From contig CM049307.1 of the NCBI GenBank assembly GCA_026874595.1, forward strand, positions 64,226,870 to 64,290,869: a stretch of 64,000 bases of DNA, in the 5' to 3' direction. Each line of letters opens with the position of its first letter. The first letter of the stretch is position 1. The notes below the pieces were generated by a model. It saw only the letters and a program-made list of their open reading frames with translations. It did not search any database and was not told where the DNA came from. Source of the DNA: Sipunculus nudus (taxonomy: Eukaryota; Annelida; Sipuncula; Golfingiida; Sipunculidae). Positions 1-64,000 of this stretch are shown here, piece by piece. Position numbers and translations under genes: made by a program.

Positions 1-2926
1 TGTACTTATTCATTATAAAATATAACACTTATTGGTTGCTGCCACAAACTGTTAAAGCATAAACACATCAGCACCCATAGCCAAAAGTAGTGCAAAGTTA
101 TACTTAAACCCATGCTTGATGATCACAGAGTCAAAACAGTCATGCTTTCATCTGAAAGGTACAGGCAACCGTGTCGTACATACTGTGATAGATACACTCC
201 ACTGACAGATTTATATGAAATTCATTATAAATAAGAATATATAATTGTACCTTCAGTCCAGACTGTAACAAATCATGGAGTATAAGGTCTAATATAAAAG
301 GTTATACCTCGTTCAACATTGACTACAATATGAATGATAAGAATTATCAAATAAACAAGGATGTAAATTTATGAATAAATAAACATGCTTTGGTACCCTG
401 TAATATCAGTTCTTTTACTCAAGTTACATCATTTTATACAGACAGTTTAATAAGCAGTCCTACATTCCTGTATTCCTAGACTGGTTACCTGCTACAATTA
501 CAGTTCACATAACAAATGGAGTAAATACATATATAAATGCCAGCTTCCTTTATCTTAATGTGAGAGAACATTGAACTAAACTTTCCAAATGTTTAAATAA
601 AACATAATATACCAAACATAATATACCCATACATACATGTAAATATTATTTTAAAGCAATAAAGCCGCAACAAATATGTTCTACACAATATCTATTCCTC
701 TCTTTCATGGATCAATAATAAATTTTGGTGAATGAAACATAAAGGCCTGGTTATCATCATAACTATTTGTCACTTTTGCATCCCAACATAGAAACCATGA
801 CATGTATTAAAAACAAAATAATCAGTCATATAGACATCATGTAATGAAACAAAGTTTACATTTCTCAAGTGGGCCTTTTCAAGAATTGTAGCACAATTTT
901 ATTATCTCTCTTGCCAGTTTGCAAAGCTTCATGCATTTTATCTTGAAGAGTAAATAAGATGCAAGAACTTAATTTGCCTGCCTGCCCCCTATTTTTGGTC
1001 CCCCGAGTCCACAAAATGATTTAATATTTTGCTGTGGCCTAAATGTAAAGACTTGTGCATATATAATTTAATGCAATGCATAACAAATAAGCAACCTTAA
1101 AATGTTTAGCTGTTGTATTTTCTCTTGTTTTATTGATCCTGATAAAGCTAGTTTTCACTCTGAGACAACGGCAGCAGACTGAGCCTATAGAAGTTTCTGA
1201 ACTTTTCTAATCCTGTATTTATCTATTAACTGATGATGTGCTAAACATTTCTATTAGTGATTATGTTTTTGTAGTATCATTAACAAAATTATATCAACAA
1301 ACACAATAGTTCAACATCACCTTATAAATAAGTTTACAATACACAATTACATCACAACTACTTACATGCATTTCCTATTATGTTTTTTTTTTGTTTATAA
1401 TGTTTTTTTTTTGTTTATAATATAACTAGTGCATACTGCACTTACACACACAGTCACACTTAACACTTAAAACAGAAACAGCTACCAGGAACTGACTGAA
1501 AACCAACAAATATTCACACCTCATACGTACTGTAGAAGTCTCAGTCTTAAAAGAAAATAAATTATGAGTATAAGATGGGGTCAAGCAGTGTGGCCTTATC
1601 CACACTAGTTCATAAATAGAAATTTCAGGTCCAAAAAAGGCCAACTAATGTGCCATCAGTAGTTCACTTCCTTTTCAGTTTGGCTGGCCAAGGGTTACTG
1701 AAAGCTGCTCATAAAGCATGTGCAACTTTAACGCAATGTCTTCAAACCATGCACACCCATCTGATACACTGTTTAATTTTGTTTTGGCTCTTGGTGGTTT
1801 AAGACAACTGATATATGTACCAATTCTTTCTGTGGGTGAGGTCATTGCTACTTCCCCAAGGTTTTTCTGGGACAGGCTTTCCATGGGCTGAGTCACACAC
1901 TTTATTTACTGGCATTGGTTCTTATAGATGGGCTGCCTTTGCCAATCATGTCAAATTCCTCAGGACTATATCAAAAATATTGAAAATGACAAAAGCTTCA
2001 AGACCAAAAATGAGCATTTGTGAGGTGTGGCACCAGAGAAGTTGCATGACAACAGTTTAGTGCCACTTTCAGTTTAGTAAAGATGTATGTAACCCTGGAT
2101 CCACATCACTGTACCAAGAACATTCCAAAATAAGATTGGATTCAATTCTTGTTTTTGTCAGAATATATCTGTGGATCTTATTAAGAGATAGTGATACAGC
2201 TGTTATCTATATAACAGCTTTGGTAAATACCACAGGCAAAACTGGTGACATCATTTTGGTTAACATCACTTGTTTCACAGCTTGTGGTTGTTTCACATAT
2301 TACTACATGCCATGATGCCAAAAGAACTGTTACAAAATCTGTTACATGTGACCACCAAATAATGAGTTTCAATCTCACTAGCATTTATGGTTACTAGCAC
2401 CAGTAAGGAGGTTTGAGCTCAAGTGTACGCCCAAGTGATCTGGAACCCAAGTCCAAATCAGAGTCAAAAAGTCCAATTAAAAATCTCAAAATTAAAAGAA
2501 ATTTAAAAAACAAAATTTGAAATAGCCGTAATTATTTTTATGTTGGTTTACACATGCTCTTCCTTTAATGCTGAGCTTCATTTAGCTCCCGAGGCAAAGC
2601 TGAAGCTTTTCTTTGCACTCCACCTGATTTGTTGAGTCCTTACTTCCAAGTACAAGTCCAAGACCCTTGAGTCTTAGTCTGAGTTAGAGTCCCTATAAAA
2701 AGTGGACTCGATTTGGGGCTTGAGTCCTCCATCACTGACTAGCAGTATGATTAAACAAATACCTAAATATCATGCTCTATTACCTGCATACAAATTAAAA
2801 TTTTCCTACATTTTGTACTCCTGTCACTTCTCATACCTTTGCCCCCTACTTATGAACTCCTTAATAATGACTGAGATCACACACTATCACATGGTAACTT
2901 GGCCTTCCTCTGAATGAACCAGGGCC
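1..2926. other. DGKE 3' UTR and downstream sequence, no gene seen
   Basis: AT-rich sequence downstream of the DGKE stop. Several AATAAA words exist on the minus strand (TTTATT on plus, for example near 1890), but I cannot choose the polyadenylation site. No open frame here shows a recognisable protein. 1379-1423 holds a local duplication of a T-tract followed by GTTTATAAT. Confidence 0.5.
2410..2735. repeat. Degenerate AGTCC/GAGTC-rich dispersed repeat
   Basis: The words AGTCC, GAGTC and GACTC recur many times in about 300 bp with no clean period. Looks like a decayed interspersed repeat; no coding potential. Confidence 0.4.
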
Positions 2927-3049
2927 CTAGGTGCTCAGGTTAGCCAGGAGTGTAGCTTGATTATGGTGAGTGATCATTATGGTTGCTGCATGCTGCTCCC
3001 ACGGTTCACCATCCACCTGCATGGGGGCGCTACCTCTCTCCAGTTTTAT
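2927..3049 (-). CDS. DGKE: DGKE coding exon 8 (terminal)
   Basis: 40 codons plus TAG. Acceptor ACATTCAG|ATA. Contains [12 protein letters not shown], the hallmark near the C-terminus of diacylglycerol kinases, then [19 protein letters not shown] before the stop at 2929-2927. Shorter C-terminal tail than the human protein. Separated from exon 7 by a 6.06 kb intron filled by the DIRS element. Confidence 0.92.
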   Translation of the reverse strand: MKLERGSAPMQVDGEPWEQHAATIMITHHNQATLLANLST

Positions 3050-6000
3050 CTGAATGTGAAATGCAGTCATTATCAATTGTGAGAATTCAGATGCCCCATG
3101 TGTTCATCTGTGCTAGCAAAATATACAACCATATTTCAACTGCATAATTACATATTCTATTGAAGGAAAATCTTTTTTTCTAAAAACAGATATGACAGTT
3201 TATTGAACCCCCCATTCCCCTCCCCGTGAATGGTGGTTTTGTTAGTAAAAGGATGTGAGCTTTTCTGTATTAATGAGAATATTCTCTGATAGTATTCACA
3301 CGCCAGAAGCTCCACTTACAAAAATATCCCTGAGTAGGCCTATCATCGCCCACTTCCGCCTCATTCTCAGTATCTAGGTCATGCCTCGCTTTGGTAGAGC
3401 CACTTATTCGAGGGCGAAGTAGGAAGTATCGGGGGAGGGAGAGATGATTGTAATACAGAAAAGCTCACATCCGTTTACTAACAAAACCACCATTCATGGG
3501 GAGGGGAATGGGGGTTTTATTACATAAACATCGATGTGAGCGTTTTCTGTATTAATGAGAAGAAACAGATAAACCATAGGGAGGGAGATACTGACCTGGA
3601 ACGACGAGGATGAAGAAAAGGACATCAGCAAGTAGTAGAAATTACAGCAGAAGACGACGTCTGCAGGCAGGCAGCGGGTCGAACATGAGTAGACGTCGAG
3701 GAAGCTGTGCTGGTGACGTTAACGATAGTGCCTGCGGCAACCACGGGACCCATGGCATATAGGCCTGAGTCCTGCAGGCGGACGCCCTTGAGGTAAAATT
3801 TGAGTAAACGTGGAAGGGGACTTCCAGATACCCATTTTGACCAGCGCAGCAGGAGACACGCCCGAAAGGTGAGCGAAGGATGAGGCGATAGCTCTGACCT
3901 CATGAGCTGTGACATGGAAGGACTGTAGTTCAGCCGGACGTAAAGAGTCATGATCGGCGATGATAGCAGCCTTTATCCAGTTACTGATAGTAATAGGACT
4001 GATTTCTTTATCGGCTGCACCCAATTTTGAAGAAATAAAAAGTTTCTTATGGCCCCCCCGGAGTGATTTTGTAGCCTTAAGATAGTATCTTAAGGCCTGG
4101 ACGGGGCAATTCGTGGCGCCGAACCGTACCGGCCGTTAGGCAGGGCAGGAACGTGCCATGAATTCGTGGGGTCATCGTAAGACTGCGATTTACAATAATA
4201 GTCCGGAGGAAAGTGAAAGTCCGCAGACAAACCGTCAGCCGCAATTTGAGAAAATTTAGGATCGGCCATAAGAGCATGAAGCTCAGCTCGACGGCCAGCA
4301 GTGGCGAGTGCCAGGAGGAAGGCCGTCTTACGTGACAGATGGAGCAGGTGCGCGGAGAGGAGTGGCTCATAAGGAGCGCCGCGGAGGTGCCGGAGTACCA
4401 CGTCAAGGCGCCAAGAAGGAACTACGTACTGCGGGCGGGACGAACGAGCGCGGACCCCCTGGAGAAAATCTGAAATGACGGGATGACGGAGAACCGAATC
4501 CCTACGGAGGGGGCGAAGCACGGAAAGAAGAGCCGCCCGATAGCCGCGAAAAGTGGGGAAGTATAAACGTTTATCCTGTAATAAATGCAGTAGGAAATCA
4601 AGGATTGACTGGACCGGAAGATCCAGTGGATCTATATGACGCTCCCGGGCCCATCAAGAGAAGATGAGCCAGCAGGAGTCATACACACAGTCGGAAGATC
4701 GTCGACGGGGAGCCGCTGCAAGAGCCGCACCTGGCGTTGAAAACCCCTGATCTTTGAGCGATCGGACGACAGTAAGAAAGCGCTCAGAGGGTATGACCGA
4801 GCAGTGCGAAGATGGAGCGGCAGATCGACCGACAGCGGCAGGAGAATGGGCAGACAGACGAGAAATGAACGGCACCGAGGAAACCACAGAGTCGCTAGAT
4901 GAAATGGTACGATCAGGATGAGGTCCGTGAGAAGCGCCGCTGAGAGACGGAGGAGTAACCGCGGGATCAGGGCCGGGGCCGGGAATCTGTACAAGAACCA
5001 GCCGGTCCAGGCGGAGGGGGGCGTGTCCGGGAGCAGGACGCGAGGGTGACGTAGCCATGGACCGGACGGAACGAGGGGCGGAGGGTTCGGGAAATCGAAC
5101 AGGTCGAAATCCTGATTCCCCCAAGCACCGAAGATCCCCCGGAGAACCGGCGGAGGGAGAGAAATGGCTGTAAGGGTACCGAGGTGATCCCGGGAGAGGG
5201 CATCGGCGAGGACGTTCACGGCGTCACGGACATGACGAGCCTGAAGTGTAATACCGAGAGGGATACACAGATCGAATAGGTGATAAGTGTCTCGCAGAAG
5301 CGAGGGTGACCAGGTGCCGCCCTGCCTGTTGATATATGCAAGAACCGTCGTGTTGTCTGTCATGACTAGAACATGACTGCTGAAGAAGCGAGGAGACCAG
5401 TGTTCGAGCGCACGACGGACTGCTCTGAGCTCTAGAACATTGATATGGTGTAGACGCTCCCCAGGAGACCAGAGGCCGGAAATATGGAGATCGGCCAGGT
5501 GGGCACCCCAGCCCATCTGAGACGCGTCGGTAAAGATTGTAAAGGCGACGGTCTGCAAGAACGGAATGCCGCGAAGGAGAAAAGACAGCCGGAGCCAGGG
5601 GCGGAGGGCCCGCCAGGCCTGGTGGGCAGGCAGAATATCCGTACTCTGAGATCCCGAACCCAGGAGACGCGCAGAGCGGAGTAGCGACTGCACCGGGCGG
5701 AGGAACAGGCGGCCAGAGGGTCGAACGTGGCCGCCCAGTTGAGAGATCCGTGTAAGGAAGCTGAGACGGGAGCTGACATGACGAGCCGACAGAAGGGATC
5801 AGATCCGCCGGCGCAGATTGACCGCAAAGTCGAGCGGAAGAGATACACGACCGGCCTGAAAATCCAGGATCATGCCCAGAAACTGAATGGTCTGGGTAGG
5901 AACCAGATGAACCTTCTGGACATTGACCAGAAAGCCTATATCGCGAAGAAGGGAAAGCACGAGGGCACGGTTGTGGAGAAGTAGATCGCGAGAAGGGGCG

Positions 6001-9000
6001 TGAACGAGCCAGTCGTCCAAGTACGGGAGGACTGATACCCCGACTGACCGGAGGTAAATGGTTACAGCATGAACAAGGATCGTAAAGATCCAGGGCCCAA
6101 TATTGATCCCGAACGGGAGGGCTCTGAATTGAAACACGCGAGTGCGTTAGGCGAACCGAAGGCACGGCTGAGACACAGGGTGAATAGGTACATGGAAATA
6201 CGTGTCTGTTAAATCAATCTTGAACGTCCAATCACCTTGGCGGACGGTGCGGAGCACGGCGGGAATATTGAACATTCGAAAATGGGGAGGTCGAATAAAG
6301 GCATTGAGGCGCTTCAGATCTATAATCGGGCGCCACTGTCCGTGTGGCTTGGGGACAAGAAAAATGCGGGAATAAAACCTGGGAGTATCGGGATCGACCG
6401 GGAGAATGGCGCCCTTCAAGAGAAGGGACCGAATGGCATTTTCTAGCGCAAGACGCTTGGCCAGATCCTGGGGTGGGGAGTAACGAACGGAAACGCCGTG
6501 CGGGGCGGAGGGGTGAAAAACGAAATTCGGAAACCGAAACGAACCGTGCTTAAAACTAGTGGATGCGAGGTGACACGCCTCCAGGCCGGATAACAGGTCT
6601 GAAGGCGGCCGCCTACCGGACCTGGAGTGTCACTCACGGCCGCGACCCCTCCAAGCGGATTTACCGCGAAAGGAGGAGGCCTGGCGAGACCCGGACGTCC
6701 GAGCAGACAGGCGGGCAGGAGCCACCGAGCGGCTAGCAGCCGGAGCCCGTACCGGAGCAGTACGGGACCTGTAAGGGTGAGACACCAGGGAGGTCGGAGG
6801 AGGCGCCGACCGGAGGCGGGCCTGATGATCTGAACGATCCAGGGCAGCCTCATAAACGCGGGATAGATGACCCCCGAAGAGGAGAGATCCCGTGAACGGC
6901 TGAGTATATAGATCCGAGAGCTCCGCAGGAGATAGCGAGGGGCTGGACGGAGCGAAGAGAGTGGAGACACCCGGCGCGGCGGAGCAAGATACAATCCTCC
7001 ACCAGGCGCCAGGCCAAGTGTTGTAACTCGGCACATGCATGAGCGTAAGCCTGCCATATATTATTTAATATGGCAGGATATGGAGATATAGACAACAGGC
7101 TGGTAACGGCCTGAAAGTCGTTGACAACGCAGGCGGTCTGGCGGGCGAGAGCCTGCATATCCGAGAGCTGAGAATCGGATACATGCGCAGCTGGGGAATA
7201 AAGCAACCAACCGTCAGAGAAGGGTTGATCAAGCCCTGTTTCGGCCCGCATCGGTTCCGATGGAACCGCGGGAAAGGCGGGAGACGGGACAAGCCTGTCA
7301 AGGCAGGTCGCCCGATACGCCTTAGGGGACCACAAGGTACCGATCTGCCAAGGGCGCCGCACGCCAGGTGACACCGGCGACCCAGATGACGAGGATATAG
7401 CGCCGGTGACGGCGGCTTGATGATTGTCAAGCAGCCCAGCCGTCTCATCGGTAAATTCCATGCAGACCTGAGGTCCAGAAGTCGGCGCCGAGAGCGTGGA
7501 CAGGTTCAGATAGAACCTGGCCTATGCGGTAGAGGAGGGCAGTGGCCTGAGGCGCTGGAAGGTCGGCCCATCCGGGCGAGACGCCTGCATGGTGTGGGCC
7601 ACCTGATCAAGTAGGTCAGACTTCATGGTACGCCACGCCTGCCTCTGCGTATTGAGAGCAGTCCACTAATCCGTACCGGCCGGAGGAGCCTGATCTGTAA
7701 ATACAAGCGGAGAATGGACGGATGGAGAACCAAGAGCGGACGAGGCGGCAGGAGCGGCCGGGGCACAGACAGGGTCTGTATCAGGAACCGCAGGGCAGGC
7801 GTCTGGAGACCCGGACGGGAGGGGAACCGCATCAGCGGAAGGACCATCCCTAAGGGGACAAAGGGACAGAAGGCTGGGAAGGGGCGGATCAAGCAGGGGG
7901 GGAGCACTTACCTGCACTGGAGCCGGTGGGGAACGAGTGACATCATCCGAGCGGGACGCTGCGGGGACAACACAGGAGGAACGGACAAAGACACCTGCCC
8001 AGGAGCCGTGGCCTGGGGCGCGGACTCCGACTCAAGGTTGAAATCCGCCCTTAAGGATTCACAAAAACTGGAGAGACGGTGAATGAGGGAAACGGCAAGA
8101 GCCTTCTCGGGGGGCCCGGGCAGGGCAGGGGCCGGACGCTCCTGGAGGGGGCGACTAGAGCTCTAGCCATAGCCCCAACAAGGGTCTGGAAGACAGAGCC
8201 CTGGGAGGGAGGGACAGGATCTGGAACAAGAAGGGGATCCGCAGAGGGGGAGGGTAATGCCACCTGACTAGACACATGGGAGTGGCGGCCCCCCTGCTCA
8301 CCGTCACTGGAAGACAGCACAGGAGAGGGCTCAATGGGATCAAGGGCAGTCGACCATGCATGAAGTCGAGCCCATTGAGAGGGCGGCCATGTATGACAAT
8401 AATAACATGGGTCTGCCTCACCAAGGCACATGCCCTCACTGGAGCAACAGCCCGAGACAAGAGTGGTGTGTATCCCAGGAAGGTAGAGACACTCCACAAG
8501 AGGAACAAGTCCGAGAGACTTCCATAGTGGCCAAGGGAAAATGAAAGCGTACTTACAATAAGTGAAGCAACCAGCATGGGAAAACAAACAGCGGATGGAC
8601 GGTAGTAGCCCGTCGACACGTCCATCTAGCACAAACGCCAGAAGAATAAGTGGCTCTACCAAAGTGAGGCATGACCTAGATACCGAGAATGAGGCGGAAG
8701 TGGGCGATGATAGGCCTACTCAGGGAAATTTTTGTAAGTGGAGCTTCTGGCATGTGAATACTAACAGAGAATATTCTCATTAATACAGAAAACGCTCACA
8801 TCGATGTTAACGTAATAAAAACAGATGACCTATGGCTTGTAAACAATATAGCAGAGAACTTTATATTTTTTTCCACATGGCTGTAAGTCAACTGTTTAAA
8901 ATATCTGTGTTTAGATAAGCATGAGGTCGAGATTGCTGGATTGACTTAGTATACAGCATTCCTACATTTAAATTCCAAAATTAAAATGGTCACAATAATA

Positions 9001-12000
9001 ATCTGGTAGACACAGACCTAGGGTGAAAGTACATTATATATGCTGAGGTCTGTGTATAAATTTGTGTACCAAATTAATTTATTAAAACTAACAAATCAGA
9101 AACTGAAATTCACCATGACTTTCTTTGCTTGTCCAAGGCGCAGTGGTTCAGCAAGTCCAACCTGCATTTGTGCTATATGAAAGGATGAATAGAGCGCAAA
9201 CACCTCCATCAGTCCATCATCATACCTGTAGAAGAAATAGTAAATATCTGCATTTTCATACCTATAAAAGAAAAAGTTTACACCTCCATTAGTCCAACAT
9301 TGTTCCTGTAGAAGACATTAAACAGCTCCATCAGTACATAATCATACCTGTAGAAGAAATAGTAAACACCTGCATCATTACACCTGTAAAAGAGACACAG
9401 TTAACACCTGGAATATCATACCTGTAGAATAAATGGTAAACACCTGCATCTGTTCATTATCATACCTGTAGAATAAATAGTAAATGCCTGCATCAGTCCA
9501 TTATCATACCTGTTGAATAAATAGTAAATACCTGCATAATCATACTTGTAGAATAAATAGTAATCACCTGCATCATCATACCTGTGGAAGACACAGTAAA
9601 CACCTGGAATATCATACCTGTAGAATAAATAGTAAACACCTGCATAATCATACTTGTAGAAGAAATAGTAAACACCTGCATCATCATACCTGTAGAATAC
9701 ATAGTAAACGCCTGCATCAGTCCATTATCATACCTGTAGAATAAATAGAAAACACCTGCATAATCATACTTGTAGAATAAATAGTAATAACCTGCATCAT
9801 CATACCTGTAGAAAACACAGTAAACACCTGGAATATCATACCTGTAGAATAAATAGTAAACACCTGCATAATCATACTTGTAGAAGAAATAGTAAACACC
9901 TTCATCATCATACCTGAAGAAGACACAGTGAACACCTGGAATATCATACCTGTAGAATAAATAGTGAACACCTGCATAATCATACTTGTAGAAGAAATAG
10001 TAAACACCTGCATCATCATACCTGTAGATAATATAGTAAACGCCTGAATCATAATACCTGTAGGTGAAATAGTAAACTCCTGCATCTTCATACCTGTCAA
10101 TTAAATAGTAAACACCTCCATTAGTCCATCATCACACCTGTAGGAACCCAGTAAATACCTACATCAGGGGGTAAAACCTAGAATAAATGTATTTCACCCA
10201 GGTTTAACCAGTGTTTTGCAAGGGGTTTGCCCAGTTTGAAACCCAAGCTTTTACCCCATGATTATTTACTTTTATCAAATGAGACCTTTGCTAAAGCTAA
10301 GATTCCTTATGTACGGCATGCAGCATATGGCTTGCGGCATGCGGAATGCTAAGATTTCTTATGTACAGAATGTAGCATGCAGCATGCGTGAACTTCTGAG
10401 AAATTTTATGTGGCATACATACTAAATATTTTCTTTTCTCATGCTTCCAGCTTGCACAATGGATCACATAACATTTATATTTGGTGAAGCCTAAATACTT
10501 TAATAGGCCCATACTAGGCTATATGCATGCTCACTGTTCATCCCGTCAACCCTCATCTTCCTGGCGATACTGCTCCCTATATTGATACAGAGGTCATGAT
10601 CTTGCATGACCCACTGCTCTTGGGTCATACAGAACTTGATTTTGTCTAACCAGTTCCATCAAAATTTCTTGTGTGGCTGTCAAAAACTTGGAACTTGGCA
10701 TTGTTGTGTTTGAATCTCGCGCCACACTCTGACTGGTGAATATCCACAGACTGATGGCAGTTTCCAGAATCCCCAGTCATGTATACCATGCGGGACCTTC
10801 AGAAATCGCTACCTGTAGCGATTCATAGTATATACTGATTTTATACGCATTCCGCATACTGCATGCCGATACCACATGCCATACATAAGGAATATTAGCT
10901 TTAGTTTCTTTCTGATTGGTCACACACATTTTTCTATGCTTGCAGCAAGCCAAGTGGCTCTGACTACGTTACCCCTGTCAAAAAGAAGCCTATTTGACTG
11001 ACACTTAAACTCATGTTCAAATATGCAGAACACATCACTCCAATCAATAGGAATTAAGGTAAACCAAGGAATCTGGGGTAATACCTGGATAAAACCTACA
11101 TTTTACCCAGGTGCTTTGTAAAACTTGCCAACCCATGCTATCACTATTATTAAATCAAACAAGTATTCGATATGACTAACCTTGATTCAGGACAATCCTT
11201 TCCACCAATGGCCCAAGGTCTACATCCTCCTCCCCAGCTGGCAATGTTTAACACAACTATTCCCTCGATCTCAGGTAGTGTGATCGCCTTACCATCAAGC
11301 TCAACCTGTCATACAGTCATGTATATCATAATTCATTAACATGTTGTTTAACACAACAATTTCCTTAACCTCATTTAGTGTGATCGCCTTACCATCAAGC
11401 TCAACCTGTCATCACACAGTCATGTATATCATAATTCATTAACATGTTGTTTAACACAACAATTTCCTCAATCTCAGGTAGTGTGATCGCCTTACCATCA
11501 AGCTCAACCTGTCATCACACAGTCATGTATATCATAATTCATTAACATGTTGTTTAACACAACAATTTCCTCAATCTCAGGTAGTGTAATCGCCTTACCA
11601 TCAAGCTCAACCTGTCATCACACAGTCATGTATATCATAATTCATAAACATGTTGTTTAACACAACAATTTCCTCAATCTCAGGTAGTGTAATCGCCTTA
11701 CCATCAAGCTCAACCTGTCATCACACAGTCATGTATATCATAATTCATTAACATGTTGTTTAACACAACAATTTCCTCAATCTCAGGTAGTGTGATCGCC
11801 TTACCATCAAGCTCAACCTGTCATCACACAGTCATGTATATCATAATTCATAAACATGTTGTTTAACACAACAATTACCTCAATCTCAGGTAGTGTAATC
11901 GCCTTACCATCAAGCTCAACCTGTCATCACACAGTCATGTATATCATAATTCATTAACATGTTGTTTAACACAACAATTTCCTCAATCTCAGGTAGTGTG

Positions 12001-15000
12001 ATCGCCTTACCATCAAGCTCAACCTGTCATCACACAGTCATGTATATCATAATTCATTAACATGTTGTTTAACACAACAATTTCCTCAATCTCAGGTAGT
12101 GTAATAGCCTTACCATCAAGCTCAACCTGTCATCACACAGTCATGTATATCATAATTCATTAACATGTTGTTTAACACAACAATTTCCTCAATCTCAGGT
12201 AGTGTAATGGCCTTACCATCAAGCTCAACCTGTCATCACACAGTCATGTATATCATAATTCATAAACATGTTGTTTAACACAACAATTTCCTCAATCTCA
12301 GGTAGTGTGATCGCCTTACTATCAAGCTCAACCTGTCATCACACAGTCATGTATATCATAATTCATAAACATGTTGTTTTACACAACAATTTCCTCAATC
12401 TCAGGTAGTGTAATAGCCTTACCATCAAGCTCAACCTGTCATCACACAGTCATGTATATCATAATTCATAAACATGTTGTTTAACACAACAATTTCCTCA
12501 ATCTCAGGTAGTGTGATCGCCTTACCATCAAGCTCAACCTGTCATCACACAGTCATGTATATCATAATTCATTAACATGTTGTTTAACACAACAATTTCC
12601 TCAATCTCAGGTAGTGTGATCGCCTTACCATCAAGCTCAACCTGTCATCACACAGTCATGTATATCATAATTCATAAACATGTTGTTTAACACAACAATT
12701 TCCTCAATCTCAGGTAGTGTAATCGCCTTACCATCAAGCTCAACCTGTCATCACACAGTCATGTATATCATAATTCATAAACATGTTGTTTAACACAACA
12801 ATTTCCTCAATCTCAGGTAGTGTAATCGCCTTACCATCAAGCTCAACCTGTCATCACACAGTCATGTATATCATAATTCATTAACATGTTGTTTAACACA
12901 ACAATTTCCTCAATCTCAGGTAGTGTGATCGCCTTACCATCAAGCTCAACCTGTCATCACACAGTCATGTATATCATAATTCATTAACATGTTGTTTAAC
13001 ACAACAATTTCCTCAATCTCAGGTAGTGTAATCGCCTTACCATCAAGCTCAACCTGTCATCACACAGTCATGTATATCATAATTCATAAACATGTTGTTT
13101 AACACAAAAATTTCCTCAATCTCAGGTAGTGTAATCGCCTTACCATCAAGCTCAACCTGTCACCACACAGTCATGTATATCATAATTCATTAACATGTTG
13201 TTTAACACAACAATTTCCTCAATCTCAGGTAGTGTGATCGCCTTACCATCAAGCTCAACCTGTCATCACACAGTCATGTATATCATAATTCATAAACATG
13301 TTGTTTAACACAACAATTTCCTCAATCTCAGGTAGTGTAATCGCCTTACCATCAAGCTCAACCTGTCATCACACAGTCATGTATATCATAATTCATAAAC
13401 ATGTTGTTTAACACAACAATTTCCTCAATCTCAGGTAGTGTAATCACTTTACCATCAAGCTCAACCTGTCATCACACAGTCATGTATATATCATGAAAAT
13501 GTTCAACCCACATTTAACTTTAAAATTTGACTGTTGTGGGAGTGATCAAACAATTATTGCTTAATTTCTAAAAATTCAGTGTCATACAAGACTGTCTTGT
13601 ATAAAAAAATATTTTCCATACTGATTCCATTTAAAAGTAGATAAAATTAAGTCTCAGCAGGTGAAGAAAACTGATATTTGCAAAGACTTCACATACCTTG
13701 ACCTTTTTTTCAAGGTGCTTGCATTCTCTCTCCAGAGTGTCTTTGGTTCCATAAATGAAATACCAGAACTGAAATTGCAAAATTGACACCAAGCATGATA
13801 ATACTGACTTCTCATAACTAGGGCATGATATCGCCTGAAATTTTGTATTGCGATATACTGCAATATATGGTGGCGTATTGTGATACATATTGCGGTATTT
13901 TCATTGTATTAAGCATGTAATACATAGTATATTATACTTTGTTGACAATGCCCAAAGAAATCTTCAAAATAAAACTTTTCTTGATGCCTTAGATCATGTG
14001 CAAATAACTCAGCAATTTAAGACTTCTGGACTGTGGTTTAGCACAGAGAGGTATTGGTGATGTGTACAATGTACCACATTTGGCTACGAAAAAGAAGTTG
14101 TAGTAAAATTATATTTATTAATATGCCTTTATGGTTAACAAAGAGTTACACACCACTGTTTGCACAAAAGGCAGTGCAAAATACAACATAACATTTAAAT
14201 AAAACTTGAATATAGTTATGAAAGATTTTGTCAGGGAATGAAATACACCAGATGGATGGACAGACAGACAGGAAAGACAAATAGGTTGTCATGGCAAAAT
14301 TGATCCCCCCCCCCTCCATTTCAAAGTCAGAAGTTAGGAAACTAGGGATAACATTGTATCCATTATGAATGAAACTATATAATGTTATGAAAATACAGAG
14401 AAATTAGCTACTTAGCATGGCAAGAGACTTTTTCCATCACTTACTTTACACGAAAAGGGTTTCTAGCTTTGATGGATGTGAAATGTTGCCGTTTCTTGGA
14501 CATCCAGACGTACGGCTGATGGAGGGTCATGACACACCAACAGCAGAAGTAAAAACACTGACGGTTAATCTAAGTGCAGATAAAACTACACAATTCATGA
14601 CCTCCATGTTCATTTTATTTACTTACTTTGTTTACAACTCTGCTACCAAACAAGGCAGGTCTGGATTCCCTGTGCTTGTGGAAGTTTAACGTCACCAGGG
14701 CGTCCACACCTATAGAGCAGTAGTTGTTCATCACCATGGTTTTACGTGGCATACGGATACCAAAGTGCACAGCTGGAGTCACCTGCACCTTCCATCTGAA
14801 ATGTAAGGATATAGAAACTCACTGCCAGAGAATTCTCTTGTAGGTACTTTTGATAAATACATGATAATGCAGACAGGTTGTGATTTCTATAAATATTCTT
14901 ACAAAATTTCTTTAACATGTAGAAATTCTTTCAAACAAATTAAAATCATACAGGGAAGTTTACTCTCATCCAATCTCACAGGATTCTTCAAAAGAGAGAG

Positions 15001-18000
15001 GGCGAAAGAGAGAGAGAGGGAGAGTAAGAGAAAGAGTGAGAGATGTGCATGTACATGCACAGAGGTCATCTTTGCGTTGGCCTGCACTACCAGGTCACAA
15101 CCTGTTTCATCAAGGAAATTCACTTTCTCATACACAACTTTGTATTTTTAGTCACAATAAATGAGTTGTTTCCTCATACTGCTTTGTTGTGTTCATGTCA
15201 GCTTGGAAGTCTTGAAAATTCCTGTGAGACTGGATGAGACTAAAATTACTAAACAAAACAAGAAATACCTGTAAATTGAAGTTTGACTGTAATTTAACTC
15301 TCATCTGGATCACTAGGGATTATAAGCCCAACCTTTGTGTGATCCCATTCTTCTTGACATTAACATCCAACTTTGAAGTATGACCTTTGGGCATACGCAC
15401 CCATATATCTTGTATTATCCCTAGTGATCCAGATGAGAGTAAAATTCCAATCAAACTTCTACTTTTACAGGTAACTCTCATTAAATTTAGTAATAAAGAA
15501 TCCACAGTAAAGTCCCCTTGCAGTTAGTTTCTGTCAAGGCCAAGGTATCCAATCAATATTCAAAGAAGTCATTAGCCATGAACACCCTCCATTAGAATGA
15601 GATTTCTGAGAGTTCATGACCTCAGCTGGCAGATAAAGAAAGCTCCAGTACTCAATGTACATGAACAGCATGTGATAGTCAGTACTCAATGTACAGCATG
15701 TGATAGCCAGTACTCAATGTACAGCATGTGATAGCCAGTACTCAATGTACATGTACAGCATATAATAGCCAGTACTCAATGTACAGCATGTGACAGCCAG
15801 TACTCAATGTACATGTACAGCATATGATAGCCAGTTCTCAATGTACATGTACAGCATGTGATAGCCAGTACTCAATGTACAGCATGTGATAGCCAGTACT
15901 CAATGTACAGCATGTGACAGCCAGTACTCAATGTACAGCATGTGATAGCCAGTACTCAATGTACAGCATGTGACAGCCAGTACTCAATGTACAGCATGTG
16001 ATAGCCAGTACTCAATGTACAGCATGTGACAGCCAGTACTCAATGTACATGTACAGCATATGATAGCCAGTGCTCAATGTACATGTACAGCATGTGATAG
16101 CCAGTACTCAATGTACAGCATGTGATAGCCAGTACTTAATGTACAGCATGTGACAGCCAGTACTCAATGTACAGCATGTGATAGCCAGTACTCAATGTAC
16201 AGCATGTGGCAACCAGTGCTCAATGTACAGCATGTGATAGCCAGTACTCAATGTACAGCATGTGACAGCCCATTCTGAGGAAATCTAGAAGGTGTAGATA
16301 CTTGTTAATCTGTAAATAATTAATGGAATATAAGTGCTGTGTTGACAAAGAACAACATCAAATTTCTATATTAGAGAGAAGCCCATAAAATAGAGGAGCC
16401 CTGAGGGAAAGGTTTCCCTCAAGATGTCCAAAGATATATGTTAAATATCACAGAACCAGAATGTGACCTGCTAATGACCTACATGAATATTAATAGGACT
16501 TCATACCTTTAAATGTCTGTCCCAGAATCAGGATAATTTCTTCTGGTTAACATATTGCTATGTAAAAGATGTAGATACCTATCAAGCTGGACGGGGGTGG
16601 CCGCTGTGAGCTCTGTCAGGACCTCGGAGACATCCACTGCTCCAGTTTTACCTTCACCCCATCCGAGTACCTGTGACAAATCATTACCGGTCCCAAGGGG
16701 CACCAGGCACACCTCTGGCACTGGCTGAAAATTTAAATAACCCAAAATCATACAGAAAAGTACAAAGGTGACCCAACATTCCTGATAGTAAAGTGGTTAT
16801 GTTGTATATGCACATACATTGTTTATTAAGAAAATAACTTCACAAAAATGCTTTTGTCAGTTTCCAATGAGGCTTCATTTTCAATTTCTTACTTTTTATC
16901 CCTCAGAAATATACCATTAAACCTCTTTAATTTTTCTCTGGTACTTTAAATTATATTCATCAACTGACATACAGTGAAACCTGTGTTATGAGACCACCAA
17001 AGGGACTGGTCAAAAGTGGTCTTTACTCACAGGTGGTCTTATTAGACAGGTCAGTTATAACCTATGTAATTGCTTTCAATTCACCCAAGGTGGTCTTAAT
17101 AGACATGTGGTCTTATAAGGAGAGTTCCACTTAATGAGAAATACAATGATAAAAAAAAAATTATCATATGATTCAACATACAGGACAGAGTTGAAAAGAT
17201 CAAAACCTACATCTAGCTTCAGTTTGTCAATGGCACCAAGCACCCAGCCTATAGTCCCATCACCCCCGGCAACAAGCACCCGGCACTTGGTGCCTGGCAA
17301 CAGGTGGCACCATTCCAGTCCGCATTCTGGTGGAATGTCACATAGGTCAATGACCTGAAAAAATAAAACACACTTATCATAGCAACTGTATATTAATGTT
17401 TTAAACTTTTATCAAGTATTAATATCTTAGATTCTAGCATTTCTTTTTTAACTGTGTAATGTACTTATCACCTGTCGCTCTGGACAGTGGATTACATCAA
17501 ACTTGTCATTTATTTAAAGTAAAATGTATGTACCGGATGGGTAAATCAGTGCCACCTAGTGGCCTGTTTATGAAACATCATGTCTCTAAGTAGAACTTTA
17601 AGGATTCCTGAAGTCCTGGTAATACTAATCAAGAAGTCAAGTCCTGGTAATACTAACCAAGCAATCAGGTCCTGGTAATACTAAACAGGAAGTCAGGTCC
17701 TGGTAATACTAACCAAGTACTTACTTGCAGTCCATATTTATTCATTACCTTAGGGCATTTTTTATATGTATCTATTAGTGTCTGGCCCAGAGACACTGCA
17801 GATTTTGGATTCGTGAAAAATTTACATGGCACAGTTCCAATCCTTGTGCATTGTACTTACCTGTGCTGGGTTGAGCATCTGACAGAATGCTTGGAGTACA
17901 TGCAGACCATCACCATTCCCACTCTTCCTGTTGGCTACGACGATCAGCGGTGACCAACCTTCTATCATGGGACGTCTGACAGATTCTACCACCAGGTGGC

Positions 18001-18535
18001 GCCTTCCCTTCAGACCGACTTTTTTCAGAGAAACACAGTTCGGTGGAATGATCAGAGAGCTGTACTGACCTAGATCACAAGTTGGCTGGATTTCACTGGC
18101 ACAGTGTTCATGCACTGTCCTGTTACACCAACAACAACGGAAATCACAAAGCTGAGGCAGGTTCCCACATTCCTCCTCACAAACGTAACACTTACTGCAC
18201 AAGGGCAGGTTACCTTGGACCCAGTGATGTTTGTGCAGTGCTGAGTTTGTTGCTAATGCCTTACATGGTAATACGTTATTGGCTTGTTTTATGTTCTGAT
18301 CCTCCACGCAGATCCCACACGAGTCACAGAAGGCTCCCTGTATGATCAGATTCTGACTGATGTTACAGTATGTGGGTCTAGGAAACATGTTGGTCATGGT
18401 CCAGCGGTGGCCCTTCCTGACGTCTCTGGCTGGAATATCATAATGTCGCTGACGGAATCTCTGACACACCTTGGTGATGACATATGTGACCATAAAAATC
18501 ACTGTCACATACATGCTGATCAATAACCATTCCAT
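2927..18535 (-). CDS. DGKE: Diacylglycerol kinase epsilon-like gene, 8 coding exons
   Basis: Lipid kinase that phosphorylates diacylglycerol to phosphatidic acid at membranes; the epsilon type is the small, membrane-anchored member of the family. Coding exons in transcript order: 18535-17861, 17354-17211, 16724-16579, 14795-14627, 13768-13697, 11305-11181, 9225-9114, 3049-2927. Together they give 1566 nt, 521 residues plus stop, and every intron is GT-AG with matching phase. Visible parts: hydrophobic N-terminal segment (about 4-22), two Cys/His-rich C1 domains (about 43-91 and 103-153), catalytic domain with GGDGT (255-259) and PLGTGND (282-288), then the accessory domain with NNYCSIG, YGTKD, WGGGC and MQVDGEPW. 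Human DGKE is slightly longer (567 aa, from memory). No frameshift or missing motif is seen, so the gene looks functional. Two introns carry arrays copied from the adjacent acceptor, and the last intron carries a DIRS element. Confidence 0.93.
3207..3562. repeat. DIRS right terminal repeat and internal complementary region
   Basis: 3207-3270 forms an inverted repeat with 3452-3518, and 3516-3562 is the reverse complement of 8772-8820 at the opposite end of the element. The internal complementary region therefore reads as a copy of the joined right and left ends, as expected for circle formation in DIRS replication. Confidence 0.8.
3719..4760 (-). pseudogene. DIRS tyrosine recombinase, multiply frameshifted
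   Basis: Pieces in successive frames: an N-terminal [20 protein letters not shown] segment ending at an in-frame TGA (4654-4656); a core-binding/catalytic start in 4521-4090 containing [20 protein letters not shown], whose Arg is the likely first catalytic Arg; and the C-terminal catalytic box in 4024-3719 containing [18 protein letters not shown] (HxxR) and a downstream Trp. A one-base shift near 3795 separates this box from the region where the nucleophilic Tyr is expected. At least two frameshifts and one stop show decay. Confidence 0.8.
4632..5693 (-). pseudogene. DIRS RNase H domain and downstream region
   Basis: Same frame as the RT. Carries [51 protein letters not shown] and DALSRD, supplying the Asp-Glu-Asp residues of RNase H (D56, E88, D113 of this open frame). 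The C-terminal part is Pro/Leu-rich and probably lies beyond the RNase H fold. It overlaps the start of the recombinase in another frame. Confidence 0.85.
5799..6419 (-). pseudogene. DIRS reverse transcriptase, interrupted
   Basis: RT fingers/palm: [20 protein letters not shown] in the 6419-6147 segment, with [14 protein letters not shown]. After an in-frame TAA at 6147-6149 the same frame resumes with [11 protein letters not shown] and the catalytic YLDDW (YLDD at 6012-6023), then [10 protein letters not shown] second in-frame stop (TGA, 5799-5801) separates it from RNase H. The domain order and motifs are clear; the stops mean the product would be truncated. Confidence 0.88.
6630..7461 (-). 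pseudogene. DIRS gag-like region, frameshifted
   Basis: A frame from 7461 to about 6850 and an overlapping frame from 7040 to 6630 look like successive pieces of one protein. The first has helical, Leu/Ala-rich sequence with [14 protein letters not shown]. The second contains [16 protein letters not shown] and then an Arg/Ser-rich basic tail. I recall a PFTGSLLFG-type motif from the protein encoded upstream of RT in DIRS-like elements. The frame switch near 7040 indicates a frameshift. The upstream part (7500-8660) also has open stretches I cannot assign. Confidence 0.5.
8634..8820. repeat. DIRS left inverted terminal repeat
   Basis: Reverse complement of 3265-3415 with small gaps: shared segments include the AGTGGCTCTACCAAAG block, the GAATGAGGCGGAAGTGGGCG block and GAATATTCTC. 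Its outer end also pairs with the internal complementary region at 3516-3562. Confidence 0.8.
9114..9225 (-). CDS. DGKE: DGKE coding exon 7: source exon of the 36/44-bp array
   Basis: 112 nt; acceptor TCTACAG|GTATG and donor GTCATG|GTGAAT. One base completes Arg 444, then 37 codons beginning [20 protein letters not shown] and including [10 protein letters not shown], matching the C-terminal accessory region of DGKE. The exon 5' edge and acceptor are repeated at 9226-10160. Confidence 0.9.
9226..10160 (-). repeat. 36/44-bp minisatellite derived from the DGKE exon 7 acceptor
   Basis: About 25 units of 36 bp, with some of 43-44 bp. On the minus strand each unit has CTACAG|GTATGA, the same acceptor and exon start as exon 7. 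The longer units (for example around 9485-9515) continue with GGACTGATG, as the exon does; one aligns to the first 39 exon bases with 8 mismatches. Part of the array shows a three-unit (108-bp) higher-order period. Because 36 is a multiple of 3, long open frames run through it; I treat them as a by-product of the repeat. It fills the end of the intron next to exon 7. Confidence 0.9.
10291..10904. mobile_element. Non-autonomous DNA element with ~58-bp terminal inverted repeats
   Basis: The left end CTAAAGCTAAGATTCCTTAT is matched by the reverse complement of the right end (CTAAAGCTAATATTCCTTAT), and similarity continues for about 58 bp to GCGGAATGC. A second partial copy of the left end occurs at 10346-10394. 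No transposase frame. Target duplication unclear. Lies in the DGKE intron between exons 6 and 7. Confidence 0.7.
11181..11305 (-). CDS. DGKE: DGKE coding exon 6: source exon of the 103-bp array
   Basis: 125 nt, entering at GACAG|GTTGAG and leaving at TCAAG|GTTAGT (phase 2). Encodes [20 protein letters not shown] then [11 protein letters not shown], the conserved accessory-domain block. Only this copy continues into the WGGGC coding sequence, so it is the true exon. Its first ~60 nt plus the acceptor are repeated 21 more times at 11309-13490. Confidence 0.92.
11245..13490 (-). repeat. 103-bp minisatellite derived from the DGKE exon 6 acceptor
   Basis: The motif TCAACCTG recurs at 11301 (true exon edge), 11401 and then every 103 bp to 13461, giving the genuine copy plus 21 more. 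On the minus strand each unit is intron end, ATGACAG acceptor, and about 60 nt of exon 6 with only about three differences from the coding copy, then AT-rich spacer. 103 is not a multiple of 3, so reading through more than one unit meets a TGA. Units are nearly identical, implying recent expansion or homogenisation. Confidence 0.95.
13697..13768 (-). CDS. DGKE: DGKE coding exon 5
   Basis: 24 codons, [20 protein letters not shown] followed by KKVK. Acceptor ATTTCAG|TTC and donor GTCAAG|GTATGT, phase 0 both sides. Matches the YGTKD block of the family. The intron downstream in the transcript (13696-11306) is almost entirely the 103-bp array. Confidence 0.92.
14627..14795 (-). CDS. DGKE: DGKE coding exon 4: accessory domain
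   Basis: 169 nt; acceptor ATTTCAG|A and donor AACAAA|GTAAGT. Starts WKVQVTP and contains [20 protein letters not shown], a conserved block of the DGK accessory domain. Ends phase 0 at residue 378. Confidence 0.92.
15268..15471. mobile_element. Foldback MITE, ~53-bp TIRs, TA target duplication
   Basis: The left arm CCTGTAAATTGAAGTTTGAC and the reverse complement of the right arm CCTGTAAAAGTAGAAGTTTG stay similar through a shared ACTCTCATCTGGATCACTAG block. TA flanks both ends (15266-15267 and 15472-15473). 204 bp, non-coding, in DGKE intron 3. Confidence 0.8.
15650..16270. repeat. 28/34-bp minisatellite in DGKE intron 3
   Basis: About 20 copies of a 28-bp unit containing CCAGTACTCAATGTACAGCA; some copies carry an extra ACATGT. 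Unlike the other DGKE arrays, neither strand matches an adjacent exon or splice site. Confidence 0.9.
16579..16724 (-). CDS. DGKE: DGKE coding exon 3: PLGTGND motif
   Basis: 146 nt from acceptor TTTTCAG|CCA to donor GATAG|GTATCT, ending in phase 2. Encodes [20 protein letters not shown] and the following GWGEGKTG, matching the conserved second half of the kinase catalytic core. The last two bases join exon 4 to make Arg 322. Confidence 0.92.
16972..17131. mobile_element. MITE with CAGTGAAAC / GTTCCACT ends
   Basis: Begins CAGTGAAACC and ends AGTTCCACTT, flanked by TA, with internal TGGTCTTA blocks. Same family as 34727-34902 and the partial copy near 57775-57887. Lies in DGKE intron 2, directly before exon 2 in genomic order. 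Confidence 0.6.
17211..17354 (-). CDS. DGKE: DGKE coding exon 2: ATP-binding GGDGT motif
   Basis: 48 codons, phase 0 at both ends; acceptor TTTTTTCAG|GTC and donor GAT|GTAGGT. Encodes [20 protein letters not shown], the glycine-rich nucleotide-binding motif of diacylglycerol kinases. A donor 4 nt downstream (GTAG|GTTTTG) is possible but would break the frame with exon 3. Confidence 0.9.
17608..17722. repeat. Short tandem repeat, ~33 bp x 4
   Basis: Four copies containing TCCTGGTAATACTAA followed by a variable CAAGAAGTCA-like stretch, in DGKE intron 1. No similarity to the neighbouring exon ends. Confidence 0.75.
17861..18535 (-). CDS. DGKE: DGKE coding exon 1: membrane anchor, two C1 domains, start of kinase domain
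   Basis: 225 codons from ATG at 18535-18533, ending phase 0 at donor CAG|GTAAGT. Residues 4-22 are hydrophobic. C1a runs from HRW at 43; C1b runs from HHW at 103 and is rich in Cys pairs. The kinase domain begins with [15 protein letters not shown] (196-210). The ATG sits immediately after a CTAG acceptor-like end with a pyrimidine-rich tract, so the 5' UTR is probably spliced from an upstream exon that I could not place. Confidence 0.92.
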
Positions 18536-20330
18536 CTAGAAATAAGAAAAAGCATACGCCATTGACAAAATACCATGAAACCAGTAACAGACCTGCTAAC
18601 TTGAAATAAATGTATTTATAAGCAGTTCTGACAAAAAACAAGTGACAATTGGGTCATGGCGCTCAGCCAACTGACATGTTGACAATACGTCCTTGCACAT
18701 GTTGGCAAGTAATTAAGATGGTGTAGTTGGGATCATCATTTATGCATATTAGCTAAACTTCATCCAGACCTATAAGCACACCAAATTTAATAACAAGCCA
18801 TCCAGCATTTCCTGGTAAATCTCGTAATTTGTATATACTTGTTACAATATTTCTGGGGTGCTCAAACATGCCCTGTAACTCAAAGAATATAGGTCACAGT
18901 GACCTAATTTCAGGTTTTGTAGAAGAACTTTTGAGGAACTCTCAGGATGCAGAGGTTCATGATTCTAGCCTTTACAGGTATGATTTGTGCCTTGTTAACA
19001 GACCAAGTGTTCTGAAAAATGCAGGTAAAAAATTAAAAAAATTAAGAAAATGCAGGTAGCACCACCATTCAAGCCCAGTAGCTAAGGTTCATTAAGACCC
19101 ATAAGCACACAAATTCTAATGACAATTCATCAAGCTGTTGTTGAGGAATCTTGAAATTAGTGTGCATTTTTTAATTATTCTGGGGGGGTGGGGGTTAAAA
19201 GGCTCCGTAACTCCTAATTTCACTTTCAGTCAGCTGAGCTAAAAAGGCAGGATCATCCCCTCAACTTTGGTTTCAACATCTTAACTTATTTGATCCCATA
19301 TAAGGAATTTAGCTTCAAATAAAATGCTTTCCTTCTGCTGTTAATAAATATTTATCTATGAACATTCATAAATTTACAGAATGTAACTATTCAACCTATT
19401 TTAAATAAAACCCCGCCAGAACATTTTTATTCTACTAATAACTACAGATACCATACAAAGAGTATTGTTAGATGTATACTGTAAGTCGATCATAATTCAT
19501 ATCCATTAAATTGTTGTTTATCTCACCATTAAGGACCCCAACCTAAAATAATATAAGGGGGGGGGGGGGGTTGGGGCAGTCTGGCTAATCTCAATGAAGG
19601 CAGCTATCGAGAACATCTGGGGGATGAGCCACACTGGATTAAAGGTACAACAGTTGAAGTGATTTATAATCAAAGGAGTAGGGTTCAGGGAAGCATTGCA
19701 CTGAAGTGGGAGCATAGGGGCAGCAGCCCGCCCATACGTGTAAAATATTCATGCAAAAGGCTATGGACTAATACTTATGGTCTTGGGTCTTCACATTAAG
19801 GCAAGCTTTTCAGACTGATCTATTCATCCATGGAAATTCACCTCACTGAACTCATATTGGGCAAAAAAAAAGTTCTTTGTTTCAGATTACATAAAAAAAA
19901 AAAAATGGAACGATCATAAACTGCACAAATATGTGATGGTGGAAAGATTGATCGACAGTTACAAGCACAATGTCCTCTAGTTCTGTTACACCCTATCTTG
20001 GTGAACAGTTCCTGTTTGTTTAATTTGTCTATTCCAGTGTATGATCTATACTCTTAAGTACCGGCATGTCATTGTCAGTACATGTATATCCTTCTGTATT
20101 CCACAGCTGCATGGTTACCTTTGTCTACAACCATGCAACCCCTAATATTTAAACATTTCATCATGAACTTGTTTAAAACACCATATGTAGTAACAGCATC
20201 CACATGTCCTCACTGGCAGGTCTGTATTCTCCGGTATAGAGAATCATTGGCAAAGTGGAATATTGCAGATAAATTAATCATGATTAATATCCTGCCCTGC
20301 TTGATGTTAACCTTAAGACTTTAACCTTTT
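18536..20330. other. Sequence upstream of the DGKE start: probable 5' intron and diverged repeats
   Basis: The base before the DGKE ATG is the end of a pyrimidine-rich TTTCTTATTTCTAG, so this is probably 5' UTR intron. Two diverged copies of one repeat begin near 18765 and 19085 (shared ATAAGCACAC and a following AAT-rich block); the second ends near 19230 with GTCAGCTGAGCTAAA, the inverted form of an end seen at 55716. Poly-G at 19557-19570. No gene recognised. Confidence 0.45.
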
Positions 20331-21760
20331 AGTGGTCAAAGGAGCAGGGTGTCAGTCAACCGGCTATCAGCCAATCACAGGGTACTAGTTACTCCGCCCA
20401 CTGCCCCTCTGGAGCAATAGTCACTGGACAGGGTAGCCTGGCCTTTTGGTTTAGAGCAGTGGGCCCTGTAGGCTGCCTCAGCCCTCTGTGGCAGCCATGC
20501 TGCCTCAGCCCTCACCGGAGTCTGCTTTAGACTGTCTATCATCAGGTGTACAGCAACCCACTTTTAAAACATTCATTCTTCCTAGCCCGGCATGTACCTT
20601 TGATTTAATTTTAACTTAAGCAATAATATTGCAGTTTTGATTATATGAAGGTTTTGGAATATGAATTTTATTCCAGTCTCTTTCTCGGAGCACTGTCCCT
20701 GAAAAATGAACTGTGAACCCAGTGCCAGGTTCATTGACATCAGTCAAACAGTGTTGCTTTATTCCTTTAAATTATGCAAGTGCATGTTGTCCAGGCCTTA
20801 TTTCCCGCAGAATTAGTATTAGCAAACTTCAATGAGATGAGAAAAATCTTTCCCCAATAAAACCAATTATACCTATAGACAGTATAATGCATATCATCAG
20901 AATCAGAATCTGTTCAGGAGAAAAGTGCTCTTCATTTTTTTAACCAAAAGTTGAAAAGGCTCATAATTATAGAACACTGAACAGATCTTTATTCATAAAA
21001 AATATCTGCATGGTATTTGTTAAAGTGTTACTAAGTTATATCACTTGAATTAACAATGGAATAAAAAAAAATATTGTATCAGCATAATACTCGCTCAGTT
21101 ATTATTCAGACCTAAAAATAAATCTACAGCCAACACTAGTCCCCAACTCTCCGTTGTGGCTCTGTTGTTTGCCATAACTGGGTCTACAGCCAACAGGTAC
21201 TAAATTTAAGATCATTTGACACACAGACTATCGGAACAATATATCACCTTCTCTATTCTGGACTCTTCTCTGTCGCACGCAGTAAGTTTCTGGTCTAATC
21301 ACGGCATTGCCTCATCTTTTATACCGACTACCGCACTGTAAAAATAGTGAATCATTTCCCCATTCAAAACATGACTTGGTCTTTGCCATGTTGGAAGCGG
21401 TCTGCTTGTCAGAATTGTCGGCCGCTTTTATTCTCGGGCTAGGAATCTCGTCCTCAGTAAAACTCGATCGGCCCAAGGAGTGTATCAAAGCTCAAAGCGA
21501 GTATTGGCGGCAGCGGGAATTAGACCTAAACTGTTTTGCCATGTGACGTCTCGTTTACTTGCAATCTTGTATGAGCAAGCGATTTGAGAGAAGGCCTACT
21601 CAGCGGAAACGCTGACATTTAAAAAAATATTTATATTTGACATTTTTTTTAGCGAACCTGTGACCTCGAGCTTATATATATGCGATGACGCGGGGTCATG
21701 CTGTCTCAAAATTAAGCCGTCGGAGATAGCAGCAACATATAATAATATATATGGAAGCAT
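20330..21760. promoter_or_regulatory. Candidate DGKE promoter / first-exon region
   Basis: Less AT-rich than the flanks. 20368-20410 has an AGCCAATCAC (CCAAT) box followed by CTCCGCCCACTGCCCC (GC box). 21390-21550 is a CpG-bearing patch. It lies upstream of the minus-strand DGKE start, where a non-coding first exon is expected. Placement is inference; I cannot identify a start site or donor. Confidence 0.25.
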
Positions 21761-22004
21761 GAGTCACATGTCAAACTTGATCAGATAAGGCTATTTATTA
21801 TTATTATTATTTTTTTTTTTGCTATCTGCATTGACTTGTTTAGATTTTATAGGGGAAAAGGCTTAAAAAAACTTTAGGCCCAAAAATCTTCTTCTCCGAA
21901 ACTGTCCAGCCAAATTGTTCAATATTTCATAGTTATAATCCCTGAATAAATCTCTCTGAAGTTTGTATGAATATTGTTCCAGTTCGGTGAATATTGGACG
22001 AGTT

Positions 22005-22172
22005 ACAGGAAACTTAACTTAGTCATTTGGTTAAAAAAAAGAAATTAAAATTTCAATCTCAGAAACGGCTGGAGCTATCATCACAAAATTTCAACTTAAC
22101 TTAGTCTTTTGGTAAAAAAAACCCCATTAAAATTACAATCTCAGAAACGGATGGAGCTATCATCACAAAATT
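22005..22172 (+). repeat. ~80-bp direct duplication
   Basis: Two adjacent copies starting CTTAACTTAGTC and containing ATCTCAGAAACGG(C/A)TGGAGCT then ATCATCACAAAATTTC. Non-coding, intergenic. Confidence 0.7.
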
Positions 22173-22399
22173 TCAAGTCGTGCAAATGTTGCATGGTCAT
22201 ATGAGTCACACAGGCTCGGACCGATTCTTTTTATAATATATACAACTCTTCGGGAAAATTCAAGAAGTTGAGAAGTGTGTTCGCCAATGGATGAACCTCA
22301 AGAATTTAAAAATGAATGATAAAAATCAGATGTTCTGTAAATATCTTCTAAGCATATCTCAAACAGGCTCAGCTGTCCTGTTTTACATATTTTAGCGAC

Positions 22400-22775
22400 C
22401 ATGACGTTAAAGCAAGTACTGGACTCAGGAACATCGGCGTGGTTATGGACTCAAGTGCCAGTATGGAGGCTCATATCAATAGTGTGTGTCGTACGGCGTT
22501 TTTTTCATATGTATAACATCTGTAAGATCAGAAGGTATCTGAATCAAGATGTTGCAGAGAAGTTGGTTCATGCCTTAAACACTTCTTTTGTGATACGAAT
22601 TGAGCTTTCTTTACCGTTTTTTATTTTTTTTAACTTGAGCGTATTTTTTATATATACTTTTATTCATTGCTAATTTAACTAATATCATTGTCGCCTTTTA
22701 GTCATGTACAGCTTTTAGGGCACCATTTCTGGTGGATTTTACGCTTTATAAAATAAATTATTATTATTATTATAA
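22400..22775 (+). mobile_element. 5'-truncated non-LTR retrotransposon 3' end (CR1/L2-like)
   Basis: Translation in one frame gives IGVVMDSSASMEAHINSVCR. After a one-base shift within a T run at about 22500 it continues HMYNICKIRRYLNQDVAEKL. This resembles the region after the RT core in CR1/L2-type elements, where DSSLS..HI...C and IR.YL..... EKLVHA patterns recur. The fragment ends with a CTTTATAAAATAAATTATTATTATTA tail, typical of microsatellite-ended non-LTR elements. Dead copy; family assignment from memory. Confidence 0.65.
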
Positions 22776-22794
22776 AATTATTATTACATTTGAA

Positions 22795-24010
22795 ATTGTG
22801 GTATTTGTGGCGCCACCTGCATCGAACTTTTTTGTTCGGGGGTTATGGGTCAGCTATACATAAACCCATAATTTCTCAGGAACAGTAGGAGCTCGTACCC
22901 CCAAATTTTATGTAAGCATCAGTCACATATGTCAAATTTTGTTTGATTAAGCTTTTTTTTGTGGCACCACCTGCATTTTTCTCAGGTGGCCTTTTGTCCA
23001 AGATTACTTAAATGATTTTGGCTGAATTATTGGACCTTTAACAGTGAAAGGACTGTGAGGTACTTTGGTAAACAAAGCTCGTAGATTTATTGTAGTAATT
23101 ACTGAGTTGTGTGGGTATATAAGCAGATCTGTACGGGAAACATAAATAATTGGTGTCCATAACCAGTTACTGTGTAAGAGAAAACCACGAATAAAATATA
23201 TCTCTATTCTGATTTTGCTTTAAATAGACGTCTGTTATTATTCTAAACATTGTTGATAAAAAATCTAATGAATATGTCAGCACGAAGAAAACATTGTAGC
23301 CAAAGTCTTTCAGTTTGTATAAACGGATTGGGCAACATGGCAAGATTTTGTCCGTGTCTATAAATAGCTTGGCAGACAGCCAACTGTTTCTGATTTTGCA
23401 ACAGGTCAAGTTTCAGTCTGGATCTATTTATATCTTTGCCAGATTGTCAACTGTATCAGATAAGGCAACAGGTCAAGAGTTCAGTGAGTGCAGCCAGGTA
23501 CAGGTCAAGAGTTCATTAAGTGTAGTAGCTGCACCTGCACATTAGTTTCGGTTCACTTGGGAGCAACTGCCTTCCTCAACTGAGCTAGGTCATTTGAGTG
23601 GACCCAACTCAAGAGGAGTTTGAAGTATGACTATCGGCCTGAAATTTTACCATGCCCATGCACCTTTGATGGCTTTCTCGTACACAAGACTGGTGTCGTT
23701 ACCTACAATGATTTTTGCAAAGGTTATGTCCATACATATTTCTCAGGAGGGATTTGATAAATCAGCCTGAAACTGTGCATATCTGTACATCTTGGATAGC
23801 TTTGTAGTATACAAGACTTATGGCGCCTCCTACAATTGTTTCTGGGTTTTATGAATCTATATGCACCTAGCTCAGAGTTGTTTGAAGTAGGTGCCTGAAA
23901 TTTTGCATGTTCATACATCGTCGATGGCTTTCTTATACACAAAACGGGTAGTGCCACCTATAATCTTTTTTGTGTTGTGTACATCCATGCAAGTATTTTA
24001 GGAATGAAGT
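22795..24010. repeat. Diverged monomers of a GTGGCGCCACC-containing dispersed repeat
   Basis: Recurring order of TCTCAGGAnnn, CCTGAAANTTTGCAT, ACATCNTNGATGGCTTT and a GTGGCGCCACCT-like box (22808, 22968; decayed near 23693, 23822, 23950). Same consensus as the homogeneous array at 31780-33250 but much more diverged. Confidence 0.6.
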
Positions 24011-24139
24011 GTTTGTAAATGGTGCTTGTACTTCGAAATGCTTAGTACTTGCATTGTACATGTACGTGTCACACATGTACTTGAAAAGTAATGAAGTACT
24101 TTTCCAATAATGGTCAAGCATGTTATCATGGAAGCATTA

Positions 24140-24440
24140 TAACTGATGTATTGTAACAGGGAGTGGAAAGTAAGACGTTGCCGGTTTAGTTTGCCGGTAC
24201 CTGTCAGGCCTGCTTCCGTCTGTCGATCAGACGAGCTTCCTCCTGTCATACGGTCTTCGCCGGGTAGACAGCCTTCCGTCCGTCAAAGGGGCTTCCGGCT
24301 AGACAGCTCAACGTGTGCACATCGCCCAGACAGCTCCATCCCACACATGAATCGAAATGAGACAACGGCGATCAGCGTCTGACCCTCTCAATAAGCGCAG
24401 CGAGATCCCATGACCACTCCGCTAAATATTGTGTAAATCT
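24140..24440. other. GC-richer unassigned segment
   Basis: About 300 bp distinctly richer in GC and CpG than the flanks, with repeated CTTCCGTC, CTTCCTCC and AGACAGCT words. Could be an old short retroelement or regulatory DNA. No convincing reading frame or RNA fold was identified. Confidence 0.25.
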
Positions 24441-25127
24441 TCTTCAGGTAATTCAGGGTACTCTGTGTTCAGCTCTACGATATTTCTGGCGTTATTTAAA
24501 TTCTTTTGTGATCTTTAGGAGGTCATCCTTAGCGCTTCCTTTAACTTATCTGATTTGTATTTAAGTACTTTATTGTGGAACGGTCCTTCATCATATGTAA
24601 TTGCTACATCGTAAATATAATCAGAAATTGATTGTTGTTTTAATAAATAGTATTTTAGTTTAATTGAATCTTTATTAACTTCATTCCAATAGTGTGATGT
24701 GTAAGTAATTTGTAAGTGACCAGCTTGAACTTTACTTCGGTACGCCCTCTAACCTTCAAGGTCACGGCTACGTTACATTATATCCCATTGCACAGGTTCG
24801 CATTAGGCCTGTAGGCCTTGTTTTAAAATTAGATACAACTACATAGATGATCTATCGGCCTATAATTCACATTAATTTAATTCCTCATAGCTTTTCTGGA
24901 CCTAGCTTGATAAATGACTGAAACATTAATCCAGTTGACCGAATGTCACAGTTTTATTGAGTTTTGCTGATATACAGATGTTAATTCTGAAAATAACCCA
25001 TAATTTTAAATAATTATTTCAGGTAGGCCTATCCTGTTGAAGGACAACTTTAAAGGAAGAAAAACACAGGTTACAAGTCACTGAACAACCTGAAATCCGC
25101 TTTTCTGATGGAAACAAACCTCCGCAA

Positions 25128-25174
25128 GGTGTGTGAGTGTGTGTGTGTGTGTGTGTGGTGGGGGGGGGGGGGGT
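25128..25174. repeat. (GT)n-(G)n microsatellite
   Basis: A GT dinucleotide run followed by a poly-G run of about 14 bases. Simple-sequence repeat in intergenic DNA. Confidence 0.9.
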
Positions 25175-26819
25175 AGAGAGGGTTGCGGTCCCTTTTGTTG
25201 GATGCCTCCCGACCCTTGTGTGCATTCACTTATACAGTCCATAGTTCCAAGTTCATTCGTACATAAGTCACTGTACATTTTTGAATATTACTTGATGACT
25301 TTCTTAAACCCAAATCATATGCCGGATCCACACCAAAAGCTATAATCGTTTCTTCATTGGCCCTTTTCCGAGATGGCCTGAACATTTCATGAGATTCCAT
25401 TCATGACTGTGTGAGTTATGTTGTGAACCATCATATAGATACAAACAAACATGTACACACACGAACGGAGATGAATGCATACCCTCCTGACGGTGGCAAT
25501 AATAAGAATCGCGTAACATTTGATAGGAAAGCTAGGTCTCAGATAAATTCTACGAAATATGTTAAACTGAGAATATGAATAATATCACATTTTAAAATGA
25601 AGTTTCTGTTTTCCGGACAGGAGACATACGTCTATATATAGATCTTTAATCAATGGTATATATGCAGAGTCAGTCCCTACTGTACATTGCACGTAAAAAT
25701 GCTGTGCACAATATTTGTCACCTATAAAAAAATGTTTTGTACCATCAAAGAATTAGTTTTGCGCCTTTTTTTAAATGAAACATTCCTTCGGGTATTTTGA
25801 TAAAATTATCATTTGTTATTCACCCTTTGCTCTCGCCGCTGGATGACAAGAACAAAAAAAACACTGAAGTTAAACGGTGCCACTTTGTCAGGGATTATTA
25901 GAAAATTTAGAAGTAATTTACGAGGATGTACTAAATGAGATATTTTAATGCATAGAGATATTTGGGACTACAAATGCGTTCATTTTATCTCAGTTAAAGG
26001 GAAAGCATATACAGGTTCTTATTAATTTAGCCGCTTATGAATTGAACGTTAATATAAATCTGCATGAACGCTAAACTGAAACTTCATTTAATTAAAAACT
26101 TCAGAGAAATCACATGTGCCTTAGAGGATTATAATAGAAAACAATTAGGCTTATGGCTGTCTTTCAAGGTTATAACAACCATCCTGAAATGTTCATTTTA
26201 GTATCGCGAAGTTACGTCTCCTAACATAAATTTGTGATATCTAAATTTGCTTGTATTATATGGTTGTGTTACAAACTCATAAAAGTGAAACAAGTACTGT
26301 TAATACGCGTCTCTTGCGCACGCGTCATTTCTCTCATGCATTTACGTACAGAATTAAATTTACTATATTTCAAGGTTGAAAGGTACTGCAATATTTATAT
26401 TTTTGTTGATGCAATTCCAAGCATAGCGCAAATGTATCCATAACGCATTCCTATATAGCATTATAGGTTTTCCAGATCATCCGATACCGCGTATACCGAG
26501 AAGTCGGACGTGCTAGCAGCAGCAACCACGCCCACTCCACTACGCTCTTTGCATGAATTTCAATAAGCTAATGACTCCATCTTCCGGCAAAACATTTGAG
26601 GGAACTTCTCAAGAATATCATACACAGGGAATATTCGAACCAGTTCCAAATGGTTTTTATTTTTATTTAAAAAATTGATAATTTCACATCATTTCTGTGT
26701 ATTTTAACCAATGGTAAAATAAAACTTTTTATTGAAATGTACGTTTATTTCTTATTTAATTATTTATTATTCAATTATAAATATATGATTTTTATTATTA
26801 AATTTACCCACTTAGTCTG

Positions 26820-27066
26820 CAAGTGCCCCTCTCGGTCCCCCTTTCCTGGAGACGAACGTCTTTCAGCAGGAGAATATTAATAGATACCGATGGTCTCCCT
26901 AGTCAAACACGGACGTGCGGTAGACATTGTCCATCGGAAGCGGAACTGGACCGGAAGTGAGAGGGGCAGCACCTGAGTTGTTTTGGTGTCTGTGCCAGTG
27001 CTGGCCGGGGTTCCCTCGCTGATTTCGGGCTTGCATCACAGCAGCCGCCACTGACAACGCCCCAAG
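26820..27066 (+). promoter_or_regulatory. WDR45B-like core promoter / 5' UTR
   Basis: GC-richer block immediately upstream of the ATG. ACCGGAAGTG at 26950-26959 is a consensus ETS/GABP site, with further GGAAGCGGAA at 26935. This architecture is common at TATA-less housekeeping promoters. The ATG has A at -3. The transcription start is not determinable here. Confidence 0.5.
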
Positions 27067-27139
27067 ATGAGCATGCATCTTGGTGCCACAGGTCCCCATA
27101 ACAACGGGCTCCTGTTTGTCGGCTGGAACCAAGATCAAG
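27067..27139 (+). CDS. WDR45B: WDR45B-like exon 1
   Basis: ATG at 27067 in a good context (AAG ATG A); a second in-frame ATG follows at 27073. Encodes a short N-terminus then [13 protein letters not shown], equivalent to the first propeller strand. Donor CAAG|GTAACG, phase 1. Confidence 0.88.
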
Positions 27140-30100
27140 GTAACGAAACACTTCCCACAAACTTCATCCTACAAGTACAACAGATTGTAGTCAGATAATC
27201 GTCAGAGGTTTATGTTGATGGTTATTGTTCATGGTATAACGGCCAGTGTACCAGATTTAAGTATATTCACTTTAATATTTAATGTGATTGCTTAAACTTT
27301 GATAAAAATTGAATTCTCGGTATTTTTATAAGTAGTTACTAATTAGTGTTTTATTTTTGTATTGTTTTTCTATATAGTAATTAAATGAAAACTTAATCTG
27401 ATAGTGATACCTTCTGATCAATAAAGATGAGACATTCAGCATATAATATATAACATTTAGGGTTGTCAGGTGTTTGACAGTACCATATTTTTTTTATAAT
27501 TTTGCATTTTTGCAGCCTTCCCTTCAACACTGCTTTTGTTGGACCCCAGGTTTCTTAAACCACTAATGGCATTCTGAAATAAGTTTATCTACATTTTTAA
27601 CTGTCAACTAAGGTGTATTTCAGGATGAATCTGGTTGTTGTTTTGAGCTATTTAGCTATTCATCAGCCTTAGCTGTAGAACTGATGTGATTTTTGCCTAC
27701 ACTGCATACATATTGATGAACTTGTAGGTAATTTATGGAAAGAAGCTTCCTATATCAGTAAAGCCCCTATGACAGATGTGCGACTTTATCTGTCTTCAAC
27801 CTTTTTGTAATCAAGTTACATACATCAGTGATGACAAACATAAAAATCCAGATAACTGATGCCGGTTTATGTATATATACAGAAGCTGAAGGGTCACTTG
27901 ACACTAGTAGCAAAATGACATGATCAAATCTCTTGATTGTCTGAATTGCTGCCATATGTCCTTGTTGACTACTTTTGGATTATTTTGAAGTGCCCCCCTC
28001 CCCAGCTATGTTAAAAACATGTGGATATAAAATGTACAGCCTGTATACAATGAGATCAGTTGTTTTCTAGCTTAAGTTTATGAAAGGTACAAGGGATTTT
28101 CTTTTGTTAATAGATATCAGATATTCATGATATTGGCATTGGCTCATTTAAAAGTATATGTATATACTATATATGTACTGACTGATTTGCAAAATAAATG
28201 AATTTGCAAGTCATACTGGTAAGTTTTTGATAAATTAATGAAAACTGAATAAAAATTGAAAATATAATTTCTTACTGTCCATGATATGTTAATTCTTGTC
28301 ATTTCAAAAAGTAATGTTCACTTCAGTAATAAACATCAGATAGCAAAAAAAAAAAACATCAGATAGCCAGATTTCAGTTATATGAATTAATACCTGAAAT
28401 ATAATCTTTCGGTTTAGATCGAGATCTGAACTTAATAACTAAATATAGTCCATAATGATTAAAACATTGCTCCTTGTGAATTCTGCCTGAGAATGTTAAT
28501 CATTAAATGATTTTTCCTATGTCACAATGTGCTCTTGATCAGCACTATACACCTGTGTTAATCTTATTGTTTTGAGGGAGTTATTTCAACTTATTTGGTC
28601 ATTTGTTGAAGTCTGTTTAAGCCATCAGATGAAAACTTCATAAATCATTGTATACATACAGATTACAACACAACTCCTTGTGGAATGTGGTTTTGACACT
28701 GATAAGATACCTTATAATATAGGATTACTATATGTCAGTCACATGTGTAATAATACACATATTATCTGCATGGTTTGTGTGGCAGGGTAGCAGGTTTTTC
28801 AGGGAATCCATGGTGTTTAAAATCAAAATAAGTCAGTTTAGACAAAGTTTGTTTTATAGCTTAGTACATCCCAGTGCTCTTGTAGATATCCAGGAGTTGT
28901 GTCACATGCATGATATCAGTACATGTTAGTGTTGATGTGACAGATATCATTGGCTGACCACTAAATCTCTGCATGTTTAAACAAGTTCTGTCCAGTGCTC
29001 GTAGGTGTCCACTTTTAGGCAGTGGGTAACTAGTATAATGATAAAACAGCACCTTAATATTAAAACGCAAAGATTGAGATGATATTTGTCGCTCAGTAAT
29101 ATATAAAAAAAATAAATTTGTTCAGTAAAAATGCATTTTACTCAGAATGCTAGACAGTTAAGTTTTGAACAATAGCAAGATAATAAATATTGGTCAAGTC
29201 AAAATGAATCAATTTGATCTATACCTAGTGGGAGTGTTACTGTTTCTAAGTATCTAGTTGTTTTGTTCTTAGGGTATTCACTGAGTACAAATTTTTTGTT
29301 TTGGGGAATTTCTACTCTTTACATCAATGTATATGATTTGGGAATATTTATTGTAACAATGCATTGTTTCTACAATATCAGAATATTTGATGAGAGGGGG
29401 TGTGTGTGTCCAGTTTTGGTTCAGGAAAACAAAATGGGGCCATGGCACTTGATAGTCTGAGTGACTTAAGCTTGAATTGGTCCATGGAAATCGTCACAAC
29501 TCAAGACATACACCATGTATTGTTTCTTACTAAGTCCATTCAATAAACATCTAGTGTTGTAACTTGGATTTATTGCCTCCACCAGGGGGGTATGTGAGCA
29601 TTCCCATTCGTTTGTGTTGTTAATTTCCCAGGAAATAAGTATATTTACCAGGGCCATGGGAATTCCTGGGATTTCTTAGGGAAATACTAGGAATTACCAG
29701 GAATTTATGGGAATTATAGGATTAATGTCACACCTTTCTACAGTTATTGTAGTATATTTCACAGATTGTCTTAAAGTTATTATTACTCTGCAATCAACTC
29801 CTCCTGCCTTTTTTCTGAATTTATCTTACTCAACAGTCTTATTCACATCTTATATATCTGTAAATTATGTCGAAGAAATCAACATTTAACTTATGTGGGC
29901 AATACAGAGATCTGAGACAGCTTATTATATAAGGGGTCAGTATCAGGTGAAGAGGTACCGGTAATCATGAATAATTCCCCTACATGCAGGTGTGATTATA
30001 TATACAAGTCAGTGTGATTGTGGCACTGGACTACAGCTATCAAAATCCTTTAATAGCATGCTTGAAAGAAACGGTTGGCAGTATCTAGAAGTATATATGA

Positions 30101-33100
30101 TGAGCCACATAACCATACAAATATGATAGCTGGTCTCCTCCAAATACAATTACAAATACAAGCGAGTAAAGATAAATATGAATTCAAATACAGAATATCA
30201 AATACAAATATGCAAATGTAGGTTATGCAGAATATTTATTAATTTCCAGCACGGTAAATTTTCATAATTTCTACTCATGAACTGCTTGTGTTTATTTGGA
30301 GATCATAGTCCTTCTTTATTCTACAAAGTCACTACAAGAAAAACTTTACTTGATGCAGTCTTTTTGGTTGTTCAGAAGTTAGGTAGTAGTTAAATATTTA
30401 GAAATTATTGCAGATATGGATATGTATTTATACATCTGTTTTTGTACAGTATTTGACCAAATACATCAAATATTGAGATCAAATACAAATATTATCATTT
30501 TGCACAACACAAATACTAATATAAATACAAATACATCACTGTATTTAAAATTTTAAATACAGAATGTATTTGACCCCAACCATTGCTTTCTCTATCAAGA
30601 ATTATTTAGGAATTATTTTTAGCTTTTTTAGCTTTTCTTTAAAAGAGGAATTGACATGCATGTTATAAACTGTCTATATTATATGCAGACAGCTCACATG
30701 CTTTTAGATTTATGATATTGAATGGGTTGAAACTGCTTGAGCATTAATGAACTAGTTAAAGCTTTGTTAACCATTTCTTGTTGATTAAGTGCACAATATA
30801 CAGATTTTATTTTATTTCCCAGTCATATGAGTATATTCCAAGGTGTGATTTCCTAGTAATTGCCAGAAAGGTGTATTTCCCAGGGCGGGAATTCCTGGGA
30901 ATTACCAACCGGGAATTCCCCCTCTGGTAATTCCCACACAACCTGATATCAGCGGATCATCAAGATGTAACACAACTGAAACTTAGTAGCCATTGGGGGG
31001 GGGGGGGTTGGTTATAAAAAAATCCATCTTGAGAGTGCCCGGGGTGCTCATTACAATGATTTATGATCATAATTTATATTATATACAAATAATCAACAAG
31101 ATTACCACTTATTCAGTGTTCTCTTTGCTTCTCATCAAATTTATAAGATACTGCACATATTGAAAAATTCATATGATGTCGATGTACGCTTGTGTATATA
31201 ATCAGTAGTGTATGATGAGATCAGGATGAGGGAACCCTTGTGAAACGCTAAAATATGAATATCAAGAAACTTAACCCCCCATATATGAAGCCAACCACAG
31301 TATTCCAGTTAATCTGATATTTCAATAAAAAGTACCTCTTAATCACTGTCCACCAGTCAACCCCTGCCTTGGATCACATAACACCATAAACGCTTGCCCT
31401 ACAGTCAGTTTCACAGTTACAATATGTCAGAACATCTGTTTGCCTTCCGATGCCTTTCTACACAACTTCATACATTGCTTAGAGTGAACTAACAACTAAG
31501 ACAACCCTGGTGGTCCCCCAAAACAGCTATACAGAACTCCTTGGGTTCATTGCCACAACAACCCTTCTCTGGAACAAAACTGAACTACCAGTACTGGTTC
31601 CTCACACTCCCCCCCCCCCCCCCCCACCCACCCCCCTCCCGGATAGCACCATGATTTGGGATTGGAATGACTTAAAATGTTTTCCCCCTTTAGATACTGT
31701 AATATTACTGTCCAAAGTGTGTACTCAGTTAAGAAATGCCTCTGATTGCTCCTAGGAAGTATAATTGTATCCGCCAAAACAGAGTTTTGCGGATACTATG
31801 TTTTCAGCTGCACGCCGCCGCTGCCGCGGCGTAGGTGTCCGGAGAACTACTCTGTAACCGCTGGGCGGAATTTTCCGAAACCCGGGATTATGTTCGGGTC
31901 ACATGTGAACTGCTGCGCCCCGATTTTGTTTTGACCTCTGACCTTTCCTCTCCCTCTGCGTCCATTTGTGCGTCTGTTTCCACACATAAACCCACATATC
32001 TCGGGAACCGTTTGACCGATCAGGAAAATTTTTTTGCACAAATGTAGCCCTCGGAGAGCTTTATAACATACACCAAAAATGGTGGCGCCACCTGCAACCA
32101 TGTTTGCACAGTGTCCATCTGTTTGTCTGCCTTGGGTTAAAATCACTCATATCTCTGCAGTGACTTGACTAATTCACCTGAAATTCGGCATGCGTAAACA
32201 TCCTGGATAGCTTTTCTGATTTTGTGATAGGTGGCGCCACCTACATTCACGTTTACGCTGCAGACATCTAAGCTCATATCTCAGGAACCGTTTGACCGAT
32301 CAGGAAAATTCTTTTGCACAAATGTAGCCCTTGGAGAGCTTTATAACATACACCAAAAATGGTGGCGCCACCTGCAACCATGTTTGCACAGTGTCCATCT
32401 GTTCGTCTGCTTGGGTTAAAATCACTCATATCTCTGCAGTGACTTGACTAATTCACCTGAAATTTGGCATGCGTATACATCCTGGATAGCTTATCTGATT
32501 TTATGACAGGTGGCGCCACCTACATTCACGTTTACGCTGCAGACATCCAAGCTCATATCTCGGGAACCGTTTGACCGATCAGGAAAATTCTTTTGCACAA
32601 ATGTAGCCCTTGGAGAGCTTTATAACATACACCAAAAATGGTGGCGCTACCTGCAACCATGTTTGCACAGTGTCCATCTGTTTGTCTGCCTTGGGTTAAA
32701 ATCACTCATATCTCTGCAGTGACTTGACTAATTCACCTGAAATTTGGCATGCGTATACATCCTGGATAGCTTTTCTGATTTTATGAGAGGTGGCGCCACC
32801 CACATTCACGTTTACGCTGCAGACATCCAAGCTCATATCTCAGGAACCGTTTGACCGATCAGGAAAATTTTTTTGCACAAATGTAGCCCTTGGAGAGCTT
32901 TATAACATACACCAAAAATGGTGGCGCCACCTGCAACCATGTTTGCACAGTGTCCATCTGTTCGTCTGCCTTGGGTTAAAATCAGTCATATATCTGCAGT
33001 GGTTTGACTAATTCACCTGAAATTCGGCATGCTTATACATCCTGGATAGCTTTTCTGATTTTATGACAGGTGGCGCCACCTGCATTCTAGTTTATGCAGC

Positions 33101-36100
33101 AGATATCCAAGCTCATATCTTGGGAACCGTTTGACCGATTGGGCCAAAGTTTTGCATGTGTATAGTTCTCACGAAGCTCTTTATCATACGCTAAACTGGT
33201 GGCGCCACCTGCAACCCTTTTTTGCACAGCGTCCATCTGTTTGGTGTCACCAGCAATAAATATTCCCATTACAGTCAATTAAGCACATGTGACTATTGTG
33301 AGCAATATAACTAAAAACCTTAGCAACAACTTTGTGCAGTTTACCTCTCAGTCACTGCCTCTTATGGTCAAGCAAACATATTCCAAAATCTCATTATATT
33401 ATCATATACCACAATTGCCTATGAAAAAAAAATCATTTAGATTTTACATTAAATGAATCCAATTGCTGGAGTAAAACATTTTTTTATTTATTTTTCCACA
33501 AAAAAAACATGAGGTTGTGTGATTTGTTCAAAAACTATTGGCACATCTATGAGCACAGTCAACTCGGCAGTGACATCTCACTCAAGGAAACCCCTGTGAC
33601 TAAAAATTCTAGATCTCATCAAAAGCTTAGTATTTCTGATACTGTCAGCCACAAATTTTTTGGGAAAAATAAATACAACATGTATTGCTAGATTTAAGTC
33701 ATTTCAAAATTTTGCCTGTGGCATCACACTTTGCACCAGCCAATCACATCAGGGCCCGGTCTCTGTTCTGGATGAAATCTATCATGCACATAACATCACC
33801 ACCTGCTATTACATTTACCTAACCTTATATGACTAAGAAAGTCTTAGTAATAGAAAATAAAGGTAAAGTTATGGGATACTATTGCATTGATGCTAACATT
33901 TCCGTTATTTATATTGTGTGTTATATTTGCAGGATGCTTTGCTTGCGGCATGGAAAATGGCTTCCGAGTTTTTAATTCAGACCCAATCAAAGAAAAGGAA
34001 AGACAAGGTAGGATTACTGAGAGGTCCTGGCTGTTTGCCATTTTTAGTTTTATTTTTTTTTTATATGCTGGTCTATGACAGGACGTATTATGGTATACCC
34101 ATGGTCCGTCTGTCCGTTAACTTTTATTGTCGCTGCAAAAACTTACCCGGGCATTGATGGATTTTCACGAAATTCACCATAACTACTTACCAATAGATTA
34201 TCTCACCCAAGCTCAATAATGGGCAAAATCAGTTCTAATTCAATAAGGTCAGAGGTCACAAGCCTACTTTGTGGTGTTGCTGCAATAATTTATGAGGAAT
34301 AAGATGGATTTTGCTAAACTCTACAGAAATATTAATCAGTATAATATTTCACCGAATTTCCATTTCCAGCAAAATCCACACATTGAATGAGGTCAGAGGT
34401 CACCAGACTTTGATGGCACCATAGTGACTTACCAAAGATCTTATGGATTTTGATGACACTTATTATAAATATTTACCAGTAGAGTTTCTCACCTGAATTA
34501 CATTATCAGCAAAATTGGTGCATATTTAATGAGGGCAGAGGTCACCAGATAAACTTCAAGTGTATAAAGCACCATTTGCGGTGCTCTTGTTATCGTTAAA
34601 GAACCACAAATATTATCCTGTAGTTTTAACAAATTGGAAATATGAAGCTTTTGGGAGAAAAGGGAACTTTAATTGATGAATTTGATTTGAATGGCAGGGA
34701 CATTAAATATAAATCCTAATCAAATACAGTGAAACCCCACAATTGGACCACCTTAGGGACTGACCAAAGTGGTCGTAATTTGGGAGTGGTCATATTTGTG
34801 AAACTCAGAGTTACCTGGATTGTATAAACGGGACCATGAAAAGTGGTTGTAATTGTGGGGGTGGTCGCAATTGCGGGGTGGTCGCAAGGTGGGGTTCCAC
34901 TGTATAATGAAGCGCACAATAATGCAATCAGCACAACGCAAGTGTGGTTCTAGAGGCGGCAGGTAAAAAAAAGACCTGCATGGTAGATACATGTGAATTG
35001 ATAAATAAACATTAGTTATGATGAATGTTATATTAATGAGTTAAAGTTCAGATGAAATGTTCAGAGAAAATTTGACTAAGAGAGGTGGTTTAGAACTTAT
35101 TCCTCTATCTGTGCTGAATTCCTGTTTGTATTTGGAATCCCAGATGACCACATTCTTCTTGTCAGAACTCTTTGTGAAGTTTTGATGTTTTTCATGTTAT
35201 GGAAAAGAGACTGCTAGTCCCTTATATGGATTCCTTTGGGATTAGGACATAGATGATATTTATTTCAAGTGTTTTTATGTTAATTTTGTATGATGTCAAT
35301 ATTGATCATTTACTGGAGGGAGAAGGTGAAAAATGTCAAAACTGCCACATTTCACCATGATACAAACTCTGATTGGATTGATTAACTTGGAAAAAAACTT
35401 CTGCTTCTTTGGAAAAGTCTGCCACTCCAGAGGCTTTATGTTTTGTTACCAGTAGTTTTAAACACTTAAACTGAAAACTTGTTAATTTTAGTTCAAAATA
35501 GGTTTTCAGATTGAAAACATTTGAATGATTTTATTGTGTTCCACATCCCCTTTCAACCTGATATTCCTTGATCAGCTCTGGGTGAGACAAACTTGCCAAA
35601 CAAAATTTACACCAATTGCAGAAAGAGGAACATGCATAATTGTTTGTAGCATATCTGCTTATAATATAAATAGTATTCACTTTACGACCTACTTGACATG
35701 GTTCATGGCGTCCCTAGCAAGTGACCATTGTTTAACCTCCTTTCATATCGATATAAAGTTATGTGAAATAACAGTCGACCGCGTAAATGAGATGAATACA
35801 AGCCTCACTGTAAACAGGGGTCCGCACAGCTCTTGATCATTGGTCCCATGGTGATGTGTGCCTCTTTTGTGCATAACATTTTTTATGATGATCACTGCCA
35901 CGCCTGTTTTATAGATTGGTTGAAGATGTGGCTAGAGAATAGACTACATCTTTTTATAGTTTCTCATAAAATGATTTTACAGGAAAATGACATAAGGTAG
36001 GCTTTTGTTTCTAACAAAAGTTAATTACGCATTTTCCTCTTTCTGCCTTAGAGGCACAAAGTTTTGGCTTTCTAATGACTAGCAAAAATTAATTGCAACA

Positions 36101-39100
36101 TAACAGGTGGACAGGAGTTGTGGAATGGACTGTAGTATTTGATAAAATAGCATTTTATCCAGATATAATTTAAGTGTTTAGCTGGTATTTACTTTATGTG
36201 TACATTGACTTGATATTGATATATTAAAGAAGCTATGATGTAATCTGTCTTTACAGTGTTCTCAGAAGGCGGTATCAACCAAGTTGAAATGTTGTTCAGA
36301 TGTAATTACCTAGCACTTGTTGGTGGAGGAAAGTCCCCAAAATACCCACCAAACAAAGGTAAGGATTCCACAGCAATACTTCTCAGCTGGTTATGTAAAA
36401 ATAGCCTCCAAACAACAGTAAGGATTTCACAGCAATACTACTAGGCTGGTTATGTAAAAATACCCACCAAACAACAGTTAGGATTCCACAGCAATACTAC
36501 TAGGCAGGTTATGTAAAAATAGCCACCAAACAACAGTAAGGATTCCACAGCAATACTACTAGGCTCGTTATGTAAAAATAGCCTCCAAACAACAGTAAGG
36601 ATTTCACAGCAATACTACTAGGCTGGTTATGTAAAAATAGCCACCAAACAACAGTTAGGATTCCACAGCAATACTACTAGGCAGGTTATGTAAAAATAGC
36701 CACCAAACAACAGTAAGGATTCCATAGCAATACTACTAGGCTGGTTATGTAAAAATAGCCACCAAACAACAGTAAGGATTCCACAGCAATACTACTAGGC
36801 TGGTTATGTAAAAATAGCCACCAAACAACAGTAAGGATTCCACAGCAATACTACTAGGCTGGTTATGTAAAAATAGCCACCAAACAACAGTAAGGATTCC
36901 ACAGCAATACTACTAGGCAGGTTATGTAAAAATAGCCACCAAACAACAGTAAGGATTCCATAGCAATACTACTAGGCTGGTTATGTAAAAATAGCCACCA
37001 AACAACAGTTAGGATTCCACAGCAATACTACTAGGCAGGTTATGTAAAAATAGCCACCAAACAACAGTAAGGATTCCATAGCAATACTACTAGGCTGGTT
37101 ATGTAAAAATAGCCACCAAACAACAGTAAGGATTCCACAGCAATACTAATAGGCAGGTTATGTAAAAATAGCCACCAAACAACAGTAAGGATTCCACAGC
37201 AATACTACTAGGCTGGTTATGTAAAAATAGCCACCAAACAACAGTAAGGATTCCACAGCAATACTACTAGGCTGGTTATGTAAAAATAGCCACCAAACAA
37301 CAGTAAGGATTCCACAGCAATACTACTAGGCTGGTTATGTAAAAATAGCCACCAAACAACAGTAAGGATTCCACAGCAATACTACTAGGCTGGTTATGTA
37401 AAAATAGCCACCAAACAACAGTAAGGATTCCACAGCAATACTACTAGGCTGGTTATGTAAAAATAGCCACCAAACAACAGTAAGGATTCCACAGCAATAC
37501 TACTAGGCAGGTTATGTAAAAATAGCCACCAAACAACAGTAAGGATTCCACAGCAATACTACTAGGCTGGTTATGTAAAAATAGCCACCAAACAACAGTA
37601 AGGATTCCACAGCAATACTACTAGGCTGGTTATGTAAAAATAGCCACCAAACAACAGTAAGGATTCCACAGCAATACTACTAGGCAGGTTATGTAAAAAT
37701 AGCCACCAAACAACAGTAAGGATTCCACAGCAATACTACTAGGCTGGTTATGTAAAAATAGCCACCAAACAACAGTAAGGATTCCACAGCAATACTACTA
37801 GGCAGGTTATGTAAAAATACCCACCAAACAACAGTAAGGATTCCACAGCAATACTACTAGGCAGGTTATGTAAAAATAGCCACCAAGCAACAGTAAGGAT
37901 TCCACAGCAATACTACTAGGCTGGTTATGTAAAAATAGCCACCAAACAACAGTAAGGATTCCACAGCAATACTACTAGGCAGGTTATGTAAAAATAGCCA
38001 CCAAACAACAGTAAGGATTCCACAGCAATACTACTAGGCAGGTTATGTAAAAATAGCCACCAAACAACAGTAAGGATTCCACAGCAATACTACTAGGCTT
38101 GTTATGTAAAAATAGCCACCAAACAACAGTTAGGATTCCACAGCAATACTAATAGGCTGGTTATGTAAAAATAGCCACCAAACAACAGTAAGGATTCCAC
38201 AGCAATACTAATAGGCAGGTTATGTAAAAATAGCCACCAAACAACAGTAAGGATTCCATAGCAATACTACTAGGCTGGTTATGTAAAAATAGCCACCAAA
38301 CAACAGTAAGGATTCCACAGCAATACTACTAGGCGGGTTATGTAAAAATAGCCACCACACAAGAGTAAGGATTCCACAGCAATACTACTGGGCGGGTTAT
38401 GTAAAAATAGCCACCAAACAACAGTAAGGATTCCACAGCAATACTACTAGGCTGGTTATGTAAAAATAGCCACCAAACAACAGTAAGGATTCCACAGCAA
38501 TACTACTAGGCTGGTTATGTAAAAATAGCCACCAAACAACAGTAAGGATTCCACAGCAATACTACTAGGCAGGTTATGTTAAAAAAGCCACCAAACAACA
38601 GTAAGGATTCCATAGCAATACTACTAGGCTGGTTATGTAAAAATAGCCACCAAACAACAGTTAGGATTCCACAGCAATACTACTAGGCAGGTTATGTAAA
38701 AATAGCCACCAAACAACAGTAAGGATTCCATAGCAATACTACTAGGCTGGTTATGTAAAAATAGCCACCAAACAACAGTAAGGATTCCACAGCAATACTA
38801 CTAGGCAGGTTATGTAAAAATAGCCACCAAACAACAGTAAGGATTCCACAGCAATACTACTAGGCTGGTTATGTAAAAATAGCCACCAAACAACAGTAAG
38901 GATTCCACAGCAATACTACTAGGCAGGTTATGTAAAAATAGCCACCAAACAACAGTAACGATTCCACAGCAATACTACTAGGCTGGTTATGTAAAAATAG
39001 CCACCAAACAACAGTAAGGATTCCACAGCAATACTACTAGGCTGGTTATGTAAAAATAGCCACCAAACAACAGTAAGGATTCCACAGCAATACTACTAGG

Positions 39101-42100
39101 CTTGTTATGTAAAAATAGCCACCAAACAACAGTAAGGATTCCACAGCAATACTACTAGGCTGGTTATGTAAAAATAGCCACCAAACAACAGTAAGGATTC
39201 CACAGCAATACTACTAGGCAGGTTATGTAAAAATAGCCACCAAACAACAGTAAGGATTCCACAGCAATACTACTAGGCAGGTTATGTAAAAATAGCCACC
39301 AAACAACAGTTAGGATTCCACAGCAATACTACTAGGCTGGTTATGTAAAAATAGCCACCAAACAACAGTAAGGATTCCACAGCAATACTACTAGGCAGGT
39401 TATGTAAAAATACCCACCAAACAACAGTAAGGATTCCACAGCAATACTACTAGGCTGGTTATGTAAAAATAGCCACCAAACAACAGTAAGGATTCCACAG
39501 CAATACTACTAGGCTGGTTATGTAAAAATAGCCACCAAACAACAGTAAGGATTCCACAGCAATACTACTAGGCAGGTTATGTAAAAATAGCCACCAAACA
39601 ACAGTAAGGATTCCACAGCAATACTACTAGGCAGGTTATGTAAAAATAGCCACCAAACAACAGTTAGGATTCCACAGCAATACTACTAGGCTGGTTATGT
39701 AAAAATAGCCACCAAACAACAGTAAGGATTCCACAGCAATACTAATAGGCAGGTTATGTAAAAATAGCCACCAAACAACAGTAAGGATTACAAAGCAATA
39801 CTACTAGGCAGGTTATGTAAAAATAGCCACCAAACAACAGTTAGGATTCCACAGCAATACTAATAGGCTGGTTATGTAAAAATAGCCACCAAACAACAGT
39901 TAGGATTCCACAGCAATACTACTAGGCTGGTTATGTAAAAATAGCCACCAAACAACAGTAAGGATTCCACAGCAATACTACTAGGCTGGTTATGTAAAAA
40001 TAGCCACCAAACAACAGTAAGGATTCCACAGCAATACTACTAGGCTGGTTATGTAAAAATAGCCACCAAACAACAGTAAGGATTCCACAGCAATACTAAT
40101 AGGCTGGTTATGTAAAAATAGCCACCAAACAACAGTAAGGATTCCACAGCAATACTACTAGGCAGGTTATGTAAAAATAGCCACCAAACAACAGTTAGGA
40201 TTCCACAGCAATACTAATAGGCTGGTTATGTAAAAATAGCCACCAAACAACAGTTAGGATTCCATAGCAATACTACTAGGCTGGTTATGTAAAAATAGCC
40301 ACCAAACAACAGTAACGATTCCACAGCAATACTACTAGGCTGGTTATGTAAAAATAGCCACCAAACAACAGTAAGGATTCCACAGCAATACTACTAGGCT
40401 GGTTATGTAAAAATAGCCACCAAACAACAGTAAGGATTCCACAGCAATACTACTAGGCAGGTTATGTAAAAATAGCCACCAAACAACAGTAAGGATTCCA
40501 CAGCAATACTACTAGACTGGTTATGTAAAAATAGCCACCAAACAACAGTAACGATTCCACAGCAATACTACTAGGCTGGTTATGTAAAAATAGCCACCAA
40601 ACAACAGTAAGGATTCCACAGCAATACTACTAGGCTGGTTATGTAAAAATAGCCACCAAACAACAGTAAGGATTCCACAGCAATACTACTAGGCTTGTTA
40701 TGTAAAAATAGCCACCAAACAACAGTAAGGATTCCACAGCAATACTACTAGGCTGGTTATGTAAAAATAGCCACCAAACAACAGTAAGGATTCCACAGCA
40801 ATACTACTAGGCAGGTTATGTAAAAATAGCCACCAAACAACAGTAAGGATTCCACAGCAATACTAATAGGCTGGTTATGTAAAAATAGCCACCAAACAAC
40901 AGTTAGGATTCCACAGCAATACTACTAGGCAGGTTATGTAAAAATAGCCACCAAACAACAGTAAGGATTCCACAGCAATACTACTAGGCTGGTTATGTTA
41001 AAATAGCCACCAAACAACAGTAAGGATTCCACAGCAATACTACTAGGCTGGTTATGTAAAAATAGCCACCACACAACAGTAAGGATTCCACAACAATACT
41101 AATAGGCTGGTTATGTAAAAATAGCCACCAAACAACAGTAAGGATTCCACAGCAATACTACTAGGCTGGTTATGTAAAAATAGCCACCAAACAACAGTAA
41201 CGATTCCACAGCAATACTACTAGGCTGGTTATGTAAAAATAGCCACCAAACAACAGTTAGGATTCCACAGCAATACTAATAGGCTGGTTATGTAAAAATA
41301 GCCACCAAACAACAGTTAGGATTCCACAGCAATACTACTAGGCTGGTTATGTAAAAATAGCCACCAAACAACAGTAAGGATTCCACAGCAATACTACTAG
41401 GCTGGTTATGTAAAAATAGCCACCAAACAACAGTAAGGATTCCAAAGCAATACTACTAGGCAGGTTATGTAAAAATAGCCACCAAACAACAGTTAGGATT
41501 CCACAGCAATACTAATAGGCTGGTTATGTAAAAATAGCCACCAAACAACAGTTAGGATTCCACAGCAATACTACTAGGCTGGTTATGTAAAAATAGCCAC
41601 CAAACAACAGTAAGGATTCCACAGCAATACTACTAGGCTGGTTATGTAAAAATAGCCACCAAACAACAGTAAGGATTCCACAGCAATACTACTAGGCTGG
41701 TTATGTAAAAATAGCCACCACACAACAGTAAGGATTCCACAGCAATACTAATAGGCTGGTTATGTAAAAATAGCCACCAAACAACAGTAAGGATTCCACA
41801 GCAATACTACTAGGCAGGTTATGTAAAAATAGCCACCAAACAACAGTTAGGATTCCACAGCAATACTAATAGGCTGGTTATGTAAAAATAGCCACCAAAC
41901 AACAGTTAGGATTCCATAGCAATACTACTAGGCAGGTTATGTAAAAATAGCCACCAAACAACAGTTAGGATTCCACAGCAATACTACTAGGCTGGTTATG
42001 TAAAAATAGCCACCAAACAACAGTTAGGATTCCACAGCAATACTACTAGGCAGGTTATGTAAAAATAGCCACCAAACAACAGTAAGGATTCCACAGCAAT

Positions 42101-45100
42101 ACTACTAGGCTGGTTATGTAAAAATAGCCACCAAACAACAGTAAGGATTCCACAGCAATACTACTAGGCTGGTTATGTAAAAATAGCCACCACACAACAG
42201 TAAGGATTCCACAGCAATACTAATAGGCTGGTTATGTAAAAATAGCCACCAAACAACAGTAACGATTCCACAGCAATACTACTAGGCTGGTTATGTAAAA
42301 ATAGCCACCAAACAACAGTAAGGATTCCACAGCAATACTACTAGGCTGGTTATGTAAAAATAGCCACCAAACAACAGTAAGGATTCCACAGCAATACTAC
42401 TAGGCTTGTTATGTAAAAATAGCCACCAAACAACAGTAAGGATTCCACAGCAATACTACTAGGCTGGTTATGTAAAAATAGCCACCAAACAACAGTAAGG
42501 ATTCCACAGCAATACTACTAGGCAGGTTATGTAAAAATAGCCACCAAACAACAGTAAGGATTCCACAGCAATACTAATAGGCTGGTTATGTAAAAATAGC
42601 CACCAAACAACAGTTAGGATTCCACAGCAATACTACTAGGCAGGTTATGTAAAAATAGCCACCAAACAACAGTAAGGATTCCACAGCAATACTACTAGGC
42701 TGGTTATGTAAAAATAGCCACCAAACAACAGTAAGGATTCCACAGCAATACTACTAGGCTGGTTATGTAAAAATAGCCACCACACAACAGTAAGGATTCC
42801 ACAGCAATACTAATAGGCTGGTTATGTAAAAATAGCCACCAAACAACAGTAAGGATTCCACAGCAATACTACTAGGCTGGTTATGTAAAAATAGCCACCA
42901 AACAACAGTAACGATTCCACAGCAATACTACTAGGCTGGTTATGTAAAAATAGCCACCAAACAACAGTTAGGATTCCACAGCAATACTAATAGGCTGGTT
43001 ATGTAAAAATAGCCACCAAACAACAGTTAGGATTCCACAGCAATACTACTAGGCTGGTTATGTAAAAATAGCCACCAAACAACAGTAAGGATTCCACAGC
43101 AATACTACTAGGCTGGTTATGTAAAAATAGCCACCAAACAACAGTAAGGATTCCAAAGCAATACTACTAGGCAGGTTATGTAAAAATAGCCACCAAACAA
43201 CAGTTAGGATTCCACAGCAATACTAATAGGCTGGTTATGTAAAAATAGCCACCAAACAACAGTTAGGATTCCACAGCAATACTACTAGGCTGGTTATGTA
43301 AAAATAGCCACCAAACAACAGTAAGGATTCCACAGCAATACTACTAGGCTGGTTATGTAAAAATAGCCACCAAACAACAGTAAGGATTCCACAGCAATAC
43401 TACTAGGCTGGTTATGTAAAAATAGCCACCACACAACAGTAAGGATTCCACAGCAATACTAATAGGCTGGTTATGTAAAAATAGCCACCAAACAACAGTA
43501 AGGATTCCACAGCAATACTACTAGGCAGGTTATGTAAAAATAGCCACCAAACAACAGTTAGGATTCCACAGCAATACTAATAGGCTGGTTATGTAAAAAT
43601 AGCCACCAAACAACAGTTAGGATTCCATAGCAATACTACTAGGCAGGTTATGTAAAAATAGCCACCAAACAACAGTTAGGATTCCACAGCAATACTACTA
43701 GGCTGGTTATGTAAAAATAGCCACCAAACAACAGTTAGGATTCCACAGCAATACTACTAGGCAGGTTATGTAAAAATAGCCACCAAACAACAGTAAGGAT
43801 TCCACAGCAATACTACTAGGCAGGTTATGTAAAAATAGCCACCAAACAACAGTAAGGATTCCACAGCAATACTACTAGGCTGGTTATGTAAAAATAGCCA
43901 CCAAACAACAGTAAGGATTCCACAGCAATACTACTAGGCAGGTTATGTAAAAATAGCCACCAAACAACAGTAAGGATTCCACAGCAATACTACTAGGCAG
44001 GTTATGTAAAAATAGCCACCAAACAACAGTAACGATTCCACAGCAATACTACTAGGCTGGTTATGTAAAAATAGCCACCAAACAACAGTAAGGATTCCAC
44101 AGCAATACTACTAGGCAGGTTATGTAAAAATAGCCACCAAACAACAGTAAGGATTCCACAGCAATACTACTAGGCTGGTTATGTAAAAATAGCCACCAAA
44201 CAACAGTAAGGATTCCACAGCAATACTACTAGGCAGGTTATGTAAAAATAGCCACCAAACAACAGTAAGGATTCCACAGCAATACTACTAGGCAGGTTAT
44301 GTAAAAATAGCCACCAAACAACAGTAAGGATTCCACAGAAATACTACTAGGCAGGTTATGTAAAAATAGCCACCAAACAACAGTAAGGATTCCACAGAAA
44401 TACTACTAGGCTGGTTATGTAAAATAGCCACCAAACAACAGTAATGATTTCACTGCAATACTACTAGGCTGGTTATGTAAAAATACCCACCAAACAACAA
44501 TTAGGATTCCATAGCAATACTACTAGGCTGGTTATGTAAAAATAGCCACCAAACAACAGTAAGGATTCCACAGCAATACTACTAGGCAGGTTATGTAAAA
44601 ATAGCCACCACACAAGAGTAAGGATTCCACAGCAATACTACTAGGCTGGTTATGTAAAAATAGCCACCAAACAACAGTAAGGATTCCACAGCAATACTAC
44701 TAGGCAGGTTATGTAAAAATAGCCACCAAACAACAGTAAGGATTCCACAGCAATACTACTAGGCAGGTTATGTAAAAATAGCCACCAAACAACAGTTAGG
44801 ATTCCACAGCAATACTAATAGGCTGGTTATGTAAAAATAGCCACCAAACAACAGTAAGGATTCCACAGCAATACTACTAGGCTTGTTATGTAAAAATAGC
44901 CACCAAACAACAGTAAGGATTCCATAGCAATACTACTAGGCAGGTTATGTAAAAATAGCCACCAAACAACAGTAAGGATTCCACAGCAATACTACTAGGC
45001 AGGTTATGTAAAAATAGCCACCAAACAACAGTAAGGATTCCACAGCAATACTACTAGGCTTGTTATGTAAAAATAGCCACCAAACAACAGTAAGGATTCC

Positions 45101-48100
45101 ACAGCAATACTACTAGGCAGGTTATGTAAAAATAGCCACCAAACAACAGTTAGGATTCCAAAGCAATACTACTAGGCTTGTTATGTAAAAATAGCCACCA
45201 AACAAACGGTAAGGATTCCACAACAATACTACTAGGCTGGTTATGTAAAAATAGCCACCAAACAACAGTAAGGATTCCACAGCAATACTACTAGGCTGGT
45301 TATGTAAAAATAGCCACCAAACAACAGTAAGGATTCCACAGCAATACTACTAGGCAGGTTATGTAAAAATAGCCACCAAACAACAGTTAGGATTCCACAG
45401 CAATACTACTAGGCAGGTTATGTAAAAATAGCCACCACACAAGAATAAGGATTCCACAGCAATACTACTAGGCAGGTTATGTAAAAATAGCCACCACACA
45501 AGAGTAAGGATTCCACAGCAATACTACTGGGCGGGTTATGTAAAAATAGCCACCAAACAACAGTAAGGATTCCACAGCAATACTACTAGGCAGGTTATGT
45601 AAAAATAGCCACCACACAAGAGTAAGGATTCCACAGCAATACTACTGGGCGGGTTATGTAAAAATAGCCACCAAACAACAGTAAGGATTCCACAGCAATA
45701 CTACAGGGCGGGTTATGTAAAAATAGCCACCAAACAACAGTAAGGATTCCACAGCAATACTACTAGGCTTGTTATGTAAAAATAGCCACCAAACAACAGT
45801 AAGGATTCCACAGCAATACTACTAGGCTGGTTATGTAAAAATAGCCACCAAACAACAGTAAGGATTCCACAGCAATACTACTAGGCAGGTTATGTAAAAA
45901 ATGGCCACCAAACAACAGTAAGGATTCCACAGCAATACTACTAGGCAGGTTATGTAAAAATAGCCACCAAACAACAGTAAGGATTCCACAGAAATACTAC
46001 TAGGCAGGTTATGTAAAAATAGCCACCAAACAACAGTAAGGATTCCACAGCAATACTACTAGGCAGGTTATGTAAAAATAGCCACCAAACAACAGTTAGG
46101 ATTCCACAGCAATACTACTAGGCAGGTTATGTAAAAATAGCCACCAAACAACAGTAAGGATTCCACAGCAATACTACTAGGCTGGTTATGTAAAAATAGC
46201 CACCAAACAACAGTAAGGATTCCAAAGCAATACTACTAGGCAGGTTATGTAAAAATAGCCACCAAACAACAGTTAGGATTCCACAGCAATACTAATAGGC
46301 TGGTTATGTAAAAATAGCCACCAAACAACAGTTAGGATTCCACAGCAATACTACTAGGCTGGTTATGTAAAAATAGCCACCAAACAACAGTAAGGATTCC
46401 ACAGCAATACTACTAGGCTGGTTATGTAAAAATAGCCACCAAACAACAGTAAGGATTCCACAGCAATACTACTAGGCTGGTTATGTAAAAATAGCCACCA
46501 CACAACAGTAAGGATTCCACAGCAATACTAATAGGCTGGTTATGTAAAAATAGCCACCAAACAACAGTAAGGATTCCACAGCAATACTACTAGGCAGGTT
46601 ATGTAAAAATAGCCACCAAACAACAGTTAGGATTCCACAGCAATACTAATAGGCTGGTTATGTAAAAATAGCCACCAAACAACAGTTAGGATTCCATAGC
46701 AATACTACTAGGCAGGTTATGTAAAAATAGCCACCAAACAACAGTTAGGATTCCACAGCAATACTACTAGGCTGGTTATGTAAAAATAGCCACCAAACAA
46801 CAGTTAGGATTCCACAGCAATACTACTAGGCAGGTTATGTAAAAATAGCCACCAAACAACAGTAAGGATTCCACAGCAATACTACTAGGCAGGTTATGTA
46901 AAAATAGCCACCAAACAACAGTAAGGATTCCACAGCAATACTACTAGGCTGGTTATGTAAAAATAGCCACCAAACAACAGTAAGGATTCCACAGCAATAC
47001 TACTAGGCAGGTTATGTAAAAATAGCCACCAAACAACAGTAAGGATTCCACAGCAATACTACTAGGCAGGTTATGTAAAAATAGCCACCAAACAACAGTA
47101 ACGATTCCACAGCAATACTACTGGGCTGGTTATGTAAAAATAGCCACCAAACAACAGTAAGGATTCCACAGCAATACTACTAGGCAGGTTATGTAAAAAT
47201 AGCCACCAAACAACAGTAAGGATTCCACAGCAATACTACTAGGCTGGTTATGTAAAAATAGCCACCAAACAACAGTAAGGATTCCACAGCAATACTACTA
47301 GGCAGGTTATGTAAAAATAGCCACCAAACAACAGTAAGGATTCCACAGCAATACTACTAGGCAGGTTATGTAAAAATAGCCACCAAACAACAGTAAGGAT
47401 TCCACAGAAATACTACTAGGCAGGTTATGTAAAAATAGCCACCAAACAACAGTAAGGATTCCACAGAAATACTACTAGGCTGGTTATGTAAAATAGCCAC
47501 CAAACAACAGTAATGATTTCACTGCAATACTACTAGGCTGGTTATGTAAAAATACCCACCAAACAACAATTAGGATTCCATAGCAATACTACTAGGCTGG
47601 TTATGTAAAAATAGCCACCAAACAACAGTAAGGATTCCACAGCAATACTACTAGGCAGGTTATGTAAAAATAGCCACCACACAAGAGTAAGGATTCCACA
47701 GCAATACTACTAGGCTGGTTATGTAAAAATAGCCACCAAACAACAGTAAGGATTCCACAGCAATACTACTAGGCAGGTTATGTAAAAATAGCCACCAAAC
47801 AACAGTAAGGATTCCACAGCAATACTACTAGGCAGGTTATGTAAAAATAGCCACCAAACAACAGTTAGGATTCCACAGCAATACTAATAGGCTGGTTATG
47901 TAAAAATAGCCACCAAACAACAGTAAGGATTCCACAGCAATACTACTAGGCTTGTTATGTAAAAATAGCCACCAAACAACAGTAAGGATTCCATAGCAAT
48001 ACTACTAGGCAGGTTATGTAAAAATAGCCACCAAACAACAGTAAGGATTCCACAGCAATACTACTAGGCAGGTTATGTAAAAATAGCCACCAAACAACAG

Positions 48101-51100
48101 TAAGGATTCCACAGCAATACTACTAGGCTTGTTATGTAAAAATAGCCACCAAACAACAGTAAGGATTCCACAGCAATACTACTAGGCAGGTTATGTAAAA
48201 ATAGCCACCAAACAACAGTTAGGATTCCAAAGCAATACTACTAGGCTTGTTATGTAAAAATAGCCACCAAACAAACGGTAAGGATTCCACAACAATACTA
48301 CTAGGCTGGTTATGTAAAAATAGCCACCAAACAACAGTAAGGATTCCACAGCAATACTACTAGGCTGGTTATGTAAAAATAGCCACCAAACAACAGTAAG
48401 GATTCCACAGCAATACTACTAGGCAGGTTATGTAAAAATAGCCACCAAACAACAGTTAGGATTCCACAGCAATACTACTAGGCAGGTTATGTAAAAATAG
48501 CCACCACACAAGAATAAGGATTCCACAGCAATACTACTAGGCAGGTTATGTAAAAATAGCCACCACACAAGAGTAAGGATTCCACAGCAATACTACTGGG
48601 CGGGTTATGTAAAAATAGCCACCAAACAACAGTAAGGATTCCACAGCAATACTACTAGGCAGGTTATGTAAAAATAGCCACCACACAAGAGTAAGGATTC
48701 CACAGCAATACTACTGGGCGGGTTATGTAAAAATAGCCACCAAACAACAGTAAGGATTCCACAGCAATACTACAGGGCGGGTTATGTAAAAATAGCCACC
48801 AAACAACAGTAAGGATTCCACAGCAATACTACTAGGCTTGTTATGTAAAAATAGCCACCAAACAACAGTAAGGATTCCACAGCAATACTACTAGGCTGGT
48901 TATGTAAAAATAGCCACCAAACAACAGTAAGGATTCCACAGCAATACTACTAGGCAGGTTATGTAAAAATAGCCACCAAACAACAGTAAGGATTCCACAG
49001 CAATACTACTAGGCAGGTTATGTAAAAATAGCCACCAAACAACAGTAAGGATTCCACAGAAATACTACTAGGCAGGTTATGTAAAAATAGCCACCAAACA
49101 ACAGTAAGGATTCCACAGCAATACTACTAGGCAGGTTATGTAAAAATAGCCACCAAAGAACAGTTAGGATTCCACAGCAATACTACTAGGCAGGTTATGT
49201 AAAAATAGCCACCAAACAACACTAAGGATTCCACAGCAATACTACTAAGCTGGTTATGCAAAATATACCCACCAAAAAAACTTAAAAGATACAACAGCAG
49301 TACTACTTGGCTGGTTATGTAAAAGTACCCACCAAATGAATTTAAAGATAACACAGCAATACTGAGTCGATTATGCAAACATGAGATTTATCATTTTATA
49401 TGATATAATTACGCTCTTTACACAGCGCTTTAACTATAGGCCTACTCCCTATATCATAAGTGCTGTTTGTTATGACCTCATATCCTGAATTGCTACACCA
49501 GGGGGGAGCACTGTATTCTCGTCCAATCAGATGAGACCTTGTGCTGGAAGACAAGGCCAAGCGAGGAATACATGGAGCCAATCATGTTCATTTCATTTTG
49601 AGTGACAGCTCATTGCCCCGGTAACCATCTGAATAGGCCACAGGCTCAAAGAGAATTGCCCCAAACATGGATTGCTTAGGGCCTTGGGCACATAGGATGC
49701 CCGGCCGGTGAATTGTAATTCAAACGAAACATAACAACAAAGGCTGCGTGCACACCTCGCTGGCTGGTTTTGTACTGCAGACAACAGATACATGGCTACA
49801 CTAACACAGTCATAATGTCATAATCGAATCGGTCAATAATGTGAGAATACAGAGGGAGCAATTAAAATTCAACCGTGAACTCTCATCAAGCGGCACTTGA
49901 AGGGCAGCTATCAGCTGAGCCAGGATGCCTGTTAAGTGTTTGTTTATTGGCATCTGGTTGGCTGCTTGTCACATCATACGCATGTTTTTTTCAGTGGACA
50001 ACGAACAGCCATCTGGTGTTTAAATATATCATAAACGGTCAAAGCTGGCAGCGTGAAAATCAGTTGCTTCTTTAGAAGCGCAAGATTTCCACTGCCTCGG
50101 GAGCGTATGATGTAATATGATTAATATGAGTGATGAATTACAAATATATTAGTTTCTTAATAAAATCCGAAGAGATTTGATAGTTCAAAATACAGAAAAC
50201 TCCCAGTCCATCCCCACTTCTACAATTCCTGGGCATTGCACTGCTGTACATACAGCTTCTGGAAATTAGTTTTGCTTTTGACAGTTATGGTATGGGATGA
50301 CCTGAAGAAAAAGCATGTGATAGAACTAGAGTTCAGCAGTGAAGTCAGAGGGGTCCGATTACGACGAGATCGGTAAGTGTATTATGTACTGGGAATGTGT
50401 ACCTTAAATGTCTTAAACACTTGTTTAGTCTCGATCTCTTTTAAAATAATGGTTTATTGCATATCATCAACTGTACTGTTAAAGTGTTACCAGTGTTTTA
50501 TATATAGAAATTCTGCTTTGCAGTAATGAAAAGTCTGTGTATCAAGTATACATAAATACACCAACCAGTTTATCAGAGAAATTAAACATTACAGATATTT
50601 AGAAATATCTGAGACAATCTTGTAGGTTGTAACCATGGAAACATGAGATGTTTGTTTCAATTCCTAATTTTCTGATATGTTAATCATACTTTTCATTACT
50701 GGCCACCCATTTGGTGGTCCCTTTTTTGGATGTTTCATTGATAGGAATAGGGTTGGGTATTTTTTTTAAATTTGTATACCATATCTAACTCAAGGATTGA
50801 CAGTATGCTTGTTTTTTTTTCAGGATAGTTGTGGTGCTAGATTCCATGATCAAGGTGTATACATTCACACAGAATCCTCAGCAGTTACATGTATTTGAAA
50901 CATGTCCTAACACTAAAGGTGAGCAGATGTTGTGGCATCACACATGCATTTGTTAGATGTTTGTATACCTAGGCATTGCATCATCCCCATCACAGACATT
51001 ATTTGATGATTCCCACTGTATTTATTTAGATAGGTCCATGGCCACCTGATGGCACTGTCTGTTGAATAAGAGTTGTGGTAACTGTACAATAAGCTTGAGT

Positions 51101-54100
51101 ATTGTCTTTATTAAGACTGCTTGATTTCAGGCATTAAATGTATGGGGCCAGGAATAATACAGAAGTCCTTTCCTGTGATTGAGACCAAGGAGATTACAGA
51201 CTGGAGTATCAAGTGAGAGTCTGGCCGTGTCGAATGTTGCTGATGGGGGGTCATAAAACTCCCTGCTCAAAGGCACACAGAGATGTGGCTGATAAGCCTG
51301 GCGCTAATTGATACCGAGAGATCCCCCTTCAGCTTGACTTCGGAACATCTCGGTAATTCCCAGCTGCGGTAAACATGGGCGATAATGCGAGAACAACGCC
51401 GTCAGTGACTGAGCGGGCGATGGCTCACTGTTATCCATCAAAATGAAAGTCATCTGGTCATAAACGTTAAAATATTTAGTTATCAAGGGAATACTATAAT
51501 AAAAGGCTAATTATTAACATGTCAGAAGTATGGGGACTGATGTAAATTTTAATAATTCTGAAGTTTTTCAGGGAAAGAAAGGTTTACTTTTACCAGTCGT
51601 CCGTCATGAGTCACAGTAGAAGTTGATGCAGAGTGACAGCATCTATCCCAAAATCCATCCAGTGATTCTTCAACACAAGACCTCTCTAGATATATTTGTA
51701 ACACATAATTCTTGACAAAACAAACCATTTGCACATTAATAATTCCGGTCAATGTTATTCCAGTGATTTACTGCTCAGTTACTGGATATATTGCTGTCTG
51801 CTTCAGCGAGCTACAGCGGACAGCGAAAGTAACATCTAACAAACTCGCTTTATCAAAGGCCGTGCCGCCGCTGCGTCTGATACCACGGCACAATAGGTGC
51901 ACAAAAGAGGGCTTATCAGGTCTTAATTGCAATTAGCGCACAACTGACACTCAAGGCTTCTGACAGTTGATACTCCAGTCTGTAATCTCCTTGTTAAGAC
52001 ATCAGAAAGAATCTCAAAGGTTCCGGTGAGCTTTTGTAACATTGTGTTCTTGAGGCGCCGGCAGGGATTTTACCAGGGACCTTCAGTCCCATAACCCAAC
52101 GCTGTACTATCCTTGACAAACAGAAAACTCGTGTAAACTTAGGTGTTTGGTTGCATATTTATGGAGGGTGGACAGTCACTATATGCAAAGTGCCCTTTGC
52201 AAAAACTCTGGCTGTCTGACTTGCCATTAGATGTTCTTGTTGAATGTTATTGGATTATTTTGGCAGGTACCCCAAATGATATAAGCAAGTGGATATAACT
52301 AAAATGAACAGCCTTTGTCCTCTGGGATTGCAGTTTTCTGGCCTATTTTAACAAAAGGTTCAGGGGATTATCTTCATTTAACAGACATTGAATATCAGAA
52401 TAGGCCACTTTAAGTGATAGTTATTAAGTGTGAGAAAATATTGTGATTTTATATTACATCTTCATTCTTTTCATAAAACTTCACAGTACAGGCTCCATGT
52501 TTAATGATTTCCATGCTGTTTGTATGATGATATTATGTGTTGACATCCATGCTCAGTGTATAACATTATAATATGCTGATATCTATTGTGTTGTAGGTTT
52601 ATGTGTATTATGTCCAAACAGCAACAACTCCTTGTTAGCTTTCCCGGGAAGGAAGGTGGGCCATGTACAGATAGTGGACCTTGCTAACACAGAAAAGCCA
52701 CCGTTAGACATTGCTGCGCATGAAGCAATGCTATGTTGTATATCGCTAAACCTGCAGGGTACAAGACTAGCCACAGCGTCTGAAAAGGTGAGAATGCGGA
52801 AACAGTCAAAGGAAATTATCGACAATACGTCATTTTTACCAGTTTCATTTCTTTATATCATGTTCCTATTTAGCTCTTTGACAGTTGAAAGTATTTTATT
52901 TTAGAATCTTGGTTCAGCCAGGTTGTTATTGTGTGTGGATTATTTACACATTTCTAACAGCTTAACCTTAATATAATTCAAGACCATGTAAGTATATACA
53001 GTCATAATATTAAAGTTGAGTTAATTTTTCCTCTGAAGATTATAAAAACAGGGTCTGAAACTCATTGTTGCTGTTGTTACAGTATTTTAATTCTGTGTCA
53101 CTAAATAAGAACAATGTAACGGTCTGTATAGGATCTCATAAAAAAACTGACACAAAATGAGAAAACTGCAAGTGAATGATACAAAAATCTTTATGTATGA
53201 ATGATAACTGCTGTTGGTACAATCCTGCTGTACATTTTGTTTTTTAGGGCACTTTGATACGGGTGTTTGACACAGCAAGTGGTTCTCAGTTACAGGAGCT
53301 CAGGAGAGGTGCTAATAATGCTGTTATATACTGGTCAGTGACACACTCTCATGGTCAAATTACTCACTTGATAAGACCTCTTGTTCAGTTTTAAATCATA
53401 TATTCACTTGTTCAGACCAGTGTTGCCCCAGATGAGAGTAGGGATAGTTTATCACAGCTCTGAGTATTATGCTGAAGCACATTAACTGCCAGTATAGTTC
53501 ACTTATTCATATGTCTATCAGAAACCTGCACTCTAAGGAATGCAAACCCCTGCAAATGGGTCGTCCCTGTTGTGGGTTGTTCCCAAAACCATTTTGCATT
53601 CACTTGTTATGCCCATATTCCCTAGTTCATTAGTGCTTAAGTGACTGTACATTTGTTAATATTCCTTAATGACGTTCCTGAATGCAGATCATGTTCTGGA
53701 TCCACACCAAAATCTAACCCATTCTTCAATGCATTGAAAATTTAATGAGATTTGATGGAGTTGTGTTGTGAAAAAAGTCAGAGACACATACAAACCTGAC
53801 TCCTCCTGGTGAAGAGTTTCATTCTCAGTAGTCCGACCTGCAGTACATTTTGTAATTTGCTGGTATTTTTTTTTACTGTATAGCTGTATATTTTGCAGAA
53901 CTATTAATCTAAGAAATGTATTACAGTACATTAAAGTTGTTGTGAAGTAAGATGACCCCTTATAGCTCAGTCAAGACAGTTATTCTATATTTTCTGTTGT
54001 GTCAAGCTGTAAATTACTTTTTAGTCACAGTCGAAATTCAGAGTAAGCTGCCTGGTATGAAAAGTGCCTATGTACACAGTTGACATTAGATTTTGTTATT

Positions 54101-57100
54101 TATGCTTTCACGCTGAGGATTGCATATTTTTGTCCAGCTGGGAAAGTGTGAGTCATTCTAAAACCTCTCATGTTTACTATTAGTAATTCAGACTTTTTGT
54201 TAAATTACTTAGCTGGTATTGTTGTTATTCATAAATATGTCTTTCCTCAGCATCAGTTTCAACCAGGATTCCACGTTGCTCTGTGTATCCAGTGACCATG
54301 GAACAGTTCATATTTTTGCTGTGGATGATCAGAAGAAAAATAAACAGTCCAGGTCAGTTCATTAAGTTTGAAAAAATAAAAACAATTCATGATGGTTTAT
54401 TAAGATCAAAAGTAAATAATCAAGGTCAGTGTATTTAGATGGAAAGTAAACAGTCCAGGTCAGTTCAGTTTATTAAGATTGAAATTAAAAGTCCAGGTCA
54501 GTTCATTAAGACTGAAAATAAACAGGCCAGGTCAGTTTATAATATTGTAAATGAACTATCCACGCCAGTTGATTAAGATGAAAAAAAAACTGTCAAGGCC
54601 AGTTCAGTTTATAAATCTTGAAAATAAATAGACCAGGTCAGTTTCTTAAGATTGAAAATAACAGTCCAGGTCTATTAATTTTATCAATGAGAATTGTCTC
54701 CATCAATATGTCAACCAAGTTCAAACATTTGTGTCCTTGACCCTGGTAGCCTGGGCCTTGTCAGGTGTTAGTATATGCTTCTGAAGAAGGGGGCCTGTTT
54801 TAGAATGTGGTATGCTTTAATTGTCTTGGGATATTATGGCATCTCCAGTGCTAAGAAATTTCTAGTTAATTGCATTTAAAAGATATTAATAGTCCAGGTC
54901 AGTTTATTAAGATAGAAAATAAAGGCATATTTTCTCTCTTTAATAGTACAGGTCTCAAAACTCCAAGTCAGTAGACTGTGACAATTTGCATGCAGTGGTA
55001 ATGACACCCTGCCACATAACAAGCTGTACCTTAATAAATAAAGATTGTGTTATCTGCTGTACTTTGCCCAAGTAACTTTCATCGATTATTAAAAAAGAGG
55101 CCTTTTGTTCATTTCAGCCTAGCATCAGCCAGCTTCCTGCCAAAATATTTCAGTTCCAAGTGGAGTTTTTCCAAGTTCCAGGTGCCCGGTAATTCCCAGT
55201 GTATCTGTGCCTTTGGTTCGCAGTCCCCACCTGATGTGAATTCTGTGATAGGTAAGTAGCTGGGTGGATTACCTGTTCTTTATTGGTGTTCTTAACAGAT
55301 GAGCACCTGTTCCATGTTTAGCTCAGCTGACTGAAAAATAACAGAGATATAATGATGGGTCTTTGTCCATCGGCCGTCCATCAGTAGGGCAGAAGTTGTA
55401 AGTGTAAGGGCTAGGATCATGAAACTCTGTATTATCAGAGATTCTATAAGGATCACCTTGGAAACCTGAATTGAGTTCTCTGTGGCCTATATTCTGTGAG
55501 TTACAAGGTGTGTTTCAGCATACCAGAAATAATATAAATACATACAAATGGCCTGATGTTTCAAGTTAGCCATGATCAGTTGTTCCTGAAATCAGGTTGC
55601 CAGAAGATCTTGGATAGCTTTTTCTTGTACTGAAGACCAGTAATGCCACCTGTGATCCTGAAAATTTGTGCTTATACCACAGTTACTGCCACAAATATGT
55701 GTATTATAAGCTTTTTTAGCTCAGCTGACTTTCAGTCATGCTGAGCTATAGCGATCACTTTTAGTCCGTCATCCGTCTGTCCGTCTGTCTGTCCGTTAAC
55801 CAGGCACAAATCGTAACAGCTGGACCTAGAATCTTGTAACTTGACATTCTGAGAGGTCCATGAAAAATATCCTTGGAATCAGAAATTAGGTCTCTGTTAC
55901 CCATATCCTTCGAGCTATGGGGCCCCAAAGTACCCCCCAGAGTAGTGAAAAATTTCATACAAAAACTTCAATATTTCATTAACTACATCAGTGATGGTCA
56001 TGATTTTTGGCATGCATATTGATCATGAAATGTTCCATCAGTTCCTGCAGACTGGTGGCGCCACCTGTATTTTTCGATTTTTTACGAATTTTTTTCTCTA
56101 TTTTTGAGACCTTTAAAAATGTGGACATCTGTTAACAGGGCACAAATCGTAAAGACTGGACCTAGAATCTTGTTACTTGACATTCTGAGAGACCTATGAA
56201 AAGTCTCCATGGAAACCAGAAATTAGGTCTCTGTTACCCATATCCTTTGAGCTATGGGGCCCCAAGTACCCCCCAGAATAATGAAAAATTTCATGCAAAA
56301 ACTTCAATATCTCATTAACTACATCACTGATGGTCATGATTATTGGCATACATATTGATCATGGGATGTTTCATCAGTTTCTACAGACTGGTGGTGCCAC
56401 CTGTATTTTTCACATTTTTACAATTTTTTTCATGCAAAAACTTCAATATCTCATTAACTACATCACTGATGGTCATGATTATTGGCATACATATTGATCA
56501 TGAGATGTTTCATCAGTTTCTGCAGACTGGTGGCGCCACCTATATTTTTAGATTTTTTATGAATTTTTTTCTTTATTTTTGAGACCTTTAAAGATATGAA
56601 CATCTGTTAAAAGGGCACAAATCATAACAACTGGACATAGAATCTTTATTCTTTCACACAGGGAGATCCATGAAAAATCTCCATGGAAACCTGAAATTAG
56701 GTCTCTGTTACCCATATCCATAAAGTTGTATGGCTCCAAAATACCCCCCAGAATAATGAAAAATTTGATACAAAAACTCCAGTATCTCAATAACTACAAC
56801 ACTGATGCTCATGATTTTTGGCATACATATTGATCATGACATGTTCCATCAGTTTCAGCAGACTGGTGGAGCCACCTGTATTTTTTTTTATGGGGCTTCA
56901 GCTGAATGGTTATATACTACCATTCAGATGATAAAATTTCCTTTTGCAATTCTCTTCCCAGTCAGCTGAGTGTCATGACCCATGGGTGACTTGTTTTTTA
57001 TTTGCATCTGTTTCACAAGACATCTTTTGATCCTGAATCATCCTTTTTCAGCCAACCCGAATTGAAAGCATATCACATAAAACACTACACCTTTGAGTTA

Positions 57101-57525
57101 TGCATGGGGTGGGGGACTATTTGTTCCTCTGGGCCCTTGTTTCATCTTTAGTTTTGGTGATATATTAACGTTATACATATTCTTAACTTGATGAAAATAA
57201 GCTAAGCTATTTATATGTTTATATTTAATATAGTCTCATATTGAAGAAAGGATATATTTTATAATGCGTTTCTTGTATAATGTCTTTTAATAAATGTTAG
57301 AAGGCAGCTGAATATAAAAAGTACCAGGAAATTAAACATTATCTTAGAATGATCATTATATCTGTTGATTACATTTTTACTGCTTACTTATTTTCACAAC
57401 CCACATATTTGTTTGTAGTAGTATGTGCAGATGGGAGCTACTACAAGTTCCAGTTCAGCGCCAAGGGAGAGTGCACAAGAGACCGTTATGAACGCTTCCT
57501 CGAGCTGTCTGATGACAAGGTGTAG
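27067..57525 (+). CDS. WDR45B: WIPI3/WDR45B-like PROPPIN gene, 10 coding exons
   Basis: Seven-bladed beta-propeller that binds PI3P/PI(3,5)P2 and acts in autophagosome formation. Exons: 27067-27139, 33933-34007, 36257-36358, 50285-50372, 50824-50918, 52597-52787, 53248-53333, 54251-54352, 55118-55251, 57419-57525. They total 1053 nt, 350 residues plus TAG, close to the 344 aa of human WDR45B (from memory). All introns are GT-AG and phases match. Diagnostic features: [69 protein letters not shown], the phosphoinositide-binding LRRG motif in exon 7 and [11 protein letters not shown]. Similarity to WDR45B is stronger than to WDR45 or WIPI1/2. No disabling change seen. Intron 3 is almost wholly a 12.9 kb minisatellite built from the exon 3 donor. 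Confidence 0.94.
27140..33932 (+). other. WDR45B-like intron 1: no coding signal, several repeats
   Basis: 6.8 kb intron. Contains GGGAATTCC-rich blocks at 29570-29720 and 30830-30945 flanking AT-rich CAAATA-type simple sequence (30130-30590), poly-G at 30996-31007, a poly-C tract at 31611-31635 and the dispersed repeat array at 31780-33250. No exon-like frame recognised. Confidence 0.6.
31780..33250. repeat. ~280-bp tandem repeat with GGTGGCGCCACC palindromes
   Basis: About four to five copies with a 279/280-bp period (for example the box preceding ACATTCACGTTTACGCTGCA at 32231, 32510 and 32790). Each copy is two related half-units, each holding a perfect 12-bp palindrome GGTGGCGCCACC, plus a CTCATATCTC(A/G)GGAACCG segment. 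Open frames through it repeat identically and are a by-product of the repeat. Confidence 0.85.
33933..34007 (+). CDS. WDR45B: WDR45B-like exon 2
   Basis: 75 nt from TTTGCAG|GA to ACAAG|GTAGG, phase 1 both sides. Encodes [20 protein letters not shown] then KERQ, nearly identical to the equivalent vertebrate segment. Confidence 0.95.
34008..36256 (+). other. WDR45B-like intron 2: one MITE, otherwise no feature recognised
   Basis: 2.2 kb. 34080-34580 resembles dispersed repeats with GAGGTCAGAGGTCAC and GATGGATTTT blocks recurring three times. A MITE sits at 34727-34902. No exon signal seen. Confidence 0.5.
34727..34902. mobile_element. MITE, CAGTGAAACCCCAC terminal inverted repeats, TA duplication
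   Basis: 176 bp from CAGTGAAACCCCAC to GTGGGGTTCCACTG, flanked by TA on both sides (34725-34726, 34903-34904). Internal GTGGTCGCAATT/GTGGTCGTAATT blocks. Same family as 16972-17131. Confidence 0.75.
36257..36358 (+). CDS. WDR45B: WDR45B-like exon 3: source exon of the 59-bp array
   Basis: 102 nt from TTTACAG|TG to AACAAAG|GTAAGG, phase 1. Encodes [20 protein letters not shown] then [14 protein letters not shown]. The last ~20 exon bases (AAATACCCACCAAAC onwards) and the donor are the seed of the downstream array. Confidence 0.95.
36359..49260 (+). repeat. 12.9-kb, 59-bp minisatellite derived from the WDR45B-like exon 3 donor
   Basis: About 218 copies. Each has AAAAATAGCCACCAAACAAC (from the exon end), a GTAAGG, GTTAGG or GTAACG donor-like hexamer, then ATTCCACAGCAATACTACTA and GGCTGGTTATG (from the intron start). 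Some copies keep the exon form TACCCACC. Degenerate copies trail to about 49380. The array makes up 93% of intron 3. Near-identity across kilobases implies homogenisation. Larger internal duplications are reported separately. Reading through exon 3 into the array meets a stop at 36442. Confidence 0.97.
49381..50284 (+). other. Remainder of WDR45B-like intron 3: non-repetitive
   Basis: About 900 bp after the array. 49480-49800 is less AT-rich and unique in the window (two CCAATCA boxes at 49514 and 49577), possibly regulatory. No coding frame recognised. Confidence 0.4.
50285..50372 (+). CDS. WDR45B: WDR45B-like exon 4
   Basis: 88 nt from TTGACAG|TT to GATCG|GTAAGT, phase 2. Encodes [20 protein letters not shown] then VRGVRLRRD. 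Confidence 0.95.
50824..50918 (+). CDS. WDR45B: WDR45B-like exon 5
   Basis: 95 nt after a T-rich acceptor TTTTCAG|GA, ending CTAAAG|GTGAGC, phase 1. Encodes [20 protein letters not shown] and [11 protein letters not shown]. Confidence 0.95.
50919..52596 (+). other. WDR45B-like intron 5 with inverted-repeat-bounded element
   Basis: 1.68 kb. 51184-51996 is bounded by a ~27-bp inverted repeat (AAGGAGATTACAGACTGGAG...). Its interior is less AT-rich and shows TAATTGCAATTA at 51924-51935. No coding frame. Confidence 0.5.
52597..52787 (+). CDS. WDR45B: WDR45B-like exon 6
   Basis: 191 nt from TTGTAG|GT to GAAAAG|GTGAGA, ending phase 0. Encodes [38 protein letters not shown] and [14 protein letters not shown]. 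Confidence 0.95.
53248..53333 (+). CDS. WDR45B: WDR45B-like exon 7: LRRG phosphoinositide-binding motif
   Basis: 86 nt from TTTTAG|GGC to ATACTG|GTCAGT, phase 2. Encodes [20 protein letters not shown] then [12 protein letters not shown] is the PROPPIN motif whose Arg pair binds PI3P. Confidence 0.95.
54251..54352 (+). CDS. WDR45B: WDR45B-like exon 8: source exon of a diverged donor array
   Basis: 102 nt from CCTCAG|C to GTCCAG|GTCAGT, phase 2. Encodes [20 protein letters not shown] then [12 protein letters not shown]. Its 3' end AAATAAACAGTCCAG and the donor recur in the following intron. Confidence 0.94.
54330..54925 (+). repeat. Diverged ~35-bp repeat derived from the WDR45B-like exon 8 donor
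   Basis: Copies of AAATAAACAGTCCAGGTCAG followed by TTCATTAAGA(T)TGA, with AGGTCAG-type cores near 54351 (true donor), 54423, 54457, 54495, 54529, 54562, 54595, 54635 and 54668, and one separate copy near 54896. Units vary from 33 to 40 bp and are much more diverged than the other arrays. Confidence 0.85.
55118..55251 (+). CDS. WDR45B: WDR45B-like exon 9
   Basis: 134 nt from ATTTCAG|C to GTGATAG|GTAAGT, phase 1. Encodes [35 protein letters not shown] and a short PPDVNSVI segment slightly longer than in the human protein. Confidence 0.95.
55316..56990. repeat. Composite dispersed repeat, TTAGCTCAGCTGACT ends
   Basis: TTTAGCTCAGCTGACT at 55318 and 55716 and GTCAGCTGAGTG at 56960 look like inverted ends. 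Inside, a ~330-bp unit repeats: GGACCTAGAATCTTGT, TCTCTGTTACCCATATCC, ACCCCCCAGA, GTGATGGTCATGAT, then CAGACTGGTGGCGCCACCTG (intact or decayed at about 56051, 56388, 56527 and 56866). In WDR45B-like intron 9; non-coding. Confidence 0.7.
57419..57525 (+). CDS. WDR45B: WDR45B-like exon 10 (terminal)
   Basis: 107 nt after TTTGTAG|TA, ending DDKV and TAG at 57523-57525. Encodes [20 protein letters not shown] then [15 protein letters not shown], matching the conserved C-terminus. Confidence 0.95.
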
Positions 57526-60500
57526 CTTATAAAATGTTTTAAACAGTGATTTTAATAAGACTTAATTAGATACCACAAATAATCGAAAGTGTAAGTGATT
57601 ATGGTGTAGCCGCTCAACGCACATGCTCAAAGTTTTATCATGCACATTTATATATATACATACCTGAAGAAAAGCAGGACATAAATTAATACTTTCCCAT
57701 TGCAAATAACAGGGACTGCAGAAATTTGTTGAGAGTTAAATTTATAAGTGAAGGATACATTCTGAGACTTAAAGTGGTCTTAATTTGTAGGTGGTTTCAT
57801 TTGATGTATCAGTTATGATTCACGAAGGGTGTTCTTAATAGAGAGGTGGTTTTACTAGACAGGTGGTCTTTCAGACAGGTTCAACTGTACCTGCACCAGC
57901 AAATTTTGATTTTGCTGTTTATGCCACTTTTTAATTAATTTGAATATAAGTAACAAAGACACATTTATACACCAGGCAGGATATGACTATGAGTGACATA
58001 GCGCAGTTTATCCACATATACTCATTCCTGATGATGGTGAGAGTCTCGTCAGGGCGGTTGGAGCCGGTGAACCTGTTAATCTTACTCAGCAAGTTTGTGA
58101 TATCTCACCAATGAGGCACTGTGTACCTCTATTTTGTCCGTCTTTAATGAATTAAATACTCCCGGTAATAGGAGGTGACAGTCTGCTTAAATCTTTAATA
58201 ATTAAGTTCAATTTGCATTGATTAAGATACAACTGAGGTATCTTTATAATTTGCCTATTTTTATCATAGGCGTTAATATTATTCAAGAGAAGAAAATATA
58301 TAAATTCAGCTGAACTGCTTAATTTTTGCTTTCATGAACTAGAGAGTAATAATTTACTGTTGTCTTGAACAGTTCATTAATATTGTCTTTAGTCTTTATA
58401 TTGTACATTATCATACTTTGAGTTACATCTTAAAGTTTTTGTTTTGGATTTTGTTGTGATTGCAAAAAACATGCCGTGTCATGAAATGGACTACATAATA
58501 ATGTGGTGTTATAATGATTATTCCAGGTTTCATTTTTGTATCTTTAAATGTTAAGACATGTATACCTAATAAGTGGAATAAGTAGGTATGTTAATGCCTG
58601 TATGCCTAAGTGTAAACAGTGGTCACATTACATTCCTGATGATTTATTCCACTTGCCCACTGCTTGCAAAAACTACCTTAACTGTGTAGAACTGCCAGGG
58701 GCACCATAAGTTAAGATTTTCCTGCTGTAGACATTTAGGCAAGCCCTTTACAATTGATTACATGCAAAAAGTACAGTCCTTTCTTTGGACAATAAGAGTC
58801 AGCAGCTATCTCTCTGTTCAATCCATCAATCCTCCCAACAGACCTGATTATGTTAAGAATGGGCTAAGACCAGGGTTCTCAATTCCTTCAAACAGCAGCT
58901 GCAGTTTTTTAAAAGAGATTGCTGCCTGCAAAAAATAATGCAAAAAAAAACTATGGATTGATGCAAAACACGTTAAAAATTTGCAAATTTAAGCTTGTCA
59001 GTCACTCATTGTACCTCACTGTTATTTGTGTTAGTGGAGAACTCTGGAAGATAACTAGAACTCTACAGCCGCCGTATTCCTCAAATAAATTGTCACTAAC
59101 AGGATATATAAGAATGAATGAGAGGAAACTTGGTGATAACCTGCAGTTTCTGTCTGTCATTGGTCTGAAAATGCCTGGCTCTGTGCCTGGCAAACATGCT
59201 TGGCTCTGTGCCAGGCACCCTAGTAGCCTTATACAGAAATTTGGCCTTTGCAAGCAGTTGGTAAATAGAATGAGTTAGACAAATGTAACATGACCACTGT
59301 GTAATATGTTATATGTAAGTGTCTTTCTATAAGTCACAGCTTACTTTAGGCAAGTTTCATTTGTCTAGGTTGCATTGTGTCCTTTTTGTATTTTTTTAGT
59401 TGGATATGTTAGAGAGTCAGTGTAGGGACCACACGTTGTTGTAATGATTTGTTGATAATTGGGGATGAGATGTAAATGTATAAGTTGGAGGAGAGAGCAC
59501 AAAATTAAATGCACCAGGTCTGCATTTTGTGTTCATTTTGTGTTATTGTTACTGTACCAGTGACATTGTGAGTAGTAACTGGTAGTAACATTACAGCTGC
59601 CTGGTACCTGTTCATTTTGTATCATACCATTCCCAACAGACTAAATATGCAGAAACTGAACAGACTGAACATAAGTCAGACGCAAAGTTTTTTTTTTAGA
59701 TTCAGTAGAGTCGCCGAGTATTGCTAATTGGTACCAGTCACTGAAAACAATTATTTTTCATTTTGTCAAAGGTTAATTGTTTTTGACCAAGCATGAACAA
59801 ATAAGTAAAAAATCAAATCTGCAGTGTAAATTATGTTGATTTCTTTGGAGTTTTTGAAATGGTCAGTCATGAATATATTTGCAAAATTTGTTATGTTAAT
59901 ACCCAAGAATTAGATATTGCTTCTTGTGGGTAACATATTTAATAAGAAAAAAACAGTAGATCTTATCAGCAAGCATGCATAGTGCATAGCACAATGGTCT
60001 GCTGTGTTCTGGTATAATAAAATTTGTTACAGAGTTTGTCATATTAAATTGAATATAAACTAGAACTCCCTGTAAAACATAGGGTAGAAATTTTATATTA
60101 ATCTTTTGAAATATAGCAAAATATGATATTTCTTGTAAGTATAACAGACGCAAGACTGAAATGTCTATCATTGCCAGCAGGTGGCGCCGATGAAGTGGAA
60201 ACAGTCTGTTGTTTGACCTATATCATCTTTACATGCAATATCGCGTTCAGCTGTGGCTTGTGATACAAAGGTTTGATTGTAGTAATTACACAGTGCATGT
60301 TGTGTACAGAATGTATAAATATGTAAATAGTTGTATCCAAAGAATGTTTGTGTGTGAGTATTTTAAGGTAATAATGTGTTGATAAACCAACTTTTGTAAA
60401 ACATATCCTGTGTAGGAGCTTCATTTGCCCTGTTCACAAACAAATTCATTGAAGCATAGTTAAAATGAGCATAAAAATGTGATCCCACTGCAAATTTATT

Positions 60501-60700
60501 ATAAGCCTATGAAATTTTTATTGATTGTTTATAATTCCACATTATGCACAGGGGTTATGTTATTGTATGTAGTGTATTACATCGTTTATCCGGGATGATT
60601 ATACCCCTGTACCCTACTTGCTTACAGAAGTACAGTTTTAACTGCTGACATAGCAAGTAGTTTTGACTAATGTTTTAATCATTAACATTCTGTAATAAAG
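57526..60700 (+). other. WDR45B-like 3' UTR and downstream sequence
   Basis: No further coding exon. Candidate AATAAA signals at 59084-59089 and 60694-60699; which is used is unknown. 57775-57887 contains a MITE-like end (AGGTGGTCTTTCAGACAGGT then TCAACTGTA) of the CAGTG family. 57950-58180 is a unique, less AT-rich patch. Confidence 0.4.
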
Positions 60701-62340
60701 TATGCACTTTGAAGTTTGATTAAGAAAGGCCTGTCCAATGAGGGTAGGGTATATATGGATAACATTGGAACTGCTGACTAGAAGTTGTCGGCAAACCACA
60801 GCCAATCACCACTGCTGCTGTAGTCAGTATTTGGTATATCACTTCAAACACAAACTGGTTTCATGTGTTCACCAATTTGTTGTTTGGTTGTTAACTGCCT
60901 TAGTCATGTGACAGAATTTGATTGGATGTTGAAAGTGAGGCAGCAAACTACAGGTTACATCTAACTCTAATAATTATATCTCATAAAAAAATTGTAATTG
61001 ATACACTGTTAACATTAGTAATAACATTATACATAATATTTTTCTTTAGATTTATTAGGACTGTTCTGAATTTGCCTGAGCCCTGTGGGGAAACATAGCA
61101 AAGTTTGTTGCTTCAGTAAAATACGAATGTGGCATTATGAACGCACCTTGTGTCTTACTCCTGGTTGAGCCCAGTATTCTGCATGGAATCACAAATTTTT
61201 TTTTTGGTATCATGAGAATATCTAATATATTACTTGGAACAAATCTGTTGTGGTTAATCTTTGTAAGATCAGAAACAGGTTGTGAATAAGTATATGATGT
61301 ACAGCTGTGCTCAGGCTGGGCAATGTCAGTTTGGAGCATTATCATGAAAATTTATTCATCTAAACTCGTCATTTGTGGTCATTATGAAACATGTAACTGT
61401 GAGAATGGGAATGACAAGTTTGAGTATTAATGTGTTTCTTACAGTCGTCAGGTAAATGTTAAACAGGAGATATGAATCGCAGTTGTGGCTTGATATCTGA
61501 TGTGCATGAACATAGATATTTTTGATTTGTTAATGGATCTTTTAAACTCCCTGTAAGAATGTATTTTTTTCCCCTCTGTCTATACATTATCTTCACCCAT
61601 ACCACCATGATAGTGTGGTGAAGTATATCATGAACATTGTGTTGTCTGAAAACAAAATTTTGGTTCATAAATGTCAGATACCTGTTTAATATTGCAGATG
61701 ACGATTTTGTTTTACATTTTAATATGATGTGTATTTCAATGGATGTTGCTTCGTTTATCCAGGTCTTCCGTCTTCAAGACAGACAGTATTGACTGTCTGT
61801 TTGTTTTATTGGATATAGTGTGCCAGGAATATTGATATTCTTTAGAAAAATAAGAGGGGGGGGGGGGGTCACTTAAATTATTACTAGGCAGAGGAATTTT
61901 ACAAAATACATTAGGACTAACCTGATCACAAATATAACTCCTACATTCTTTCATTGCAGTAATAATGGAAGAAATATTCATGCGACTTCCTATATCCTTG
62001 AAAATTCATGCTACCTTAATAATACAAGAATGTTAGAACATTTATCCTAGCACAAGAATATGTACAATTATAAAAGTTATTTGGTGATGTATTGTTGAGT
62101 ATGACTTCTTGTGAATTATGGGAAAAGGCAGTGAAAACTGTAACTGGTCAACCGAGGTTCTGAAAAGTCTTGATTGCCTGTTTTAGATAGTGTAGTTAAG
62201 TTCCTACATATTGGTATGTTTCATATTTCATAACATTTACTGTATCCAGTACCTGCCCGTTATTGTATTGACACATATTGATGACATATTGTGCATAGGC
62301 TTCATGTTTTACTATGCATCAGTAATAAGGTTCATCATGA
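60701..62340. other. Intergenic, nothing recognised
   Basis: AT-rich sequence between two tail-to-tail genes. Poly-G run at 61856-61868. No coding, RNA or transposon signature I can support. Confidence 0.5.
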
Positions 62341-62780
62341 GAAATAAAATATGTACATGTCTAGCCTTGTGTTTTCGCTCTTTGTACGCCTCCATGCCAC
62401 GTGCGGTAATATGAACATGTACATGTCTATCCTGTCATCTCTCTTTGTAGCCCCCCCCCCCCCCCCCCATGCCATATGCGGTAATATAAACATGTACATG
62501 TCTAGCCTTATGTTTTCACTCTTTGAACCCCCCCCCCCCCCCCCAGTGCCACATGCGGTAATGTGAACATGTACATGTCTAGCCTTATGTTTTCACTCTT
62601 TGAACCCCCCCCCCCCCCCCAGTGCCACATGCGGTAATGTGAACATGTACATGTCTAGCCTTGTCTCCACTCTTTATACGCCCCCCCCCCCCCCCCCCCA
62701 TACCACGTGCGGTAATATGTACATGTCTAGCCTTATGTCGTCACACTTGTACGCTCCAATGCCACGTGCGGTAATATGTT
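62341..62780. repeat. Poly-C-containing minisatellite, ~70-90 bp unit
   Basis: About six copies of ACATGTACATGTCTAGCCTT, then TTTTC(A/G)CTCTTTGTA, a C run of up to ~20 bases in four copies, and GCCAC(G/A)TGCGGTAATATG. The C-runs put long G-runs on the minus strand. Open frames across it are repeat artefacts. Confidence 0.85.
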
Positions 62781-63402
62781 TTTGCAGTTCCGTCTGATTT
62801 ATCCAGCCGACTTGCACTTTTATTATAACATTGCACAATTTTATTTCAATGAGGGAAATGAGTCCTAACATCGTATTCCGGATTTTTGTCAGTGTAATAG
62901 AACATAGCTCCGTTTTATTGTCACATGATTTCAGCTCAGTCTTTGATTTACCCCACAAGGAACAACGATAGGTCAGATAAAAAAAACTCGCTTTTCTGCA
63001 AATTGACTTTATATAAATTTATATGACATGGTTAAGCTGTGGAAACATATCGGCAAATATTTTCCGTTCGTCTTAATTTCATAGCTAAATATCCTCCAAA
63101 ATACACAAGTTTACATCAAATATTGAAATCAAAATAGCGCTTTCCTGTGTGTATGAAAACGTCCAGTACGTACTGTTCACTGTTACCGACAAACCGTATA
63201 TGTAGAAGAAAATGACTCTGTTAAAATTACGGTAATTGGGAAAAGAACTGGATCTCTGAATATATCTTTAAAGGATAAAATGTTATTTCGATAAATGTTT
63301 GTGTTAATATTAAGTTCAAAGTCCGGTTTCTATAGTATAATAATAATAATTATTTTCATTATTATTGTATTTAACATATGTGAAACCCATCAGCTTTCAC
63401 GG

Positions 63403-63615
63403 CTACTCTTCAACTGCAGCACTTTGTTCAGAGGAGACTCCAGAATCAGAACACTGGGAGACTTCCGTGTCGTCATGGTTCCCGTCATCCCCATCCTTTA
63501 GATCGTCATAAAATACATCGTCGTCGTCAGCATAATCATCATATTCACGGTCAACAACATCTTCATCATCACCATCCTCGTCATCACCTTCATGTCCACT
63601 AATAGTCGCGGGACG
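63403..63615 (-). CDS. Acidic C-terminal exon of an unidentified gene (continues past the window)
   Basis: Minus-strand frame of 70 codons plus TAG (63405-63403), opened by TTTCTCCACAG|CGT. Encodes RPATISGHEGDDEDGDDEDV, then REYDDYADDDDVFYDDLKDG and a Ser/Glu-rich end SSEQSAAVEE. The Asp/Glu density, clean acceptor and stop suggest an acidic, disordered C-terminal tail. The open frame extends only slightly past the acceptor. Acidic tails like this occur in many proteins (E2 ubiquitin-conjugating enzymes, chaperones, nuclear proteins), so I do not name it. Start phase 0 is assumed. Confidence 0.6.
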   Translation of the reverse strand, partial: RPATISGHEGDDEDGDDEDVVDREYDDYADDDDVFYDDLKDGDDGNHDDTEVSQCSDSGVSSEQSAAVEE

Positions 63616-64000
63616 CTGTGGAGAAAATTACAGTAATATATCATATTTTACCAGGATGACTCCGTGAAGACACTGCATGCTGCATCATTTGTTGTGTATA
63701 TATATATTTATACGGACATGTCCAGGGAAATGAATGTGTATTATTGAAGTAAACTAAACTATAAGTTATTGAATTGCCAGGAAATCACTGAGGATTTTAG
63801 ATAAGTATCACCGCATAAATAATCATCACTTGACATTATACTCCTCACTCAGCTTGAGAGCCAACAAGATGTGTGATGCCTGTAGTGTAGGCCTATACTG
63901 CTGCGTGAGAAGCGAATTTGACATTGAACTGCTGCACAGAATCCATACAAATTCTTCCTCAGCGATCAAAGCAAAGGGCCATGGAAAACCCTCACAGTTC
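63616..64000 (-). other. Upstream intron of the acidic-tail gene, possibly another exon at the window edge
   Basis: Mostly AT-rich intron. The minus strand from 64000 to about 63830 is open in one frame (FPWPFALIAEEEFVWILC...) and could be exon, but no convincing splice pair was found. Confidence 0.25.

Follow-up and report, generated by a model that had tools for sequence, protein, structure and literature searches.

Why should four minisatellites in two neighbouring genes all lie against the edge of a coding exon, with units that carry both the exon edge and the splice site? The question is raised by a window of 64,000 nucleotides (C2:64226870-64290869) in the 1.43 Gb genome of Sipunculus nudus; the window is the whole of that stretch, and positions below are counted from its first base.

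The window contains a diacylglycerol kinase (DGK) gene on the minus strand and the WIPI3 (WDR45B) gene on the plus strand. When joined, the DGK accessory-domain exons match Pfam DAGK_acc (E 8.6e-27), and the joined WIPI3 exons match WIPI3 in the PDB (8zqg, E 4.4e-41). The accessory-domain matches, converted from contig coordinates, lie at 9102-9290 and 14618-14734 of the window. Nine stretches of the window also align with the human WIPI3 sequence. The kinase is presumably of the epsilon type, with further exons upstream of the accessory-domain ones, judging by open frames and known DGK sequence.

Four of these exons adjoin arrays. One accessory-domain exon of DGK (YDDGLMEVF...; 9114..9225, minus strand, low end approximate) has the acceptor ctacag/GTATGATG between 9226 and 9225, the slash marking the junction here and below, and another (11183..11305, minus strand, low end approximate) has the acceptor gacag/GTTGAG. 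In WIPI3, the exon ending in KYPPNK (36259..36358, plus strand) has the donor AAAG/GTAAGG, and the exon ending in KKNKQS (54252..54352, plus strand) has the donor CCAG/GTCAGT; both starts were taken from alignment. By their homology these are evidently real coding exons, and all four of the junctions in question read AG/GT. At the low end of the window, 8500-8820 is the end of a multi-copy element with at least 39 near-copies of 93-97% identity on many chromosomes among the matches listed (531 first-look candidates), and near it, at 4001-8000, is a GC-rich stretch with a strong excess of A over T.

All four arrays are made of copied exon-intron borders. In arrays 1 and 2, each unit consists of the acceptor and the first exon bases, copied from two DGK exons that follow one another; in arrays 3 and 4, it consists of the last exon bases and the donor, copied from two exons of WIPI3. 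In all four, the terminal unit is the real exon edge, and the array extends into the intron only. Array 1 (minus strand) was placed by Tandem Repeats Finder (TRF) at 9337-10121 with a 36-bp period and, by reading the sequence, was widened to about 9181..10160, with ends set by eye; its 36- or 44-bp units have the form ..ctacag/GTATGATG(GACTGATG)GAGGTGTTT... Array 2 (11245..13490, minus strand; TRF 11245-13489, 103 bp x 21.8) has a unit of about 42 bases of intron 3' end and 61 bases of exon. Array 3 (36339..49336, plus strand) spans 13 kb and contains about 220 units of 59 bp (TRF 59 bp x 220). Array 4 (54337..54925, plus strand) consists of degenerate units of about 33-39 bp up to 54672 (TRF 54337-54672, in rows of 34, 39, 67 and 72 bp), to which reading the sequence adds an isolated unit near 54890-54925. 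The claim that four arrays in two adjacent genes derive from real exon-intron junctions is thus borne out by TRF, by sequence reading and by protein homology.

The further claim, that every unit holds an exon edge together with a splice site, applies fully to array 2, where AG/GT is present in 21/21 units; elsewhere the AG or GT has been lost from some units. Among the 24 units of array 1 with a homologous junction, AG is intact in 19 and AG/GT in 18. GT is kept in 213/219 units of array 3, and none of those 213 reads AG/GT: most are ACA/GT, against the exon's own AAG/GT. In array 4, GT is kept in 7/10 units and AG/GT is likewise found in 7/10. The spacing in array 1 is 36 bases in 16 of 23 unit steps, and the unit is, by our own reading, open in the frame of the exon. 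Splicing to an upstream unit could therefore give in-frame 12-residue repeats, while the 44-base units break the frame.

Other tandem repeats are found in the window. Two 28-base arrays, at 15661-16270 and 17611-17717, lie in DGK introns and seemingly contain no exon edge; the second is about 140 bases from the exon-1 donor. Two separate long-period arrays, at 31995-33139 (280 bases) and 55795-56885 (139, 336 and 475 bases), have the palindromic word GGTGGCGCCACC in common.

Exon-edge arrays also occur elsewhere in the genome. A sample of 160 conserved exons with 320 edges was taken from three families (50 myosin-head, 50 dynein and 60 kinesin exons; HECT rows were left out). For myosin-head and for dynein, these were the first 30 matches and then the next 20 without inner stops, and for kinesin the first 60 without inner stops. 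An edge was counted as inside an array if at least 8 array bases lay on both sides of the junction. The edges were placed by a scoring script, with 9 of the 160 loci checked by eye, and some of the 320 are uncertain because weakly scoring acceptors and donors were kept in the sample. Five edges (1.6%; 95% interval 0.5-3.6%) lie inside an exon-edge array, at donors in L034, L051 and L145 and at acceptors in L042 and L113; all but L145 were read by eye. Two other candidates were rejected: at L125 the true exon starts at 283 and at most 3 exon bases are in the array, and at L162 only 3 exon bases are. The window itself, with 4 array edges among about 30 (our own edge count, from exons recognised in open frames), is locally rich in exon-edge arrays, and comparison of its 4 in about 32 edges with the 5/320 of the sample gives P = 0.005, a post hoc value since the window was chosen after being seen.

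Two gene arrangements were noticed in passing. At C2:44849337-44852248 (G000), consecutive myosin-head matches fall on the same profile stretch (about 109-153), as for an alternative-exon cluster in one myosin gene, and 14 of 18 tyrosinase-family matches are on C16 of G000, as for an expanded gene family.

The original prediction knew of no described class with this property. Arrays spanning junctions have, however, already been reported in amphioxus and at a human locus. According to the accessible portions of two reports (PMC3087553, PMC3902484), "mirages" are minisatellite-like duplications of exon-intron boundaries in the amphioxus Adh3, globin and PGBD5 genes; they involve 5' or 3' exon boundaries, and many, although not all, of their units carry splice signals. 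The same portions give unit lengths of 10-72 bases for Adh3 and 150-160 bases for globin, cite Canestro et al. 2002 for the first description, and present RT-PCR that suggests regular splicing of the Adh3 and globin mirages. The Sipunculus arrays are a new case of these known mirages and not a new class. In all four, the units cross from exon to intron in a real gene; both boundary types are represented (two acceptors and two donors in the window, two acceptors and three donors in the sample); and many units, but not all, keep the signal. Further traits expected of mirages are homogenised inner units, with those at the boundary left out, and a length that varies from haplotype to haplotype or in the soma. 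Array 3, however, is far larger than the globin mirages described in the available text, which occur in BflGb6 and BflGb9 and comprise 3 and 6 units in BflGb6.

Two further systems are similar in part, as far as the accessible text of their reports goes. The human CBS 31-bp VNTR, c.1444_1467+7(16_21), also joins an exon end to an intron start (24 + 7 bases, by its name) and is repeated 16-21 times, but it is a single human locus in an unrelated gene (PMC2630376). In the intron gain of a potato RdRp gene, the duplicate likewise runs from an intron 3' end into the start of the following exon, but there one duplication gave a new intron, whereas here there are many copies (PMC4974935). Within the open-access literature, no genome-wide count of mirages was found, and PMC3087553 was the only work found to treat mirages, minisatellites and introns together; a further search that took in molluscs gave no match.

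How such arrays arise is best explained, in our judgement, by local tandem duplication of the ordinary kind, followed by growth through unequal exchange; the result would be tolerated as long as the exon keeps an intact edge. We regard this as probable. Slippage or unequal exchange, the usual seeds of minisatellites, would give a short tandem duplication that by chance took in an exon edge, after which the copies in the intron would be amplified and homogenised. Because the coding exon is constrained, growth would proceed into the intron only and the exon edge would stay the terminal unit. With one complete exon edge left, the genes would still function.

The composition of array 2 bears on the direction of copying. 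A change from EGIVV to EEIVV is shared by 19 of 20 listed units, the remaining one reading V, while the exon has EGIVV, which we take to be the conserved form in DGK. Since the units share this change and the protein sequence of the exon is conserved, the exon predates the array. Compared with the exon over 57 bases, the two end units show 7 and 6 differences and the 18 inner listed units 3-6 (one of the 21 units was missed by the search word). Similar short words lie at the two breakpoints of array 2, GTTGAACATT at the far end in the intron and GTTAAACATT at the exon end; in this single case, they are of the kind that slippage duplication would be expected to involve. That array 2 is a dispersed satellite is not supported: a 206-base query of two units had 12 matches genome-wide, all at its own locus. 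Two further DGK loci were compared, L129 (profile 1-143) and L130 (profile 1-84), and their stretches with accessory-domain matches have no array beyond one two-copy 15-base repeat. That the units differ in length and in sequence favours a general process.

Splice scores were obtained with matrices from the 149 acceptors and 144 donors that scored well enough among 153 sampled exons. In array 1, 2 of the 19 intact decoy acceptors score at least as high as the real acceptor; in array 2 none of 21 reaches the real one, but the scores are nearly equal (6.6 vs 6.9). The decoy donors of array 3 are all below the real donor (maximum 7.3 vs 11.4), and in array 4, 6 of 7 decoys match or surpass their own real donor. 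For the sampled arrays, the counts of decoys scoring at least as high as the real site are 24/27 in L034, 5/10 in L051, 3/4 in L145, 0/1 in L042 and 2/7 in L113. Given the scores in arrays 1 and 4 and in the sampled arrays, it is no rule that decoys are weaker than the real site. With 19 and 21 near-equal acceptors upstream in arrays 1 and 2, and equal donors in array 4, exon definition must work hard. The terminal exon-edge unit would be the spliced one, chosen by exon definition, aided in array 3 by the weaker decoy donors.

The main competitor to ordinary local duplication is a transcription- or splicing-linked mutational process that starts tandem duplications at or near exon edges, for example through R-loops, pausing or words shared by exon and intron. 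This was the mechanism originally proposed, and the sampled exons support one part of it, crowding near exons, but do not show a start at the splice junction itself. Around 60 exons, 27 arrays with a period of at least 18 occupy 11.4 of 162.7 kb, or 7% of the sequence with the exons counted in. Coverage is about 5% at 60-240 bases from the exon, 2.7% over the 15 intron bases next to the junction and 1.6% over the 15 exon bases beyond it, and there is none in the 9600 bases lying 30-60 bases inside exons. Whether arrays meet junctions more often than chance depends on the expectation: the 5 edges observed in arrays are fewer than the 15.4 expected of random intron positions (from the coverage at 60-240 bases; P = 0.002), but the 5 junction-containing arrays exceed the 1.65 expected under random birth (49 arrays, overlapping loci unmerged; P = 0.026).

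Array ends, too, crowd near exons. Exon-facing ends number 0.56 per kb within 60 bases of the exon versus 0.116 per kb beyond 120 bases (8 and 19 ends; 60 long loci, 27 arrays; one-sided P = 0.001), in distance bins that were chosen after seeing the data. A cruder count of both ends gives 0.51 vs 0.25 per kb (P = 0.039), and the other 100 exons add 9 exon-facing ends within 60 bases in 24 kb. The excess of junction-containing arrays and this crowding make plain uniform placement too simple. The junction itself, however, shows no peak of array ends in the 160-exon sample: 5 ends lie inside the exon (-60..-8) and 3 at the edge, against 9 at 8-60 bases and 4 at 60-120 bases, and the density at -60..60 does not differ clearly from that at 60-300 bases (P = 0.088). 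In addition, mobile elements may dilute the arrays of deep introns, which would act in the right direction; by an insensitive measure, repeated words make up 0.03% at 0-60 bases and 1% beyond 1 kb. Arrays thus crowd towards exons, and the junction-containing ones are not singled out. A transcription- or splicing-linked process, which the post hoc richness of the window would also suit, is on this evidence rather unlikely. A broader version is, if anything, slightly less likely: that such a process makes tandem duplications several times commoner up to about 60-300 bases from exon edges than in the depths of introns, and that minisatellites at exon edges form a class of thousands across the genome which supplies raw material for new splice sites.

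It is much less probable that the arrays are kept as dual-specific or recursive AG/GT splice sites that remove mis-spliced pieces of array. Such a role is suggested by the AG/GT at all four real junctions of the window and, in array 1, by acceptor and donor scores that are both good at the same AG/GT (medians 13.7 and 9.5), so that it is possible for that array. The 36-base units are, however, too short for a usual intron. AG/GT also fails as a general rule of exon-edge arrays: it is absent from the GT-bearing units of array 3 and from the units of L042, L051 and L145, and is found in 1/7 units of L113 and 24/27 of L034, so that overall it does not characterise the unit junctions. Moreover, the sampled exons' own junctions read AG/GT at 25% of acceptors and 64% of donors. 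The accessible part of a report on human UBC (PMC10809524) describes tandem repeats with dual-specific AGGT sites, a unit feature shared with the arrays here; the UBC repeats are coding and are spliced by whole units, whereas here the real junction has AG/GT in only one (L034) of the five sampled arrays.

Chance or artefact, whether through TRF running past the exon edge, wrong exon models or misassembly, is hardly credible. The uncounted weak edge calls L125 and L162 are reminders of it, but at least 20 exon bases recur across many units of the window arrays, the exons are fixed by protein homology and similar arrays are present in unrelated genes.

Mirage-type minisatellites formed by ordinary local duplication therefore remain the preferred reading. 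In lancelets, mirages have been described gene by gene, in the text available to us; in Sipunculus nudus they can be given a rate, about 1.6% of the edges of conserved exons in the sample. If this rate holds genome-wide, which is an extrapolation, there would be thousands of loci with many copies of a gene's own splice site. Exon-edge arrays would then be a natural setting in which to test how the spliceosome chooses among near-identical neighbouring sites, and to test intron gain through tandem duplication.
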